From Ornithinimicrobium faecis (GTDB lineage Bacteria > Actinomycetota > Actinomycetes > Actinomycetales > Dermatophilaceae), in contig NZ_CP099489.1 in NCBI RefSeq assembly GCF_023923225.1, forward strand, positions 1,550,001-1,614,000: 64,000 nucleotides of DNA. Direction: 5' to 3'. Below the pieces are notes generated by a model that did not search any database, had not been told where the DNA came from, and saw nothing but the letters and a program-made list of their open reading frames with translations. Shown here piece by piece: positions 1 through 64,000 of the stretch (position 1 is the first letter of the stretch; each line of letters begins with the position of its first letter). The translations under genes were made by a program, and so were the position numbers.

Positions 1-1
1 C

Positions 2-97
2 CTGACGATGACGGCGGTCGGCGCCGTGCCGGTCGGCGCCGACCGTGGGCCGGGGGCCGGCGTGCGAGAGCCGGACATCACCTGGCCACGACCATGA
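2..97 (+). CDS. Possible 3' end of a truncated upstream gene
   Basis: An open frame enters the window and stops at TGA 95-97. Its third codon positions are almost all G or C until the last few codons, which is how real genes look in this GC-rich DNA; the other plus-strand frame open here is less biased. The readable tail ends in DITWPRP and matches no family I recognise. It would converge on the methyltransferase gene whose stop lies at 112. Too short for a functional call, and it could be chance. Confidence 0.35.
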   Translation: MTMTAVGAVPVGADRGPGAGVREPDITWPRP

Positions 98-111
98 CGT
101 AGCTCAGGTCC

Positions 112-1185
112 TCAGGGGCGGGCCTCGATCACCATGTTGAAGTCATTGGCTGCCGCTCGCCGCACGCTGCCATAGCCGGCCGCAGCCAGCACCTCACGCA
201 GCGCCGCCTCCCCGGCCTGCGCACCCAGGGCCAGACCGACCGGCTGGGACAGTGAGTTCGGCGTGCACAGGAAGGTCGAGGCGGCAAAGCCGAGCGCTGC
301 CATCGGGGCAGTTGCCAGCGTGGCGGCCAGGTCGTCGCCGGCGCGTGGTTCCACCAGGACCAGCGTGCCGTCGGCCGCAAGGGAACGCCGCGCGTGCGAC
401 GCGGCACCGACGGGATCGCCCAGGTCGTGGAAGGCATCGAAGAAGGTGATGACGTCCACCTCTTGGTCGGGATAGCCGTGGCAGAAATTGACCTCGAAGC
501 GCACCCGGTCGCTGACGCCAGCCTCGACGGCCCGCTGCTGCGCGGTCTCGATCGAGGGCGGGTGCACGTCATAGCCGACGAACTGGGAGTTCGGATAGGC
601 CTGGGCGAGCAGCAGCAGGGGAGCGCCGCGGCCGCAGCCGACGTCGACGACGCGTGCCCCGGCCGAGAGTTTGTCGTGGACACCGTCCAACGCCGGGATC
701 CACTCGGCCACAAGGGAGTTGCGATAGCCGACGCGGAAGAACCGCTCGGTCGACTCGAACACCGACGGGTCCTGGTCGCTCCACGCGATGCCGGCCCCGC
801 TGCGAAACGCCTCGACCAACCGGTCGGTGCGGCGGTGCATGCCGCTGATCAGCGGGGCGGCCCCGACCATCGCGGCGGGTGAGTCGTCGTCGGCCAGCAC
901 GGCGGCGTGCTCCGGTGGCAGGGTGAAGGTCTCCTCGGCCGGGTCATAGACCACGATGCCGACGGCTGCCTGCTGGGACAGCCACTCACGCACGTAGCGC
1001 TCAGCCGTGCCCGTCGCTCCGGCGAGTTGCGCGGGGGTGAGGGCCTTGCCTTCTGCCAGTGCGGCATACAGGCCTGTCCGGTCGCCGACCACCATCATGG
1101 CGATGGTGGCACCGCCGGCGAGCATGGCCCCGATGTGCTGGGCGAACGCGCCGACCTTCTCGAGATCGAGTGTTGCAGTTGTCAT
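112..1185 (-). CDS. Class I SAM-dependent methyltransferase with N-terminal winged helix (Rv2258c-like)
   Basis: 357 aa. Residues about 1-110 look like the winged-helix dimerisation domain that precedes the Rossmann fold in Rv2258c-type methyltransferases (a run reading TAERYVREWLSQQAAVG). The SAM-binding glycine motif VVDVGCGRG follows near residue 180, and an acidic post-I region (DVITFFDAFHDLGDP) comes later. It should be a cytosolic transferase moving a methyl group from SAM to an unknown acceptor. ATG at 1185 is preceded by a strong AGGAGG, so the start is secure. The gene is divergent from a SARP-family activator across 83 bp that contain a SARP-like direct repeat, so it is a plausible regulon member. 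The substrate cannot be read from sequence. Confidence 0.85.
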   Translation of the reverse strand: MTTATLDLEKVGAFAQHIGAMLAGGATIAMMVVGDRTGLYAALAEGKALTPAQLAGATGTAERYVREWLSQQAAVGIVVYDPAEETFTLPPEHAAVLADDDSPAAMVGAAPLISGMHRRTDRLVEAFRSGAGIAWSDQDPSVFESTERFFRVGYRNSLVAEWIPALDGVHDKLSAGARVVDVGCGRGAPLLLLAQAYPNSQFVGYDVHPPSIETAQQRAVEAGVSDRVRFEVNFCHGYPDQEVDVITFFDAFHDLGDPVGAASHARRSLAADGTLVLVEPRAGDDLAATLATAPMAALGFAASTFLCTPNSLSQPVGLALGAQAGEAALREVLAAAGYGSVRRAAANDFNMVIEARP

Positions 1186-1227
1186 GATGCCTCCTGGTTG
1201 GGTGAGATCAGCGTGGTCCCGCTGGGA

Positions 1228-1248
1228 TTCACGGGGGTTTCACGGGGG
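1228..1248 (+). promoter_or_regulatory. Candidate SARP binding site: direct repeats at 11-bp pitch
   Basis: TTCACGGGGG occurs at 1228-1237 and again at 1239-1248, a start-to-start spacing of exactly 11 bp. SARP regulators such as ActII-ORF4 and AfsR are known to bind heptameric direct repeats separated by 4 bp, which is the same pitch. It lies between the divergent methyltransferase gene and the SARP gene, about 20 bp before the SARP ATG, so it could serve autoregulation, control of the neighbour, or both. Binding is inferred. Confidence 0.5.
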
Positions 1249-1268
1249 AGTCGGGCACACTGGAGGTA

Positions 1269-4172
1269 ATGCCTGACCTGCGCGTGGGCGTGCTCGGCGC
1301 GCTCGAGGTCCACGTCGACGGGCACCGGCGCGAGGTTGCACCGGGCCGCCAACGGGCAGTCCTGGCCTGCCTGCTCGTCCATGCTGGCCACCCGGTCTCA
1401 CCGGAAGCCCTCATCGAGGCAGCCTGGCGCGACGACCTGCCGCAGGACCCGCCCAAGGCGCTGCGCACCGTGCTGTCCCGGCTGCGCACCGTGGTGGGCC
1501 ACGACGCCATCGCGTGGGCTCCGGGCGGGTATCGGCTCACGACCGGCGCGACCGACGCCGAGGAGTTCGCGGAGCTGGTCGAGAGGGCCAGATCAGTCGA
1601 GCCCACCCGGGCGCGTGACCTGCTCGACCGTGCCCTGGCCCTGTGGCGCGGGCCGGCCCTCGGGGAGTATGCCGACGCCTCTTGGGCCACGGCGTTCGCC
1701 CAGCAGCTGGAACAGTCGCGGATGGATGCGGTGGAGGCTCACGCCTCTGTCCTGATCCAGTGCAATGAGCCTGCTGCCGCCGTCGCGGGCCTGCGTGGGC
1801 TGCTCGCCGAGCAGCCGTTCCGGGAACACGCCGTGGAACTGCTGGTGACCGCGCTCTATCACGCCGGACGGCAGGCCGAGGCGCTGGAGCGGCTGGCGCA
1901 GCACCGCGCGGTGCTCGGCGCCGAGCTCGGGCTGGAGCCGTCGCCGAGCCTGATGGCGCTGCAGGGCCAGATCCTGGGCCATGAGCTGGCGGCCCCTCGC
2001 CGGGACACAGGTCTGCCGCACTGGTTGGACACCTCGACGGCGTTCATCGGGCGCGAGGACGAGATGGCCGACCTGGTCTCAGCCGTGCTGGCGAATCAGG
2101 TGACCGTGGTGACTGGGCCGGGCGGTGTCGGCAAGTCGCGGCTGGTGGCCCAGGGGTTGCCGGCCGTGCACGGGCGACTCGGCCTGCCGACCGCGGTGAT
2201 CGAGTTGGCGACGACCCAGCCGGGCGGCGCCGTCAACGCCCTTGCTGCAGCACTTGGTCTGCGCGGCGAGAACGCCACTGGGACAGACTCGCTCGTGGAG
2301 TTCCTCTCGGCCGTGCCCCACCTGCTGGTGCTCGACAACTGCGAGCACCTGCACCCTGAGCTCGGCCGGCTGGTCTCCACGATCACCCGACGCTGCCGCG
2401 ACGTCCAGGTGCTGGCCACGAGCAGACGGCGGCTCGGGGTGAGCACCGAGCTCGTGCTCCCGCTGGAACCGCTGCGGTTGCCGGACCCGAGCGCCACCAT
2501 CGGCAGTCAGGGGGCGGCGGCCGCCATGCGCCTGTTCGGAGACCGGGTCCGCAGGCTCCGCCCCGGCTTTGCCCTGACGACGGACAACACGACCGAGGTC
2601 GCCGAGCTGTGCCGCCGGTGCGACGGGCTGCCGCTGGCCCTCGAGCTCGCGGCCTCCCGGACCGCGACCGCCGGAGTCACCGACGTCCTGGAGGTGCTGT
2701 CCGCGGCCCTGACCGGTCAGCAGCCTGGCAGCCTCGGAGCCGTCGTCGCCTGGTCTCACCGGTTGCTCGCCCCCGAGCAGCGCGAACTGCTCGAGGCGCT
2801 GTCCGTCGTCGCCGGTGACTTCGATGCCGAGACCGTCCGGGGGCTCGCCGGTCACCTGCCGTCCTGGCACGGGGATGTGATCACGGCGCTGGCCGAGCTG
2901 GTCGAGTCCTCGCTGGTCGCCCATCACCACTCCGGCGGCGACGCGAGGTTCCGCCTGCTGGAGATGGTGCGGGTTTTCGCCGCGGACCGACTGGAGCGAT
3001 CCGGTGGAGGGCATGCGGCGCGGGAGGCCCATGCCGCCTGGGTGCTCGACACGGTCACCGCGATCCGCGCTGACTGGCCCCAGGTCGACGGCGCGGCGAC
3101 CAGCGCACGGCTGAGCGCTCTGAGTCAGGAGGTGGTCCGGGCGCTGGACTGGGCACTCGGTGCCGGTCGGCTGACGCTCGCAGGTGACATCTCGCACGCG
3201 GTCGTGCGCTGCCTGCATTGGACGCCGGGACTGCAACTGCGCGACCTGATCATCGAGGTCGGGGAACGCGCCACTGCTCAGCCCGGTCCAGAGGTCGCTG
3301 GCGCGGTCGCGGCCGCCGCCTTCAGCATCGGCGAGCGGGGTGACCCCTCGCGTGCCCGAGAATGGGGGGCCGCGGCCCTGGCGATGTCACCGGACCCCGA
3401 GTCCGCGGCCACGGCGCAGCTGTCCCTGGCAGTCGCCGCGATGTATGCCGGTGACCTCACCGACTCGGCCCGCTGGTTCGAGGCCCTGGCGATGTCACCG
3501 GACCCCGCCCTCACCGGGGAGGCCAACGCATCGCTGGCGCTGATCTGCTGCTATTGCGACGACCTGGTCGCGGCGCAAGAGCACACAGAGATCGCGCTCG
3601 CCGCGAGTGCTTCCGGCAGCGACGCCTCTCACGCGTTCGCCCGCTATGCGGCGGGGGAGGTCGAGGCGCGGACCGATCCCTCCCGCGGTGCGATCCTGCT
3701 GGCGGAGGCGTCGGCCGAGGCGGACCGGGTGGATGCCGAGCAGGTGGCGCGGGTCTCCCGGGTGGCGCTGTTCGCCCTGCTGGTGCGTGGCAGCCGGCAC
3801 GAGGAGGCGGTCCCGCTCGGGCTGCGGGTCCTGACCGACCTGCGCCGCCTCGGTGCCTGGACCCAGGTGTGGACGATGCTGCGGATGCTGGCCGAGCTGC
3901 TCACCGAGACTGCGCGTTGGTCTGACGCCGCCTTCTTCCTGGGGGCGGCTCAGGGAGCGGCCTCCGCACCGCCGCCGGTCGGGCAGGACGTCGAGCGGTA
4001 TGCCGAGGTGCAGCTCACCCTGTCCCGACACCTGGGTGACCGGGTCCTGGAGCAGATCCAGGCTCTCGCGGCGACCACGCCCCGGTCGCAGGTGCTCAGC
4101 CGCGCCGAGCGTGTCCTCACCGACGAGATGCGCAGGTCAGCACGGCCAAGGTCTTCTGCAGGTAAAGACTGA
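1269..4172 (+). CDS. SARP/AfsR-family transcriptional regulator with NB-ARC-like ATPase and TPR-like region
   Basis: 967 aa. The N-terminus (about 1-90) is an OmpR-type winged helix followed by a bacterial transcriptional activation domain to about residue 245, the SARP signature. A P-loop (GPGGVGKS, about 283-290) and a Walker-B-like LLVLDNCEHL mark an NB-ARC/STAND ATPase. The C-terminal third is alpha-helical and TPR-like. SARPs activate secondary-metabolite or stress genes by binding direct repeats; the ATPase and TPR parts probably gate activity. ATG 1269 follows GGAGG with only 2 nt spacing. A segment of about 25 bp (encoding ALAMSPDP) is repeated at about 3375 and 3484 inside the TPR-like region, a small internal duplication. 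Confidence 0.88.
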   Translation: MPDLRVGVLGALEVHVDGHRREVAPGRQRAVLACLLVHAGHPVSPEALIEAAWRDDLPQDPPKALRTVLSRLRTVVGHDAIAWAPGGYRLTTGATDAEEFAELVERARSVEPTRARDLLDRALALWRGPALGEYADASWATAFAQQLEQSRMDAVEAHASVLIQCNEPAAAVAGLRGLLAEQPFREHAVELLVTALYHAGRQAEALERLAQHRAVLGAELGLEPSPSLMALQGQILGHELAAPRRDTGLPHWLDTSTAFIGREDEMADLVSAVLANQVTVVTGPGGVGKSRLVAQGLPAVHGRLGLPTAVIELATTQPGGAVNALAAALGLRGENATGTDSLVEFLSAVPHLLVLDNCEHLHPELGRLVSTITRRCRDVQVLATSRRRLGVSTELVLPLEPLRLPDPSATIGSQGAAAAMRLFGDRVRRLRPGFALTTDNTTEVAELCRRCDGLPLALELAASRTATAGVTDVLEVLSAALTGQQPGSLGAVVAWSHRLLAPEQRELLEALSVVAGDFDAETVRGLAGHLPSWHGDVITALAELVESSLVAHHHSGGDARFRLLEMVRVFAADRLERSGGGHAAREAHAAWVLDTVTAIRADWPQVDGAATSARLSALSQEVVRALDWALGAGRLTLAGDISHAVVRCLHWTPGLQLRDLIIEVGERATAQPGPEVAGAVAAAAFSIGERGDPSRAREWGAAALAMSPDPESAATAQLSLAVAAMYAGDLTDSARWFEALAMSPDPALTGEANASLALICCYCDDLVAAQEHTEIALAASASGSDASHAFARYAAGEVEARTDPSRGAILLAEASAEADRVDAEQVARVSRVALFALLVRGSRHEEAVPLGLRVLTDLRRLGAWTQVWTMLRMLAELLTETARWSDAAFFLGAAQGAASAPPPVGQDVERYAEVQLTLSRHLGDRVLEQIQALAATTPRSQVLSRAERVLTDEMRRSARPRSSAGKD

Positions 4173-4289
4173 TTGGGAAGCCTTGACCACTCGGCAGGTC
4201 ATCGACAGGATGGGCAGATCCAACCGTGTCGCCGTTCGGCCAGCAGGTGTGGTCTGACGACCGACACACCACCCTGCCGAAGGAACGCA

Positions 4290-7200
4290 ATGACGCGACG
4301 ACGCACCCTGACATCCTTTATGGCGGCGGCGGCCCTGGTCGCCGGCCCGCTGGCCGCAGTCTCCAGTGGTGACGGAGACCCACCAGGCAGTGCCGCTGAG
4401 GCCGAGTCCCTCGAGCTGCCCGCCGGCGAGAGTGCGCTCGTGCGGGTCCAGATGCCGGACCAAAAGTCCCTGGAGGCTCTGGTGGACGGCGGCGCGGACG
4501 TCGCCTCCATTCCCGCGACCGCACCAGGCAGCCCCGACCAGGCCCTGATCGACCTGGTGGTCACTGGGGAGGAGCTCGACGAGCTGCGCGCCCAGGGCGC
4601 CACCGTGGTCCAGGTCATCCAGCGTGAGGGCGACGGCAGCAAGCGCTTCGAGGCCAGCCGTGAGGCGGCCGAGCGTCTGCACTCGCAGGGGCTCACCAGC
4701 TCGGCCGACGCCGATCAGCCGCAGGACACCCTGACGTTCGGCCATGCCTACTGGTGGACGTCGGGGGAGCAGACCTTCGTGCAGGTCCAGGTCTCCACGT
4801 CCGCGGCCACCGACCCCGACGTGGAGATCACCATCGACGCGGAGACGGCGGATGGTGAGGTGCTGACCTTCCCGCTGTTCCGCTTCGAGGACGCCGGCCA
4901 GTACATGTACCACTACCAGCTGCCGGTGCCCATCTCGAGCGCGCCCGTGTCGGTGACCGCCACCTCCAGCGAGGGTGGTGTGGCCACCGCCCAGCCCGCG
5001 CCCTGGCCGGGCGACGAGCCGCCGGAGACTCCGGAGGGCTATCAGCAGGACTTCATCGACTCCTACCTGACACCCGCCGACATCAACGAGCGGATGGACC
5101 GGCTGGCCTCGCAGTATCCCGAGCTCGTGGAGATCATCGAGCTGCCGAACCAGACGCACGGCTACAACCGCACCGCCAAGGCCTATGTCGGCGACCCGGA
5201 GGAGACCGCACTCGTGGTCGAGTCGGTCGAGTCCGGCGCCTCGGGGATGAACGGCACCGAGGTCCGCGTCATCCCTCACCCGGTCGCTGGCCAGCCGATC
5301 AGTGCCCAGTATGCCGAGGGCAGGCTGACCATTTATCCCGCCACTGATGCCACGGGTGCGGCGACGAGCACGACTGAGGAGGTGTCGGCATACCTCAATG
5401 AGGAGTTCGCCGACACCTTCAACTCGTTCGTGCCAGAGGGGTCAGAGGGCGAGACGATCCCCATGGTCGACGGTGTCGATCTCGACGACGGCCTGGACGC
5501 CTCACACCTGGACCCTGAGGGCACCACCGTGCAGGCGATGCGCATCGGCGTGCACCGGGACGGCTCCCGCCCCGGTGTCTACACCTACAGCCAGGAGCAT
5601 GCCCGCGAGTGGGTCACGCCGCTGGTGACGATGGAGTTTGCCGAGCGGATGCTGGCCAACGCGGCGACCGATGAGGAGACCGCGCGGCTGCTGGAGGAGA
5701 CCGAGATCTTCGTGTTGCCGGTGGTCAACCCGGACGGCGCGAACTACTCCTTCTACGACTACAACTTCCAGCGCAAGAACCTGTCCGACCACTGTGTGGG
5801 GGTCGATCGTGACCCGGCCAACGCGGACCGCTGGGGCGTGGATGTCAACCGCAACTACGCGGTCGGTTCGTTCTTCGACGGCTATGCCGGTGCATCGGAC
5901 AACTGCCTGTCTGGGAGTTATGCCGGCACGGAGGAGTTGTCGGAGGCGGAGTCCAACAACGTGGCCTACATCGCCGAGCAGTTCCCGAACATCACGCACG
6001 CCATCAACGTGCACAGCTATGGCGGCTACTTCATGTGGTCCCCAGGGGCCTACAAGGAGGAGGGTCGCGAGACGCTGCCCGAGCCCTCGCCGGAGGTCGC
6101 CGCGGAGTTCCTGTCCGCGGCCCAGCGCATCGTTGGCTCCATCAGCGGGCACCGCGGCACGGTGACCTGGCCGTCTCAGACCGGCCCGGTGATCGACACC
6201 CTCTACAGCGCCGCTGGCAACTCCGGTGACCACCTGTTCTATGAGCACGACATCTATGCCTGGGACTTCGAGGTCGGCAACGACCTGTGGAACGCGGAGG
6301 AGGAGCGTTGGGAGGGCGTCGGCTTCCAGCCGCCGTTCGAGGAGGCGCACCCTGAGTCGCAGGAGTATGCCGCGGGGCTGGTTGAGCTGGTCCGCATCGC
6401 CGCCGACGAGGGTGCGGTCCACCGACTGAACGGCCAGGACCGCTACGAGACGGCTGTCGCGATCGGTCAGGAGGCCTTCCCCGAGAGCACGACAGCGGTG
6501 CTGGTCAGCGGTGCCGAGGCGAGCATGGTGGACGGCCTGGTCGCCGGGCCCCTGGGCTATGACCTGGAGTCCCCGGTCCTGCTGACCCGTCCCGACAAGC
6601 TGCCCAACGCGGTGGCGCAGGACCTGACCGACCGTGAGGTGACCGATGTGGTCGTGGTCGGCGGACCCACCGCCGTCAACGACGACGTCGTGAATGCCTT
6701 GACCGGCATGGGCATCGAGGTCGAGCGAGTGGCCGGCGACGACCGTTATGACACCGCGGTTGCTGTCGCGGCGGAGCTGGGCGGTGCAGGCGGCGAGGTT
6801 GTCGTCTCCTCCGGTCAGGAGGGCAGCTTGGTGGATGCACTCTCGGTCTCCGGACCGGCGGCCGCCAACGGCACCCCGGTGCTGCTGGTCCAGCAGGACC
6901 ACGTGCCGCAGGTCACCGCCGGCGCCCTGGAGGACTATGCCTCCACGCTGGCGATCGGTGGCCCGGTCGCCATCTCCGAGGAGGTCGTCGGCGAGCTGCC
7001 GGAGGCCGAGCGGGTTGCTGGCGATGACCGCTATGACACCGCGGCGGCGATCGCTGATCACTATGTCGCCGCTGGGATGTCGGCCACCTCGGTGGCGGTC
7101 AGCTCCGGTCTCGACCTCAACATCGTCGACGCGTTGCCCGGTGGCACCTTGGGTGAGCCCATCCTGCTCGCCCAGAACAACCGGCTGCCGAATGTGACGA

Positions 7201-7316
7201 CCGCGTGGTTCGAGGACTCGGCTGACACGGAGCACGCCTGGGTGCTCGGCGGCGAGACCGCGCTCACCGAGGCGGTGATGGACGCCCTGCGCGAGATGCT
7301 CGCCACCGACGAGTGA
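4290..7316 (+). CDS. Secreted M14 zinc carboxypeptidase with C-terminal cell-wall-binding (CWB2) repeats
   Basis: 1008 aa from ATG 4290, which has GAAGGAA just upstream and opens a signal peptide (MTRRRTLTSF then an Ala-rich core). An upstream in-frame start would prepend a Cys/Arg-rich stretch unlike a signal, so I reject it. The M14 zinc motif HxxE is H437/E440 (EHARE); further M14 landmarks are VNPDG, VDVNRNY, HSYGGY and the catalytic-type Glu near 661 (WDFEVG). From about residue 708 three tandem cell_wall_binding_2 repeats follow (RLNGQDRYETAVAI, RVAGDDRYDTAVAV, RVAGDDRYDTAAAI), which usually hold proteins on the envelope. Likely role: trimming C-terminal residues from peptides outside the cell. 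A terminator hairpin follows. Confidence 0.92.
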   Translation: MTRRRTLTSFMAAAALVAGPLAAVSSGDGDPPGSAAEAESLELPAGESALVRVQMPDQKSLEALVDGGADVASIPATAPGSPDQALIDLVVTGEELDELRAQGATVVQVIQREGDGSKRFEASREAAERLHSQGLTSSADADQPQDTLTFGHAYWWTSGEQTFVQVQVSTSAATDPDVEITIDAETADGEVLTFPLFRFEDAGQYMYHYQLPVPISSAPVSVTATSSEGGVATAQPAPWPGDEPPETPEGYQQDFIDSYLTPADINERMDRLASQYPELVEIIELPNQTHGYNRTAKAYVGDPEETALVVESVESGASGMNGTEVRVIPHPVAGQPISAQYAEGRLTIYPATDATGAATSTTEEVSAYLNEEFADTFNSFVPEGSEGETIPMVDGVDLDDGLDASHLDPEGTTVQAMRIGVHRDGSRPGVYTYSQEHAREWVTPLVTMEFAERMLANAATDEETARLLEETEIFVLPVVNPDGANYSFYDYNFQRKNLSDHCVGVDRDPANADRWGVDVNRNYAVGSFFDGYAGASDNCLSGSYAGTEELSEAESNNVAYIAEQFPNITHAINVHSYGGYFMWSPGAYKEEGRETLPEPSPEVAAEFLSAAQRIVGSISGHRGTVTWPSQTGPVIDTLYSAAGNSGDHLFYEHDIYAWDFEVGNDLWNAEEERWEGVGFQPPFEEAHPESQEYAAGLVELVRIAADEGAVHRLNGQDRYETAVAIGQEAFPESTTAVLVSGAEASMVDGLVAGPLGYDLESPVLLTRPDKLPNAVAQDLTDREVTDVVVVGGPTAVNDDVVNALTGMGIEVERVAGDDRYDTAVAVAAELGGAGGEVVVSSGQEGSLVDALSVSGPAAANGTPVLLVQQDHVPQVTAGALEDYASTLAIGGPVAISEEVVGELPEAERVAGDDRYDTAAAIADHYVAAGMSATSVAVSSGLDLNIVDALPGGTLGEPILLAQNNRLPNVTTAWFEDSADTEHAWVLGGETALTEAVMDALREMLATDE

Positions 7317-7322
7317 CCTCTG

Positions 7323-7355
7323 GCCGGTGGGCTGTCGACTCGGCAGCCCACCGGC
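7323..7355 (+). terminator. Terminator hairpin after the M14 carboxypeptidase gene
   Basis: A perfect 12-bp stem, GCCGGTGGGCTG at 7323-7334 pairing with CAGCCCACCGGC at 7344-7355, encloses a 9-nt loop and begins 7 bp after the stop. There is no long U tract, as is common in actinobacteria. Confidence 0.75.
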
Positions 7356-7386
7356 AGTCACCCTTATGCGCGGGTAGCCTCGGCTC

Positions 7387-7521
7387 ATGGACCGCGAGTT
7401 GCGCCACGACGACGATCCCCCGCCGGAGATGGATGAGGTCCTGGCGCGGATCGCCACGCGTGAGCCTGTCGAGGCCTCGAGTGAGGACATCCGCGAGTTC
7501 ATCGCTGACGGTCATCGGTGA
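7387..7521 (+). CDS. Possible small acidic protein, function unknown
   Basis: A 44-aa frame opens with ATG at 7387 and reads MDRELRHDDDPPPEMDEVLA onward, ending at TGA 7519-7521. It sits alone between the M14 terminator and hrpA. The composition is acidic and soluble, the third positions are GC-rich, and the DEVLARI and EDIREFI stretches look helical. I see no clear Shine-Dalgarno. It could be a small regulator or a chance frame. Confidence 0.4.
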   Translation: MDRELRHDDDPPPEMDEVLARIATREPVEASSEDIREFIADGHR

Positions 7522-7570
7522 GATGGGGCGCTGAGCAACCCGCGTGCATTTCGGGCGGCGATTTGTGACG

Positions 7571-10500
7571 ATGTCTCCTATGCCCTCCGAGCACGCCACC
7601 CCACCCCGGCGTGCCCGCGACCAGCAGGACCCCCAGGGGAGGCGCGGACGGCCGCAGCGCAAGAGGTCGGGCCAACGCCGACCACGCCAGGACGCCAGCC
7701 CCGAGCCGCGCGCCCAGCGGGTCGCCTCTCGCCGGACCATGCTGCCGGCGCGGATCAACTATCCGCCCGAGCTGCCGGTCGTCGAGCGCCGCGACGACAT
7801 TGCCGCAGCGATCCGTGACCACCAGGTCGTGATCGTGGCGGGGGAGACCGGCTCTGGCAAGACCACCCAGCTGCCCAAGATCTGCCTGGAGCTCGGGCGC
7901 GGCCTCGAGGGCACCATCGGCCACACCCAGCCGCGCCGGATCGCGGCCCGCTCGGTCGCCGAGCGGATCAGCGAGGAGCTGGGTGTCGAGCTCGGCACCA
8001 CGGTGGGTTATCAGGTGCGCTTCACCGACAAGTCGACCAAGGACACGCTGGTCAAGGTGATGACCGACGGCATCCTGCTGTCGGAGCTGCAGCGCGACCG
8101 TGACCTGCGCAAATATGACACCCTGATCATCGACGAGGCCCACGAGCGCAGCCTCAACATCGACTTCATCCTCGGCTATCTCAAGCAGCTGCTGCCGCGC
8201 CGACCCGACCTGAAGGTGATCATCACCTCGGCGACCATCGACGTGCAGCGCTTCTCCGAGCACTTCGCCGAGGCCGACGGCACGCCTGCCCCGGTCGTGG
8301 AGGTCACCGGCCGCAGCTATCCCGTGGAGGTGCGGTTCCGCCCGCTGACGCGCCCCGGCCCGCCCGGCAAGGACGGCGTGCCGCGCGACGTCGAGATCGA
8401 CCAGGTGACCGGCGTGTGCGAGGCGGTCGAGGAGCTGTGGACCGAGGACCCGGGTGGGGGACCGGCCGACATCCTGGTCTTCTGCTCCGGCGAGCGGGAG
8501 ATCCGCGACGTCGCCGACGCCCTCGCTGGGATGAACCTGCCGGGCACCGAGGTGCTCCCGCTCTATGGCCGGCTCTCCGCCGCCGAGCAGCACCGCGTCT
8601 TCAGCCGGCACTCCGGGCGGCGCATCGTGGTGTCCACCAACGTGGCCGAGACCTCGCTGACCGTCCCGGGCATCCGTTATGTCATCGACACCGGCACCGC
8701 CCGCATCTCGCGCTACTCCCAGCGGCTGAAAGTGCAGCGACTGCCGATCGAGGCGATCAGCCAGGCCAGCGCCAACCAGCGCTCGGGTCGCTGTGGCCGC
8801 CTCGCCGACGGCATCGCGATCCGGCTCTACAGCGAGGAGGACTTCGAGGCCCGCCCCGAGTTCACCGAGCCGGAGATCCTGCGCACCAACCTGGCCTCGG
8901 TCATCCTGTCGATGACCAGCCTCGGGCTGGGCGAGATCGCCCGGTTCCCGTTCCTGGAGCCGCCGGACTCCCGGCAGATCGCCGACGGCGTCCGATTGCT
9001 CGACGAGTTGCAGGCCATCGACCCCGACGCCCCGGCACACCTGCCGCGCAAGCGCCTGACGCCCTATGGCCGCGCGATCGTGGCGCTGCCCGTCGACCCC
9101 CGACTGGCCCGGATGGTGATCGAGGCCGAGCGCAATGGTGCGCTGCGCGAGGTGTCGGTGATCGTCGCCGCCCTGTCCATGCAGGACCCCCGCGAGCGTC
9201 CCGCCGACGCGCAGGCCCAGGCCGACCAGTCGCACGCCCGCTTCAAGCACGAGGACTCCGACTTCCTCACGCTGCTCAACCTGTGGCGATATCTCAAGGA
9301 GCAGCAGAAAGCGTTGTCCAACAGCGCTTTCCGGCGGATGTGCAAGCGGGAGTTTCTGCACTATCTGCGCGTGCGCGAGTGGCAGGACCTGCACACCCAG
9401 CTCAAGCAGGCGACGAAATCCCTTGGGCTGCAGGCCAACAGCAACGAGCCGAGTGCCGACCAGGTGCACCAGTCGCTGCTGGCCGGCCTGCTCTCACACG
9501 TCGGTCTCTATGACCGGGACAAGCGCGAGTATGCCGGGGCGCGGGGTGCGCGCTTCGTCATCCAGCCCGGATCGGTCCTGCACCGCAAGAACCCGGACTG
9601 GGTGATGACAGCGGAGCTGGTCGAGACCACCCGGCTCTGGGCGCGGGTGAACGCACCGACCGACCCGGCCTGGGTCGAGCAGGCGGCCGCTCACCTGGTC
9701 AAGCGGTCCTACTCCGAGCCGCGCTGGTCGCGCAGCCGCGCCTCGGCCGTGGCCACCGAGCGGGTCACGCTCTATGGCGTGCCGCTGATCGCGGACCGGG
9801 CCGTGGCCTACGGGCGGATCGACCCCGAGGTCGCCCGCGACCTGTTCATCCGGCACGGCCTGGTCGAGGGGGACTGGGAGACCCGACACGACTTCTTCCA
9901 CGCCAACCGCAGGCTCATCCGCGAGCTCGGCGAGCTGGAGGCCCGGGCCCGCCGGCGCGACATCCTCGTCGACGACGAGACGCTGGTGGACTTCTATGAG
10001 GCGCGGATCCCGGCCGAGGTCGTCTCCGGCGCGCACTTCGACACCTGGTGGAAGCAGGCCCGCCGCGAGGACTCCCAGCTGCTGACCTTCACCGAGGACC
10101 TGCTGGTCAGTGACGAGGCCTCGCTGGTCAGCGACCGGGACTATCCGGGCACCTGGCGCCAGGGCGAGCTCGAGCTCTCCGTCACCTATCAGTTCGAGCC
10201 GGGCTCCGGCTCGGACGGCGTCACCGTCCACATCCCGATCGAGGTGCTCAACCGGGTGCGCCCCGACGGCTTCGACTGGCAGGTGGCCGGGCTGCGTGAA
10301 GAGCTGGCGACTGCCCTGGTCAAGGCCCTGCCCAAGGACATCCGTCGCAATTTCGTGCCGGCACCGGACCACGCCCGTCGGGCCCTGGCCGCCATCGGCG
10401 ACCCCCGCGACGAGCAGGAGACCTTCGTCGAGGCCCTCGCCGATGAGCTCACCGCCCGCCGCGTCGTGCCCGTCTCACCCGCTGACTTTGACCTGACCCG

Positions 10501-11569
10501 CGTGCCGGACCACCTGCGGGTCACCTTCGCCGTCGAGCGGACCGCCCGCCCGGGCGGCAAGCGCGGCCGCGGCCGCGCCCGGGTCGAGCTGTTGGGGGAG
10601 GGCAAGGACCTGGCCGCCCTGCAGGCGGAGCTCGCCCCGGCCGTGCGCACCACCATGTCCCGCGCCGCAGCCAGCATCGAGAAGACGGGACTGACCTCGT
10701 GGACCCAGGCACTCGGCATACTGCCGGAGACCTTTGAGCAACAGGTGGCCGGCAAGCCCGTCGTCGGCTATCCGGCGCTCGTCGACACCGGCGCGGCCGT
10801 CGACGTGCGAGTGCTGGGGACCGCCTCCGAGGCCGACCGGGCCACGCGGGTGGGGGTGCGGCGGCTGTTGCTGCTGGGCACGACCCCGCCGTGGAAGCGA
10901 CTGCTCGCCCTGCTGACCAACGCCCAGAAACTCTCGCTCGGACACAACCCGCACGGGTCGGTGCCGCTGCTGCTGCAGGACGCACTGGCCTGTGCCGTGG
11001 ACTCGGTCGTCGTCGAGATGCCGGGGGCTCGGGTGCGGACGCCGGAGGACTTCGACCACGCGCTGGCCATCGTCAAGCAGCAGGCGGTGCCGCGCGTGCT
11101 GACGATCGTGGAGAGCCTGGCCCCGATCCTGGACACGGCGCGCACGGTCTCGCTGGGGCTGCAGCGGCTGACCTCGCCGGCCGCCGCCGAGATGGCGACC
11201 GACCTGCGCACACAGCTGGACGCGCTGATCCGGCCGGGGTTCGTCGCGGACACCGGCTATCAGCGGCTGCCGCATCTGCGGCGCTATCTGGCGGGCATGG
11301 CCGAGCGCCTGGAGAAGGGCGCGCAGGACCTGGCCAAGGACCGCGACCGGATGGTCACCGTGCACACGGTGGAGGAGGAGCACGCCACGTTCCTCGGAAA
11401 CCTCCCGCCGCACCGTCGCGCGGACGAGGACGTCGTGGACATCGGTTGGCTGCTGCAGGAGCTGCGGGTCAGCCTGTTCGCCCAGCGCCTCGGCACGCCG
11501 CAGCCGGTGTCGCCCAAGCGGATCTACGCCGCGATGGACCGCGCGGAGGACGCCCCCGCAAAAAGATAA
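7571..11569 (+). CDS. hrpA: ATP-dependent RNA helicase HrpA (DEAH box, DUF3418 type)
   Basis: About 1332 aa, the usual size of bacterial HrpA. Helicase motifs appear in order: GETGSGKTTQ (P-loop, near 7843), TQPRRIAARSVA, the DEAH box in IIDEAHERS (near 8128), SATID, then STNVAETSLTVPGI and QRSGRCGR (motif VI). OB-fold and DUF3418 regions fill the C-terminal half. HrpA unwinds RNA and is linked to mRNA processing and rescue of stalled ribosomes. The start is uncertain: ATG 7571, ATG 7580 or GTG 7544 are in frame, none with a strong Shine-Dalgarno, and the first 60 residues are basic and disordered. The last codons GCA AAA AGA TAA lie inside a 32-bp repeat unit, so the C-terminus is repeat-derived. 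Tyr codons here are mostly TAT. Confidence 0.92.
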   Translation: MSPMPSEHATPPRRARDQQDPQGRRGRPQRKRSGQRRPRQDASPEPRAQRVASRRTMLPARINYPPELPVVERRDDIAAAIRDHQVVIVAGETGSGKTTQLPKICLELGRGLEGTIGHTQPRRIAARSVAERISEELGVELGTTVGYQVRFTDKSTKDTLVKVMTDGILLSELQRDRDLRKYDTLIIDEAHERSLNIDFILGYLKQLLPRRPDLKVIITSATIDVQRFSEHFAEADGTPAPVVEVTGRSYPVEVRFRPLTRPGPPGKDGVPRDVEIDQVTGVCEAVEELWTEDPGGGPADILVFCSGEREIRDVADALAGMNLPGTEVLPLYGRLSAAEQHRVFSRHSGRRIVVSTNVAETSLTVPGIRYVIDTGTARISRYSQRLKVQRLPIEAISQASANQRSGRCGRLADGIAIRLYSEEDFEARPEFTEPEILRTNLASVILSMTSLGLGEIARFPFLEPPDSRQIADGVRLLDELQAIDPDAPAHLPRKRLTPYGRAIVALPVDPRLARMVIEAERNGALREVSVIVAALSMQDPRERPADAQAQADQSHARFKHEDSDFLTLLNLWRYLKEQQKALSNSAFRRMCKREFLHYLRVREWQDLHTQLKQATKSLGLQANSNEPSADQVHQSLLAGLLSHVGLYDRDKREYAGARGARFVIQPGSVLHRKNPDWVMTAELVETTRLWARVNAPTDPAWVEQAAAHLVKRSYSEPRWSRSRASAVATERVTLYGVPLIADRAVAYGRIDPEVARDLFIRHGLVEGDWETRHDFFHANRRLIRELGELEARARRRDILVDDETLVDFYEARIPAEVVSGAHFDTWWKQARREDSQLLTFTEDLLVSDEASLVSDRDYPGTWRQGELELSVTYQFEPGSGSDGVTVHIPIEVLNRVRPDGFDWQVAGLREELATALVKALPKDIRRNFVPAPDHARRALAAIGDPRDEQETFVEALADELTARRVVPVSPADFDLTRVPDHLRVTFAVERTARPGGKRGRGRARVELLGEGKDLAALQAELAPAVRTTMSRAAASIEKTGLTSWTQALGILPETFEQQVAGKPVVGYPALVDTGAAVDVRVLGTASEADRATRVGVRRLLLLGTTPPWKRLLALLTNAQKLSLGHNPHGSVPLLLQDALACAVDSVVVEMPGARVRTPEDFDHALAIVKQQAVPRVLTIVESLAPILDTARTVSLGLQRLTSPAAAEMATDLRTQLDALIRPGFVADTGYQRLPHLRRYLAGMAERLEKGAQDLAKDRDRMVTVHTVEEEHATFLGNLPPHRRADEDVVDIGWLLQELRVSLFAQRLGTPQPVSPKRIYAAMDRAEDAPAKR

Positions 11570-11621
11570 AGGTCTCGCACGCCCGGCCAGGCTTTTCATA
11601 GAGGTCTCACACGCCGTCGTG
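11558..11621 (-). repeat. Two 32-bp repeat units at the hrpA 3' end (family 1)
   Basis: Two units, 11558-11589 and 11590-11621, share the core GGTCTCGCACGCC / GGTCTCACACGCC with cores starting at 11571 and 11603, exactly 32 bp apart. They belong to the same family as the arrays at 22784-22910 and 62141-62236. In hrpA sense the first unit begins GCAAAAAGATAAAGG and contains the hrpA TAA stop. Strand is given so that all units read CAGGCGTGCGAGACC. Confidence 0.85.
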
Positions 11622-11758
11622 CCGCGAATTCTTGGGGGCGATCGGATCTGTCCGCTGGACTCATGCGTGGCCCTGTGTCAGGAGTAGCTGGGAACCTGAG
11701 ACCGCTCTGTCCACAGGGCCGGCGACAGTCGTCGCCGATTTCGCCATGATTGATCGTC

Positions 11759-12256
11759 ATGAGTCCGGATCCACGAGACCGTCGGAAGCAGAGGAAGCCA
11801 CGGGCGCAGCAGCCGGTGGTTCGGACCAGACCGTCCCCCGGTGATGTGCATGAGATCGTCTACTTCAAGCGCCATCGAGCCGATGACAGGCATGGCGCGG
11901 AGCCTGGTCGTGACGCGTTGAACGGGTTCCCGCCGAAAGTGCGCGCAACGATGCGTGCTGCACTGATTGCGGTTGCTTCGGCGCCTCCCAGGCGATTCGC
12001 TGGTGGGGGCTATTGGGAGGCGATGAAGGGCGCCATGACCGGCTGGTTCGAACTTCGGGTAGATGGGCCACAGCGACATCATTACCGCTTGTTCTGCCTC
12101 CTCGACTATGAGGCTGTTGGTCACGACAAGCCGCTCCTTGTCATCGTGGACGGAAGAAGCAAGCCCTTCCGCACAACCTTTTCGAAAGCTGATTACGCCG
12201 AGGTGCGGGAGCTTGGCGCCGAATATCTCAAGCGCAACCCGCGCTCGCTGGCTTGA
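11759..12256 (+). CDS. RelE/HigB-like toxin (phage Gp49-like/DUF891 type)
   Basis: 165 aa from ATG 11759 (TTG 11750 is an in-frame alternative). After about 55 basic, disordered residues comes a RelE/HigB-style fold: VRATMRAALIAVA, then a GYWEAMKG...GWFELRV strand pair, HHYRLFCLLDY, and a C-terminal KPFRTTFSKADYAEVRELGAEYL stretch that matches the order of elements in Gp49-like HigB toxins (mRNA interferases acting at the ribosome). It faces an XRE antitoxin-like gene tail to tail across 3 bp. The long N-terminal extension is unusual for the family. Toxicity is inferred, not shown. Confidence 0.7.
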   Translation: MSPDPRDRRKQRKPRAQQPVVRTRPSPGDVHEIVYFKRHRADDRHGAEPGRDALNGFPPKVRATMRAALIAVASAPPRRFAGGGYWEAMKGAMTGWFELRVDGPQRHHYRLFCLLDYEAVGHDKPLLVIVDGRSKPFRTTFSKADYAEVRELGAEYLKRNPRSLA

Positions 12257-12259
12257 CTG

Positions 12260-12673
12260 CTAGGCGGGTGACCTCGTCGTGCGAGCACGCAACGTGTCGA
12301 GGTGCTCTGCCAACCCTCGCGGGTCGGCGGTGTGGCCCTCAAGGAGTGATGTCGTGATCTCGTGACGCTCAGCGTCGGAGATGGGCTCCACGGAAATGCG
12401 AAGCCCAAGTGCTGCCGCGACCTCCGCCACCGTGCCCAGGGTCGGATTGGCGTTGTCCGAGGAGAGGAGTCGGCGGATGGTTGCTGGCTCCTTGTGGATG
12501 GCACGCGCCAACTCGGCCTTGGACAGGCCAGCGGCCGCGCGCGCGTTGTCTAGAGCATTCACGACGTCGTCGATCGTCGCGATCCGCAGTGATTCGACGA
12601 CGTAATCACGCAGGAACGCTGGGTCTTGAAGATCGCGGGCCAGGTCATCCCAGAATGCGTTGCGTTGATTCAT
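12260..12673 (-). CDS. XRE-family antitoxin-like DNA-binding protein
   Basis: 137 aa. ATG 12673 is preceded by GAGGAGT. The centre holds a helix-turn-helix (AAGLSKAELARAIHKEPATIRRLL, residues about 44-67) followed by TLGTVAEVAAALGLRI, the pattern of HigA/XRE antitoxins. The N-terminal FLRDYVVESLRIATIDDVVNALDNA resembles helices that precede the HTH in such antitoxins. It probably neutralises the convergent RelE/HigB-like toxin and represses its own promoter. The tail-to-tail layout means the pair cannot form the usual single operon. An imperfect dyad (CGTA...TACG ends) sits about 25-45 bp upstream, at 12696-12713, and may be an operator. Confidence 0.75.
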   Translation of the reverse strand: MNQRNAFWDDLARDLQDPAFLRDYVVESLRIATIDDVVNALDNARAAAGLSKAELARAIHKEPATIRRLLSSDNANPTLGTVAEVAAALGLRISVEPISDAERHEITTSLLEGHTADPRGLAEHLDTLRARTTRSPA

Positions 12674-12752
12674 CGATATCACTCCTCGCTCGAAGCGTAA
12701 CATAAACGATACGCGGCGGGAGACGCGAGTGATTGCTTGTTCTGGTGCGACT

Positions 12753-12790
12753 GGTCCGCCCTCGTGCTGGACCATGCACGAGGGCGGACC
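12753..12790 (-). terminator. Terminator hairpin of the copper/disulfide cassette
   Basis: A perfect 14-bp stem, GGTCCGCCCTCGTG (12753-12766) with CACGAGGGCGGACC (12777-12790) and a 10-nt loop, sits 17 bp past the stop of the last gene of the minus-strand cassette. Confidence 0.8.
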
Positions 12791-12807
12791 GGCGTCGTGC
12801 GCGGCGG

Positions 12808-13662
12808 TCAGCCCTGCTGCTCGATGAACGCTGTCAGCGCCTCTGGATCCTCGGGGTTGCCCTCAAAGCGCTGGCCGTCGACCAGGACCGTGGGCGTGCC
12901 GAAGCGGCCGGAGGCCCCAGCCAACGACGGGTCGGACAGCGCCGCGTCGGTCGAGTCGCGGACCCACCCGTCGAACTCCTGGTCCAGGATGCAAGACCGC
13001 ACGTCTGAGGAGTCGGCGCCCGCGTCGGCAACTGCGTCGGACAGCGCTTCGACGGTGACGCTGCCCTGGGAAGCGGAGCCCTGCAGGTCGAACAGGGCCT
13101 GGTTGACGTCCAGGAAGGCGTCGGGCTGGTTCTCAGCGACACAGACCGCAGCGTTGGCCGCGTTGCTGGAAAAGTCCGTGCCCTGGCTGGCGTTGTCCAT
13201 CAGCGCCACCGGGTGCACCGCCAGCGAGACGTTGCCGGCCGCGAGCTCGTCGGACAGCATGGGCAGGTTGGCCTGCTCGAACGCCAGGCAGTGCGGGCAC
13301 TGATAGTCCAGATAGACGCTGACCTGCGGGACACCACCAGCGCTCGCGTTGGCGTCGTCGGCCGTCGCGGACGCGCCGTCCCCGCCAGCCTCATCGCCCG
13401 CTGCACCGGCACCGGGGTCGAGCACGATGCCGCCGTCGTCGGTCACGGTCGTCGGGGTCGCGCTCGAGGTCCCGCCCTGGTTGAGCGCGATCGCGGCCAC
13501 GACGGCGACCACCGCCAGGACGGCAACACCGATGAGGGAGCGGAAGACGACCTTCATCCGCTTCTCCTTGGCGACCGCCTCCTGCTGTTGCTGCCGGACC
13601 CGCTCCCGGGCCGACTGTTTCTGGGCGGACTGCTGTTGTGAGTTGTTCTTCTTCTGTGCCAT
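12808..13662 (-). CDS. Membrane-anchored DsbA-like thioredoxin-fold oxidoreductase
   Basis: 284 aa from ATG 13662, which follows AAGGAGA. The N-terminus is Gln/Lys-rich and cytoplasmic, followed by one transmembrane helix (about 40-62), an Ala/Gly/Asp-rich linker, and a DsbA-like thioredoxin fold with a C122-P-H-C125 active site (YQCPHC) and a cis-Pro region (FGTPTV). It should oxidise or isomerise disulfides in secreted proteins on the outer face of the membrane. A longer frame continues upstream but has no coding character and crosses the VKOR gene. It is the last of four same-strand genes; VKOR just upstream is its expected re-oxidant. Confidence 0.9.
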   Translation of the reverse strand: MAQKKNNSQQQSAQKQSARERVRQQQQEAVAKEKRMKVVFRSLIGVAVLAVVAVVAAIALNQGGTSSATPTTVTDDGGIVLDPGAGAAGDEAGGDGASATADDANASAGGVPQVSVYLDYQCPHCLAFEQANLPMLSDELAAGNVSLAVHPVALMDNASQGTDFSSNAANAAVCVAENQPDAFLDVNQALFDLQGSASQGSVTVEALSDAVADAGADSSDVRSCILDQEFDGWVRDSTDAALSDPSLAGASGRFGTPTVLVDGQRFEGNPEDPEALTAFIEQQG

Positions 13663-13691
13663 GGGGATTTCTCCTTGGGTATGCCGAGGTG

Positions 13692-14285
13692 TCAGAGATA
13701 GCGCAGGACGTCCAGTCGGAACTGGGCCAGGAGCGCGACGGCCAGGTAGCAGGCCAGGGTCAGCGGGACGAGCCAGGTGAGCAGGTAGGACCCCACCCGT
13801 CGGGCTCCGTCGCCGAACACCCCGGCGGCCGCGTTGCGCAGCGTCAGGGTGAGGAAGAGCGGGATCATGACCGCCCAGACGACCATGCACCAGGGGCACA
13901 GGGTGCCCAGGACATAGATGCTCTGGCCGATCAGCCAGACCACGAACGCCATGCCTGCGGTCACGCCCAGGTGGAACACCACCCAGAACCATCGGGCGAA
14001 GGTGGCTCCGGCCAGCAGCGCCACCCCCACCGCGACGGGCGCGACGAAGCCGGCGAGGCCGAGCAGCGGGTTGGGGAAGCCGAAGGCCGCCCCCTGGTCG
14101 GAGGCCAGGTTTGCCCCGCACTGCACGACGATGCTGAAGTCACAACCCAGCACCGCGTCGGCGTCATCGAGCGTCTCGAACTTGGCCAGCACCAGCTCGA
14201 ACGAGGCCCAGAGCCCGACCAGACCAGCCAGGATCAGGAAGGGCGCGAGCAGGCGACGGTCGCTGCGGCTGGTGCCCGGACTCAC
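13692..14285 (-). CDS. Vitamin K epoxide reductase (VKOR) family protein
   Basis: 197 aa, four or five transmembrane helices. It carries the two VKOR cysteine pairs: a loop pair in LGCDFSIVVQCGAN and the CPWC active site (C130/C133). Bacterial VKORs re-oxidise DsbA by passing electrons to a quinone. I place the start at GTG 14285 because it overlaps the upstream CopC stop as GTGA, a typical coupled junction; a longer frame would run Arg-rich into the CopC gene. The DsbA-like partner is 29 bp downstream. Confidence 0.9.
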   Translation of the reverse strand: MSPGTSRSDRRLLAPFLILAGLVGLWASFELVLAKFETLDDADAVLGCDFSIVVQCGANLASDQGAAFGFPNPLLGLAGFVAPVAVGVALLAGATFARWFWVVFHLGVTAGMAFVVWLIGQSIYVLGTLCPWCMVVWAVMIPLFLTLTLRNAAAGVFGDGARRVGSYLLTWLVPLTLACYLAVALLAQFRLDVLRYL

Positions 14286-15019
14286 TGGTCGGCGCCTCGC
14301 CGTCGGACCACGGCGAACACCCCCAGCGCAGCGAGGAGCACGACGAGGCCGATCACGATCGGGGTCCACGGCACACCGCCGTCGTCCGACTCGGTTTCAT
14401 TCGCGCCGCTGTCCTGCGCCGGCTCGCTCGCCGTGGTCGGTGCCGCCTCTGCGGTGGTCGGTGCCGCCTCTTCGGTCGTGGGCTCCGGCTGCTCCGTGGA
14501 CTCGGTCGCTTCGGAGCTCTCCTCCACGGTGGTCGGTGCTGAGTCCGCAGGTGCTGTGCTCGGGGTCGCGTCCGCGGGAGCCGGCTCGGTCGTCTCGGCG
14601 GCAGGGGCGTCAACCGTGAACGGGATGACCCCCGAGATGGGGTGACCGTCCGAGGAGGTGACGCGCCAGCTGACCTCGTAGGAGCCGCTGGGTAGGGCCT
14701 CCGCCAGCGGCACGGTGACGCCCGTGCCGTCAACGGCCAACTCGCCGGTCTCCCAGGTCGCGCCGTCGCTGTCGGTGACGACGGCGGCGGCGCCCAGCTC
14801 GAGCACCTCCGCAGAGAAGGTCAGCTGCACCTGCGTCAGTGGCTCGGTGAGGGTCTCGCCCTCGGCGGGACTGCTGTCGGTCAGGGTGTCGTGGGCGTGG
14901 GCCGCAGAGCCGGTGCCGATCAGCACCGTGCTCATGAGCAGGGCGGCCAGTGCGCGCCAGATGAGGTGAGGGGTGGAAGGGGCGGGGCGCGTCGCAGCGC
15001 GCCGGAAAGTGGTGTGCAT
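14282..15019 (-). CDS. CopC-domain copper-binding membrane-anchored protein
   Basis: 245 aa. A signal peptide is followed by mature HAHDTLTDSSPAEGETL, where the His after the cleavage site is the classic CopC copper ligand; a second landmark is the SSDGHPISG motif. After the beta-sandwich (to about residue 125) comes a long Thr/Glu/Pro/Ala linker, then one C-terminal transmembrane helix and an RRRGADQ tail. It likely binds copper on the cell surface. The gene sits between an upstream His-rich membrane protein and VKOR, overlapping the latter by 4 nt, so copper handling and disulfide formation are co-expressed here. Confidence 0.9.
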   Translation of the reverse strand: MHTTFRRAATRPAPSTPHLIWRALAALLMSTVLIGTGSAAHAHDTLTDSSPAEGETLTEPLTQVQLTFSAEVLELGAAAVVTDSDGATWETGELAVDGTGVTVPLAEALPSGSYEVSWRVTSSDGHPISGVIPFTVDAPAAETTEPAPADATPSTAPADSAPTTVEESSEATESTEQPEPTTEEAAPTTAEAAPTTASEPAQDSGANETESDDGGVPWTPIVIGLVVLLAALGVFAVVRRRGADQ

Positions 15020-15131
15020 GGGTTGTCCTCTGGGCAGGCTCCGCCCCGTGGAGGCAACAGGTCGTCACCTCGGGTGCGGAGACGTCGGAAGGCGCCGACG
15101 GTCCGGACACCAGGAGGCACCGGCCGCGACG

Positions 15132-15752
15132 CTAGGGAGTCGGAACTGCCAGAGGAGTTGGGGGTCCGCGGCGCGCGACGGAGGCCTGCACCAGCAGGCG
15201 TGTGGTGGGCACCCAGGCCCGCTCGTCGGCCAGCGGGGCCGACGGAGCGGTGGGGCGGGCAGGTTGGGGGACGACCGGCGACAGGAAGCGCCAGGTCAGG
15301 CGCTGCACAGAAGACCGGATCCGCGTGAGGATCAGCTCACCGTGGCGCAGGGCAGCCGCGGTCAGCACGGCCGCTGCCACGTGGGCCAGCACCATCCAGA
15401 CGGAGGTGGCGCCCGCGTCCACGGGCGTGCTCATCGCGTGGTGGGCGTGTGCCCCGGCGGAGCCAGCAGCGCCCAGGTCGGTGGCGCCGAGCATGAACAG
15501 GTTGTGGAAGAGTACCTGGCTCGCGCCGACCGACAGCAGCAAGCGGATCGAGGGCAGGCGCACCCCGGCGAGCAGGATGCACACGCCGAGGGCGAGCAGC
15601 AGGGGGACGACCAGGCCCGGCAGCGCCGGCATCGCGCCGCCGGCCATGAGGTGGAAGAGCAGGGCGATCGCGGTGGACACGCCGGCCGCAGAACTGCCCC
15701 GGATCAGTGCGCGACGCTGGGCTGGTGCCCAGGGGTTGCGCGCCTCGTCCAT
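15132..15752 (-). CDS. Polytopic membrane protein with His-rich loop, copper cassette
   Basis: 206 aa, about four or five hydrophobic segments (for example around 28-45, 48-65, 70-95 and 112-130). A loop reading GAHAHHAMST holds four His/Met ligands suited to Cu(I), and HNLFMLG precedes it. I do not recognise a named family. It is the first gene of the minus-strand set ending in CopC, VKOR and DsbA-like genes, with 112 bp before CopC. Metal transport or sensing in the copper cassette is an inference. Confidence 0.75.
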   Translation of the reverse strand: MDEARNPWAPAQRRALIRGSSAAGVSTAIALLFHLMAGGAMPALPGLVVPLLLALGVCILLAGVRLPSIRLLLSVGASQVLFHNLFMLGATDLGAAGSAGAHAHHAMSTPVDAGATSVWMVLAHVAAAVLTAAALRHGELILTRIRSSVQRLTWRFLSPVVPQPARPTAPSAPLADERAWVPTTRLLVQASVARRGPPTPLAVPTP

Positions 15753-15949
15753 GCCTCCATGCTACGTATGCCGCGCCCTGGCCTGGTCCTCGACCCTCAC
15801 CCGTGCGGTGGCTGGGGGCGTCCCGGTCATGCTTGGGATCGTGCGGAGGCGGGGCGGCGTGGGGCGAACGATGAGTTCCACGCAGGGGCTGGGTCACCAC
15901 TGGCAGGGGCAGCCGAACGACGGCGCCCACCACGAAGGAGACGATCCAG

Positions 15950-16732
15950 ATGACCACGCTCGGCAGCATCATGCTCGGCACCAGGGACCCGGACCGGTTG
16001 CACAGGTGGTACACCGCCGTGCTCCCACCCGACAGCGACGACGTCCAGGGCGACTACCGGATCCTGGGGTATGGCGGGTTCCATCTCTTCATCGATGCTC
16101 GCGACGATGTGCAGGAGAGCCACCCGGACCCGGCCAGGACCCTGCTCAACTTCGACGTCGATGACGCCCGGGCGGTGGTCGAGCGCATGGAGGCGGCGGG
16201 CACCACCTGGGTGGCTCCGTTGGATGACCGCGGCGGCAGCCTGTTCGCCACGGCGCAGGACCCGGACGGCAACTATGTCCAGGTCATCCAGCTCAGCCCG
16301 GAGGACCTGGCGCAGATGCAGGCCAACCAGACCGGGACGCGGCCACCGGTGGGCATGGTCGTCGGTGAGGTGTTCAGCGGCTTCTCGGTCGACGACCTCG
16401 CCGCTGCCCGCTCGTTCTATGCCGACACGCTCGGACTGCGGGTGGACACCGGACCCGAGGCGATGCCCCTGCTCTTCCTGGACGCCGGAGGTCGCAAGAT
16501 CCTCATCTATGAGAAGGGCGAGGCGCACGCCCCGGCCAATTACACCGTGCTCAACCTGCCCGTGCTGGATGTGGAGGCCGCTGTTCGCGACCTTGCCGAG
16601 CGCGGCGTGGAGTTCCTGCGCTATGACGGCATGGACCAGGACGACCTGGGCATCAGCCGCGGTGGCGGGCCACTGATCGCCTGGCTCAAGGACCCGGCCG
16701 GCAACGTGCTGTCGGTGATTGAGCGAGGGTGA
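15950..16732 (+). CDS. Two-domain VOC (glyoxalase/bleomycin-resistance fold) protein
   Basis: 260 aa made of two consecutive VOC modules of about 120 residues. The first (MLGTRDPDRLHRWYTAVLPP to DGNYVQVIQL) and second (GFSVDDLAAARSFYADTLGL to LKDPAGNVLSVIE) each show the beta-alpha-beta-beta-beta pattern. Members include glyoxalases, dioxygenases and antibiotic-binding proteins; the substrate is unknown. The ATG follows GAAGGAG. A GNAT acetyltransferase gene starts 5 bp downstream, so the two form an operon. Confidence 0.85.
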   Translation: MTTLGSIMLGTRDPDRLHRWYTAVLPPDSDDVQGDYRILGYGGFHLFIDARDDVQESHPDPARTLLNFDVDDARAVVERMEAAGTTWVAPLDDRGGSLFATAQDPDGNYVQVIQLSPEDLAQMQANQTGTRPPVGMVVGEVFSGFSVDDLAAARSFYADTLGLRVDTGPEAMPLLFLDAGGRKILIYEKGEAHAPANYTVLNLPVLDVEAAVRDLAERGVEFLRYDGMDQDDLGISRGGGPLIAWLKDPAGNVLSVIERG

Positions 16733-16736
16733 TCCG

Positions 16737-17219
16737 ATGACAGGTCCGAGCACGAGGCCGCTCACCGCGGCCGATGAGCACCTGCTGAGGGTCGCGACGC
16801 TCGGCAATCTCAACTGGGCCGAGGATCGCTTCACGATGCGGGACGTGACGGATCGTCCGGAGTTCGCCCATTACACGCGTCTGGACCAGGGCCGCGGGGA
16901 CCTCGGATTCGTCGCCGAGGACGGCGACCGGGCTGTCGGCGTGGTCTGGGCACTCTTCCTGCCGAGTGACGACGGGGGCTTCGGCTTCGTGGACTCGCTG
17001 ACTCCAGAGTTGAGCCTGTGGGTCCACGCCGACGACCGGGGCCGCGGCGTGGGCAGGCACCTGCTGCAGTCCCTGAAGACTGAGGCCGCACGCCGCGGGA
17101 TCTCCGGCATCAGCCTGTCGGTGGAGAGGGGGAACGTCGCCAGGCACCTCTACGAGAGCGAGGGCTTCCAGGCGGTCCCGGGCAGGGAATCGGACGGGGT
17201 GCTGGTCTGGACCCCGTGA
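16737..17219 (+). CDS. GNAT-family N-acetyltransferase
   Basis: 160 aa. The acetyl-CoA motif A is visible as LWVHADDRGRGVGRHLLQSL (Q/RxxGxG/A type), with the later ARHLYESEGF matching motif B. It transfers an acetyl group from acetyl-CoA to an unknown amine. I take ATG 16737, 5 bp after the VOC stop; a TTG at 16719 is in frame but overlaps the VOC gene. It converges on the anti-sigma-like gene across only 26 bp. Confidence 0.87.
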   Translation: MTGPSTRPLTAADEHLLRVATLGNLNWAEDRFTMRDVTDRPEFAHYTRLDQGRGDLGFVAEDGDRAVGVVWALFLPSDDGGFGFVDSLTPELSLWVHADDRGRGVGRHLLQSLKTEAARRGISGISLSVERGNVARHLYESEGFQAVPGRESDGVLVWTP

Positions 17220-17245
17220 TCACTGCGGCCCCCCCTGATCAGCGG

Positions 17246-18175
17246 TCAGGGCGCCATGGTCGCGGTGGCGGTGGCAGTGGCCGTGGACACGTCGCCCTCA
17301 CCGCGGGTGGCACCGCCGATGACAAACTCCCCGATCACCGTCTCGCCGTCGGACTCATAGACCGGGACGCTGAACGTCTGGCCCGCGCGCTCCTCCTGCA
17401 TCTTCAGCGCGTGCTCGGGGGAGGTCGGCTCGGGGCCAACCGCGGCGTTCATCTCCGCCACGGAGGCGTAGCCGGTCTGACCGTTCGTGGCGATCGCGGA
17501 GATCAGGTCCGGCTCGCCGTTTTCGTTTTGGACGCCATAGGTCTGGCCCTTGGCGTTGACGCCCCACTCGGTCACCTCCGTGCTGACATAGGCGGTGGTG
17601 ACTTGCCAGCGCGCACCGTCGGCGGCCCGGATCTCGATCGTGTCCGTGCCCTCGGCCAGGTCGATGACATAGGGCGCCACCACGAAGTCCTCCTCGGTGA
17701 CGCTCTCCTCACGCGCATCGCTGGCGTCACAGATCATGCTGGCACCATCGGGATAGGTGAACTCACCCGCACTCAGACAGTCCAGCACCATGGCCACACC
17801 AGTGGCGCCCGTCGGCTTCTCGCCGAGCTCGACGGTGGTGGTTCCGGCCTTCGTCACGGTGATGGGCTCGCTGAGGTGGGTCACGCGCGTCCCGCCGGGC
17901 ATCACGTTCGCGTCGTTGGTGACCGGCTCTGAGGGATCGGCGGTCGCAACGACGCCTCCGCCACCAGGCCCGACCTCGGCGGTCTCGGGCAACAGTTGCG
18001 TGGCAAGCGGGACGGCGAGAGCAAACACCGCGACTCCCACGACCCCACCGACGACACTGTGGCGCCGCCGGGTGCGACGCACGCGCGCGCCGATCTGCTC
18101 GAACCGGTCCACCGGATCCATCAGGTCCGGGGGCAGGTCGCGCAACTGCTCGATGATGCGGTCGGTGTCCTTCAC
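17246..18175 (-). CDS. Anti-sigma-like single-pass membrane protein
   Basis: 309 aa. The N-terminal 45 residues are cytoplasmic and helical (DTDRIIEQLRDLPPDLMDPVDRFEQI), followed by one transmembrane helix (about 41-62) and a Ser/Thr-rich extracellular domain of about 240 residues with no family I recognise. The start ATG overlaps the stop of the ECF sigma gene by 4 nt (ATGA), which is how anti-sigma factors are usually coupled to their sigma. There is no zinc-binding HxxxCxxC (ZAS) motif, so if it is an anti-sigma factor it is of a non-ZAS type. Confidence 0.7.
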   Translation of the reverse strand: MKDTDRIIEQLRDLPPDLMDPVDRFEQIGARVRRTRRRHSVVGGVVGVAVFALAVPLATQLLPETAEVGPGGGGVVATADPSEPVTNDANVMPGGTRVTHLSEPITVTKAGTTTVELGEKPTGATGVAMVLDCLSAGEFTYPDGASMICDASDAREESVTEEDFVVAPYVIDLAEGTDTIEIRAADGARWQVTTAYVSTEVTEWGVNAKGQTYGVQNENGEPDLISAIATNGQTGYASVAEMNAAVGPEPTSPEHALKMQEERAGQTFSVPVYESDGETVIGEFVIGGATRGEGDVSTATATATATMAP

Positions 18176-18696
18176 AGCTCCTCCTCCACAAGCACGTCCT
18201 GGCCGATGACCTCGCGCAGCCGGGCCAGGCCCTTGGCGGTCTGGCTCTTCACCGTCCCCGCGGAGCAGCCCATGATCTCGGCCACCGCAGCCACGGGCAG
18301 GTCATCGAAATAGCGCAGCACCACGGCCTGCCGCTGGCGCAGCGGCAGCTGGGCCAGTGCCTCAGCCAGCACCAGGCGGTCGGTGACCGATCCGCTCGGG
18401 TCAGCGTCGGCATACAGATCGGTCTGTATGCCGTCACTCGCCGAGGCGAGATCCGTCGGCTTCTCGCGGGTCCAGAACCGCGCCTTCCAACTGGCGTTGG
18501 TGCGCACCATCACCTGGCGGACATAGGCCTCGGGGTGGCCCTGACTGACCCGTGACCAGTGCGGCCACGTGCGCGCCAGAGCGGTCTGCAGGAGGTCCTC
18601 GGCGCCCGCCGCGTCACCGGTCAGCATCCAGGCGGTGCGCAGCAGGGACGGTGACCGTCCGACCACGAACTCCCGGAACCCGTCCGGCTCACGCAT
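18172..18696 (-). CDS. ECF RNA polymerase sigma factor, SigE (TIGR02983-like) family
   Basis: 174 aa, with sigma-2 (FVVGRSPSLLRTAWMLTGD, AEDLLQTALARTW) and sigma-4 (LPLRQRQAVVLRYFDDLPVAAVAEIMGCSAGTVKSQ) regions. The sequence style matches the actinobacterial 'SigE family' of ECF factors, which is distinct from Mycobacterium SigE. It directs RNA polymerase to stress promoters and is probably held by the membrane protein encoded directly downstream. The ATG follows an AAGGAGG. Target promoters are unknown. Confidence 0.9.
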   Translation of the reverse strand: MREPDGFREFVVGRSPSLLRTAWMLTGDAAGAEDLLQTALARTWPHWSRVSQGHPEAYVRQVMVRTNASWKARFWTREKPTDLASASDGIQTDLYADADPSGSVTDRLVLAEALAQLPLRQRQAVVLRYFDDLPVAAVAEIMGCSAGTVKSQTAKGLARLREVIGQDVLVEEEL

Positions 18697-18753
18697 GTGG
18701 GCCTCCTTGCCTCATGCCCATCTAACCGGCTGGGTCCCGCGATCGGTTGCCCG

Positions 18754-19560
18754 TCAGCGCAGGTGACTGGCCCCGTTGAAGTCGACGACGGCTCCGGAGA
18801 CCCACTCGGCGCCGGGCTCGGCCAGGGCACAAATGGCGGCGGCCACCTCCGGCGCGGTGGCGACCCGCCCGAACGGGCTCTGGGCACGGATCGCATCACC
18901 AGAGTCGCCCTCGAGCAGGCCAGCAGCCATGTCCGTGGCGATGAACCCCGGCGCGATGGACACCACGCCGATGCCGTGCGGAGCCAGCGCGACGGCCATC
19001 GACTGGCCGAAGGCGTGCAGACCTGCCTTGCTGGCGCCATAGGCGGGGATGTCCGGCTCCCCGCGATAGGCCCCGCGCGAGCCCACATTGACGACCCGCC
19101 CGGCGGGGTTGCCCTCAGCCGGCGGCACCTCCAACATGTGGCGCGCCACGCAGAAGGTGAGGTTGGCCGGCCCCATCAGGTTGGTCTCCAGCGTGGTCCG
19201 CCAGACGCGCACCCAGCTGTCGTAGTCGGTGTCGGTGATGCGGTGGTCGCCCCGCCTGCTCCCGCCGCCCTGCGGGTCGAGGAAGAGCGCGGCGTTGTTG
19301 ACCAGCACGTCGATCCGACCCAGGATCTCGGCTGCACCGGCGGCCAGGGCCTGGGTCTCCTCGGGGGAGGAGAGGTCCGCCTGCTGTATGCCGTGCCCCT
19401 CACCCGGGAGGGAGTCGAGCACCTCACGGGCGCGGTCCTCGGCGCCGCGAAAATGGACCACGACCCGGTCGCCGCGCGCGGCGAAGGCTCTTGCCGTGGC
19501 CGCTCCGACGCCTCGTGATGCCCCGGTGACCAGAACGCCCCTGCCGCTGTGCTTGTCCAT
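18754..19560 (-). CDS. SDR-family NAD(P)-dependent oxidoreductase
   Basis: 268 aa. Classical short-chain dehydrogenase features: TGASRGVGAATARA (nucleotide-binding TGxxxGxG), NNAA, the catalytic Ser region GSRGAYRGE, and YxxxK in AYGASKAG. The substrate is unknown. I take ATG 19560 (MDKHSGRG); the frame extends upstream but that part has an Arg-rich composition and is not conserved-looking. It is divergent from the DUF1232 gene. Confidence 0.88.
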   Translation of the reverse strand: MDKHSGRGVLVTGASRGVGAATARAFAARGDRVVVHFRGAEDRAREVLDSLPGEGHGIQQADLSSPEETQALAAGAAEILGRIDVLVNNAALFLDPQGGGSRRGDHRITDTDYDSWVRVWRTTLETNLMGPANLTFCVARHMLEVPPAEGNPAGRVVNVGSRGAYRGEPDIPAYGASKAGLHAFGQSMAVALAPHGIGVVSIAPGFIATDMAAGLLEGDSGDAIRAQSPFGRVATAPEVAAAICALAEPGAEWVSGAVVDFNGASHLR

Positions 19561-19657
19561 GGCGCCCAGCCTAGGGTGGGAATCCTGAGGCCGGGTTGCT
19601 CGTTGGACCCTGCGAGCACCCGTGGCGCGCCCGCGCCCCGCACGAACGGAGCCGACC

Positions 19658-20065
19658 ATGGCACACGCTGCACGCCGACCCCTGCGTTGGGGCGCCCTGA
19701 TGGGTGTTGCCTCCGCGATCCGATCCGCCAGCCGTCCGGGAGCGCCGGGTGTGGGGGAGCGCCTGGCCGCCCTCCCGCGGATGGTGCGCGCGATCATGAC
19801 CAGGAAGTACAGCGGCGTCGACGGCTCCAAACTGCTGATGATGCTGGCCGCGGTCGGTTATGTCGTCAGCCCGATCGACCTGATGCCCGAGGCCATGCTG
19901 TTCATCGCCGGCCTCGGCGACGACGCCCTCGTCGTCGGCTGGCTCGCGGTGACGATCATCAACGCGACTGACGACTTCCTCGACTGGGAGCGCACCGGCG
20001 ACTTCATCCCCGGTCAGGTCTACGACACGACCGGCCAGCAGCCCCCGCACTACGACGTCATCTGA
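19658..20065 (+). CDS. DUF1232 (YkvA-type) membrane protein
   Basis: 135 aa. The DUF1232 core is visible as KYSGVDGSKLLMMLAAVGYVVSPIDLMPEAMLFIAGLGDDALVV, including the family's SPIDLxPE motif. Family members are small membrane proteins of unknown function. ATG 19658 is favoured because of GGAG upstream; GTG 19622 is an alternative. Two tandem 27-bp repeats begin 3 nt after the stop. Confidence 0.85.
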   Translation: MAHAARRPLRWGALMGVASAIRSASRPGAPGVGERLAALPRMVRAIMTRKYSGVDGSKLLMMLAAVGYVVSPIDLMPEAMLFIAGLGDDALVVGWLAVTIINATDDFLDWERTGDFIPGQVYDTTGQQPPHYDVI

Positions 20066-20067
20066 CG

Positions 20068-20121
20068 GCCACGCCGCGGCGACACTGGAGCACTGCCACG
20101 CCGCAGCGACAACGGAGCACT
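20068..20121 (+). repeat. Two tandem 27-bp repeats after the DUF1232 gene
   Basis: GCCACGCCGC... units at 20068-20094 and 20095-20121 differ at about three positions. They follow the stop codon immediately and precede a terminator hairpin, echoing the 3'-end arrays elsewhere in the window but with another unit and period. Confidence 0.7.
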
Positions 20122-20129
20122 GACACGGG

Positions 20130-20166
20130 ACGGGTGGCTGAGTCATCTCCTGACTCAGCCACCCGT
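20130..20166 (+). terminator. Strong terminator hairpin after the DUF1232 gene
   Basis: A perfect 16-bp stem, ACGGGTGGCTGAGTCA (20130-20145) with its complement at 20151-20166 and a 5-nt loop TCTCC. Confidence 0.85.
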
Positions 20167-20313
20167 GGTGTGTCCAGGCGTGTCTGAGGCGTAATTCGGT
20201 TGCCGTCGGACCCCGCTGACGCGCACCATTTAGAGTGGCGCCGATGAGTCGGGCGGCCAACGGTGGTCTGCACCGTGAGCATCACCCATCCCACCCATGA
20301 CGGAGGAACCTCT

Positions 20314-21846
20314 ATGTCTACGCGCACGCCTGCCGCGGCCGCGAACAGCCCCGCCGTGTCAGAGCGCACCCCCGCCGTCGTGATGTGGCTGGTGGCCGCA
20401 GCGTTCGTGGTGATCCTCAACGAGACGATCATGATGAACGCCATTCCCCAGCTGATGGTGGGGTTGGACATTGACGAGGCCGCAGCGCAGTGGCTGTCCA
20501 CCGCGTTCCTGCTGACGATGGCCGCGGTCATCCCGGTGACCGGCTGGTTCCTGCAGCGGGTCAGCACCCGCGCCGCCTTCGCGACCGCGATGAGCGTCTT
20601 CATCATCGGCACGGCCCTGGCGACGATCGCCCCGACCTATCCGGTCCTGCTCGCCGCACGGATCATCCAGGCGTCCGGCACCGCGGTGATGATGCCGCTG
20701 CTGATGACGACCCTGATGACCGTCGTGCCGCAGTCGAACCGCGGCCGCGTCATGGGCAACGTCACGCTGGTGATGTCAGTGGCACCAGCCCTCGGGCCCG
20801 CCGTGTCGGGCCTGCTGCTGGGACTCGGCTCGTGGCGCTTCATGTTCCTCACCGTGCTGCCGATCGCCGTGGTCGTCACGATCCTGGCGCTGCGCAAGCT
20901 GCCCAATGTCGGGGAGCCGCAGCAGGTCAGCATCGACTGGCTCAGCGTGGTCGTGGCCGCGCTCGGCTTCGGTGGGCTGGTGTTCGGGCTGAGCCGGTTT
21001 GGTCAGGGCCTGGGTGCCCAGCCGTGGGTGATGGTCGGAGTCAGCGTGCTCGCCATCCTCGGCTTCGTGCTCCGTCAGTTGCACCTGCAGCGCCGGGGCA
21101 ACCCGCTGCTGGACCTGCGCACCTTCCGCCGCCCGGTGTTCACCAAGGCCGTGGTGCTATTGTCCGTGTCCTTCATGGCGATGCTCGGCGCCATGATGCT
21201 GCTGCCGCTCTATCTGCAGCAGGCACGGGGCCTCTCCGCACTGGAGGCCGGTCTGATGGTGATGCCCGGTGGCATCGCGATGGGCCTGCTCGGCCCGCGC
21301 GTGGGCCACATCTTCGACCGGTTCGGCAGCCGTCTGCTGATCATCCCCGGCGCGGTGGGCATCGCGCTCGCGATGGGGTCGCTCACCCTGATCGACATCA
21401 ACACGCCCTACTGGCAGATCCTGGTCGCCCACCTGGTCCTGATGATCAGCCTGGCCGGGGTGTTCACTCCGACGTTCACGCTGGGGCTGGGCGACGTGCC
21501 GGCGCATCTGTACTCCCACGCGAGCTCGCTGCTGGGCACTCTCCAGCAGGTGGCCGGGGCTCTCGGCACCGCGATCGTGATCACGATCATGACTGCCCAG
21601 GCCAACCGGCTGGTCGCTGGTGGCACCCCGCCGCTCGAGGCGACAGTCGAGGGCATGCGCTGGGGCTTTGTGTTCGGCGCAGTCATTGCGCTGGTCGTGG
21701 TCGGTCTGGTGCTGTTGATGCCCAACCGGCTGCCAGACAGTGAGCCGGAGGTGGAGTCTGCGGGGGAGCAGGAGGGTGAGCTCGCCGAGGAGATGCCGGA
21801 CCTTGGTGTCGCGGAAGCCCTTCCCGTCCACGGGGATCCCCACTAG
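20314..21846 (+). CDS. DHA2-family (EmrB/QacA) MFS drug exporter
   Basis: 510 aa, with 14 hydrophobic segments expected for DHA2 proton antiporters. The N-terminal half shows NETIMMNAIPQLM (helix 1), QWLSTAFLLTMAAVIPVTGWFLQR (motif A region) and GPAVSGLLLGLGSWRFMFL (motif C type). It likely exports hydrophobic drugs. ATG 20314 is preceded by GGAGGAA; the earlier GTG 20263 is rejected for lack of a ribosome site. The last 35 residues are Glu-rich and cytoplasmic. No linked TetR or MarR regulator is seen. Confidence 0.9.
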   Translation: MSTRTPAAAANSPAVSERTPAVVMWLVAAAFVVILNETIMMNAIPQLMVGLDIDEAAAQWLSTAFLLTMAAVIPVTGWFLQRVSTRAAFATAMSVFIIGTALATIAPTYPVLLAARIIQASGTAVMMPLLMTTLMTVVPQSNRGRVMGNVTLVMSVAPALGPAVSGLLLGLGSWRFMFLTVLPIAVVVTILALRKLPNVGEPQQVSIDWLSVVVAALGFGGLVFGLSRFGQGLGAQPWVMVGVSVLAILGFVLRQLHLQRRGNPLLDLRTFRRPVFTKAVVLLSVSFMAMLGAMMLLPLYLQQARGLSALEAGLMVMPGGIAMGLLGPRVGHIFDRFGSRLLIIPGAVGIALAMGSLTLIDINTPYWQILVAHLVLMISLAGVFTPTFTLGLGDVPAHLYSHASSLLGTLQQVAGALGTAIVITIMTAQANRLVAGGTPPLEATVEGMRWGFVFGAVIALVVVGLVLLMPNRLPDSEPEVESAGEQEGELAEEMPDLGVAEALPVHGDPH

Positions 21847-21851
21847 GGTGA

Positions 21852-21886
21852 CCGTGGAGTTGCGCGGAGGCGGAGCAACTCCACGG
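21852..21886 (+). terminator. Terminator hairpin after the MFS gene
   Basis: CCGTGGAGTTGC (21852-21863) pairs with GCAACTCCACGG (21875-21886), a perfect 12-bp stem with an 11-nt loop, starting 5 bp after the stop. Confidence 0.8.
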
Positions 21887-21943
21887 CGTCCCGTGAGGCA
21901 CGCGGGGGCGCATCCCGTGACCGCCTGACCAAAGAGGTGCCCG

Positions 21944-22723
21944 ATGTCCGTTCCCCCTTCCCCGCACGACTCTCCAACCGGGAGCAATCCCTCCTCAGGC
22001 GCGGGCGGCCATGCTCCGCCACCGCCTCCCGGTGACTTCCAGCAACAGCCTCCGCAGGGTGGGCACCAGCCTCCGCCCCCGCCTCCGGGTGGCTACCAGC
22101 AACAGCCTCCGCAGGGTGGCTACCAGCAGCAGCCTCCGCCGCCCCAGGGTGGCTACCAGCAGCAGCCTCCGCAGGGTGGCTACCAGGCCGCGCCCGGTCC
22201 GCACTACGCTGCGGCAGGCGGCGGAGTTGGCCAGCCAGCCGAGCTGATGGACCGGTTTCTCGCCCGCCTCATCGACTACGTGATCCTGTTTGTCTTCAAC
22301 ATGCTCGTGATCGGCTTCCTGCTCATCAGCGTCATCATGGGCAGCTCCGCCGGCATGTTCGGCTTCGGCGGGGGCGGTTTCCTGTCGGGCGTGGTCAGCT
22401 CGGTGCTGTTCTCCGCTGTCTACCTGGGCTATTTCGCCTATCTGGAGTCCAGCCGCGGGCAGACCGTGGGCAAGATGCTCATGAAGCTGCAGACACGTGG
22501 CCCCGGCGGCGGCAAGCCGACCATGGAGCAGGCCGTGCGCCGCAACATCTGGGTCGCCCTGGGCATCCTCGGGGTCATCCCGTTCATCGGCGGGTTCATC
22601 GGTGGCCTGGCCCAGCTGGCAGCGGTGATCCTCATCGCGGTCGGCATCAGCGGTGACACCGCCGGCCGGCGCGGCTGGCACGACACGTTTGCCGGAGGCA
22701 CGCAGGTCGTCAAGATCGGCTGA
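21944..22723 (+). CDS. RDD-family membrane protein with Pro/Gln/Gly-rich N-terminus
   Basis: 259 aa. Residues 1-95 are a low-complexity cytoplasmic tail built from repeats of the type PPQGGYQQQ; the DNA repeats at about 33 and 36 bp. From residue 100 an RDD domain follows (ELMDRFLARLIDYVILFVFNMLV, then GQTVGKMLMKLQTR), with three or four transmembrane helices. RDD proteins have been linked to ion transport and osmotic stress, but the role here is unknown. ATG 21944 follows AAAGAGG. A terminator and then a 32-bp repeat array follow. Confidence 0.87.
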   Translation: MSVPPSPHDSPTGSNPSSGAGGHAPPPPPGDFQQQPPQGGHQPPPPPPGGYQQQPPQGGYQQQPPPPQGGYQQQPPQGGYQAAPGPHYAAAGGGVGQPAELMDRFLARLIDYVILFVFNMLVIGFLLISVIMGSSAGMFGFGGGGFLSGVVSSVLFSAVYLGYFAYLESSRGQTVGKMLMKLQTRGPGGGKPTMEQAVRRNIWVALGILGVIPFIGGFIGGLAQLAAVILIAVGISGDTAGRRGWHDTFAGGTQVVKIG

Positions 22724-22745
22724 GCCACACCACGCTCGACGCACA

Positions 22746-22774
22746 GAACCGGCGGGCCATGGGCTCGCCGGTTC
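22746..22774 (+). terminator. Terminator hairpin after the RDD gene
   Basis: GAACCGGCGGGCC (22746-22758) pairs with GGCTCGCCGGTTC (22762-22774) with one mismatch and a 3-nt loop. Confidence 0.75.
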
Positions 22775-22783
22775 CGTGTCTGT

Positions 22784-22910
22784 CAGGCGTGCGAGACCGC
22801 TACGAGGATGCGGGTCAGGCGTACGAAACCTTTACGAAAATGCGGGTCAGGCGTGCGAGACCTCTATCAAAATGCGGGTGGGGCGTGCGAGACCTTTATT
22901 AATTTGCGCC
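22784..22910 (+). repeat. Four tandem 32-bp repeat units at the S9 peptidase 3' end (family 1)
   Basis: Units at 22784-22815, 22816-22847, 22848-22879 and 22880-22910 are head-to-tail with no spacers. The consensus starts CAGGCGTGCGAGACC and ends in an A-rich stretch followed by ATGCGGGT. The last unit diverges at its 3' end (TTATTAATTTGCGCC) and contains, on the minus strand, the S9 peptidase TAA stop at 22899-22901. In that gene's sense the units form its 3' untranslated region. The same core repeats after hrpA and across rsmH/ftsL. Confidence 0.92.
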
Positions 22911-25043
22911 GGTGGCCTCATCCTCCGCCTCGGCGGCGGCAGCAGCGCGCAGCTGCTTGTCCGTCGGTGCGCTGCGGCCCAGCTCGACCGGCAGCTCCGG
23001 GGCGTCCGATCCGAGCACGTGCTCGGTCAGGAAGCCGGAGACCACCTGATACCAGATCTTCGCGTGCTGAGGCGTGAGGATCCAGTGGTTCTCGTTGGGG
23101 AAATACAGGAAGCGGTGCACGGTTGATCCGTCATCAGCGGCGGGTCGACCGGAGTGGGCGAGCAGTTCATACCAGAGCCGCAGGCCCTCACCGATCGGGA
23201 CGCGATAGTCCTTGTCGCCGTGGATCACCAGCACCGGAGTGACGATCTTGTCCACCGACAGGTGCGGGCTGTTGGCCTCGCCCATCTCGCGGGTCATCTC
23301 CCGCTGCCAGAAGAACGACGCGTCGGTCGTGGGACCGAACTGGTCCAGGGCCCAGAGTGAGGCGTGCGTGACGATCGCCTTGAACCGATCCGTGTGTCCC
23401 GCAACCCAGTTGGCCATGTAGCCACCGAACGACCCGCCCATTGCGGCCGTGCGGGTCTCGTCGATGTCATCGCGGGCCACCACGTGGTCGGTGATCGACA
23501 TCAGGTCCTCATAAGGCGCCTTCCCCCACGAGCCCCAGCCGCGCTGGATGAAGTCCCGGCCATAGCCGGTGGACAGCGCGGGGTCCGGCATCAGCACGGC
23601 ATAGCCCTGGGCGGTCAGCAGCCACGGGTTCCAGCGCCAGGTCCATGCGTTCCACGAGCCGAGCGGCCCGCCGTGGATCCAGAGCAGCAACGGGTGGGGC
23701 CCCTCGCCCTCGGGCAGGGCCAGCCAACCGCGCACCCGGGTGCCGTCGGCGGCCGTGGTCTCGACATCCTCCAGGCGACCGGGGATCTCCGGACGCTCGA
23801 CCGGGCCGGGCAGCGGGGTTGCCTCGCCGGTGCCCAGGGCGATCGACACGACCTCGGCGGGGAAGAGATAACTGGACCGCACGGCATACGCCGTCGTGCC
23901 GTCGGGGGCGACGACGACCTCGCTGTAGGCCGAGTCGTCCGTCGTCACCTGGCGCACCGCCCCGGTGGCCACCTCGATCGAGAAGATGGGGGAGCGGCCG
24001 TTGTCGTCGGCGATGACCAGGACGTTCTGGCCGTCCGGCAGCCAGGCAGCAGGGCTGGCCCAACGGTCCCAGTCGGCCGCGAGCGGGCTCAGCTCACTGG
24101 AGGCCAGGTCCAGCACGTGCAGCTGCGGCGCCGGCGCCTGCTCGGGGGTGCTCTTGCGGTCGACGACGATGACGGCCCGGGTGCTGTCCGGGCTGATCAG
24201 CGCGCCATAGAACTCGTGGTCCGGCTCGTCGCACAGGACGGTCTGCTCGCCGGTGGCCAGGTCGATGCGCACCAGCTGGCTGCGCTGGTCGCCGCGAGCC
24301 TCGGGCACGGTCAGCGACACCAGCGCGAAGGTCCCGTCCGGGCTGACCACGGGGGCGCCGTCGCGCATCCGGGCGCCGACGCCCTCGCTGACCCGGCGCA
24401 GCTGCAGCGGGGCCACGTGGTCGGTCGTGGTGGGTCGCTTCGGCGTCTCGTCCGCAGCCGGCTCGGCCACGAACAGCTGCGGTGCGCTCGGCCCGAGGTC
24501 GGCATCCCAGTGCCGCACCGGATAGCCGTCGTGCAGGATCGCCTGCACGCCACCGTCCTTGCGCGCCTTGTGAATTGCGGCATGCGTCTTCTCATCGGTG
24601 GCGCCCGGCAGCTGGCTGGCCACGACCACGGTCACGTCGGCGTCGTGGGCGCACAGGACCTGGCCGACGCCACCGGGGCGGGACAGCACCACGCGGGCCT
24701 CACCGCCGCCGGCCGGGATCTCCCACAGGGCCGCCTCGGGAGTGTCCTCGTCGGCCTCCGGGTCGGGGCGGGCCGAGGTGAAATAGAGCGTGCCCGTGCT
24801 GCTGAACGCGGCGCCGGCCTCGCCCTTGGCGCTGCGGGTGATGCGGTATGCCGACTGCTCGCCCCGCGGGTCCAGCCCCCAGAGTGCGGTGGCATAGCCG
24901 GTGCCGGCCTTGGTGATGGTGGACACGGTGGTCACCAGACGCGTCCCGTCGGGGCTGAGTGCCAGGCCCCCGAGGCGCGGCATCGCGACATACTGGTCGA
25001 GGTCATGGAAAATCGTGGAAGACGTCTGTGGCTCCGAACTCAT
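22899..25043 (-). CDS. S9-family prolyl oligopeptidase/acylaminoacyl-peptidase-like
   Basis: 714 aa from ATG 25043, with GGAAAG upstream; an in-frame extension upstream is not conserved-looking. Residues 1-420 form a beta-propeller (repeats such as LALSPDGTRL and PVVSPDGTFALVS), and the alpha/beta-hydrolase domain follows with nucleophile S538 in GGSFGGYM. The Asp is in HGDKDYRVPI and the His in NENHWIL, completing the triad. It cleaves short peptides, probably in the cytosol since no signal peptide is seen. Tyr codons are about 80% TAT. The final Gly-Ala-Asn-TAA lies in a 32-bp repeat unit. Confidence 0.92.
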   Translation of the reverse strand: MSSEPQTSSTIFHDLDQYVAMPRLGGLALSPDGTRLVTTVSTITKAGTGYATALWGLDPRGEQSAYRITRSAKGEAGAAFSSTGTLYFTSARPDPEADEDTPEAALWEIPAGGGEARVVLSRPGGVGQVLCAHDADVTVVVASQLPGATDEKTHAAIHKARKDGGVQAILHDGYPVRHWDADLGPSAPQLFVAEPAADETPKRPTTTDHVAPLQLRRVSEGVGARMRDGAPVVSPDGTFALVSLTVPEARGDQRSQLVRIDLATGEQTVLCDEPDHEFYGALISPDSTRAVIVVDRKSTPEQAPAPQLHVLDLASSELSPLAADWDRWASPAAWLPDGQNVLVIADDNGRSPIFSIEVATGAVRQVTTDDSAYSEVVVAPDGTTAYAVRSSYLFPAEVVSIALGTGEATPLPGPVERPEIPGRLEDVETTAADGTRVRGWLALPEGEGPHPLLLWIHGGPLGSWNAWTWRWNPWLLTAQGYAVLMPDPALSTGYGRDFIQRGWGSWGKAPYEDLMSITDHVVARDDIDETRTAAMGGSFGGYMANWVAGHTDRFKAIVTHASLWALDQFGPTTDASFFWQREMTREMGEANSPHLSVDKIVTPVLVIHGDKDYRVPIGEGLRLWYELLAHSGRPAADDGSTVHRFLYFPNENHWILTPQHAKIWYQVVSGFLTEHVLGSDAPELPVELGRSAPTDKQLRAAAAAEAEDEATGAN

Positions 25044-25238
25044 ACGGTCTTTCCTATCACTGCGCGGCCCCACAAAGATCAACGGCGCCCGTGCTGACTG
25101 ATGTGCGCTGGCTGATCGGCACGCCGTGGGGTGCCAGGTGACCCGCCCCAGAGGTGACGGGCACGGCATACTGAGGGGCCGGGGAATCTGTGGCGCACCC
25201 GCGGCGTTGTGCGTGTAGAAGATCTGAGGAGGACTTTC

Positions 25239-26165
25239 GTGATCGAGCCGAGTTCGCTGTACCGCCTGGAGACCGACTCCGCGAGGCAGCCGCTGCATGC
25301 CCCCCTGCTCCACGTCTCGCTGGAGGGGTTCATGGACGCGGGCAACGTGCGCAGCCAGGTGACTGAGCACCTGCTGGAGCACCTGGAGCACACGGTCGTT
25401 GCGTCCTTCGACATGGACAGCCTGATCGACTACCGCGCGCGGCGTCCCCAGATGACCTTTGACCGCGACAACTACTCGACCTTCGAGGACCCGTCGCTGA
25501 TCCTCTATCGCGTGATCGACCGCTCGGGCGAGCCGTTCCTGCTGCTGGACGGGCTGGAGCCGGACTTCCACTGGGAGGCGTTCGCCGAGGCGGTGCACCA
25601 GTTGTGCCTCGGCTTTGGCGTGCGCCGCATGGTGTCCGCACAGGGCGTGCCGATGGCCGTCCCGCACACCCGCCCCATCGGGGTCACCCGCTTTGCCAGC
25701 GATCGCGAGCTGATCGGCGACGTCGACCCGCTGTTCGGGACCGTCCAGGTGCCCGGCAGCGCCGAGGCCCTGCTGCACCTCCGCCTGGGCGAGGCCGGCG
25801 TGGAGACGATGGGTGCCGCCGTGCACGTGCCGCACTATCTGGCCGAGGCGCGCTTCGGTGACGCCGCCGTCGCGGCGCTCGACACCCTGGTGGGCTTCAG
25901 CGGCGCCGACCTGCCCCGCGACCAGCTCGTGGCCGCGGCCGGGCTCAACCGTGCCGACATCGCCAAGGAGCTGACTCAGAACGAGGACGCCGCCGAGGTC
26001 GTCTCTGCCCTGGAGCAGCGCTATGACCGGTTCGTCGAGGGCCAGCGCAAGCGCAGCCTGCTCGCGGCCGAGGTCGGCGACCTGCCCAGCGCCGACGAGA
26101 TCGGGGCCCAGTTCGAGGACTTCCTGCGCGAGCAGACCGACACGGACAGCCCCGAGACGGAATAG
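25239..26165 (+). CDS. PAC2-family protein (proteasome-assembly-chaperone fold)
   Basis: 308 aa. GTG 25239 sits after GAGGAGGA, which decides the start over GTG 25209. The N-terminal 230 residues have the PAC2 pattern (PLLHVSLEGFMDAGN, then LLDGLEPDFHWEAF, GVRRMVSAQGVPMAVPHTRP, and PHYLAEARFGDAA). A helical Glu-rich tail follows. PAC2 proteins are widespread in actinobacteria that carry the Pup-proteasome system; the exact role is unproven. A strong terminator lies just after the stop, then an inverted-repeat element shared with another locus. Confidence 0.85.
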   Translation: MIEPSSLYRLETDSARQPLHAPLLHVSLEGFMDAGNVRSQVTEHLLEHLEHTVVASFDMDSLIDYRARRPQMTFDRDNYSTFEDPSLILYRVIDRSGEPFLLLDGLEPDFHWEAFAEAVHQLCLGFGVRRMVSAQGVPMAVPHTRPIGVTRFASDRELIGDVDPLFGTVQVPGSAEALLHLRLGEAGVETMGAAVHVPHYLAEARFGDAAVAALDTLVGFSGADLPRDQLVAAAGLNRADIAKELTQNEDAAEVVSALEQRYDRFVEGQRKRSLLAAEVGDLPSADEIGAQFEDFLREQTDTDSPETE

Positions 26166-26181
26166 TCTTCACACCGACCAA

Positions 26182-26224
26182 CAACAAGGGCCCCGACGCG
26201 CACTGCGTGTCGGGGCCCTTGTTG
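26182..26224 (+). terminator. Strong terminator between convergent PAC2 and subtilase genes
   Basis: A 19-bp stem with one mismatch: CAACAAGGGCCCCGACGCG (26182-26200) with CGTGTCGGGGCCCTTGTTG (26206-26224) and a 5-nt loop. Confidence 0.88.
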
Positions 26225-26237
26225 GTGGGGGTATCGC

Positions 26238-26307
26238 TGACCTCGCGAAGCGGACCTTGCATCTTCCGCCCCCTGCGCGGAAAACCAAGGTCCACTTCGC
26301 AAGGTCA
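26238..26307. repeat. Inverted-repeat element, copy A, overlapping the subtilase stop codon
   Basis: Two 22-bp arms, 26238-26259 and 26286-26307, pair with two mismatches; the left arm starts TGACCTCGCGAAG and the right arm ends TTCGCAAGGTCA. The inner part (CTTCCGC / GCGGAAA) extends the stem. The TGA stop of the minus-strand subtilase (26305-26307) is the last triplet of the right arm. A second copy at 32616-32685 has the same position relative to its neighbours. It may act as a bidirectional terminator or be a small mobile or REP-like element. Confidence 0.88.
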
Positions 26308-29300
26308 GTCGTGCGTGCCCGGCGGCGCCATGGAGCCGCCCACGGTGATGGACTGACGATTCTCCGAGACGACCAATGACACCGGCACCTGAGTGTGCTG
26401 GTTCTTGCCGGCCGTGCCCGAGACCAGGAGCGAGGCCTCATAGGTGCCAGGCTCGAGGCCAGTGGGATCCACGGTGAAGGGCACGACTGCCGTGTCTCCG
26501 GGCGCCACCGAGCCCGTGTCCTGCGTGAGCTTGAGCCACGGCACGTCGCCCACTGAGGGGGAGTCGGTCGCGATGCGGCGCACGACGCCCTCGACCTGGT
26601 CATACGCCCACAAGCTCCCGTCGGGACCGACCTCGAGGCCGGCTCCGCTGAGTTGCTGCGTGCCCGGGTCGGCGATCGTCGAGATCGTTGCACAGGTGCG
26701 GGGGTCGATCTGATAGATGGTGTCCGTCTCGGAGTTGGTCGCCATCCACAGAGTGCGATCGAGCGGGTCGAACCCGAGCCCGGAGATCGCCCTGTCCTCA
26801 GTGCTGCAGTGAGAGAGCAGAGCACCCGGGGTCTCGAAGGACTGACCGGCGACGGCATAGACAACGCCCTCGTTCCAGCCACCGACATAGAAGATGTCCT
26901 CCGCCACGTCATAGGCCAGGCCACGCTGCGAGACCGCCGTCCACTGTTGGCCGTGCACGGTGTAAGCCACCTCACCGGTGTCGGTGTCCCAGCAGTGGAT
27001 CCCGTTGGCGGTCGGTCCCTCGCCGACGTCGAGCTGGCACATGTTGCCGTCGCCGTCCGGGGCCATGTCCGCCTGCCAGGCGCCGGCCCACGTCGCGTCG
27101 TGCACGGTGCCTGTGGGGGTGCCGTCGCGCAGGAACTCCGTGTTGTCACGTGATCGCCCGTCGATGTCGGAGACCCAGACGGTCTCGTCCGTGGTGCCGA
27201 GGCCATACCCCTTCGTCACGCCTGCGGCGGGCCACTCGGCGACCACCTCAGCGGGGGACGTTGCCGGAACGTTGTCCGGGCCGTGCTCCGCCAGGGCAAG
27301 CCCCTCAGTGGTGCGGGCCAGGGAGTCCTGCGGGTCGGCATACTCCTGGGTGGTCTTCTGCGCGGACGGCTGGTCCTGGACGCTCGGGGCGTGGGACGAG
27401 CCCGTCGTGGCCGGCAACGCGCCACTCTCGACCTCCTGGATCTCCCATTTCAGGTCGGCCGTCCCGGTGTTGGTGATGGCCAGCTCGCGATAGGTCGTGC
27501 TGTCCTTGCCGATCACGGTGTCGGAGTGTGTCGTCTCGGCGCTCAGTGTCGCGGTCACCAGCTCGTGGTCGAGCGTCAGCACGTCGCCCTCACCGGTGAT
27601 GGTGACCTGCTCCCGGGACGTGCTGTAGTTGAACCGGTTGGCCGTGACGGTGTAGGTCCCTGGGAACAGCAGGGTGCGGTAGGCGCCGTCGGCACCAGTG
27701 CGGGAGCGGCGCACGACGGTGCCGTCCTCGTCCGTGACCACGACCCACGCGTCCGCCACGCCATCGCCGGTGTTGGCGTCGGTCACGGTCCCGGTGACCG
27801 AGTCGTTGGCCGGGAGACTGAAATGGATCTGCCGGTCGTTGGACAGGGACCGCTCGCTGTGGGAGAACTGGAAGGCCACCGTGCCGTCAGCGTTCTCCAA
27901 CCCGACCGTGGCGCCCATGCCGACCTCGTGGCCGTAGGGCTCCTCGTCCAGGTTGCGGTAAGCGAAGGTGATCTCGCCGTTCTCCCACAGGGTGGCCTCG
28001 AAGTCCAGGGTCCCCTCGCCGTACCAGAGGTTGACGTCGCGGTATTCGATCACGAACCCGCGGTTGGGTGCCTCGCCGATGACACCGGTGTAGATGCCGC
28101 CGTGCTCCTGGATGTCCAACTTGCTCCAGAACGGGTAGACGCCGGCGTTGGGCGCCACCGGGTCGGGCAGCTTGCCGTTGAACCAGGTGCGCGGGCCGAC
28201 GAAGCTGATCTCGCCGTTGGTGCCCAGGTGGACGCGGGAGTAGCCCACGCCGTAGTGCGTGACCGGGAAGGGCAGGTCGATCGAGGTCGTGTTGTCCTCG
28301 CCGCTGAGATCCACGAGGGTGTCGACCTCGACGTAGGCCGCGGGCTCGATGCCACAGGTGTAACCGAAGTCGTCGGTCACCCGCGCCAGGTCGATGTCCT
28401 GCGTCAGCGGCCCGTCCACCGTGACCTCGACGCTCTGCGCGGTGGTGCAGTGCGGCAGGTCGGCGGTCAGGGTGTAGGTGTCGACCGGGACGTCGGGGAT
28501 CGCGTAGTTCCCGTTGGTGTCTGTCGTGACCGCAGGCAGGGGAGTGTCGTCCACGGAGACCGTGGCCCCCGCGAGCGGCTCGCCATCCGAGGTGACCGTG
28601 CCGCTGATCGCGTGGGTCGCGGCCACCTCCAGAGCAATGGCCTCGGTCAGGGCACTGTCCTGCGTGATGGTGACGGTCGTGGTGGCTCCGACGAAGCCGA
28701 AGGCCGAGGTGACCAGCTGCCACTCGCCGACCGGCAACTCCATCCGGAAGGCGCCGTCGGCCGCGGTCGTCAGGGTGCGCAGGGCCGTGCCCTGGGAGTC
28801 ACTGGCCACGATCTTGGCTCCCTCGATCGGGGCTCCGTCGGCTGTCGACGTCACGGCTCCGTCGACGAAACCACTGACCGGGTAGGAGAACCGGACCTGG
28901 TCATCGTTGGACAGCATCTCCTCGCGGAAGGAGTACTGCACCCCCACCTTGCCCTCGGCGTCCTCGATGCCGATCGAGGACGTGAAGCCCAGCTCCAGCG
29001 GGTCCTCAGGGTCGAGGTTGCGATAGGCGAACGTGATGGTGTCGTCCTCCCAGAAGGTCACCTCGAAATCGACCGGCGCGGCGTTGTCGTACTGGCCGAT
29101 CATGTTGCGGTACTCCACCACCAGGCCGCGGTGCGGGGCCGTGCCGGTGACGGTCGTGAAGACCCCGCCGCCCTCGGCGGGCTTGGCCGCGCGCCAGAAG
29201 GGATAGACCGCCGCGTTTGCGCCGGACGTGGAGGGCAGCCGGGTGGGGAAGGCCTGCGCGTTCTCCCCCTGGAAGTTCACGTGGCCGTGCACCGAGACGT

Positions 29301-31419
29301 AGGCGTGCTCGGTGTAGGTCTGGCCGTAGTAGGTGATCGGGAAGGGCAGGTCGATGGTGGTGGTGGGGTTTGCCGTCGACAGGTCGAGGGGCTGGTCGGC
29401 CTCGACGTATGCCGTGGGCTCCAGTGCGCAGGAGTAGCCGTAGGCGTCGGCGGTGCGCACCAGGGCGAAGTCCAGGGTGGTGTTCTCCTCGATCGTGGTG
29501 GCGGTGGTCTCGGGGTCGGTGCAGTTGGTGAGGGCAGCAGACACGGTGTAGTCACCCGCGGGGACCTGGATGCTGTAGCTGCCGGTGGGGTCGGTCTGCA
29601 CCGGCTCCAACGGGGTGTTGGTCACCGCGACGGTCGCGCCATAGACCGGCTCACCGGTCGTGGAGTCGGTGATGGTGCCGCTCACGACGTGGTTGGCCAG
29701 GGCCTCCAGCACGAGTTCCGTCGTCGTGCCCTCGCCACCCACCAGGGTGACCGTCGTCGTCGCCGTGGAAAAGCCGAAGAACGAGGCGGTGACGTCCCAC
29801 TGGCCGTCCGCCAGTGTCACGTCGAAAGTGCCGTCGGCGTCGGTCGTGGTGGTGCGGACCCGGTCGTCCTGGGTGAGCCGGATCGAGGCACCCTCCATGG
29901 CGTCACCGCCGTCGTCGGTGACGGTCCCGGTGAGGGTGCCTCCGCGGGGCCCGGCCTCGAGCAGCGCCAGGGCGTCGAGGCGTCCCTCGCCATAGACGTT
30001 GTTGTTCTCTGGCGTGCCGCCGCACTGGTCGTCGGGGGTGTCGATTGCGGTGCCGTCGAGCAGGTCGCGGGTGGCCTGGACGTCACCGATCAGGGCGGGG
30101 GAGCCCGCCCACAACAGCGCGATCGCACCGGAGACGTGCGGTGCAGCCATGGAGGTGCCGGAGCCGATGACATAGCCCCCACCGGGGAAGGAGGAGCGCA
30201 CCTCAACGCCGGGGGCGCTGATGTCGGGCTTGATGGTGCCGTCCTGGCCGGGTCCGCGGGAGGAGAACTCGCCCACCACGTTGTCCACGTCGTGCGCGCC
30301 GACGGAATAGCTCAGGGTGCGGCTGCCGGGGCTGCCGCTGGTCTCGCACTCGGGGCCGGCGTTCCCGTTGGACCAGACGGCAAAGATGCCGGCGTCCATC
30401 CACGCCTGCTGGAGGTCCTCCATGAACGGGTCGTTGGAGGGCAGCGTGCTGCCCCAGGAGTTGTTGATGATGTGTGGCCTCTTGCTGGGGTCCGGGTCCT
30501 GCCCGTTCACCCTGGTGGGAGCGAGCATCCACTCCGCCGAGCCGATCAGCGCAGAGTCGTTGGGGCAGCAACCGTTGGCGGCGATCCAGGTGGCACCGGG
30601 CGCCACACCGATGTGGTCGTCGCCGTCGGCGCCGAGCATGCTGCCCATTGTGTGGGTGCCGTGTCCGTCGGTGTCGCAGGGCGTGTCTCCGCAGGAGTTC
30701 GTGGCGTCGAACCAGTTGTAGTCGTTGTCGACGGTGCCGTCGGTCTGGTGGCCGCGATACTGCTGCGTGAGGGCCGGGTGGGTGTAGTCCACGCCGGTGT
30801 CGATGTTGGCGATTGTGATGCCGTCGCCCGTGACGCCGAACTCGTCCCAGACGTCGTCGGCGTTGATGTTGGCCACGCCCCACTCGATCTGGGCTGCAGC
30901 GGCCTCCGCCGCCACCTCCTGGGTGACGGGGTCAGGCTCGGTGTAGCTCGTGGGAGCAATGATCGACTCGACAGCAGGCACCGCGGCCAGTTCGGTCGCC
31001 AGCTCAGCAGTGCCCTCGTTGACGAAGAGCGAGTTGACCAGCCAGTGGGCTTCATAGTCCACGCCCCGCTCATCGAGCAGGTCGCGGATCGGGCGCTGGG
31101 CCTCCTCGGCGCTGTCGCGCAGGGTCTCGTAGACGAACGCACCTCGCTCGTCCCAGTCGGCGATCTCCTGCGCCGCGCTGGTGTCCGGCGCGTCGCCCAG
31201 TCTCACCCAGTAGCCGGTGGTCTCATCCTCGACCAGAGCCTGTGTGACGGCGTCCGCGATCTTGGCCTCGGTCGTGGGGGCCTCGCTGGCGGGGGCTTCG
31301 GGGTCAGGTGGTGGGGCAGCCGTTGCCGTCGGTGCGGTGACGAGGAGACTCGCAACAAGGGCGATCAGCGCCCAGAACGTGGCGAGACCTCGGATGGACA
31401 ATGGACTCCTGCTGGACAT
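26305..31419 (-). CDS. Large secreted subtilisin-like (S8) protease with carboxypeptidase-regulatory-like domains and C-terminal propeller-like region
   Basis: 1704 aa. ATG 31419 follows AGGAGT and opens a signal peptide ending near TATAAPPP. A propeptide-like segment (about 45-180) precedes the S8 catalytic domain with D207 (NIDTGVDYTHPAL), H253 (GHGTHTMG) and S423 (GTSMAAPH). Then come three 'carboxypeptidase regulatory-like' beta domains (GTLTGTVTDDGGDAMEGASI, VDGAVTSTADGAPIEGAKI, VTGTVTDANTGDGVADAWV) and related shorter ones, alternating with beta-rich modules whose conserved core reads FPITYYGQTY / FPVTHYGVGY. The last 300 residues look like a WD/NHL-type propeller, ending in a beta-sandwich. 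It is a cell-surface or extracellular protease. Its TGA stop lies in the inverted-repeat element. A TrmB/LuxR-type regulator is divergent. Confidence 0.9.
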   Translation of the reverse strand: MSSRSPLSIRGLATFWALIALVASLLVTAPTATAAPPPDPEAPASEAPTTEAKIADAVTQALVEDETTGYWVRLGDAPDTSAAQEIADWDERGAFVYETLRDSAEEAQRPIRDLLDERGVDYEAHWLVNSLFVNEGTAELATELAAVPAVESIIAPTSYTEPDPVTQEVAAEAAAAQIEWGVANINADDVWDEFGVTGDGITIANIDTGVDYTHPALTQQYRGHQTDGTVDNDYNWFDATNSCGDTPCDTDGHGTHTMGSMLGADGDDHIGVAPGATWIAANGCCPNDSALIGSAEWMLAPTRVNGQDPDPSKRPHIINNSWGSTLPSNDPFMEDLQQAWMDAGIFAVWSNGNAGPECETSGSPGSRTLSYSVGAHDVDNVVGEFSSRGPGQDGTIKPDISAPGVEVRSSFPGGGYVIGSGTSMAAPHVSGAIALLWAGSPALIGDVQATRDLLDGTAIDTPDDQCGGTPENNNVYGEGRLDALALLEAGPRGGTLTGTVTDDGGDAMEGASIRLTQDDRVRTTTTDADGTFDVTLADGQWDVTASFFGFSTATTTVTLVGGEGTTTELVLEALANHVVSGTITDSTTGEPVYGATVAVTNTPLEPVQTDPTGSYSIQVPAGDYTVSAALTNCTDPETTATTIEENTTLDFALVRTADAYGYSCALEPTAYVEADQPLDLSTANPTTTIDLPFPITYYGQTYTEHAYVSVHGHVNFQGENAQAFPTRLPSTSGANAAVYPFWRAAKPAEGGGVFTTVTGTAPHRGLVVEYRNMIGQYDNAAPVDFEVTFWEDDTITFAYRNLDPEDPLELGFTSSIGIEDAEGKVGVQYSFREEMLSNDDQVRFSYPVSGFVDGAVTSTADGAPIEGAKIVASDSQGTALRTLTTAADGAFRMELPVGEWQLVTSAFGFVGATTTVTITQDSALTEAIALEVAATHAISGTVTSDGEPLAGATVSVDDTPLPAVTTDTNGNYAIPDVPVDTYTLTADLPHCTTAQSVEVTVDGPLTQDIDLARVTDDFGYTCGIEPAAYVEVDTLVDLSGEDNTTSIDLPFPVTHYGVGYSRVHLGTNGEISFVGPRTWFNGKLPDPVAPNAGVYPFWSKLDIQEHGGIYTGVIGEAPNRGFVIEYRDVNLWYGEGTLDFEATLWENGEITFAYRNLDEEPYGHEVGMGATVGLENADGTVAFQFSHSERSLSNDRQIHFSLPANDSVTGTVTDANTGDGVADAWVVVTDEDGTVVRRSRTGADGAYRTLLFPGTYTVTANRFNYSTSREQVTITGEGDVLTLDHELVTATLSAETTHSDTVIGKDSTTYRELAITNTGTADLKWEIQEVESGALPATTGSSHAPSVQDQPSAQKTTQEYADPQDSLARTTEGLALAEHGPDNVPATSPAEVVAEWPAAGVTKGYGLGTTDETVWVSDIDGRSRDNTEFLRDGTPTGTVHDATWAGAWQADMAPDGDGNMCQLDVGEGPTANGIHCWDTDTGEVAYTVHGQQWTAVSQRGLAYDVAEDIFYVGGWNEGVVYAVAGQSFETPGALLSHCSTEDRAISGLGFDPLDRTLWMATNSETDTIYQIDPRTCATISTIADPGTQQLSGAGLEVGPDGSLWAYDQVEGVVRRIATDSPSVGDVPWLKLTQDTGSVAPGDTAVVPFTVDPTGLEPGTYEASLLVSGTAGKNQHTQVPVSLVVSENRQSITVGGSMAPPGTHD

Positions 31420-31573
31420 CAAGAACCTGACTCCTGGGGTTGAGCACGCACAGTGGCTGCCCCCCTTGGGCGCCACGTCGATGCAAAGGAGTTGGGGCGC
31501 GGTGCCGCCAACCTGGTGAACACTCGCACCCGGTCGGTGACGGGTCAATAGAATCTGGTGGCGAGTTCCTGGC

Positions 31574-31595
31574 AGGTGTCGGGAAACTGACACCT
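31574..31595. promoter_or_regulatory. Perfect dyad just upstream of the TrmB/LuxR-type gene
   Basis: AGGTGTC (31574-31580), 8 bp, GACACCT (31589-31595) form a perfect 7-bp inverted repeat ending 5 bp before ATG 31601. Its place in the 181-bp divergent intergenic region suggests an operator for the regulator and perhaps the subtilase. Function is inferred. Confidence 0.5.
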
Positions 31596-31600
31596 CGACG

Positions 31601-32602
31601 ATGAGTGGTGGGAGGCCAGCAGTGTTGGAGCCGATCGGACTGTCTGCCGCGGAGGAAGCGGTCTATGACGCACTCGTGCGCCGGGTGGAGGCCAACACCG
31701 CTGAGCTGACTCAGGACGCTGGCGTGTCAACGGTGGCAACCCGCAAGGCGCTGCGGACGTTGGAGGAACTGGGGTTGGCGACCCGTGGCGGAGGGCGCCC
31801 AGTGCGTTTCCTGGCTGCGCCCCCGGACACGGCCATCGAGACGCTGCTGCGGGATCGTGAGGACGGGATCCGCTCGGTGCGCCAGCAGGTCCACTCGCTG
31901 ATGGACAGTTATCGCGCTGGCACCAGGTTCACCTCGCCGACCGAGCTGATCGAGGTGATTGTCGGTCGACAGGAGTTGGCGCAGCGGTGGGAGCAGATGC
32001 AGCGCGGTGCCCTCACACAGGTGCGTGGCTTTGACGCTCCGCCCTACTCCGCGGTGCGCGGGCAGCGGGAGAGTAACCCGGTTGAGTTGGATCTGCTGGA
32101 GCGGGGAGTGGACTATCGGGTCGTCTATGCCAAGGAAGCCACGGAGCTGCCCGGGTGGCTGGACGATGTGATGTTGGGGATGCGTCAGGGCGAGCAGTCC
32201 CGGATCTCCCTGCACGTGCCGCTGAAGCTGGCGATCGCGGATGACCGGATGGCGATCCTCCCGCTGCTGCGCACCGGCGATGACGCTGTCACGGCGTCCT
32301 ATCTGATCCACCCCTCGCCGCTCCTGGACGCCCTCGCCGCCTTGTTCGAGTCCGTCTGGGAGCGCGCGGTCCCCGTTCGGGAAGCCGTGCGTGGAGCGAC
32401 GGACGCAGAGGACGCCCTGTCGCCCGACGAGGCCGAGTTGCTCACCCTGTTGGCCGCTGGCCTCACCGACACCGCTGTCGCCCGCGCGAAACAGTGGAGC
32501 GAGCGCACCGTGCAGCGACATGTCCAGCGGATGATGGCGCGCCTCGGCGTGCAAACTCGCTTCCAGATCGCTCTGGAGGCCAGTCGGCGCGGGTGGATCT
32601 GA
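31601..32602 (+). CDS. TrmB-like winged helix plus LuxR-type HTH transcriptional regulator
   Basis: 333 aa. Residues about 8-65 form a TrmB-type winged helix (AAEEAVYDALVRRVEANTAE, VSTVATRKALRTLEELGLAT). A central domain (about 100-240) of the kind found in TrmB/LuxR hybrids follows, then a LuxR-class HTH (DEAELLTLLAAGLTDTAVARAKQWSERTVQRHVQRMMARLG, about 270-312). Such proteins are common in Streptomyces-type actinobacteria and often sit next to secreted-enzyme genes. GTG 31622, which has GGGAGG upstream, is a competing start. It is divergent from the large subtilase and probably controls it. Confidence 0.85.
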   Translation: MSGGRPAVLEPIGLSAAEEAVYDALVRRVEANTAELTQDAGVSTVATRKALRTLEELGLATRGGGRPVRFLAAPPDTAIETLLRDREDGIRSVRQQVHSLMDSYRAGTRFTSPTELIEVIVGRQELAQRWEQMQRGALTQVRGFDAPPYSAVRGQRESNPVELDLLERGVDYRVVYAKEATELPGWLDDVMLGMRQGEQSRISLHVPLKLAIADDRMAILPLLRTGDDAVTASYLIHPSPLLDALAALFESVWERAVPVREAVRGATDAEDALSPDEAELLTLLAAGLTDTAVARAKQWSERTVQRHVQRMMARLGVQTRFQIALEASRRGWI

Positions 32603-32615
32603 CGCGCGCTGTTGC

Positions 32616-32685
32616 TGACCTCGCGAAGTGGACCTTGCGTTCGACGCCCGGTGAGCGAAAAATCAAGGTCGCAATCGCGAGGTCA
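32616..32685. repeat. Inverted-repeat element, copy B, overlapping the stop of the low-complexity membrane protein gene
   Basis: The left arm 32616-32637 matches copy A (26238-26259) at 21 of 22 bases; the right arm 32664-32685 again ends GGTCA and carries the TGA stop (32683-32685) of the minus-strand gene. The arms pair with a handful of central mismatches. It lies between two convergent genes, as copy A does, and its loop differs from copy A, as expected if pairing matters more than loop sequence. Confidence 0.87.
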
Positions 32686-34416
32686 GTCTTCTGAGCGCGG
32701 GGGCGGGGGGAACTGCTGTGTGCGGTCCGTGTCGTCGCCGTCCTGCTGCTCTGCGTGCTCGCCCTGCCCTGAGGTCTCGCCCTCGGTGGGCTGGGGGGAG
32801 CCGTGGTCGCCGTCAGTGGTCTGCGCTGATGACTCCGGAGCCGGGGACGATTCGCCGGGCGTCCATGCCGTGGCGCCCGTGCCGGGGGTGCCCTGACCCT
32901 GCGGGGTGAAAGCCTGCGTGGCGTCCTGCCCCGTCGTGTCCTGACCCGTCGTGTCCTGCCCGAAGGGCTGGCGCTGGGCCTCGTGGCTCGGCCCGGACTG
33001 GTCGGAGCCATAGGGCTGCTGACCCTCGGGCGCCTTGCCCTCAGGTGCGGGCTGGCCCTGATCGCCCTGGCTCTGCTGCCCATATCCAGGGTGCTGGCGC
33101 TCACCGTAGGGGTAGGCCTGACTCTGATCGTGCTGTCCGTAATTCTGCGCGTAACCCTGAGTCTGGTCCGTTCCATAGGGCTGCTGACCGTAAGGCTGCT
33201 GGTTGGTGCTCTGGTCCTGGCCATAGGGCTGCTGACCGTAGGGCTGCTGGTTGGCGCTCTGGTCCTGACCGTAGCCCTGGCCCTGCTGGCCGTAGGGCTG
33301 CTGCTCGTGGGACTGCTGGCCCTGCTGCTCGCCGTAGCCGCCAGCGGGGGGATAACCCTGGCCCTGTCCGTAGGCCTGATTCTGGTCCTGGCCGTAGGAC
33401 GGCTGGCCGTAGCCCTGGCTCTGCTGGCCGTAGGGCTGCTGCTCGTGGGACTGCTGGCCCTGCTGCTGCTCGCCGTAGCCGCCAGCGGGCGGGTAGGCCT
33501 GGGTCTGGTCTGCCCCATAGCCCTGACCCTGCTGACCCTGACCCTGCGGGTAACCCTGGCTCTGGCTGCTGTCGCCCTGTCCCGGCTGGGCGTAGGGCGA
33601 CTGCTCGCCGTAGCCGCCCGAGGGCGGGTAGGCCTGAGTCTGGTCCTGCGGTGCGTAGCCACCCTGCTGGTCCTGCGGCGCGTAGCCGCCCTGCTGCGCA
33701 TACCCATCCTGCGGGGCATAGCCGCCCTGCTGGTCCTGCTGCGCGTAGCCATCCTGCGGTGCGTAGCCACCCTGCTGGTCTCCACCGGGGCCATAGCCAG
33801 CCGGCGGGTAGCCCTGCTGGTAGCCACCCTGCTGCGACGGGTAGCCGCCGCCGACGGGGACGTCGGTGTGCGAGCTGTAGTTATAGGAACCCGACGCGGC
33901 GGCCGCCTTGGGGGTCTTGCGACGGGTCAGGAGCGCGCCCAGACCCAGCAGGATCGCCGCGGCGAGGAGACCGGCACCGATGTAGAGGCCGAGCTCGCCG
34001 ATGATGCCGGGCGCCGTGGTGCGGGCGGCGTTGGGGCCGACAAAGACCGCTTCCTCGGTGCCCTGGCAGGAGATGGCATAGCTGCCGGCCTCGAGGTCGC
34101 TCGGGGTGCGGGCGATCTCAAAGAACTCACGGTCCCCGACGTCGACGGAATAGGTGGAGGTCGGACGCTCCATCGTGGCGTCACCGGCCTCACACACCAC
34201 GTCGGCGCGCACGTCGTCCTCGGCCCACAGCGACATCCCGGAGTCGGGGATCCGCACCGACTGGCCCGCGTTGATGCCGGTCATGTTGGGCGTGGCGGTG
34301 CTGAGCATGCCGAACAGCCCGAGACCGACCAGGACCAGGCCCGCGACTCCCAGCAGGGCCGCGAGGGCTCCGAGTGCCTTGGACGGGCCGCCTGACTTCT
34401 TCTCCCCATTAGCCAT
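32683..34416 (-). CDS. Membrane protein with a very long Tyr/Gly/Gln-rich low-complexity tail
   Basis: 577 aa from ATG 34416. Residues 20-42 and about 150-172 are transmembrane helices, with a beta-type extracytoplasmic domain between them (GMSLWAEDDVRADVVCEAGD ...). After RRKTPKA comes a disordered cytoplasmic tail of about 390 residues rich in Gly, Tyr, Gln, Pro and Ser, with endless variants of GYAPQDG, QQPYGQ and AYPPAGGYGEQ. The final 60 residues are Ser/Glu/Thr-rich, ending RSED. The tail resembles eukaryotic FUS-type prion-like domains in composition. I do not recognise a family. The DNA is a mosaic of related short repeats, which creates long open frames on the other strand. The TGA stop is in inverted-repeat copy B. 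Confidence 0.85.
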   Translation of the reverse strand: MANGEKKSGGPSKALGALAALLGVAGLVLVGLGLFGMLSTATPNMTGINAGQSVRIPDSGMSLWAEDDVRADVVCEAGDATMERPTSTYSVDVGDREFFEIARTPSDLEAGSYAISCQGTEEAVFVGPNAARTTAPGIIGELGLYIGAGLLAAAILLGLGALLTRRKTPKAAAASGSYNYSSHTDVPVGGGYPSQQGGYQQGYPPAGYGPGGDQQGGYAPQDGYAQQDQQGGYAPQDGYAQQGGYAPQDQQGGYAPQDQTQAYPPSGGYGEQSPYAQPGQGDSSQSQGYPQGQGQQGQGYGADQTQAYPPAGGYGEQQQGQQSHEQQPYGQQSQGYGQPSYGQDQNQAYGQGQGYPPAGGYGEQQGQQSHEQQPYGQQGQGYGQDQSANQQPYGQQPYGQDQSTNQQPYGQQPYGTDQTQGYAQNYGQHDQSQAYPYGERQHPGYGQQSQGDQGQPAPEGKAPEGQQPYGSDQSGPSHEAQRQPFGQDTTGQDTTGQDATQAFTPQGQGTPGTGATAWTPGESSPAPESSAQTTDGDHGSPQPTEGETSGQGEHAEQQDGDDTDRTQQFPPPPRSED

Positions 34417-34467
34417 GGTGCGGAATCTATCGCACGGGGAGCGCCGGTTCGAAGTGGCGCCAGCCAA

Positions 34468-34516
34468 GAGCACCGGGTCGCAGAGCACCGGGTCACAGAG
34501 CACGCCGGTCACAGAG
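34468..34516. repeat. 15-16 bp tandem repeats in the divergent promoter region
   Basis: Three units of the type AGAGCACCGGGTC(G/A)C at 34468-34482, 34483-34497 and 34498-34513, with a fourth decayed unit after them. They lie between the low-complexity protein gene and the EcsC-like gene. Function unknown. Confidence 0.6.
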
Positions 34517-34631
34517 CATGGCGGGTCGAAGGGGCAGGCCATCCGTTCGACGTGTGCTGGCGGTCGATCCGATGGCAGGATGGCGCAGGAAGCGTCGCGT
34601 GCGAGGTGCGGCCGAGACGACAGGAGTTGCC

Positions 34632-35330
34632 GTGGGTCTGTTTGGGATCGGTTCGGACAAGGAGCCCGAGGCTGCCGAGGCAGTGGCTGAGGCTGGCATC
34701 GGAGCGAAGTCGGCCAACGCCATCGTGGGCAAACTGATGGACATCGGCATCGACGGGCTCGGACCACTCGACTCCGTGACCGAGGTGGTCGCGGCCGCGA
34801 TGGGGGAGAAGAAGGGCGACACCGAGAAGGCCATCACCGACATCGTCCGGTCCCACATCAAGCTGGGGGCTGCTGGCGGTTTCCTCACCGGCATCGGCGG
34901 CTTCGTCACGATGGTCGCCTCGATGCCGGCCAACATCGCCGGCTTCTATGTGCTGGCCACCCGCATGGTCGGCAGCATCGCCTCGATCCGCGGCTATGAC
35001 CTCAACAAGCCCGAGGTGCGCACCGCCGTGCTGCTGACCCTGGTCGGCGCCGACAGCCAGGATCTGCTCGCCAAGGCCGGTGTCGCCGGCGGCGGCAAGC
35101 TGGCGTCGGTCGCGATGCAGCGCCTGCCCAAGGCGGCCGTCATGGTCATCAACAAGGGCGTGGGCTTCAAGCTGGCCACCCAGCTGGGCAGCAAGTCACT
35201 CAGCCGCCTGGGGCGGTTCGTCCCGGTCATCGGTGGTGGGATCGGCGCCGGCATCGACGGGTTCCTGATGAACCGGATCGCCGACCACGCCCGCGAGGAG
35301 TTCCCGGTCAGGGCCCTGACTGCCCCCTGA
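34632..35330 (+). CDS. EcsC-family protein
   Basis: 232 aa from GTG 34632, which follows CAGGAG; upstream in-frame starts lack a ribosome site. The EcsC pattern is seen in GFLTGIGGFVTMVASMPANIAGFYVLATRMVGSIASIRGYDL, LLTLVGAD and VPVIGGGIGAGIDGFLMNRIADHAREEF. Two or three hydrophobic helices suggest membrane association. The family is of uncertain function; in Bacillus EcsC is encoded with an ABC transporter, but no transporter is linked here. Confidence 0.85.
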   Translation: MGLFGIGSDKEPEAAEAVAEAGIGAKSANAIVGKLMDIGIDGLGPLDSVTEVVAAAMGEKKGDTEKAITDIVRSHIKLGAAGGFLTGIGGFVTMVASMPANIAGFYVLATRMVGSIASIRGYDLNKPEVRTAVLLTLVGADSQDLLAKAGVAGGGKLASVAMQRLPKAAVMVINKGVGFKLATQLGSKSLSRLGRFVPVIGGGIGAGIDGFLMNRIADHAREEFPVRALTAP

Positions 35331-35427
35331 TCCACGGTTGCACCCAGGGGGTCCCGGAGCGACCGGGTCGTCCACAGATCCTGGTGGACCGTGGTCGTCG
35401 GCGCCGTGAGTCGGGAGCGTGGGGGCC

Positions 35428-36549
35428 ATGAGCACCTCACCGATCCGAGTCCGCGGCGTCGAAGAACTGATCGCCACCGTGCCCCTGCACCTGATGTATC
35501 AGCCCGAGGACAGCCTGGTGCTCGCCCTGCTGGGGCCGCCAGAGAGCCAGCCCGACTCGACCAGGCCCGCCGGCAACCTGCTGCTGATGGCCCGCATCGA
35601 CCTGCCGCACGACCTCGGCTCCTTCGAGGCCGTGCTCATGCAGGTCGCCCGGATCCTGCACCACCACCAACCTGCCGTGCTCGAGATCCTCGCCTACGAG
35701 GACGACGCTGACGCCACCAAGGTGCTGCGAGCGGTCACGCGCGAGTGCCTGGAGTCGGACGTGGGTGTCGACCACGTGATCCGGGTGCGCAACGGCCGCT
35801 GGCAGGAGCTCAGGCCCGACGGCACGGCATCCGTATGGTGCGTGGTCCCCTCCGTCGACCGGGTCCCCTGCGCCGCTGATCTGGTCCTGGCGGGGGCGCA
35901 CATCGGCCCCAGCCGCGCGGAGCTGGCAGAGCGGATCCACGGCGGTCAGACCGAGCGCAAGCTCCAGCTGTTGGCCGAGATGGAGGACTATCTGGATCGG
36001 TTCCTGCAGGCCGTGCCACCCAAGATCAGCACGCCCGAGGTGGCTCGCCTGCGGGCCCGCTTCATCGAGCGCGGGGCCCTCGCGTGGCGCCGGATCCTGG
36101 ACACCACCCCCGGCGGGCCCGAGGTGGCCGACCTCCCACCCGCGGTCCTCGCGCACGCGATGGTGATGCTGTGGCACCGCGAGTTCCGCGACGGGGTGAT
36201 CACCTGGGTGGCGCCCGGGGCGATGGGGCCGGGCCTGCTGCCTCGTGAGATCTGTGAGGCGCTCGTGCGCCACCTCGAGCTGGCGCGGACGGGCAACCGG
36301 CGCCTGCTGGACCGGCTGATCGCCCTGTGCGCCCTGGTGCCCGACGAGTTCGCGCCGCCCGTGCTGACGGTCACGGGGCAGGGCGCGTGGGCACTGAACA
36401 GCGGCACGGTGGCCAACCTGGCCGTCGAGCGGGCACTGGAGCTGGATCCCGACTACTACCTGGCCCAGCTGACCGACCTGCTGCTGCACAACGCGGTCCC
36501 ACCGCCACCGGGACCCTTCGCGCCGGCCGCTCCCTCATCCGCCGCCTGA
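35428..36549 (+). CDS. DUF4192-containing protein
   Basis: 373 aa. The start reads MSTSPIRVRGVEELIATVPLHLMYQPEDSLVLALLG, the characteristic N-terminus of actinobacterial DUF4192 proteins, and the C-terminal half (ALCALVPDEFAPPVLTVTGQGAWALNSGTVANLAVERAL) also fits. Function is unknown. GTG 35419 is an alternative start 9 bp upstream. No signal peptide or membrane segment is seen. Confidence 0.87.
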   Translation: MSTSPIRVRGVEELIATVPLHLMYQPEDSLVLALLGPPESQPDSTRPAGNLLLMARIDLPHDLGSFEAVLMQVARILHHHQPAVLEILAYEDDADATKVLRAVTRECLESDVGVDHVIRVRNGRWQELRPDGTASVWCVVPSVDRVPCAADLVLAGAHIGPSRAELAERIHGGQTERKLQLLAEMEDYLDRFLQAVPPKISTPEVARLRARFIERGALAWRRILDTTPGGPEVADLPPAVLAHAMVMLWHREFRDGVITWVAPGAMGPGLLPREICEALVRHLELARTGNRRLLDRLIALCALVPDEFAPPVLTVTGQGAWALNSGTVANLAVERALELDPDYYLAQLTDLLLHNAVPPPPGPFAPAAPSSAA

Positions 36550-36634
36550 CCTGCGGCGTGAGGCGCCAGGGGAGGTGCTGGGCGTGTAACCTCCATGCTT
36601 GAGGCAAGCAGCACCCTGACGAAAGAGGGATGAC

Positions 36635-37045
36635 ATGACGATCATCGTTGGATACGTGCCCACCAAGGAGGGCCGCGCGGCGCTGCGCCGTGCCGCCCAG
36701 GAGGCGTCCCTGCGCCACCTGAAGTTGATCGTGGTCAACTCCCACCGTGGTGGCCGTGACTTCGATGCCAAGGAGGCCCAGCGCTTCGAGACCGAGTTGT
36801 CTCGCGTGCAGGACCAGCTCGACGCCGAGGGCATCGAGCACGAGGTGCGTGCCCTGGTGCGCGGCAACGAGCCCAGCGAGGACCTGATCGCCGTCGCCGA
36901 GGAGACCTCGGCCGACTTCATCGTGATCGGCCTGCGGCGCCGCACCCCGGTCGGCAAGCTGATCCTGGGCTCCAACGCCCAGCGCATCCTGCTCGACGCC
37001 TCCTGCCCGGTGCTCGCCGTGAAGGCCGACGACTCCGAGGACTGA
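36635..37045 (+). CDS. Universal stress protein (UspA fold)
   Basis: 136 aa, a single Usp domain: MTIIVGYVPTKEGRAALRRAA at the start, VVNSH, and the C-terminal ATP-site pattern GLRRRTPVGKLILGSNAQRILLDASCPVLAVK. Usp proteins bind ATP or AMP and rise under stress and starvation. GAAAGAGGG lies 7-15 bp upstream of the ATG. A pair of 15-bp direct repeats follows the stop. Confidence 0.92.
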   Translation: MTIIVGYVPTKEGRAALRRAAQEASLRHLKLIVVNSHRGGRDFDAKEAQRFETELSRVQDQLDAEGIEHEVRALVRGNEPSEDLIAVAEETSADFIVIGLRRRTPVGKLILGSNAQRILLDASCPVLAVKADDSED

Positions 37046-37054
37046 TCTCCACAG

Positions 37055-37095
37055 CTGTTGTGCCCGAATCTGTTGTGCCCGAATGGGTGCAACAG
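37055..37095 (+). terminator. Tandem 15-bp repeat with hairpin potential after the Usp gene
   Basis: CTGTTGTGCCCGAAT occurs twice head to tail (37055-37069, 37070-37084). The following GGGTGCAACAG (37085-37095) can pair with either copy with about two mismatches, giving alternative stems 10 bp after the stop. Probably a terminator region. Confidence 0.55.
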
Positions 37096-37177
37096 AATTG
37101 GGGCTATCGCGGGCGCCACCTGCGGCCCTAGACTCACGGACGAGGCTCTTCCCCCGTGACGTAGGAAGCAGTTGTGC

Positions 37178-38833
37178 ATGAGCAAGCCCGCCATCCTGAC
37201 GGTCGATGACGACCCGATGGTCTCCGCCGCGATCACCCGCGACCTGCGTGAACGCTACGGCGGTGACTACCGGGTGCTCGGCGTGACCTCTGGGGCCGAG
37301 GGGCTGGCGGCCCTGGACCGACTCGCGCTGCGCGACCAGACCACCGCGCTGATCGTCACCGACCAGCGGATGCCGGTGATGGCCGGCATCGAGTTCCTGG
37401 AGGCGGCCCGCCCGCAGGCACAGACGGCCAAGCAACTGCTGCTGACCGCCTATGCCGACACCGATGCCGCGATCCGCGCGATCAACGACATCGGCCTGGA
37501 TCACTACCTCCTCAAGCCGTGGGACCCACCCGACGAGCGCCTCTACCCGGTCGTCGACGACCTGCTCGAGGACTGGCGACGGGCGCACCCAACCGACACC
37601 TCCGGCATACGGGTGGTGGGGCATCGCTGGTCCGAGCGGGCCCACGCGACCAAGACCTTCCTGGCCCGCAACCACGTCCCCTATCGGTGGATCGACATCG
37701 AGGAGGGAGAGGAGGGGGAGCGGCTGCGCGAGGCGGCCGGTGCCGGCGTCGAGGAGTTGCCACTGGTCCTCATCCCGGACGGCGCGACCCTGAGCTGCCC
37801 CTCGAGCGTGGAGCTGGCCGGGGCGCTGGGCCTGCGGACCCGCGCCGAGCAACCGCTGTATGACGTGGCGATCGTTGGTGGTGGACCCGCCGGTCTGGCG
37901 TCGGCCGTCTATGCGGCGTCGGAGGGGCTGTCGACGGTGATCGTCGAGCGCGAGGCTCCCGGTGGGCAGGCGGGACAGAGCGCCTCGATCGAGAACTACC
38001 TGGGGTTCCCACGCGGACTCAGCGGCTCGGACCTGACGCAGCGTGCCGTCGCCCAGGTCATCCGGTTCGGCGCCGAGATGGTGGTGGCCCGCGACGTCGT
38101 GGGGCTCGAGGCGCGGGGGCCGGTGCGGGCCGTGCTGCTCGACGGCGAGGGAGAGATCGAGGCCCGGTCGGTGATCGTCACCACGGGCGTGTCCTATCGG
38201 CGGCTCGGCGCCGCGGACATCGACGAGTTCACCGGGCGCGGTGTCTATTACGGCGCCACCGCGAGCGAGGCGGTCCAAGTGGCCGGTGACGAGGTCTATC
38301 TCATCGGCGCCGCCAACTCAGCCGGTCAGGCCGCGCTCAACCTCGCTCGACACGCCGCCCACGTCACCCTCCTGGTGCGCGGGCCCGACCTGGCGGCCTC
38401 GATGTCGCAGTATCTGGTCGACCGCATCAACGCGGCCGAGAACATCACCGTGCGCCACCGCACCGAGGTGATCGCCGGTCGCGGCGACGGACACCTGGAG
38501 GCCCTCACGCTGCGCGACCGGGACTCCGGTGCCACGCAAGAGGTCGCCACGAGTTGGCTGTTCGTCTATATCGGGGCCGACCCGCACACCGACTGGCTGG
38601 GTGACCTGGTCTCGCGGGACGACAAGGGCTTCGTGCTCACCGGCCCCGAGATGCTGCGGGTCACGAACGGATCTTGGTTGGGGCCGCGCGTCCCCTTTGC
38701 CCTCGAGACCAGCATCCCGGGCGTCTTCGCCGCTGGGGACGTGCGGCTGGACTCGATGAAGCGCGTCGCCTCCGCCGTCGGCGAGGGTGCCATGGCGGTG
38801 CACTTCGTCCACCGTTATCTCGCCACGACCTGA
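37178..38833 (+). CDS. Response-regulator receiver fused to a thioredoxin-reductase-like flavoprotein that lacks the CxxC
   Basis: 551 aa. Residues 1-125 are a receiver domain with phosphoacceptor D62 (LIVTDQRMP) and Lys in YLLKPWD. A glutaredoxin-like segment (about 140-220: HRWSERAHATKTFLARNHVPYRWIDIE) follows, then a TrxR-type FAD/NAD(P) oxidoreductase from about 229 (IVGGGPAGLASAVYAASEGL, IENYLGFP, and the FAD-binding GVFAAGDVR near the end). Where thioredoxin reductase has CATC, this protein reads GVYYGATASEA, so it cannot use the usual redox dithiol. It is probably a phosphorylation-gated NAD(P)H oxidoreductase. ATG 37178 has GGAAG upstream. The paired histidine kinase starts 9 bp downstream. 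Confidence 0.9.
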   Translation: MSKPAILTVDDDPMVSAAITRDLRERYGGDYRVLGVTSGAEGLAALDRLALRDQTTALIVTDQRMPVMAGIEFLEAARPQAQTAKQLLLTAYADTDAAIRAINDIGLDHYLLKPWDPPDERLYPVVDDLLEDWRRAHPTDTSGIRVVGHRWSERAHATKTFLARNHVPYRWIDIEEGEEGERLREAAGAGVEELPLVLIPDGATLSCPSSVELAGALGLRTRAEQPLYDVAIVGGGPAGLASAVYAASEGLSTVIVEREAPGGQAGQSASIENYLGFPRGLSGSDLTQRAVAQVIRFGAEMVVARDVVGLEARGPVRAVLLDGEGEIEARSVIVTTGVSYRRLGAADIDEFTGRGVYYGATASEAVQVAGDEVYLIGAANSAGQAALNLARHAAHVTLLVRGPDLAASMSQYLVDRINAAENITVRHRTEVIAGRGDGHLEALTLRDRDSGATQEVATSWLFVYIGADPHTDWLGDLVSRDDKGFVLTGPEMLRVTNGSWLGPRVPFALETSIPGVFAAGDVRLDSMKRVASAVGEGAMAVHFVHRYLATT

Positions 38834-38842
38834 GGAGCCCCC

Positions 38843-40231
38843 GTGGATGCCACCGATCTGCAACCGATCGAGCTCTTCGACGGTCTGGGCGACGAGCAGC
38901 TCAAGGAACTCCTCGCCGCGGGGCGGGAGGTGCCCTTCGGCCCGGGGGAGTTGTTGTTTGCCGAGGGCGACCATGCCGACTCCTGGTGGGTCCTGATCGA
39001 CGGCGTCGTCGAGCTGGTGCGACGCACCGAGCGGGACGACATGGTCGTTGGTCGGATGGACGTCCCGGGCCGGTGGGCCGGCGGCTATCGTGCCTGGGTC
39101 GAGACCGGGGTCTATCTCGCCAGTGCCCGCGGTCTGGAGCCCGGGCGGATGCTGGAGGTGCCGGCGACGGCACTGCGTGACCTGGCGGCCACCTGGTTCC
39201 CGTTCGGCAGCCACCTGATCAAGGGCATCTATGGCATGGCGCTCTATGTCGAGTCCACCGCCCGGCAGCGCGACGCCCTGGCCACCCTGGGCAAACTGGC
39301 TGCGGGTCTGGCCCACGAGATCAACAACCCGGCGGCCGCTGCCACCCGGGCCACGGCGGCGCTCGGAGCAGCCGACGACAAGCTGTTCGCGTCACTGCAC
39401 GAGCTCGCCGCGCACGGGATCACCGCCGAGCAGTTCACGGCCCTGGACGGGTTGCGCCGCGACCTGGCCGCGCGTCCGGCCCCGGCCTATGGCGACGTCG
39501 CCGACCTCGAGGAGGCCCTGGCCGAGCGGCTGGAGGCCCAGGGGGTGGACCGCAGCTGGGTGATGGCCCCGGTCCTGGCCGCGGCCAACGCCGACGAGCA
39601 GTGGTGTCAGGGCCTGGCGCAGGTCGTCGACGAGCGCTCGTTGCAAGCTGGCCTGGACTGGGTCGTCAGCAGCCTGCAGGGCACCGTGCTGCGCGCCGAG
39701 ATCACCGAGTCGACCCGGCGCATCTCGGAGTTGGTGGCCGCGGTCCGGTCCTACTCCCAGCTCGACCGCGCAGCCCTGCAGCAGCTGGACGTCGCCGAGG
39801 GCATCGAGAGCACCCTGCTGGTGCTGGGGCACCGGTTGCGGGAGGGGTCCGTGACGGTGGTCCGCGACTATGGCGCGACACCGCGGATCGAGGGCTATGC
39901 CGGCGAGCTCAACCAGGTGTGGACCAACATCATCGACAACGCGGTCGACGCGATGGCAGGGGAGGGCACGTTGCGGATCAGCACCCGCGCCGGCGACGAC
40001 GGCGGGGTCGTCGTCGAGATCGCCGACACCGGCCCCGGCCTGCCTCCGGACGTGGCGGCTCGGGCGTTCGAGGCGTTCTACACCACCAAGGCGGTCGGCC
40101 AGGGCACCGGCCTGGGGCTCGACATCGCCCAACGGATCGTCCGGGAGCGACACGGCGGCACGATCGAGATCGAGTCGGTGCCCGGGGACACGGTTCTGCG
40201 CGTCCGCCTGCTTGCTGCGCCACCAGGGTGA
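38843..40231 (+). CDS. Sensor histidine kinase with N-terminal cyclic-nucleotide-binding-like domain
   Basis: 462 aa from GTG 38843 (TGAGGAG upstream). Residues 1-125 are a CNB/CRP-like beta-roll (LFDGLGDEQLKELLAAGREVPFGPGELLFAEGDHADSWWVLIDG). The HisKA-like helix has H158 in GLAHEINNP, followed by a long helical insert (about 175-290). The HATPase has N box NQVWTNIIDNAVDAM, G1 ADTGPGLPP and G2 GQGTGLGLDIAQ. It has no transmembrane segment, so it senses a cytosolic signal. It forms a two-gene operon with the receiver-flavoreductase and probably phosphorylates that receiver. Confidence 0.9.
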   Translation: MDATDLQPIELFDGLGDEQLKELLAAGREVPFGPGELLFAEGDHADSWWVLIDGVVELVRRTERDDMVVGRMDVPGRWAGGYRAWVETGVYLASARGLEPGRMLEVPATALRDLAATWFPFGSHLIKGIYGMALYVESTARQRDALATLGKLAAGLAHEINNPAAAATRATAALGAADDKLFASLHELAAHGITAEQFTALDGLRRDLAARPAPAYGDVADLEEALAERLEAQGVDRSWVMAPVLAAANADEQWCQGLAQVVDERSLQAGLDWVVSSLQGTVLRAEITESTRRISELVAAVRSYSQLDRAALQQLDVAEGIESTLLVLGHRLREGSVTVVRDYGATPRIEGYAGELNQVWTNIIDNAVDAMAGEGTLRISTRAGDDGGVVVEIADTGPGLPPDVAARAFEAFYTTKAVGQGTGLGLDIAQRIVRERHGGTIEIESVPGDTVLRVRLLAAPPG

Positions 40232-40254
40232 CGGGCAAGACGAAACCAGCCAGG

Positions 40255-40274
40255 CGGCATACGGAGGGAAAACC
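40255..40274 (+). promoter_or_regulatory. 20-nt motif shared with the rsmH leader
   Basis: CGGCATACGGAGGGAAAACC at 40255-40274 matches 61153-61172 (upstream of rsmH) at 18 of 20 bases. Both lie in plus-strand sequence before housekeeping genes. Meaning unknown; chance similarity is possible. Confidence 0.35.
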
Positions 40275-40301
40275 GCAGGTAAGCGGTGTGTGGCGGGAGG
40301 C

Positions 40302-40335
40302 GGGAACATCGGCGGGGCCATCCTGGTTCTATAAT
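40302..40335 (+). promoter_or_regulatory. Predicted sigA promoter with ECF-type and -10 elements
   Basis: GGGAAC (40302-40307), an 18-bp spacer, then GTTC (40326-40329) fits the GGAAC-N18-GTT shape recognised by actinobacterial SigR/SigE-type ECF factors. The overlapping TATAAT (40330-40335) is a perfect group-1 -10 box, but I see no good -35 hexamer 17 bp before it. In Streptomyces coelicolor one of the hrdB promoters is SigR-dependent, so stress control of sigA would have precedent. Transcription from about 40340 would leave a leader of about 130 nt. Prediction only. Confidence 0.5.
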
Positions 40336-40468
40336 GGCAACAGGTGCTCATCCGCTCACCGAGATCGGATGGCCTGGATTGCCAAACACACAAGAGTCTT
40401 GGGCGCTCCGCCGTGCCCGGCGCGCTTCCGCAAGTCCGCCGCTCTCGAGCTCCCCACGAAAGTAGCTG

Positions 40469-42139
<1,671 letters not shown>

Positions 42140-42175
42140 TCCGCTCAACCTGCGCCTCGGCATACAGCTGCTGTC

Positions 42176-42212
42176 CCGATGCCCTGTCCCGACTGTCGGG
42201 GCAGGGCATCGG
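42176..42212 (+). terminator. Terminator hairpin after sigA
   Basis: A 17-bp stem with one mismatch: CCGATGCCCTGTCCCGA (42176-42192) with TCGGGGCAGGGCATCGG (42196-42212) and a 3-nt loop. Confidence 0.88.
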
Positions 42213-42272
42213 TGCGTTTCGGGGACGAAAATTTCTCTGGCGTGTCGCCGTGTCCCGGGGCTAATCTGAGGG

Positions 42273-43031
42273 GTGGCCTTCACCGTGGCGGACTCCTACG
42301 ACAGATTCATGGGGCGCCACTCCCAGCCGCTCGCGAGCGTCTTTGCCGATCGCAGCGGTGTCACGGCGGGGCAGCGGGCCCTGGATGTCGGCTGTGGGCC
42401 CGGTGCGCTGACGAGTGTGCTCATCGAGCGGCTGGGCGTCGCCGCGGTCGAGGCCGTTGACCCGTCGCCCCCGTTCGTGGCAGCCATCACAGAGCGCTTC
42501 CCCGAGCTGGTGGTCCAGGTGGGGACGGCGGAGCACCTGCCGCACCGCGACGGCAGCTTTGATGTCACGCTCGCTCAGTTGGTCGTGCACTTCATGGCCG
42601 ACCCGGTCGCGGGCCTGTCTGAGATGGCCCGGGTGACCCGACCCGGCGGCACGGTGGCAGCTGCCGTGTGGGACCTCACGCCGGGCGCGAACGGACCGGT
42701 CTCGGCCTTCCATGCCGCAGTGGCCGAGACGGATCCGACCTGGGTTGCCGCCCAGGCCAGGGTCGGTGGCGCCAAGGGTGAGCTCGCCGAGCTGTTCCGG
42801 TCTGCAGGGTTGGACCAGGTGCGGGAGAGCGTCCTGAGCGCCGACGTGCCGATGGCTTCCTTCAAGGACTGGTGGGAGCCGTTCCTGCTCGGTGTCGGCC
42901 CGCCGGGGGACTATCTTGCTGGTCTCGACGAGCAGGGCCGCAGCGACGTGCGGGAGCGCGCCCGAGGGCGGTTGCCCGACGGGGCGTTCACGATGCGGGT
43001 CGATGCGTGGTGCGTCACTGCCACTGTCTGA
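42273..43031 (+). CDS. Class I SAM-dependent methyltransferase (UbiE/methyltransf_11-like)
   Basis: 252 aa. The glycine motif is ALDVGCGPGALT near residue 37, followed by VDPSPPFVAAI (motif post-I) and DGSFDVTLAQLVVHFMADPVAGLSEMARVTRPGG, the typical order in methyltransf_11 proteins. The C-terminal FKDWWEPFLLGVGPPG may form the substrate lid. The acceptor is unknown. GTG 42273 follows TGAGGG. Its stop is only 3 bp from the stop of a minus-strand gene remnant. Confidence 0.85.
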   Translation: MAFTVADSYDRFMGRHSQPLASVFADRSGVTAGQRALDVGCGPGALTSVLIERLGVAAVEAVDPSPPFVAAITERFPELVVQVGTAEHLPHRDGSFDVTLAQLVVHFMADPVAGLSEMARVTRPGGTVAAAVWDLTPGANGPVSAFHAAVAETDPTWVAAQARVGGAKGELAELFRSAGLDQVRESVLSADVPMASFKDWWEPFLLGVGPPGDYLAGLDEQGRSDVRERARGRLPDGAFTMRVDAWCVTATV

Positions 43032-43034
43032 GGG

Positions 43035-43229
43035 CTAGTGGTCAGGGGAGATGGGCACGGCCTCCGGCTCTATTCGTGAGCGGGTCCGCCAGACGAGCAG
43101 ACCTGCGAGGAGCACCGCCACGCTGCCGCCGGCCACCGCGATGCCGGTCCACGGGACCTGGGTCGGCGCGGTGATCTCCGCCGGATGGGCCAGGGCGATG
43201 AGCCTGGACCGTGCGCCCAGGCCGTAGAC
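43035..43229 (-). pseudogene. 3' remnant of the IS-interrupted NHL-repeat gene
   Basis: On the minus strand 65 codons without a stop read VYGLGARSRLIALAHPAEIT, then APTQVPWTG, a transmembrane helix (AVAGGSVAVLLAGLLVW) and RTRSR..., ending TAG at 43035-43037. This matches the C-terminus of the intact paralogue at 47989-51390 (ALAHPAEVTAPTQIPW, GGAAALLGAVLVWRKK). It is the displaced membrane anchor of the gene whose main part is at 44935-47979; the IS110-type element lies between them. Without the element the frame joins, allowing for a few bases of boundary uncertainty. Confidence 0.88.
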
Positions 43230-43240
43230 GGTATGGAGTG

Positions 43241-43528
43241 ACCCACTTTTTGTTGGGCGCCGTACCGAACTAAGCCCTGTTCGGGAACCGTACCTCGTTC
43301 CTCGATGGCCTTGATCGTGCGTCGTCGCTGGTCGGTGTCAACGTCGTTCATGCTCGCTGCGCTGCGCGTGCTCCACGTTGACACTCTCCTACGCGACGGC
43401 GCCAGGGCCGGGTATCGAGGAGCTGTTCCTCAAGGCGGGGTTGCGGGCCGGGGCCCCACGCACAAGATTCGTGGGTTACCGAGCAAGGACTGCTTGCTCG
43501 GCCTATCCGACAATTGTGGGAGGCCCCG
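43241..43528 (+). other. Noncoding left end of the IS110-type element, candidate bridge RNA
   Basis: About 290 bp upstream of the transposase contain no convincing gene but several inverted repeats: GTGTCAACGT (from 43336) with ACGTTGACAC (43375-43384), and CCGAGCAAG with CTTGCTCGG just before 43503. IS110 elements carry a structured 'bridge' RNA in a noncoding end that guides target and donor choice; in the IS110 group it lies upstream of the transposase. That this stretch is one is inferred. Confidence 0.4.
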
Positions 43529-44620
43529 GTGTTTACCGAGCGTACGAGTGTTGGGCTCGACGTGCACGCCAGATCTGTCGCTGCAGCGGCGATCGACGGC
43601 GAGACGGGCGAGCTGATCCAGGCGAGACTCTCCCCTGGTAAGAAGCAGATCACCGACTGGCTCAAGGCGTTGCCTGGCCCGGTCGCGGTGACGTATGAGG
43701 CCGGCCCGACCGGGTTCGACCTGTACCGTGCGTTGAGCTCGGCCGGGATCCGGTGCGAGGTCGCTGCCCCGTCAAGGTTGCAGAGGCCTTCTGGCGACCG
43801 GGTCAAGACCGACGCCAGGGACGCGGTCCACCTGGCCAGGTTGCTACGCCTGGATGAGATCAGCTCGGTGGCGATCCCGACGGTGGACCAGGAAGCGGCC
43901 CGGGACCTGACCCGGGCCCGCGAAGACGCCCGTGGTGACCTGATGACGGCCCGGCACCGGCTGTCCAAACTGCTCCTGCGCTACGGCATCGTCTACTCCG
44001 GCGGGTCCGCGTGGACCGGCAAGCACGACGCCTGGCTACGCACCGAGGCCTTCGCTGGGCTGAGCACCCGGGCGACCCGGCTGACGTTCGACGCCAACTA
44101 CGACAACGTCCTGACCACCTTGGCCCGCCGGGACCGCCTCAATGTCCACATCGAGGAGTTAGCCGCCGACAGTGAGTTCACCCCCGTGGTGCGACGACTG
44201 TGTTGCCTGCGGGGCATCGCCACGCTGACCGGGTTCGCCCTGGCCGTCGAGATCGGTGACTGGCACCGGTTCACCGGCAAGACCATCGGCTCCTTCGTCG
44301 GACTGGTACCTTCCGAGCACTCCTCGGGCAACTCCCGCTCCCAGGGGCCGATCACCAAGACCGGCAACACCCACGTGCGGCGGATGCTGGTCGAGGCTGC
44401 CTGGCACCACCAGCCCAGGTACCGGATCGGCAAGACCATGCTGGACCGGTGGGACCTGGCCCCCGCAGCTGCGCGGGCCCGCGGTGACGCCGGGAACCGG
44501 CGGCTGCACGCCCGATGGGTGACCTTCATCGAGCGGAAGAAGAAGCCCACCATCGCCAACGTCGCCATCGCCCGCGAGCTCGCCGGCTGGTGCTGGTCCC
44601 TGGCGGTGCTCGACGAATAG
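43529..44620 (+). CDS. IS110-family transposase (DEDD recombinase)
   Basis: 363 aa. The N-terminal RuvC-like DEDD domain shows GLDVHARSV (first Asp), TYEAGPTGFDLYR (Glu) and VKTDARDAVHLARLL (Asp pair). The C-terminal transposase_20 domain holds LRGIATLTGFALAVEIGDWHRF, GLVPSEHSSGNSRSQGPITKTGN (with the serine nucleophile region) and HVRRMLVEAAWHH. GTG 43529 follows GGGAGG and is preferred over TTG 43514. It appears intact, so the element may still be active. Confidence 0.93.
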   Translation: MFTERTSVGLDVHARSVAAAAIDGETGELIQARLSPGKKQITDWLKALPGPVAVTYEAGPTGFDLYRALSSAGIRCEVAAPSRLQRPSGDRVKTDARDAVHLARLLRLDEISSVAIPTVDQEAARDLTRAREDARGDLMTARHRLSKLLLRYGIVYSGGSAWTGKHDAWLRTEAFAGLSTRATRLTFDANYDNVLTTLARRDRLNVHIEELAADSEFTPVVRRLCCLRGIATLTGFALAVEIGDWHRFTGKTIGSFVGLVPSEHSSGNSRSQGPITKTGNTHVRRMLVEAAWHHQPRYRIGKTMLDRWDLAPAAARARGDAGNRRLHARWVTFIERKKKPTIANVAIARELAGWCWSLAVLDE

Positions 44621-44925
44621 CCCCCACGAACTGCTGATCTGCTAATACCGAACCGCTGGTAGCAGCGCGTGGAGCGGACCCGCGCCCGCACTATGAGCAG
44701 CAAAGACCCCCCGTGGGCCTTTGTGACGCTCGATGTTAGACACGCGGTCCCGCTCCTGCCGAAACATCGTCTTGCGGTACCCAACCCGCGCATATCAGTC
44801 AGACCGCGCGTCGCCAACGACACGCTCACCAGCGAACGTCGGCAACCCAGCAGACAGCAACGAGGCGCCCGCCCCAACCACGCCAAACCGGGACGGGCGC
44901 CTCACCCTGCCACTTGACAACAGGC
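44621..44925 (+). other. Noncoding right end of the IS110-type element
   Basis: About 305 bp between the transposase stop and the inverted right-end motif. Reading frames here are short and have no coding character. In IS1111-group elements the guide RNA lies downstream of the transposase, so this side is the alternative location. No strong long hairpin stands out. Confidence 0.4.
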
Positions 44926-44934
44926 CACTCCATA

Positions 44935-47900
44935 TCAGTGCGACAGGACGTAGGCGTTGCCGTGCCGGTCCGCGGCGACCCGAGTGCTGTTCTGCTCCTC
45001 ATCCCACGGGCCGTCGAGGAAGGCGTAGGTGTCCTCCTGCGGGTCCACCACGAGCAGGCCCTCGCTGCTCACTGCGAACAGGGTGCCGTCCGGGCCCGCG
45101 GCGAGGTCCAGCAGAGAGCTGGGAGGCAGGGCGCTGGCAGCGCCGAAGGGCTCTTTGGCCAGGTCCTTCGTGGTGTCCTCGTCCCGCGTGACGATGGTCG
45201 TGGGGTCGGTCTCGCCGCCGAGGCGCACCACGTTCCTGGTGTCTGCATCCAGGCCATAGAGGGTGCCGTCGGGAGCCGTGGTGATCGCCAAGAGGTGCTC
45301 GGTGCTGCCGAGGAGGACAGCGGTCGCCGAGCCGTGTGCCGTGACGTGGTTGACCACGCTGCCGCGACCCTCGGCGGGGCTGCTCAGGACGAAGACGGAG
45401 TCCTCGGGCCCGGCCGCCACGTCCTCCACGAGGCCGAGGTCCAGGGTGAGTGCAGGGGCCGGTTCGCTGTCCGGCAGCCGGGAGCCGCCGCCCGCGACGA
45501 GCACAGATCGACCGTCGGGGAGGAGGCGGGACACACCCTCCGAGGTGCGGGCATACGTTCTGTCGCCGGAGGCGATCCACGACGCTGAGGTGGTGGAGCG
45601 ACTCAGCGACTCGCCGACGGTCCACACCCCGCCGTCTTCCGCGGTGACGCGCGGTGCCCCGTCCGGTCCCACGGCCACGTCCACGGCTCCCGGCAGGACC
45701 ACCTCTGCGGCAGGTGTCTCCTCGTCGGGGACCCCCGGTGCCGCGACCTCGGTGACCGACTCCAGCGTCCCCTCCGACGTCACCTTGTGGATGCGTGCTG
45801 GACGGGAGGCCGCGATCACCAGGTCGCCCTCACCGTCGAGGGCGAGAGAGGTGGGCTCACCCAGGGGCGTGTCGGCCGCCGGCCCGGTGGCGTCGTCCTC
45901 GCCCGGCAACAACCCGTTGCCCGCGACCGTCGTGACGGTGCCGTCCGGGTCCAGGCGCCGGACCCGTGCGTTGTAGGTGTCGGCCACGTAGACCTCGTCG
46001 TCCGGGCCAATGAGCAGGGCCGTCGGGGTGTTCAGTTCTGCCTCGCCCCCCGGGCCGCCGTCGCCGGAGAAGCCACCGAGGTTGGGTCCGGGCTGGCTCG
46101 TGCCCAGAACCGTCGTCAGGACCCCGTCCGCAGAGATCCGCCGCACCTGGTCCGTCTGACTTTCGATCAGGTAGATGTTGCCCTCGCTGTCCACGGCAAC
46201 GTCCTTCAGGTTCCCCAGACTCGCCTCGGTGGCCGGGTGGTCCTCGGCGGCGTCGCCCTCTCGTTCGCCGCCGCCGCCCACGGTCTGTAGCGTCCCGTTC
46301 GGCGCGACGCGGCGCACGAGGTTGTCGACGGCGAGGTAGAGGGCTCCGGTGTCATCGGTCGCGATGCCCTGGATCACGCCCAGCTCCTCACCCTCGAGCT
46401 CGAGTCGGGTCATCGTGCCGTCCTCGCGCAGCTCCCACACCTTGTCCTGCTCGGCGATGAGCACCGTGCCGTCGGGCCGTGTGGCCAGGTCAGTCAGCGT
46501 CTTGAAGGCATGCTCGGTCGCGACGACGCTCTCGGAGCCCGTGGGGTCCGGCGCAACGTCGTCGGGGACGGGCCACACGCCCGCGACCGGTGAAGTGCTC
46601 CCATCGGCCTCAACCCGATGCACGGTGGCCGCGTCCGGATCCCCGACCAGCACGGACCCGTCGGCATCGACCGTGACGTGCGGCCACGTGGGGCCGATCT
46701 CGTCGGGTGGTGGGGCGGGTGTCTCGCCGTCGGCGCCGGCCAGGTGGACGACCTCTCCGGCCGACTGGTTCGCGAACGGATCGACCCCGCTGGGTTCGAC
46801 CAGGGGCTCGGTGGCAACTGACTCCGGATCACCCACCACCTTCTGGACTTGTGCCCCACGGGCGAAGACGATGCCCCCTTCGCCGACGTCGAGACGCTCC
46901 ATGCCGGTGAGCCCGCCATGCACCGTGGTGATCACACCGCTGGCGTCGACCCGTCGGACGGCTCTGTTGTCGGTGTCGGCGATCAGCAGGTCGCCACGGG
47001 GGGAGATGGCCAGGCCCTTGACCCAACGGGACAGGGTGGCATCCCGCGCGGGGCCACCATCACCGCTGAAGCCGATCTCACCGGTCCCCACGGCGATGTC
47101 CAGGCTCCCGTCCGGTCCGATGGACATCACCTGACCGCCGTGCTCGGTCGCGAAGAACACGGTGCCAGCGAAAGTTCCGGTGTCGGCGACAGCCAGTGCC
47201 AGAGTCGGGCCCATTGCATAGTCGGTGGCTGGCCGGGAGCCGTCCGCGTCAGCAGGGTCCAGGTCCCCGCCACCGGCCAGGACCCGCAGTGCGCCGTCGG
47301 GATCGACGCGGATGATCCGGGACCGCTGGGAGGTGATGGCATAGACGGTGCCGTCGGCTCCGGCCGCCACGTCTGTCGGTTGGCCAACATCGATGGACTC
47401 GGCCGGAGCGCTCGCCCCTGGAGGTGGCAGGTCGTCCTTCCCACGACTCGCCACCACGACCGTCTCGCCATCCGCAGCGACCCGGGTGATGCCGTCGAGG
47501 CCACCCACCACCACGCTGCCGCTGGCGTCCACGTCGACCGACAGGGGACCGTTGTGCGCCACCGTGCTGATCGTGCCGTCCGGATCGATGGCGCGCAGGC
47601 GTTCGTTCTGCCAATCTGCCACGTAGGTCGTGCCGTCCGGCGCTTCGGCCACGTCGAGCGAGTCGCCCAGACGTGCGTCGACCGCGGGGCCGTTGTCGCC
47701 GGAGTAGTCGCCGACAACGGGATCGCTCTCGCCCGCGATCCGCACGACCTCGCCAGCCACCGGCTCTGGTTCGACCATCGGGTCAGGCTCAGTCGCTGAC
47801 CCGTCGGTGGCTGGCCCCGTGGCTGACTCGGTGGCCGAGTCGTTTGCCGCGGGCCTCGAGGTGGGGCTGGCGGTCGTGGGCGCCATGGCCAGTGCGGCCA

Positions 47901-47979
47901 GGGCAGTCACCAGAGCTGCGATCACGGCCAGGAACAGGGCGCGGTGCGCACGCTGCGGTGCGGTGTCAGAAGTAGTCAC
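44935..47979 (-). pseudogene. Secreted NHL-repeat (beta-propeller) protein truncated by the IS element
   Basis: 1014 codons survive. A signal peptide (RALFLAVIAALVTALAALAM) is followed by a Ser/Thr/Glu linker and many NHL-type repeats with the signatures VDARLGDSLDVAEAPDGTTY, ADTYNARVRRLDPDGTVTTVAGNG and FSGDGGPA. Several six-bladed propellers are likely, spanning the wall or forming a binding surface. The frame ends ...AYVLSH and a TGA made at the IS junction, so the linker and membrane anchor are lost; those lie at 43035-43229. GTG 47979 starts 9 bp after the stop of a paralogue, so the two formed a tandem operon. The truncated product could be secreted but not anchored. Confidence 0.88.
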
Positions 47980-47988
47980 CCCGGGAGG

Positions 47989-50900
47989 TTAGGAAGACTC
48001 TCTTTCGGTCTTCTTTCGCCAGACGAGCACGGCGCCGAGAAGCGCTGCCGCGCCTCCGCCGATCACGCCGACGTCGGACCAGGGGATCTGCGTCGGGGCG
48101 GTGACCTCGGCCGGATGCGCCAGCGCGGACACCCGGGCCGCTTGACCGCCCTCGTGGTGGGAGAGGAGGAAGGCGTTGCCGTGCCGGTCCGCAGCGACCC
48201 TCAGGGTGTGCTGACCACCGGACCAGACGTTGTCGTGGAAGGAGTAGTTGTCCTCCTCGGGGTTGACGACGAGCACCCCGTCGCTCACGGTCACGAACAG
48301 ATTGCCGTGGACGCCGACGGCGAGGTCCTGCGGCTTGCCTGCTGGCAGGGCCGTGGCGGTGCCGAAGGGCTCGTCGGCCAGCTCCTCGGTGCTCTCCTCG
48401 TCCGGGGCGACCACGATGGCTCCGGGGCCCTGCTCGTCGATGCGCAGGATCTCGCCTGAGGCGCCATCGATGCCATAGACGACGCCGTCCGGACCGGCGG
48501 CGATGGACACCAGCCCCGCCACGCCACCGAGCGGGATGGGTGTGGCCAGGCCATCGGCCGTGACCTCATAGAGCGACTGTCCCTGCGCAGGCGGTGTCTG
48601 TGCGTTGGCGCGGGCCAGGATGAACAAGGACCCCTCCGGGTCCGCCGCAATGTCGGTGAGTCCGTCGGCGAGGTTCAGGCTGAGGGCCGGGATGGGGCTG
48701 TCGGGCTGTGTCACGGCACCCCCACCGGCCACGAGCACGGTGCGTCCGCCGGGCAGGACCCGACTGACCGTGTTGGGTCCGGCAACAGCCATCAGTGCAC
48801 CGGACGTGACGCGGCTGGCGACCGGACCACCAACGTGGACCGCAGTGTCGCCGAGGGTCGTGATCCCGTCCGGGCCACCGAGGTGCGGGACGTCATCTGG
48901 CCCGACGGCCAGGTCTTGGATCCCCAGGAGCACGGCGTCTGCTGCGAGGGTTTTGTCGTCCTCAGAGTCCGCCGCGGGCTCCGCGACCACACGCAGACTG
49001 CCGTCACCCGTGAGCCGCACGAGCCGGTCCGGGCGCGAGGTCGAGATCAGCAGGTTGCCATCGTCCTCCAGGGCCAGCGAGGTGGGCTCGCCCAGGGCTG
49101 TCTCCAGGGCCGGGCCATCGGAGTTCCCTGCGTCCGTGTCCTGCCCGTCGGTGTCCTGCTCGTCGGTGTCCTGCTCGTCGGTGTCCTGCTCGGCAGGCAC
49201 CAGGCCATTGCCAGCGACCGTGGTGACCGTGCCGTCCGGGTCGAGTCGTCGGACCCGGGCGTTGAAGCTGTCCGCCACGAACAGTGCGTCGTCGTCCGCG
49301 ATCACCAGTCCGAGCGGAGTGTTCATCTCGGCGTCGGTCCCAGGACCACCGTCTCCGGCAAACCCGCCCTCGTCCTGCCCGCGATAGCTGTCGCCCAGCA
49401 CGGTGGTGACCGTGCCGTCCGGCGCGATCCGCCGCACGTGCGGTCGGCCGCTCTCGGTCAGATAGACGTTGCGCTTGCTGTCCACGGCCACGTCCGTCGG
49501 CTCCCACAGGGTCGCTTCGGTCGCTGGGTGGCCGTCCACCTCGGCGGCCCACCGCTGCCCACCGCCCGCGATCGTCTCGGTGGTGCCGTCCGGTGCGATG
49601 CGGAGCACCAGGTCGCCGACGGTGGCATAGACCATCCCCTCGGCATCGGTCGTGATGCCGCGGATCACGGGGGCGGTGTCATCTGAGGTGGCGCTGCTGA
49701 AGACTCGCGTCAGCGTCGTCTCGTCCTCGCTGAGCTCCCAGATGTGGTGCTGCTCGGCGATGAGCAGGTGGCCGTCCGCTGTGGTGGCGAGGTCCTGCAC
49801 CCCGTTCAGGACGCGCTCGTTGGCGGCGACGGTGTCTGGTGCCTCGGTGTCTGGTGCCTCGGTGTCTGTCGGCGCCTCGGCGTCTGATGGTTCTTCGACG
49901 CCTGTTGTTGCCGCGGCGGCGGTCTCTGCTGCGGTGTCCGCTGGTGCCTCGGTGCCTGGTGGCTGGGACACTCCGACGATGACCGAGGTGCCGCCGTCGG
50001 ACTCCACCCGCCGGACGGTCCCAGCGGCGCTGTCCCCAGAGATCACGGATCCGTCTGCCGCGACGGCCACGGGGTTGCGGTGCGGCTGGGATGGTTGGGA
50101 CAGTGCGGGCGGCGGCTGGGCCGAGCTCTCCTGCGCAGCGCCTCCGAGCTCCAGCACCTCGCCCGCCTCAGCATCGGCAAACGGGTCCGCGCCCGTCTCG
50201 GCCAGCTCGGTGACCTCCATCGCGGGCGGTCCCTCCACCGTCAGGCGCAGCGCCAGCGCTCCCCGGGTGAAGACGACGTCGCCGTCGGGCAGGACGTCGA
50301 GGCTGGAGACCTGGCCGACGGCACCGCGCAGGGTCGTGATGACCCCGTCGCCGTCGACCTGGCGGATGGCCGCGTTGTAGGTGTCTCCGATCAACACGTC
50401 GCCGTCGGGCGTGACGGCGAGTCCCTCCACCGCCTCGGAGAGCTGGGCGTTGCCAGCCGACTCACCGTCGCCGCTGAATCCGCTCTCGCCGGTCCCGGCA
50501 AAGACGTCGAGCTTCCCGTCCGGGGTGATCGCCATGACCCGGGAGTGCTGTTCTGCGCTGAAGAAGACAGTGCCCTCATAGGGACCGGTGCTGGCCACGG
50601 CCAGTGCGCTGGGCCGGCCGATCGCATAGTCGGTGGCGGGCTGGGACCCGTCGGCATTGTCACGATCATTCTCGCCCCCACCGGCGAGCAGACGCACGTC
50701 GCCCTCGGGATCGATCGCGATGATCTGGCCGATGTCTGCGACGTAGGCATAGACGGCGCCATCAGCGGAGACTGCCACGTCGCTCGCCCGGTGCAGCGAT
50801 GTGGACTTGCCCGGTGCGGTCTCCCCGGGGGTCGGCAGACCGCCCTCGGCACCGCCGGCCAGGACCTCCTGCTTCTCGCCGGGGGTGATCCGCGTGACAT

Positions 50901-51390
50901 CCGTCTTGGCGCCCACGACCACCGCTCCGTCGCTGCCCACAGCAACCGAGAAGGGCCGATTGCTGGGGCTGTAGATCCAGCCGTCCACATCCAGGTCGAC
51001 GTCATCCTCTGGTGACCGCATCGCGCGGACTGTCGTGGTGATCGTGCCCTCCGGATCGATGGCTCGCAGGCGTCCATTGCCCCGATCGGCGAGATAGATC
51101 GTCCCGTCCGGTGCCGCGCCGATCTCGAGACTGTCATTGAGACGGGCGTCGGTCGCGGGACCACCGTCGCCGGAGAAGCCCACGCCGTCAACGCCGGTCA
51201 GCCCGGCGATCCGGGTCACCTCACCGGCAACGGGGTCAGGCTGCTCCGGGGTGGTCCCCGCCGTCGCAGGTGCCGTGCTCAGCGTGGACAGCGCAGTCAC
51301 CAGGGCTGCGATCACGGACAGGAGCAGAGCACGAGGCGCTCGCGATGACCAGAGGCGCGGACGCGTTGATGCGATGTCAGAGGAAGTCAC
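47989..51390 (-). CDS. Secreted, membrane-anchored NHL-repeat (beta-propeller) protein
   Basis: 1133 aa from GTG 51390. A signal peptide (PRALLLSVIAALVTALSTLS) is followed by repeated NHL blades: GFSGDGGPATDARLNDSLEIGAAPDGTIYLADRGNGRLRAIDPEG and later ADSFNARVRRLDPDGTVTTVAGNGL. Low-complexity inserts include a (EQDTD)n run at about 49137-49195 (DNA unit 15 bp) and an Asp/Thr/Glu/Ala/Pro run near 49845. The C-terminus is a helix (GVIGGGAAALLGAVLVW) and KKTERESS, a membrane anchor facing out. Such proteins may bind ligands or partners; the function is unknown. It is paralogous along its whole length to the next gene downstream. Confidence 0.87.
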   Translation of the reverse strand: MTSSDIASTRPRLWSSRAPRALLLSVIAALVTALSTLSTAPATAGTTPEQPDPVAGEVTRIAGLTGVDGVGFSGDGGPATDARLNDSLEIGAAPDGTIYLADRGNGRLRAIDPEGTITTTVRAMRSPEDDVDLDVDGWIYSPSNRPFSVAVGSDGAVVVGAKTDVTRITPGEKQEVLAGGAEGGLPTPGETAPGKSTSLHRASDVAVSADGAVYAYVADIGQIIAIDPEGDVRLLAGGGENDRDNADGSQPATDYAIGRPSALAVASTGPYEGTVFFSAEQHSRVMAITPDGKLDVFAGTGESGFSGDGESAGNAQLSEAVEGLAVTPDGDVLIGDTYNAAIRQVDGDGVITTLRGAVGQVSSLDVLPDGDVVFTRGALALRLTVEGPPAMEVTELAETGADPFADAEAGEVLELGGAAQESSAQPPPALSQPSQPHRNPVAVAADGSVISGDSAAGTVRRVESDGGTSVIVGVSQPPGTEAPADTAAETAAAATTGVEEPSDAEAPTDTEAPDTEAPDTVAANERVLNGVQDLATTADGHLLIAEQHHIWELSEDETTLTRVFSSATSDDTAPVIRGITTDAEGMVYATVGDLVLRIAPDGTTETIAGGGQRWAAEVDGHPATEATLWEPTDVAVDSKRNVYLTESGRPHVRRIAPDGTVTTVLGDSYRGQDEGGFAGDGGPGTDAEMNTPLGLVIADDDALFVADSFNARVRRLDPDGTVTTVAGNGLVPAEQDTDEQDTDEQDTDGQDTDAGNSDGPALETALGEPTSLALEDDGNLLISTSRPDRLVRLTGDGSLRVVAEPAADSEDDKTLAADAVLLGIQDLAVGPDDVPHLGGPDGITTLGDTAVHVGGPVASRVTSGALMAVAGPNTVSRVLPGGRTVLVAGGGAVTQPDSPIPALSLNLADGLTDIAADPEGSLFILARANAQTPPAQGQSLYEVTADGLATPIPLGGVAGLVSIAAGPDGVVYGIDGASGEILRIDEQGPGAIVVAPDEESTEELADEPFGTATALPAGKPQDLAVGVHGNLFVTVSDGVLVVNPEEDNYSFHDNVWSGGQHTLRVAADRHGNAFLLSHHEGGQAARVSALAHPAEVTAPTQIPWSDVGVIGGGAAALLGAVLVWRKKTERESS

Positions 51391-51437
51391 CCTCGCAGAT
51401 TAGGAAGATGCCCTTTCAGGCGGCTTTCGTCAGGTGT

Positions 51438-51938
51438 TCAGGGGGCGGGCAGCATCTGACACGGGGCGGGATCGGCATATTCCTTGAGTTGTTTCAGGAC
51501 GGAGTCGTTGATGGCCTGCTTGCCTCCGAGGACGTCGATGTAGCACGGCTTCAGGGAGGTCAGCGCCTCACGGGTGGCGCTCGGGATGCTAGACGCGTTG
51601 ACCAGCAGCAGGGGGCCGTCCTGCAGAGAGCTCAGCCCGATGGCCAGGGCGTCGGGATAGTCCGTGCCGGAGGCGATATAGACCGCGATGGTGTTGTCCC
51701 CGGTCCAGCCGTAGGCCTCGGCGATCGCGGCAGCCGTCGCGAAACGGTTGGCGCCGAAGATCCGGGTCACCGCGCCGTCGGAGATGATCTCGTTGGGCCG
51801 GTCGGCCAGGGTGCTGCGGTCGTGCCTGGCGGTGCTGCGGTCCGCCTCTGTGTCCTTGGTGGCGATGGCGGCACCGGCCACCGCACCCCCGGTGACCAGC
51901 GCCAAACTGAGGACCCCGATTGCGAATGGTCGTCTCAT
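51438..51938 (-). CDS. Small secreted cell-wall-binding repeat (CWB2) protein
   Basis: 166 aa from ATG 51938 (GGGAGAG upstream). A signal peptide (RRPFAIGVLSLALVTGGAVAGAAIA) precedes one to one and a half cell_wall_binding_2 units: VTRIFGANRFATAAAIAEAYGW, VYIASGTDYPDALAIGLSSLQDGPLLLV, and CYIDVLGGKQAINDSVLKQL. CWB2 modules usually occur as three copies in a protein; this has only part of that, so it may be a stand-alone wall protein or a remnant. Two Cys in the C-terminal part could form a disulfide. Confidence 0.83.
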   Translation of the reverse strand: MRRPFAIGVLSLALVTGGAVAGAAIATKDTEADRSTARHDRSTLADRPNEIISDGAVTRIFGANRFATAAAIAEAYGWTGDNTIAVYIASGTDYPDALAIGLSSLQDGPLLLVNASSIPSATREALTSLKPCYIDVLGGKQAINDSVLKQLKEYADPAPCQMLPAP

Positions 51939-52046
51939 GATGCTCTCCCTCGAGTGGTGCGGCACGGTGATGGTGCCGCGATGAGGGGAGCATCTCGCTC
52001 AGGGGTGGTGACGTCAATCGACGCGCCGTGAGACGAGGGCGCGGGC

Positions 52047-52556
52047 TCAGGCGGGTGGCTGCCCGGTCGGCAGGGGGAAGACCAGGAGTGAGCCGGTGGC
52101 GGACGCAACGACCTTGCCGTCCTTGTCCAGCACCTCGCCCTCGGCGAAGGCCACCCGCCGCCCGGGCTTGGTCACCCTGCCCACGCAGGACAACGGTCCG
52201 CTGTCCTTGGTGACCGGCCGCAGATAGTTGACCTTGATCTCGATGGAGGTGTAGCCGGTGCCGGCCGGCAGGGTCGTCTGCGTCGCACACCCCAGGGCGG
52301 AGTCCAGCAGCGTGCAGACCAGGCCGCCGTGCACCATGCCGATCGGGTTGTAGTGCGACTCATCGGGCTGGCAGGTGAAGGTCACTCTGGCTTCCTCGAC
52401 CTCGACGATGTCCATGGCGAAGTGCGCTGCGATGGGCGGTCCGGGCAGCTCGCGGTGCATCATCTTGCGCAGATAGTCCAGGCCCGACAGGTGCGGCAGC
52501 TGCGCCAACCCGGTGCTGGGGTCGTCCCAGCGGACGACGGTCTCACGTGTGCTCAT
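52047..52556 (-). CDS. PaaI-family hotdog thioesterase
   Basis: 169 aa. The hotdog-fold pattern includes HYNPIGMVHGGLVCTLLDSALGCA (the HGG-containing catalytic helix typical of PaaI-type acyl-CoA thioesterases) and TSIEIKVNYLRPV. It hydrolyses acyl- or aroyl-CoA esters; the substrate is unknown. It stands alone on the minus strand. Confidence 0.88.
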   Translation of the reverse strand: MSTRETVVRWDDPSTGLAQLPHLSGLDYLRKMMHRELPGPPIAAHFAMDIVEVEEARVTFTCQPDESHYNPIGMVHGGLVCTLLDSALGCATQTTLPAGTGYTSIEIKVNYLRPVTKDSGPLSCVGRVTKPGRRVAFAEGEVLDKDGKVVASATGSLLVFPLPTGQPPA

Positions 52557-52599
52557 GCGCGTGAGGTTACCGATGATGGGGGCGCTGCCGGCGCGAGGG

Positions 52600-54135
52600 T
52601 CAGAGGTTGTTGAGGCGTCCGTAGGTCAGCAGGATCACGACCGCGACCGCAACCACGGCAGCACCGCAGGCCAGGAGCAGCCCGGCGGTGGCCACGAGAT
52701 AGGCCAGGCCGACCCCGAGGGCGATCGCGAGGATCAGCGCATCGGCCTGCCACACCATGACCATCAGACCGGACAGGTCACCCACGGGTGATGGCGCGGG
52801 GGTCAGCAGGGTGAGGGGGAGTGGCCCTTTGGTGCTGTCATAGGCCCGGACAGCCACGACCAGCGCAGCCAGGAGTCCGGCCCCGGTCAGGCCCGCCGAC
52901 GGCCACCCGGTCAGCCCGGCGATCACGCCGCCGAGCAGTGCACAGGCAACAGCGAGCACGGTGGGGAGCAGGGCGTGCAGCACGAACAACTGGCTGCTGG
53001 TGTGCCCGAAAAGTGTTGGCGCCGAGCGGGTCTCGGCCGCGTGCCGGAACCCGTCGGTGAGGGTGCCCAGCGCCGCGAAGGTGGCCACCGCGGCCAGGCT
53101 CATCAACAACCAGGCCGGGAGCGCGGTGCCAGCCAGCGCCACGGCGCTCAGGAACCCTCCCAAGGTGAGGAAGATCAGGCCGCTCACTGCCCGCACGGGG
53201 GTGCGAGCGGCGCCGACCAGGTCTCTCACGGCATACTGCACGATTGCCTGGACCCCGGGCACAGCCCGCCAGGTCCGGCCCAGGTGGGGGACGGATCGGA
53301 AGGTGGCCAGGGCGGAGGAGAGGTCGCCGGTGTAGGCCGCGATGCCCACGATCTCCCACTGCCGCGACTGGCGGAGCAGGAGGGGGCCGCGAACCCGGTC
53401 CAGGAGCCGTGGCACCCGCTCGATGCAGACCAGGGCGACCAGGGCGAGGGGCAGCAGGGCCCACGGCTCACCCATGGTGGTCGGTGGCCAGACCTCGGCG
53501 ACCCAGCCCCAGGGAGTGATCAGCGCCAGGGCGGGGAACCACAGCGTGAGCACCGTTGCGGCCAGCACCGACGCGGTGAGCAACCAGCCGTGACGCGGCC
53601 CGACGCGCTGACCGGCCAGCCACGCCGCCGCTGCGATCACCCCGAGGCAGGCGCTGGCCCCAGTGAAGGCGAGAGCCCCCATGACGTCCGTGGTGCCCTC
53701 GGTGGCCAGCACGGTGGCAACCACACCGCCCGCGACGGTGAACAGCACGGTGAGCCCTGTCGCGGCAGTTGCGAACGGGCGCAACAGGGTTCGAGAGCGC
53801 GGCAGGTCGGTGGCGGCGAGCGTCCCGACCAGGACCGGCGGCAGGTGGGCCGGGCCGCGGTGCATGCCCACGACCGTCACGGCAGCGAGCAGGACCCCGC
53901 TGACCGCGAGCACGACCTGCTCGGAGGACGGTGACTGCAGGGCGGGGAGGATCTCGGGCCGCGCCAGGATCCGGGCGACCCCGATGAGGAACGGGATGAC
54001 CACCATGGCCAGCACGAGGACGACCAGATAGGCCAGGTATGCCGTGTCCCCCTGAGTGCGCGACCCGCCCCGGTCTGCGTAGAGGCGACGCGTCCCGCCG
54101 ATCCGATCACTCGGTGCCAGCAGCGGGATCGACAC
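52600..54135 (-). CDS. ABC transporter permease-like integral membrane protein
   Basis: 511 aa with about 12 hydrophobic segments. GTG 54135 lies 7 bp after GGAGGTG and overlaps the ATPase gene by 29 nt, so the two are translationally coupled; the longer frame to 54180 is less likely. I see no canonical ABC-2 signature, but the pairing with an ATPase and the topology suggest an ABC-2-like exporter of unknown substrate. Confidence 0.72.
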   Translation of the reverse strand: MSIPLLAPSDRIGGTRRLYADRGGSRTQGDTAYLAYLVVLVLAMVVIPFLIGVARILARPEILPALQSPSSEQVVLAVSGVLLAAVTVVGMHRGPAHLPPVLVGTLAATDLPRSRTLLRPFATAATGLTVLFTVAGGVVATVLATEGTTDVMGALAFTGASACLGVIAAAAWLAGQRVGPRHGWLLTASVLAATVLTLWFPALALITPWGWVAEVWPPTTMGEPWALLPLALVALVCIERVPRLLDRVRGPLLLRQSRQWEIVGIAAYTGDLSSALATFRSVPHLGRTWRAVPGVQAIVQYAVRDLVGAARTPVRAVSGLIFLTLGGFLSAVALAGTALPAWLLMSLAAVATFAALGTLTDGFRHAAETRSAPTLFGHTSSQLFVLHALLPTVLAVACALLGGVIAGLTGWPSAGLTGAGLLAALVVAVRAYDSTKGPLPLTLLTPAPSPVGDLSGLMVMVWQADALILAIALGVGLAYLVATAGLLLACGAAVVAVAVVILLTYGRLNNL

Positions 54136-54766
54136 CGCCCACCTCCAGGATCTGGTTGGCGAGGCGCTCGACGAGGTCACCGCTGTGGGTGGCGAACACG
54201 AGGGTGGTGCCGGCAGTGACGTGGGCCTCCAGTGCGCCGGTGACCAGCTCGAGGCGGTGGCGGTCGAGGCGCTGCTCGGGCTCGTCGACCAGCAGCAGGT
54301 TGAACGGTCGGGCCATCGTCAGAGCGATGGAGAACAGCTGCACCTGCCCGGAGGAGAGCTCGTGGGGGAAACGGTTGGCCAGCCGGGTCAGGTCGAAGGA
54401 CGCCAGCAGAGCATCGGACTGTTCGTCGGCGTGTGGTGCTGGTGTGCCCCACGAGGTCGCGACCAGGACCAGGTGCTCCTTGACCGTCAGGTCACGGGCC
54501 AGCGGCGGCATCCCGATCAGGGCCGCAACGCGGCGCCGGAAGACGGGGTTGCGCTCCTCGATGCTCGCGCCGGCCACGGTGACCAGCCCGGACGTCGGCT
54601 TCATCAGACCGGCGAGCACCCGCAGGAGGGTGGTCTTGCCGGCGCCGTTGGGACCAACCACGGCCAGGGCAGAGCCGGTCTCGAGCTTGAAGCTCACCGG
54701 GGGGAGAAGGACCTCATCGCGCGCGAGGGCGACGCTGATCTCCTCGGCAACGATCACCGAGCTCAT
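54107..54766 (-). CDS. ABC transporter ATP-binding protein
   Basis: 219 aa. Walker A is VVGPNGAGKTTLLRVLAGL (near residue 36), the signature is LSSGQVQLFSIAL, Walker B is LLLVDEPEQRLD, and the switch His is in FATHSGDL. It powers the overlapping downstream permease. The order is that of CcmA-like exporter ATPases. A hairpin separates it from the upstream minus-strand gene. Confidence 0.92.
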   Translation of the reverse strand: MSSVIVAEEISVALARDEVLLPPVSFKLETGSALAVVGPNGAGKTTLLRVLAGLMKPTSGLVTVAGASIEERNPVFRRRVAALIGMPPLARDLTVKEHLVLVATSWGTPAPHADEQSDALLASFDLTRLANRFPHELSSGQVQLFSIALTMARPFNLLLVDEPEQRLDRHRLELVTGALEAHVTAGTTLVFATHSGDLVERLANQILEVGGVDPAAGTE

Positions 54767-54836
54767 GGCGTTCAGGGCCTCCGTGGTGGGCTGCGTGAGA
54801 TCTTCGGGCCCCTACTGAATCACACGCCCCAGGAGT

Positions 54837-54872
54837 ACCTGCAAGTAGGGAGTGCCCTACTCCGGTGCAGGT
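54837..54872 (-). terminator. Hairpin between the DinB-like gene and the ABC operon
   Basis: Outer arms ACCTGCA (54837-54843) and TGCAGGT (54866-54872) enclose AGTAGGG / CCCTACT (54844-54850, 54855-54861). A two-part stem of about 14 bp with a 4-nt loop and a 4-nt bulge, likely terminating the upstream minus-strand gene. Confidence 0.55.
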
Positions 54873-54882
54873 CAACTGCGTG

Positions 54883-55305
54883 TCACCCGTCGCTGTCGGC
54901 CTGCCACGCCGGGTCCCGACCGGTCAGGGCGATCAACCGGTCTTGAGCAGCTGCTGTGTCACTCACCGGGATTGGCGGTGCGAAGGCGTCGTCCTGCGCC
55001 ATCAGGTGGACGTAGGGCTCGAACGCCTCCAGGAGCGCGAGACACAGCTCGTCGCTGAGAGTCAGGGGGGAGGTGGTGGCGCGCGACAGGTCCCAGGCAT
55101 GCACCGCCAGGTCAAGAGTCTCCATGGGCAGATCGACTGCACCGTTGCCGCCGGGTGCCAGCGAGCGCCCCTCGGACTCGATGTGACTCACCAGCTCGTG
55201 CACGACCCAGGTCCCGGCGGGAGTCGGAGCCTTCGGATCCCGCACGTGCGCCAGCTGGTCCTGCCAGGCCGCGGCCGCCTGACCCCACAGTCGCGTCCAG
55301 TCCAT
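54883..55305 (-). CDS. DinB/maleylpyruvate-isomerase-like (mycothiol-dependent type) protein
   Basis: 140 aa. The pattern MDWTRLWGQAAAAWQDQL...GTWVVHELVSHIESEG and the later LDLAVHAWDLSRA, with metal-binding-type His residues, fits actinobacterial TIGR03086/maleylpyruvate-isomerase-like proteins, though the protein is shorter than usual. Some members use mycothiol as a cofactor. Its ATG is 16 bp from an inverted array of 32-bp repeats. Confidence 0.7.
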   Translation of the reverse strand: MDWTRLWGQAAAAWQDQLAHVRDPKAPTPAGTWVVHELVSHIESEGRSLAPGGNGAVDLPMETLDLAVHAWDLSRATTSPLTLSDELCLALLEAFEPYVHLMAQDDAFAPPIPVSDTAAAQDRLIALTGRDPAWQADSDG

Positions 55306-55320
55306 GCCACGAGGGTATCC

Positions 55321-55556
55321 CCGACCGAGCGCATGGGGGCCTGGTCCTATGACCGACCGAGCGCATGGTGTGGCGAGATTTACCCCGACCGAGCGCGTGA
55401 GGACCTGGTCTTTTGGCCGACCGAGCGCACGGGGGACGAGTATGCCGAGGCGCGCCTCGGCATACAGCCGCCGGTCGTGCGCTCGGTGGCTCGTTATCTC
55501 AGGCGCCCACGCGCTCGGTGGTGGGATTTCTCAGGCGCTCATGCGCTCGGTCGATT
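55321..55556. repeat. Inverted array of 32-bp repeats around a 26-bp palindrome (family 2)
   Basis: Four forward units start with the core GACCGAGCGC at 55323, 55355, 55387 and 55419; three inverted units show GCGCTCGGT at 55479, 55511 and 55543. All adjacent cores are exactly 32 bp apart. A perfect 26-bp palindrome at 55440-55465 (half-site GTATGCCGAGGCG) sits between the sets. The TAA stop of the minus-strand transglutaminase gene (55555-55557) overlaps the outer edge of the inverted set. Inverted units start CAGGCG, like family 1 units, and the last unit ends in ATTATTTGCG, parallel to the S9 array. Confidence 0.92.
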
Positions 55557-57885
55557 ATTTGCGGCGGAACCAGCTGGCGACGACGGAGCGGATGTAGTGC
55601 ACGCCGCTGCGGGGGAAGAGTTTGGCGCTGGCGCGGATGTTCCACGGCAGGTCGGATGACACGGAGTCCAGGACGTGGACGACGTCCTTGTGCATGTCCG
55701 CGTCGTCGGAGCCCTCGGTCTGGTGTGCGGGGGCATAGCGGGCGCGCTCGAGCGTCGCGGTCGCCCGCCCCAGCGACTCACCGGCGCGCCGGTCCAGGTG
55801 TGCCTTGTCCTGATAGTGCTCGCCCATCTCGCGCGGGCTCTTGTCCGGTGGCGGGTTGATGCCATAGTCCTCGAGCGAGCGTTTGAGCAGCTCCCACTGG
55901 CCCTCGATCCGCTCCTGAGGCGTGTCGGCGTTGCGCAGCACGGCCTCGCGGTGTCGCCGCCCGGCGATCGCGATGACGGCCATGATCAGGCCGATCACGA
56001 GCACGACGGCCAGGGCGCGCAGCAGGATCGGCGCGGCCGAGCGCAGGGCGTCGAGCGTGCTGTCCCACCAGCTGTCCTCGTCACCCGCGCCGCCCGGGTC
56101 CTGCGTCGGTTCGCCGGTCGGCGTGGCCTGGCTCTCCTGGGTCGGGTCGGCCTCGGCGGTGCCCTGGTTGAGCTGGGTGTAGGCCGGTGGCTGGCCCGAC
56201 TGGATCCCCGGGGTCGGCTCGAAGCGGACCCAGCCCATGCCGTCGATCCACAGCTCGGGCCAGGTGTGCGCGCGGGAGGCGACGATCGTCCAGGTGCCGT
56301 TGGGCTCGCGCTCGCCGGGCAGGAAGCCCAGCGCCATCCGGGCGGGAATGCCCTGGGAGCGGGCCATCATCACCATCGAGGTGGCGAACTGCACGCAATA
56401 GCCCTGCTGCGTCGCCAGGAAGTGCGCGATGGGCGAGGAGTCCTGCCCCTCCCCGGGGAGCAGGTTGAGGTCGTAGGTGTAGATGCCGCTGCGGAAGTGT
56501 TGCTGCAGCAGTTGGCCGATGACGAGGTCGTTGGTCTCGTCGCCGATGACCTGCTCGGTGAGCTCGGTGTAGGCCTCCACCCCGGTGGGCGAGGGCTCGA
56601 GGTAGGGAGCGAACTCGTTGGGGTCGGCCTCGGCCTCGCCGATGTCGTCGGGCAGGTCGCTGACCCCGCCGGGGGCGAGGCGCATGAAGGTCACGTCATA
56701 GCTGTCGACGGGCTCCTCGAGGCGCACCGCGGACGTCTCGGTGTCCCAGCGCATGCCAGTGTCGGCGGTGACCTCGGCCAGCGGGCTCGGCACGGCCAGG
56801 GACGGTGCCTTCACCCCGTTGCTGAGCACGGACAGCTCGGAGAACTCGCGGCGCACCGACTCATCCACCCCGGGCAGCGCATTGCCCGGGTGCGGGCTCA
56901 GCGAACCCGCGACCGGCTCGCTCAGGTCATAGTCCGGCTCCGCCCAGGTCGTGCCGTCAAACTCGTGGACGGCCGTGACACGCAGCGGGTCCTGCAGCAA
57001 CTGCTGGGTGCGATAGGTGATGACGGGGTCGTCGGACTGGTTGTGCAGGTCGGCAGTCACGTCCATCGTCTCGGTGAAGCTCACCGAGCCACCACCGCCG
57101 CCCACCGAGCGACCGTCGGCATTGCGCGCCAGGCCCTCGGTGAAGAAGGTCGGGGGCAGGTGGGGCAGGGCCGAGGCCGCGACGAGGGCGCTGAGCACGG
57201 TGACGACGGCCAGGATCCGGGCCAGCCGCCGGTGCCCGGTGGGGCCGAAGGCCACGTCGTGGGAGCCCACGCTCTCGCGCCGGTCCGCCGAGCTCCACCC
57301 CGTCACCAGGCGGCTGCCCTGCTGGGCGACCATCAGCAGCCACCCCAGGGCGGCGGCGGCAAAAAACCACGGCTGCATCGCGTGGCCATTGTTGGACACA
57401 GAGACCAGGAAGGCGGCGGCAAGCGGTATGCCGGCAGTCGCCGGAGCGCGCCCCGTCACCCCGATCGAGTCGACCGAGATCGCGGTCAGGGTCAGGACCA
57501 CCACGATGAGGAACTCAACCCCGTCGTTGGTGGGTGCCGGTGCCGCAAAGGTGCGCAGGGTGGTGCCGGCCTCGCGCAGCAGCTCGGTGGTGCGATCCAG
57601 GGTGTCCGACCAGGGGATGATGCCGTAATTGAGGGTGTCGCGCAGGTAGTGGAACAGGATGGCCACGGTCGCCACGAGAGCCTGGGAGAGCACCACGAGC
57701 GTGGGGTCTGCGTCGAGGCTGCGCAGGAGCGAGCCGACGACCGCGACCAGCAGGACCATCAGGATGGCCGGGCCGATCCAGGTCCCCTCGCGGAGCAGCT
57801 CGGTCAGCGGCCAGGCGACGGCCAGCGTGGCGAAGGCTGCCAGCCCGGCCTCGGGCCACATGCCCCGGTCCAGGTTGAACCTCAT
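55555..57885 (-). CDS. TgpA-like transglutaminase-domain membrane protein
   Basis: 776 aa. About six transmembrane helices fill the first 230 residues (DUF3488 region), followed by an extracytoplasmic transglutaminase-like domain with C497 (QQGYCVQF), H540 (ASRAHTWPELW) and the later Asp region (GWVRFEPTPG). After a Gln/Pro/Glu linker come one more helix and a cytoplasmic DUF4129-like tail that ends FRRK. The ATG overlaps the DUF58 gene stop by 4 nt. The moxR-DUF58-tgpA trio is a conserved actinobacterial operon; the Cys-His pair suggests catalysis on secreted or wall-bound proteins. The TAA stop lies at the edge of the family-2 repeat array. Confidence 0.9.
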   Translation of the reverse strand: MRFNLDRGMWPEAGLAAFATLAVAWPLTELLREGTWIGPAILMVLLVAVVGSLLRSLDADPTLVVLSQALVATVAILFHYLRDTLNYGIIPWSDTLDRTTELLREAGTTLRTFAAPAPTNDGVEFLIVVVLTLTAISVDSIGVTGRAPATAGIPLAAAFLVSVSNNGHAMQPWFFAAAALGWLLMVAQQGSRLVTGWSSADRRESVGSHDVAFGPTGHRRLARILAVVTVLSALVAASALPHLPPTFFTEGLARNADGRSVGGGGGSVSFTETMDVTADLHNQSDDPVITYRTQQLLQDPLRVTAVHEFDGTTWAEPDYDLSEPVAGSLSPHPGNALPGVDESVRREFSELSVLSNGVKAPSLAVPSPLAEVTADTGMRWDTETSAVRLEEPVDSYDVTFMRLAPGGVSDLPDDIGEAEADPNEFAPYLEPSPTGVEAYTELTEQVIGDETNDLVIGQLLQQHFRSGIYTYDLNLLPGEGQDSSPIAHFLATQQGYCVQFATSMVMMARSQGIPARMALGFLPGEREPNGTWTIVASRAHTWPELWIDGMGWVRFEPTPGIQSGQPPAYTQLNQGTAEADPTQESQATPTGEPTQDPGGAGDEDSWWDSTLDALRSAAPILLRALAVVLVIGLIMAVIAIAGRRHREAVLRNADTPQERIEGQWELLKRSLEDYGINPPPDKSPREMGEHYQDKAHLDRRAGESLGRATATLERARYAPAHQTEGSDDADMHKDVVHVLDSVSSDLPWNIRASAKLFPRSGVHYIRSVVASWFRRK

Positions 57886-59141
57886 GTCAGGGCCCCCGAA
57901 CGGCGGGTGGCGCGCAGCCGCTCCCACGAGGCGGGCACCGAGTCCTGCGGACCGACCAGCACGGTCTGCCAGCCGGCCTGGGTGAGCACGCCCGTGTGGC
58001 GCTGGGCCGTGGCGAGGTCCTTGCGGCTCTCGGTGCCGGGCGTGAACGCCTCGGGGTCGAGCACGAGCGCCATCGCGGCCGAGCCCGGCTCACGGACGGC
58101 GGCCAGGTGCGCCAGCTCGGCCTCGTCGTGGGCGACGACGACGCTGATCAGCAGCACGCCACCGGAGGTGAAGCTGTGGGCTGCTGCTGCCAGCGCCTCC
58201 ATGCTCGAGTCCTGGTCGGGCTGGGCGCGAGCCAGGGTGCTGAGCGCCTGGTCGAGCCCGATCTGCACCCCGGCCGAGCCGTCCTCGACGGTGCGGTGGG
58301 TGAGCAGGTGGATGACGAAGCCGTCCTTGATCAGGTGCCGCGCCAGGGAGGCGACGGCGCTGACGGCCCACTCGTATGACGCTTGGTAACCGCTGCCCGG
58401 AAAGGCACCCGCCCGGCTGTCGAGCAGGAGCACCGCGCGGCGGCGCGCGGGCCGGTCCTCCTGGCGGACCATGATCTCGCCGCGGTGTGCCGTCGCGGGC
58501 CAGTGCACGCGGCGCAGCTCGTCGCCGTCGCGATACTGCCGGATCGACACGTCGTCCTCGCCGTGCAGGGAGACCATCTGCGGCAGCTCGCCCTCGGTGC
58601 CGCGCCCCTGGCCAGCGACCCGGCGGGAACCGAGGTCCCAGATGTGGGGGAGCACCAGCAGCTCAACGGTTGCGGGCAGCTGCAGCGCGACGTGGGTCAG
58701 CCCGAACGGGTCGCGGCGGCGCAGCGTGATCGGCCCGACGGGGAAGGCCCCGCGGTGTCGGCTGCGCACGGTGTATCGCAGCTTGCGGCCCTCGCCGGAG
58801 ACCATCCGCGGGAGCAGGAAGCGGGGTCGGTCGCCGAGGGCGTAGTCGAACTGCTCCTCGGCGAGGAAGAGGGGGGTCGGGCGCGTACCGACGTTGGTGA
58901 ACTGGACCTCGACGAGGCCCTGCTGGTCGGGGTGCAGGCGCGACGGGGTGACCACGCGGGTGACGCGCAGGCTCGGCGGGGTGGGGCGGACCAGCAGCAG
59001 CGCGAGCAGCGGCAGGATCACCAGCAGCAGACCGATGCGGGTCACATCGCGATAGCCCAGCACGACACCGGCCACGGCCACGATGGCCCCGAGGGCCAGG
59101 AACATCTGGCCCCGACTCGTCAGCACCCCCGGGGCACGCAC
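57882..59141 (-). CDS. DUF58 family membrane protein
   Basis: 419 aa. Two transmembrane helices at about 13-55 are followed by a beta region (VTPSRLHPDQQGLVEVQFTN) and the DUF58 motif VSIRQYRDGDELRRVHWPATAHRGEIMVRQ near 205-235. A vWA-like fold (AVLLLDSRAG) follows. DUF58 proteins pair with MoxR ATPases, which probably act as chaperones for them. The start is GTG 59141, just after the moxR stop at 59154; the stop overlaps the transglutaminase ATG. Confidence 0.9.
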   Translation of the reverse strand: MRAPGVLTSRGQMFLALGAIVAVAGVVLGYRDVTRIGLLLVILPLLALLLVRPTPPSLRVTRVVTPSRLHPDQQGLVEVQFTNVGTRPTPLFLAEEQFDYALGDRPRFLLPRMVSGEGRKLRYTVRSRHRGAFPVGPITLRRRDPFGLTHVALQLPATVELLVLPHIWDLGSRRVAGQGRGTEGELPQMVSLHGEDDVSIRQYRDGDELRRVHWPATAHRGEIMVRQEDRPARRRAVLLLDSRAGAFPGSGYQASYEWAVSAVASLARHLIKDGFVIHLLTHRTVEDGSAGVQIGLDQALSTLARAQPDQDSSMEALAAAAHSFTSGGVLLISVVVAHDEAELAHLAAVREPGSAAMALVLDPEAFTPGTESRKDLATAQRHTGVLTQAGWQTVLVGPQDSVPASWERLRATRRSGALT

Positions 59142-59153
59142 GATCGAAAATCC

Positions 59154-60128
59154 TCAGCGTCGGCCGGACGGCACCGGGGTGCGCTGCAGGATGTCGGCCA
59201 CGACCTCGCCCGTGGTCCGTCCCGTCAGCTGCGCCTCGCCGGTGAGCATCAGGCGGTGCGTGAGGACGGCCGGCGCCAGCGCCTGGACATCCTCGGGCAG
59301 CACGTGGTCGCGGCCCGCCAGGGCCGCATTGGCCCGGGCCGCCCCGAGCAGGTGCAGGCCCGCGCGGGGGGAGGCACCCAGCCGGAGCGAGGAGTGACGC
59401 CGGGACGCCGTGACGATCGCCACGACATACTCCCGCAGTGCCTGGGCCGTGTGGAGGCGGCGCACCGCCTGGATCTGCTGCTGCACCGTGGCGCCGTCGG
59501 TCACCGCCTGCAGATCGCCCAGCGGGTCGTGGTCACCGTGCGACTCCAGCATCGCCAGCTCGGCGCTGCCGGAGGGATAGCCCATCGAGACGCGGGCCAT
59601 GAAGCGGTCGCGCTGGGCCTCGGGGAGGGGGTAGGTCCCCTCCATCTCGATCGGGTTCTGGGTGGCCATCACCAGGAACGGGCCGGCCAGCGGATAGGTC
59701 GTGCCGTCGACGGTGACCTGGCGCTCGGCCATGCACTCCAGCAGCGCGGACTGGGTCTTGGGCGACGCCCGGTTGATCTCGTCACCGACCACGATGTTGG
59801 CGAAGATCGCGCCCTTGCGGAACTCGAAGGTGTGGGAGTTTTGGTTGAAGACGTTGACGCCGGTGATGTCGCTGGGCAGCAGGTCCGGGGTGAACTGGAC
59901 CCGGCTGACGTCGCAGTCGATCGACTTGGCCAGGGCCTTGGCGAGCATCGTCTTGCCGACGCCGGGCACGTCCTCGACCAGCAGGTGTCCCTCGGCCAGC
60001 AGCACCGTGACCGCCGTGCGGACCGCCTCCTCCTTGCCCTCGATCACCGTGCTGATCGCCCGGTGGATGTCGCTGGCGACGGACTGCACCGTCTGCAGGT
60101 CGGGAGCGGTCTCAGCGTTGGCCGTCAT
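59154..60128 (-). CDS. MoxR-family AAA+ ATPase
   Basis: 324 aa from ATG 60128 (GGCAGGA upstream); the in-frame upstream part has no coding look. AAA+ features: EDVPGVGKTMLAKALA (Walker A), VVGDEINRASPKTQSALLECMAERQ (Walker B and sensor region), ATQNPIEMEGTYPLPEAQRDRF (sensor 1, arginine finger). The C-terminal lid reads LRLGASPRAGLHLLGAARANAALAGRDHVLPEDV. It is a chaperone-like ATPase expressed with DUF58 and transglutaminase partners, and is divergent from mraZ across 315 bp. Confidence 0.95.
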   Translation of the reverse strand: MTANAETAPDLQTVQSVASDIHRAISTVIEGKEEAVRTAVTVLLAEGHLLVEDVPGVGKTMLAKALAKSIDCDVSRVQFTPDLLPSDITGVNVFNQNSHTFEFRKGAIFANIVVGDEINRASPKTQSALLECMAERQVTVDGTTYPLAGPFLVMATQNPIEMEGTYPLPEAQRDRFMARVSMGYPSGSAELAMLESHGDHDPLGDLQAVTDGATVQQQIQAVRRLHTAQALREYVVAIVTASRRHSSLRLGASPRAGLHLLGAARANAALAGRDHVLPEDVQALAPAVLTHRLMLTGEAQLTGRTTGEVVADILQRTPVPSGRR

Positions 60129-60362
60129 GAAGAAGATCCTGCCTTGGGTCGTCGGGCGTCGGTGCTCGGGTTCTGCGCAGAAGACTACGTCGTCCATGGC
60201 CATCGAGCCGCAGACCGCAGTGATCGTGAGGTGTCCATGACATCAGACGCATCGGGGCTCATCCCGGTTGCGGCGCGGTTGCTCTGATTTCCCCCACTTT
60301 CCCCCCACCCCGGTGACCTGCAAAAACGTGTGCGCGACATCACAAAATGCCCCCGTTTGGCG

Positions 60363-60394
60363 TTGACAGTGGTGCAAAGTGGAGTAGGGTGGGG
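60363..60394 (+). promoter_or_regulatory. mraZ promoter with MraZ operator
   Basis: TTGACA (60363-60368), a 16-bp spacer, and TAGGGT (60385-60390) form a good SigA promoter. Three GTGG motifs at 60369, 60379 and 60389 have a start-to-start spacing of exactly 10 bp, the arrangement that MraZ binds in other bacteria. They lie between and over the promoter boxes, fitting autorepression of the division cluster. The rest of the 315-bp divergent region (60129-60443) should also hold the moxR promoter, which I cannot place. Confidence 0.85.
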
Positions 60395-60443
60395 CGTACT
60401 GGATGACTAGGGAGTAACCAAGCGCGCGGAAGGGGTGGTCACG

Positions 60444-60875
60444 GTGCTGTTGCTCGGCACGTACTCACCCCGCCTGGACGACAAGGGCCGGATGTTCCTG
60501 CCCGCCAAGTTCCGCGACAAGCTGGCCGGCGGTCTGGTGATGACCCGCGGTCAGGAGCGCTGCCTCTATGTCTATCCGCTGGCCGAGTTCGAGAAGGTCG
60601 CCGAGCAGTGGCAGAACGGACCGACCACCAACGCCGGCGTGCGGGCCTACCAGCGACTTCTCCTGTCCGGAGCCTCCGACGAGATCCCCGACAAGCAGGG
60701 CCGGGTGACCGTCCCGGCGATCCTGCGCGACTATGCCGGGCTCACCCATGAGTGCACCGTGATCGGCTCCGGCAACCGCATCGAGATCTGGGACTCCGCG
60801 GCCTGGGAGGCCTACGTCACCGAGCACGAGGACGGCTTCGCCAACCAGAGCGAGGAGGTGGTTCCGGGCCTGTAA
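60444..60875 (+). CDS. mraZ: Transcriptional regulator MraZ
   Basis: 143 aa from GTG 60444, reading MLLLGTYSPRLDDKGRMFLP; GGAAGGGG lies 8-15 bp upstream, and the family normally starts with this motif. GTG 60435 is an in-frame alternative. Two SpoVT/AbrB-like halves are visible (SPRLDDKGRMFLPAKFRDKL and SDEIPDKQGRVTVPAILRDYA), each with the DxxGR motif. MraZ is a ring-forming DNA-binding protein that represses its own operon through GTGG repeats. First gene of mraZ-rsmH-ftsL-ftsI. Confidence 0.96.
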   Translation: MLLLGTYSPRLDDKGRMFLPAKFRDKLAGGLVMTRGQERCLYVYPLAEFEKVAEQWQNGPTTNAGVRAYQRLLLSGASDEIPDKQGRVTVPAILRDYAGLTHECTVIGSGNRIEIWDSAAWEAYVTEHEDGFANQSEEVVPGL

Positions 60876-61193
60876 GCGACCCGCTCCACTTCGCCCCACC
60901 CGAGCACTCCACTTCGCCCCACCCACCGACCACCGACCCTGACGCTGACCCTGACACCCGGCCCCCAGCCGCACCACCCGCCCCCGACCCGACTTCCCCC
61001 GGGCCGGGTGCACCACGAGCAGGATCCCGACTCCACTTCCCCGGAGCCGGGCCACCCACTCGGATGGCGCGGAAGGGGACCAGGTCCCAGGGCCCAAGGA
61101 AACACAGCACGACATTGGCGCCACAGGTGCTGGGACCGCACAACCAGCCACACGGCATACGGAATGAAAACCACGACAGGAAGGAGAGCGACG
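60876..61193 (+). other. mraZ-rsmH intergenic leader with CCAC repeats
   Basis: 318 bp without a convincing gene. CTCCACTTCGCCCCACCC occurs twice at the start; the CCAC motifs at 60886, 60896, 60909 and 60919 form two pairs of 10-bp pitch, which on the other strand are GTGG pairs like the MraZ operator. A third partial match is near 61030. CAGCAC ... GTGCTG and other small stems follow. CGGCATACGGAATGAAAACC at 61153-61172 resembles the sigA leader motif. Rfam describes an 'mraW RNA' motif upstream of this gene in some actinobacteria; I cannot test for it here. Confidence 0.55.
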
Positions 61194-62246
61194 ATGCAGG
61201 ACCGGCCCACCGCCGAGCGGCACACCCCCGTGCTGCGCGACCGCATCGTCGAGCTCCTCGCACCCGCCCTCCACGCAGAGGGAGCGGTCTTCGTCGACGG
61301 GACCCTCGGCATGGGCGGACACACCGAGGCAGTGCTGACCGCCTGCCCGGGGGCCATCGCGGTCGGGATCGACCGGGACACCGAGGCGCTGACCCTGGCC
61401 GGGGAGCGCCTCGCCCCGTTCGGCGACCGGTTCGTGCCGGTGCACGCGGTCTATGACGAGATCCCGGAGGCGCTGGCGCAGCGCGGCATCGCCGAGGCGC
61501 AGGCCATCCTGTTTGATCTGGGCGTCTCCTCGCTGCAGCTGGACGAGGCCGAGCGGGGCTTCGCCTATCGGATGGACGCCCCGCTGGACATGCGGATGGA
61601 CCAGACGACCGGCCTGACGGCCGCGGACGTCCTCAACGACTATGGCGTGCGGGAGCTCGAGGTGATCCTGCGCGACTTTGGCGAGGAACGCTTTGCCCGC
61701 AAGATCGCCCGCGCCCTCGTCGCCGAGCGCGACAAGGAGCCCTTTGCCAACTCGGCCCGGCTCGTGGAGCTGCTGCAGCGGGTCGTGCCGGCCGCCTCGC
61801 AGCGCTCGGGTGGCCACCCGGCCAAGCGCACCTTCCAGGCACTGCGCATCGAGGTCAACGCCGAGCTGTCGGTGTGGTCCGACGCGCTGCCGGCCGCGCT
61901 CTCGCTGCTGCCGGTGGGCGGGCGGATCGCGGTGCTGTCCTATCACTCGCTGGAGGACCGGATCACCAAGCGCGGCCTGGCCGTGGGCGCCACCAGCTCG
62001 GCCCCGCCGGACCTGCCCGTCGAGCTGCCGGAGCACAAGCCGTGGCTCAAGCTGCTCACTCGCGGCGCCGAGATCGCGGACGAGGCCGAGCGCGCCGACA
62101 ACCCGCGGGCCACCTCGGTGCGGCTCCGGGCGGCCGAGCGCACCCGTGCGAAACCTCTATCAAAAGCCGGGCACGACGTACGAAACCGCTATCAAAATGC
62201 GGGGAAGCCGAGCGAAACCACTACGAAAATGGGGGAGACCCGATGA
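61194..62246 (+). CDS. rsmH: 16S rRNA (cytosine-N4)-methyltransferase RsmH (MraW)
   Basis: 350 aa. ATG 61194 follows GGAAGGAGA. Family motifs: [15 protein letters not shown], the SAM motif [44 protein letters not shown], and [12 protein letters not shown]. It methylates C1402 of 16S rRNA on N4. The last 32 or so residues ([19 protein letters not shown]...) are encoded by three 32-bp repeat units, so each unit is read in a different frame; this tail is not part of the family fold. The TGA overlaps the ftsL ATG by 4 nt. Confidence 0.96.
62141..62236 (+). repeat. Three 32-bp repeat units inside the rsmH 3' end (family 1)
   Basis: Units at about 62141-62172, 62173-62204 and 62205-62236 share the core GTGCGAAACC...ATCAAAA with cores 'GAAACC' at 62150, 62182 and 62214, exactly 32 bp apart. 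They are the same family as at 22784-22910. Here they lie within the coding sequence, in the opposite orientation relative to the host gene, and the end of the last unit supplies the GGGGGAG ahead of ftsL. Confidence 0.88.
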
Positions 62247-62737
62247 GCCAGATGGCTGTTGCCCGCACCGCACGCGTCGCCCGACCGGCCGCGCCGCGCA
62301 AGCGCGCCGCCCTGCGCGTCGTGGACGCCGCGCCCACCACGCGCAGTCACGCGGGCTTTGTGGTGCTGTGTCTGGCGCTGGTCGTGGCCGGGCTGCTCAG
62401 CGCGCTGCTGCTCAACACGGCGCGGGCGGAGAGCTCCTTCACCCTCAGCGACCTGCGCTCGGAGCAGACCCAGCTGCATGACACCCGCGTGACGCTGGAA
62501 GCCGAGCTCAGCCAGCAGCGCTCGCCGGAGACCCTGGCGGCCGCCGCGGAGGACCTGGGGCTGGTCGCCTCGCCGTCCACGGCTGTGTTGCGGCTCTCAG
62601 ACAACCAGGTCCTCGGCGTGGCGGCCCAGGTGGACCCGGCTGACAGCTCTACCGTGGTCTCGCCGTTCGTCACCACCGTCGAGGGCGGTTCCGAGCGCAC
62701 CGAGCAGGCCCCTGAGGGGGCCGTCCAAGGAGGTTGA
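62243..62737 (+). CDS. ftsL: Cell division protein FtsL-like
   Basis: 164 aa. A basic cytoplasmic N-terminus (about 1-36) is followed by one transmembrane helix ([22 protein letters not shown]) and a short extracytoplasmic coiled-coil ([45 protein letters not shown]), the FtsL layout. It bridges FtsI/FtsW to FtsQ/B in the divisome. The ATG overlaps the rsmH stop (ATGA); its ribosome site GGGGGAG lies in a 32-bp repeat unit. ftsI begins 5 bp downstream. Confidence 0.9.
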
Positions 62738-62742
62738 GACCT

Positions 62743-64000
62743 GTGGCCGCAGCCCGTCGTCCCGTTGCAGCCGGGGTCGTCCACCCGCAACGGCGGATGC
62801 GGTTCATGCTCTTTGGCATCCTGATCGTCTTCAGCCTCTTTGCCGCCCAGCTGGTCAAGCTCCAGGGCCTGGACGCCGCGAGCGTCTCGGCCGCGGCGAT
62901 CGACCGGCGCATGCACGAGGCCACCATCCCGGCCAGCCGCGGCGTGATCTATGACTCCAAGGGCGTGGCCCTGGCCGAGTCGGTGGAGCGGCGCAACATC
63001 ACCGCCGACCCCACGGCCGTGGTGACCTACAAGAAGCGCATCGACGGCGAGCGCGTCGAGGTGGGCTATCAGGGCGCCGCGGAGGACATCGCCGCGATCA
63101 CCGGTGCCGACGCGGCCGAGCTCGAGGCGACGCTGCGCGAGCACGACGGCGAGCGCTGGACCTGGCTGCAAAAGGACGTCTCACCGCAGACGTGGCAGCA
63201 GGTCAAGGCGCTGCACATCCCGGGCATCTATGCCGAGCCCTTCGTCAAGCGGGCCTACCCCCTCGGGCCCGCGATGGCCCCGGTGGTCGGCTGGGTCGGC
63301 TCCGGGGGCATGGCCGCCAACGGCATCGAGCTGATGTTTGAGGAGCAGCTGACCGGCACGCCGGGCTCGATGACCTATGAGCTGGGCGGTCGCGGCGAGA
63401 TCATCACCACCGGCGCGAGCAGCGAGACCCCCGCCGTGCCCGGCGAGGACGTGCACCTGACCATCGACAGCGACCTGCAGTGGTTCACCTACAACCAGGT
63501 CGAGGCCATGGTCAAGCAGTCCGCGGCCCTGCGTGGTTATGCCGTGGTGATGGACCCCAAGACCGGCGACATCCTGGCCGCGGCCAGCTATCCCTCCTTT
63601 GACCCCACGGACTCCCAGCAGAGCACCGAGGACCTGCGCAATCCGCTGTTCGAGGACGTCTACGAGCCGGGCTCGACCAACAAGGTGATCACCGCCGGAG
63701 CGGCCCTGGAGGAGGAGGTCGTCGACCTCGAGACGCCCTTCGTGCTGCCCAACCGGCTGCCGCGCGGTGGCACCAAGTTCAAGGACAGCCACGACCCGGA
63801 CAACCCCTATGCGACCTTCGCCGGTGTGCTGGCGACCTCCTCCAACATGGGCACGATCATGTATGGCGAGAAGCTGCCCGACGACGTGCTCTACGAGTAC
63901 ATGCAGGACTTCGGGATGGGCCGCGAGGCCAACCTGGGCTTCCCCGGGCAGTCCGCCGGCCTGGTCCCGCACCCGGACACCTGGAGCGCGACCAGCAAAT
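62743..64000 (+). CDS. ftsI: Peptidoglycan D,D-transpeptidase FtsI (PBP3), truncated by the window end
   Basis: 419 codons are present, starting at GTG 62743 (CCAAGGAGG upstream, spacing 11). A short cytoplasmic N-terminus and one helix (MRFMLFGILIVFSLFAAQLV) lead into the PBP dimerisation domain (IPASRGVIYDSKGVALAESV) and the transpeptidase domain: GYAVVMDPKTGDILAAASYPSFDP, catalytic Ser in EPGSTNKV (SxxK), and the SxN motif in ATSSNMGT. It cross-links septal peptidoglycan. The KTG region lies beyond the window. Confidence 0.95.
   Translation, partial: MAAARRPVAAGVVHPQRRMRFMLFGILIVFSLFAAQLVKLQGLDAASVSAAAIDRRMHEATIPASRGVIYDSKGVALAESVERRNITADPTAVVTYKKRIDGERVEVGYQGAAEDIAAITGADAAELEATLREHDGERWTWLQKDVSPQTWQQVKALHIPGIYAEPFVKRAYPLGPAMAPVVGWVGSGGMAANGIELMFEEQLTGTPGSMTYELGGRGEIITTGASSETPAVPGEDVHLTIDSDLQWFTYNQVEAMVKQSAALRGYAVVMDPKTGDILAAASYPSFDPTDSQQSTEDLRNPLFEDVYEPGSTNKVITAGAALEEEVVDLETPFVLPNRLPRGGTKFKDSHDPDNPYATFAGVLATSSNMGTIMYGEKLPDDVLYEYMQDFGMGREANLGFPGQSAGLVPHPDTWSATSK

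Follow-up and report, generated by a model that had tools for sequence, protein, structure and literature searches.

REP and BIME elements are short extragenic repeats with a species-specific consensus, often found near gene 3' ends; MIRUs grow in tandem; and in bacteria the best-known case of a dispersed non-coding repeat that changes in concert while its orthologous positions stay fixed is that of the DNA uptake sequences (DUS), which have a 12-mer form. MIRUs seem to be mobile, inserting at start codons with a -4 nt spacing (PMC12548453), while the Rickettsia palindromic elements (RPEs) are short repeats inserted in frame in unrelated genes (PMC10969869). The DUS of Neisseriaceae show species dialects that extend across the genome and leave a core constant, occupy permissive positions and occur as inverted pairs (PMC3630211). 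For BldC, head-to-tail direct repeats of varying number, AATTXXXX(C) with 9 bp per subunit, lie in a regulon and are bound by an asymmetric oligomer (PMC5859096).

The repeats reported here were seen in a stretch of 64,000 nucleotides of the Ornithinimicrobium faecis genome, hereafter the window, and are called family A. In common with MIRUs, they are short repeats that are dispersed in actinobacteria and adjoin the edges of ORFs, but their units are spaced at 32 bp, most intergenic arrays are antisense to a stop codon, and dialects differ between species at the same sites. RPEs are about 150 bp long, palindromic and associated with a conserved peptide, whereas the present elements are direct repeats that use more than one reading frame; among 200 arrays, 22 lie in ORFs. 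DUS differ in being some ten or more times as numerous and in consisting of single short words without fixed 32-bp pairs. In contrast to BldC sites, the pitch here is 32 bp, the half-site offset is 11 bp and the genes are unrelated. Unlike REP/BIME repeats with their RAYT, family A has no palindrome; moreover, the Y1 transposase (PF01797) is absent from all 31 genus genomes and was detected in 5 of 14 control genomes, and since this cognate enzyme (TnpA_REP) is missing, a REP/RAYT reading was rejected. The initial annotation knew of no described family of this kind, and none was seen among the matches listed from an open-access literature library; Rfam likewise gave 0 matches at gathering score in the window.

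Arrays in the window

Nine units at three sites with a 32-bp pitch had been noted initially, and all are present, the period being made up of a 25-bp unit and 7 bp. The first array (11556..11612, minus strand; units 11556-11580 and 11588-11612) has its A-tract end toward an hrpA-type helicase gene (DUF3418; 7544..11569, plus strand; Pfam PF11898, PF07717 and PF00271; ORF list). The second (22789..22909, plus strand) consists of four units (22789-22813, 22821-22845, 22853-22877 and 22885-22909), and its A-tract end points to the stop of a prolyl oligopeptidase family (S9) gene (22899..25835, minus strand; PF00326). At both genes the stop codon does lie inside the stop-proximal unit, as had been described: the TAA of hrpA at 11567-11569 and that of the S9 gene as the complement of 22899-22901.

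The third array (62146..62234, plus strand) has the three units that had been placed across rsmH/ftsL (62146-62170, 62178-62202 and 62210-62234), but it runs in the direction of both genes and codes for protein, as part of the rsmH ORF (MraW methylase family, 350 residues; 61194..62246, plus strand; PF01795). It encodes residues 318-347, and the Pfam domain ends earlier, at residue 316. Its A-tract end lies 8 bp upstream of the start of a small ORF (62243..62737, plus strand) without a Pfam match, named ftsL from its position only. The ftsL ATG overlaps the rsmH TGA (ATGA overlap), the sole such case among the arrays.

A second family with a 32-bp pitch, family B, which the initial annotation had missed, coexists with family A at 55324-55551. 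Four GCGCTCGGT cores at 32-bp pitch (55324..55428, minus strand) and three cores (55479..55551, plus strand) flank a perfect 26-bp palindrome (55440..55465). Family B composites have inverted arms. The array ends at a stop codon, its last core lying 3 bp from that of the transglutaminase-like gene it faces (TgpA_N, Transglut_core; 55555..57927, minus strand; PF11992, PF01841).

The repeat unit and its pitch

By itself, the 10-mer core GTGCGARACC occurs in the window about as often as chance predicts, with 18 matches at no more than 1 mismatch versus 15.9 expected; the excess over chance lies in the 25-bp consensus together with its pitch. A genome-wide search, as proposed at the outset, yielded 118 copies of this consensus with at most 3 mismatches in the window's own genome (G000), and a reversed-consensus control found 0 in the same genome. 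Loci in G000 were gathered with G000-dialect and family B patterns, the first 100 of the 118 matches being listed, and in five relatives 20 stretches each, 100 in all, were chosen among the matches listed; in a further species, G128, matches were counted and arrays stand outside the mapped set. With one weight matrix per species, 492 units in 202 arrays were mapped in stretches of the six species, 77 of these arrays in G000. Two units is the most frequent array size in all six.

Of 290 pairs of adjacent units, 252 keep a pitch of 32 bp and 28 one of 31 bp, close to three helical turns (3 x 10.5 bp). Among the 75 neighbouring pairs in which both units and spacers are dissimilar, 68 have a pitch of 32 and 4 a pitch of 31, so the pitch does not come from recent duplication alone. 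Adjacent spacers in arrays of at least three units are 0.69-0.96 identical versus 0.48-0.59 for random ones (72 pairs), and in view of this local identity the uniformity of units could also arise by copying. In addition, an imperfect direct repeat within the unit at an 11-bp offset (identity 0.40-0.54) ranks top among offsets 5-15 in four of the six species; it is absent in G107 and G121.

Position and polarity relative to genes

Gene edges were taken from our own ORF scorer without annotation, and 200 of the 202 arrays could be classified, two lying too near a locus end. In intergenic arrays the A-tract end points to an ORF edge: 118 of 178 face an opposing stop codon, 102 of them within -14 to +10 bp, and 60 face a start codon, an edge less certain than a stop, at a median distance of 16.5 bp. 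Twelve of these 60 fall within -14 to +10 bp, a different pattern from the start-codon insertion with overlap coupling of MIRUs. The proposed link to gene 3' ends is real and strong but incomplete, as 102 of 200 arrays lie -14 to +10 bp from an opposing stop versus 1.2% of random points and 8.7% of random intergenic ones; 3' ends are nevertheless not the rule, given the arrays that face starts or lie within ORFs.

Among 113 stop-facing arrays, 34 contain the entire stop codon in their last unit; for G000 the figure is 22 of 51. The notion that the element was kept for supplying a stop is weakened by G121, because there the antisense strand is stop-free in every frame in 18 of 24 arrays, and 9 of 11 stop-facing arrays still meet the stop codon at exactly -1. 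Among the in-ORF arrays, which include that of rsmH, the one at 1708551 in G000 is a weak single-unit match that may be chance. Some lie in frame in conserved folds, such as a YggS loop and a GMC-like oxidoreductase. Both array orientations occur inside a glgB-like ORF of G107 and G121, which argues against a strict terminator.

The RNA 3'-end signal that had been suggested finds little in the folding data: mean fold z-scores are -0.15 to +0.80 in four of the six species and mildly negative, -0.60 to -1.59, in G107 and G121, the lowest value, -1.59, being on the antisense of G121. An RNA element was rejected on these scores and the Rfam result. Four terminator-like sites were found in 11450-23100, the region scanned, none at the hrpA or S9 array, and since none coincides with an array there, an intrinsic terminator was likewise rejected.

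Clade restriction, shared sites and dialects

A degenerate pattern search found the family in 7 of the 31 genus genomes, plus one array in G131, and in none of 155 other genomes of the same taxonomic family; each carrier has 15-76 exact matches to this pattern. Six carriers form one clade (support 96/97) in a tree of two proteins, which covers the 26 of 31 genomes with both and not G128. The exact pattern had 0 matches in named genome contigs, a set from which records near the window's genome were possibly left out, and there were zero matches in plasmids with a family B query or in phages with a family A query.

Arrays in a MaoC-like linker occupy the same site in the same register, in different dialects, in five species. 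The rsmH/ftsL site is common to seven species, with G111 down to one decayed unit; the YggS loop site is common to four, decayed in G110 and empty in G121 and G107, the G128 row of that alignment being unusable. At the S9 site, arrays are present in G000, G121, G107 and G130 and none was seen in G110 or G111. By eye, the near outgroups have no array at rsmH/ftsL (G114) or the S9 gene (G114, G126). Zero shift against coding sequence was found in 26 of 62 orthologous site pairs; these pairs were drawn from 15 comparisons between species and so do not represent independent cases. Array flanks are barely alignable, with a best-of-7-shift identity of 0.35-0.46 in 13 of the 15 comparisons; the remaining two reach 0.53 and 0.58. 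As a raw count without a shuffled control, 45 of 125 relatives' arrays adjoin the orthologue of a G000 array gene. Many array sites are not common to all carriers.

When species are compared, units from orthologous sites mostly resemble each other no more than they resemble units from unrelated sites. Columns 4-7 read CGAG or CGAA in 195 of 200 G000 units and CCGA or CCAA in 52 of 54 G121 units, despite G000 and G121 being sisters in the tree. Purity is lower in G111 (28 CGAA and 22 CAAA of 55) and G130 (41 CAAA and 12 CGAA of 64). In G110, G111 and G130 the unit also has a mixed 3' half. A genome-uniform dialect round a constant core is clear in G000, G107, G121 and G110 and looser in G111 and G130. 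Part of the G000 purity is by choice, because its loci were collected with G000-dialect patterns; independent support comes from the degenerate pattern and from a G121-type pattern, which had only 2 matches at 3 mismatches.

Possible origins of the arrays

Rather than resembling a regulon, the arrays mark the edges of many unrelated genes as well as protein loops that tolerate them, the A-tract end pointing toward coding sequence. As the leading reading, tentative and at somewhat less than an even chance, each array may be a head-to-tail set of binding sites for a co-evolving, putative DNA-binding factor; the protein-binding array proposed in the initial annotation thus survives as an idea, with binding predicted from the sequence. 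The elements form a clade-specific family of short interspersed elements, whose commonest form is two head-to-tail copies of an asymmetric site of about 25-29 bp, set 32 bp or three helical turns apart. A putative sequence-specific factor would bind each array cooperatively along a single helical face, and as its specificity drifted, sites genome-wide would follow, producing species dialects at conserved positions. Candidate genome-wide roles would be to organise the nucleoid, to form a boundary at gene edges or to let the cell recognise its own DNA. Shared sites in the same register, with differing dialects and near-unalignable flanks, were counted for a binding array. So were the near-helical pitch, which dissimilar pairs also keep, the 11-bp repeat in four species, the prevalence of two-unit arrays, the contrasting dialects of the sisters G000 and G121, the lack of a fold signal in four of six species and the two orientations inside the glgB-like ORF. 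Counted against it were impure dialects, spacer copying, unshared sites and the missing 11-bp repeat in G107 and G121. Contact with the stop codon is another point against, as binding alone would not predict it.

More doubtful is a further proposal, that the arrays might belong to a new genome-wide DNA-recognition system, in which a clade-specific, asymmetric putative factor and dozens of two-site ORF-edge arrays per genome would have co-evolved, with sister species (G000, G121) differing in dialect at the same sites and family B as a parallel of the same pitch and its own core. Concerted change together with fixed pitch and strict polarity points either to a new class of DNA-binding system or to a selfish repeat homogenised across genomes. 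The seven sequenced carrier species with their several dialects allow a direct test of this question, and some protein C-termini and loops have already been reshaped by the arrays.

Nearly as likely as the binding array is a short, selfish insertion element comparable to MIRUs or RPEs, which would have arrived in the common ancestor of the clade, inserted at gene edges and in tolerant loops with least harm, grown by tandem duplication and been homogenised by copying between copies. Such an element is favoured by the single clade of tree carriers, by near outgroups lacking arrays at the same sites, by the in-frame presence within conserved folds and by the local duplication seen in spacers. Moreover, neighbouring arrays less than 2 kb apart are in -/+ order 12 times and in +/- order once, where 2.5 pairs are expected. 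Against it, sites have been kept although divergence has nearly erased their flanks, the pitch is kept between dissimilar units, family A arrays are direct repeats without the terminal inverted repeats of a MITE, and Y1, the only insertion enzyme type sought, is absent.

Self-recognition tags for DNA uptake, kept uniform by exchange of tagged DNA, are improbable: species dialects with an unvarying part, a location in permissive places in and between genes, and inverted pairs are all reported for DUS, but the same source gives 1543 to more than 3400 copies (PMC3630211), about a thousand or more per genome, versus 118 at up to 3 mismatches here, an order of magnitude fewer, and DUS are single 10-mers, unlike pairs at 32-bp pitch, while polarity toward ORFs is left unexplained. 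The literature matches listed for uptake signals in actinobacteria amounted to a single review. Very unlikely is a transcription 3'-end signal just after the stop codon, be it a terminator, a protein roadblock or an RNA stability element, which would fit the 102 of 118 stop-facing arrays close to the stop and the slightly negative fold z-scores of G107 and G121, but not the start-facing arrays, the in-ORF arrays of both orientations, the near-zero or positive fold z in the other four species or the hrpA and S9 arrays without a terminator-like site in 11450-23100.

A mobile cassette was rejected, the genes between -/+ pairs looking unrelated, with one transposase-like by eye. A replichore polarity of the KOPS or Chi type was rejected too, with 25 plus and 17 minus arrays in the first contig half and 17 plus and 18 minus in the second (Fisher p 0.37), on the presumption that the contig starts near the origin. 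Array positions on the G000 contig are uniform (KS p 0.68).

Distribution of the family A repeat

The stretch spans bases 1,550,001–1,614,000 of a single-contig genome of 4.62 Mb (G000). The closest named relatives of its RsmH are those of Ornithinimicrobium (O. sp. F0845 and O. cavernae, 84–85% identity), which makes this the probable genus. All nine family A units reported in the initial annotation were recovered in the window (9/9), after hrpA (11556–11612, minus strand), after the S9 peptidase gene (22789–22909, plus strand) and across rsmH/ftsL (62146–62234, plus strand), while the 10-base core alone occurs there at chance level. When the search was extended to the whole genome, as the annotation had proposed, the 25-bp consensus gave 118 matches at ≤3 mismatches and the reversed control none. 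Weight-matrix scanning of 309 kb fetched around matches mapped 77 arrays of 1–5 units each, comprising 196 or 200 units in the two scans.

A degenerate pattern spanning the species-specific versions of the unit, here called dialects, matches 7 of 31 genus genomes, with 15–76 exact matches in each and 0 in controls, and is absent from the remaining 23 genus genomes and 155 family genomes. In a tree of 26 genomes, the six carriers included form one clade (support 96/97), and in an order-level sample of 396 genomes matches occur only in G000 and, as a single unit, in G509. One match is found in G131, a draft of ~130 contigs outside the carrier clade; it lies in a lone two-unit array (locus L285, contig C17) with a 32-bp pitch by eye, which may be contamination or transfer.

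Unit structure and pitch

In array orientation, the unit reads GTRCGARACC-NCTAYS-AAAATGCGG, followed by 7 bp of which the final four positions are also partly constrained. AAAATGCGG is the ending of inner units; at the array-terminal unit the relatives more often have AAAATTGGG or AAAATGGG, and G000 frequently has TTTTTGCGG. In many G000 arrays, including the one whose stop-proximal unit is 11556–11580, this unit carries CCGCAAAAAGATAAAGG in place of CCGCATTTTSATAGAGG in gene sense, a switched A/T tract. An imperfect direct repeat relates columns 1–10 to 12–21 of the unit in four of six species.

Across six species, 252 of 290 unit pairs have a 32-bp pitch (31 in 28, 33 in 3, other in 7), as do 68 of the 75 pairs in which both units and spacers are dissimilar (31 in 4). 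Two units are the commonest array size in all six species. In arrays of at least three units, adjacent spacers are far more similar than random ones, and additional units therefore originate through local duplication.

Position relative to genes

Array positions were classified against ORFs from our own ORF scorer, which was possible for 200 of 202 arrays. The proposed association with gene 3' ends, tabulated as distance to stop codons, holds for the 113 arrays that terminate at an opposing gene's stop; it does not extend to the 43 that precede the start of a same-direction gene or the 22 inside ORFs (20 sense, 2 antisense). Eight have a gene on the other side only and 14 have none.

A second measure, the nearest gene to each of 178 intergenic arrays, establishes that the array is polar and that its A-tract end faces the coding sequence. 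This end lies at a median of −1 bp from a stop (102/118 within −14 to +10) and 16.5 bp from a start (37/60 within −20 to +30, 15/60 beyond 50), versus 51 bp (15/115) and 109 bp (3/62) within the same respective ranges for the opposite end. Of 75 G000 arrays, 74 carry a stop on the antisense strand in one or more frames, and in 18 of 24 G121 arrays that strand has no stop in any frame; even so, the gene's stop lies at exactly −1 in 9 of the 11 G121 arrays that face one.

Arrays inside ORFs occupy linkers and loops. With names given by eye from sequence, these are the N-terminal linker of a GlgB-like protein, linkers of a MaoC-like protein and a lipoprotein, and sites in YggS and a GMC-like oxidoreductase. 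The YggS insert sits at one common place in G000, G130 and G111, with a decayed copy in G110; aligned sequences from G121, G107 and five non-carriers have none.

Array pairs in −/+ order within 2 kb exceed chance (12, plus 1 of opposite order; 2.5 expected). At one such pair in G000 (contig C1, 408886−/409474+), a 348-bp gene separates arms that adjoin in G121.

Dialects at shared sites

Comparison of the same loci in relatives, also suggested initially, revealed arrays at shared sites, each in its species' own dialect. Among the arrays of relatives, 45 of 125 adjoin a gene orthologous to one next to an array in G000, a count made without shuffled control; at aligned sites the coding-sequence boundary is often identical, with zero shift in 26 of 62 site pairs (25 shifts allowed). 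In most species comparisons, unit identity at orthologous sites approximates that of randomly paired sites (0.663 versus 0.644 for G000–G110; 0.487 versus 0.511 for G000–G121). It is above random in G107–G121 (0/200 random sets as high), G110–G111 (6/200) and the single pair of G107–G110 (7/200). In our reading, these dispersed sites have undergone concerted evolution. The tree places G000 and G121 as sisters (97/93), yet their dialects differ, and that of G121 is common to G107; hence there has been more than one dialect switch, or else sorting from an ancestor that was mixed. Dialects are still mixed in G111 and G130.

Possible mechanism and comparison with known families

Position, pitch and dialect combined are best fitted by a putative DNA-binding factor that would bind head-to-tail and co-evolve with its sites, its binding and role being likewise conjectural. 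A selfish element copying between arrays would yield many of the features also expected from such a factor. Tests for RNA structure, Rfam families (in the window) and terminators (in 11450–23100, which holds the hrpA and S9 arrays) were negative, except that G107 and G121 show a mild fold signal. No RAYT was found in the 31 genus genomes.

MIRU (PMC12548453), RPE (PMC10969869), DUS (PMC3630211), REP and MITE all have some features in common with family A, and each differs from it in at least one membership test; BldC-type operators (PMC5859096) were also considered. Literature searches found no publication on such repeats in Ornithinimicrobium, and broader ones no such family in the titles or abstract beginnings among the matches listed.

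Family B and other sequence features

A second family with 32-bp pitch, family B, consists of GCGCTCGGT-type units, with 81 matches in G000, 18 in G121, 4 in G107 and 1 in G128, and 17 over 16 other genomes (control, 8 in all 186 genomes). At five family B loci, two outward-facing arrays form a composite; four of these loci have a central palindrome in common, one copy with a mismatch. The composite in the window (55324–55551) has two outward arms with the GCGCTCGGT core around a perfect 26-bp palindrome.

After the S9 gene of G110 (L222), the 32-bp array is missing; inspection by eye shows another short tandem repeat there, CACGACTTCGGGCC, and a hairpin-like sequence after it. RsmH of several non-carrier Ornithinimicrobium (e.g., L115, L119 and L126) bears, by eye, a different low-complexity tail with TPDQ where the array-encoded tail sits. 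Finally, 43087–48411 contains diverged duplicated DNA blocks at spacings of ~3.2 kb and ~4.9 kb (44938/48157, 45075/48294 and 43087/48017).
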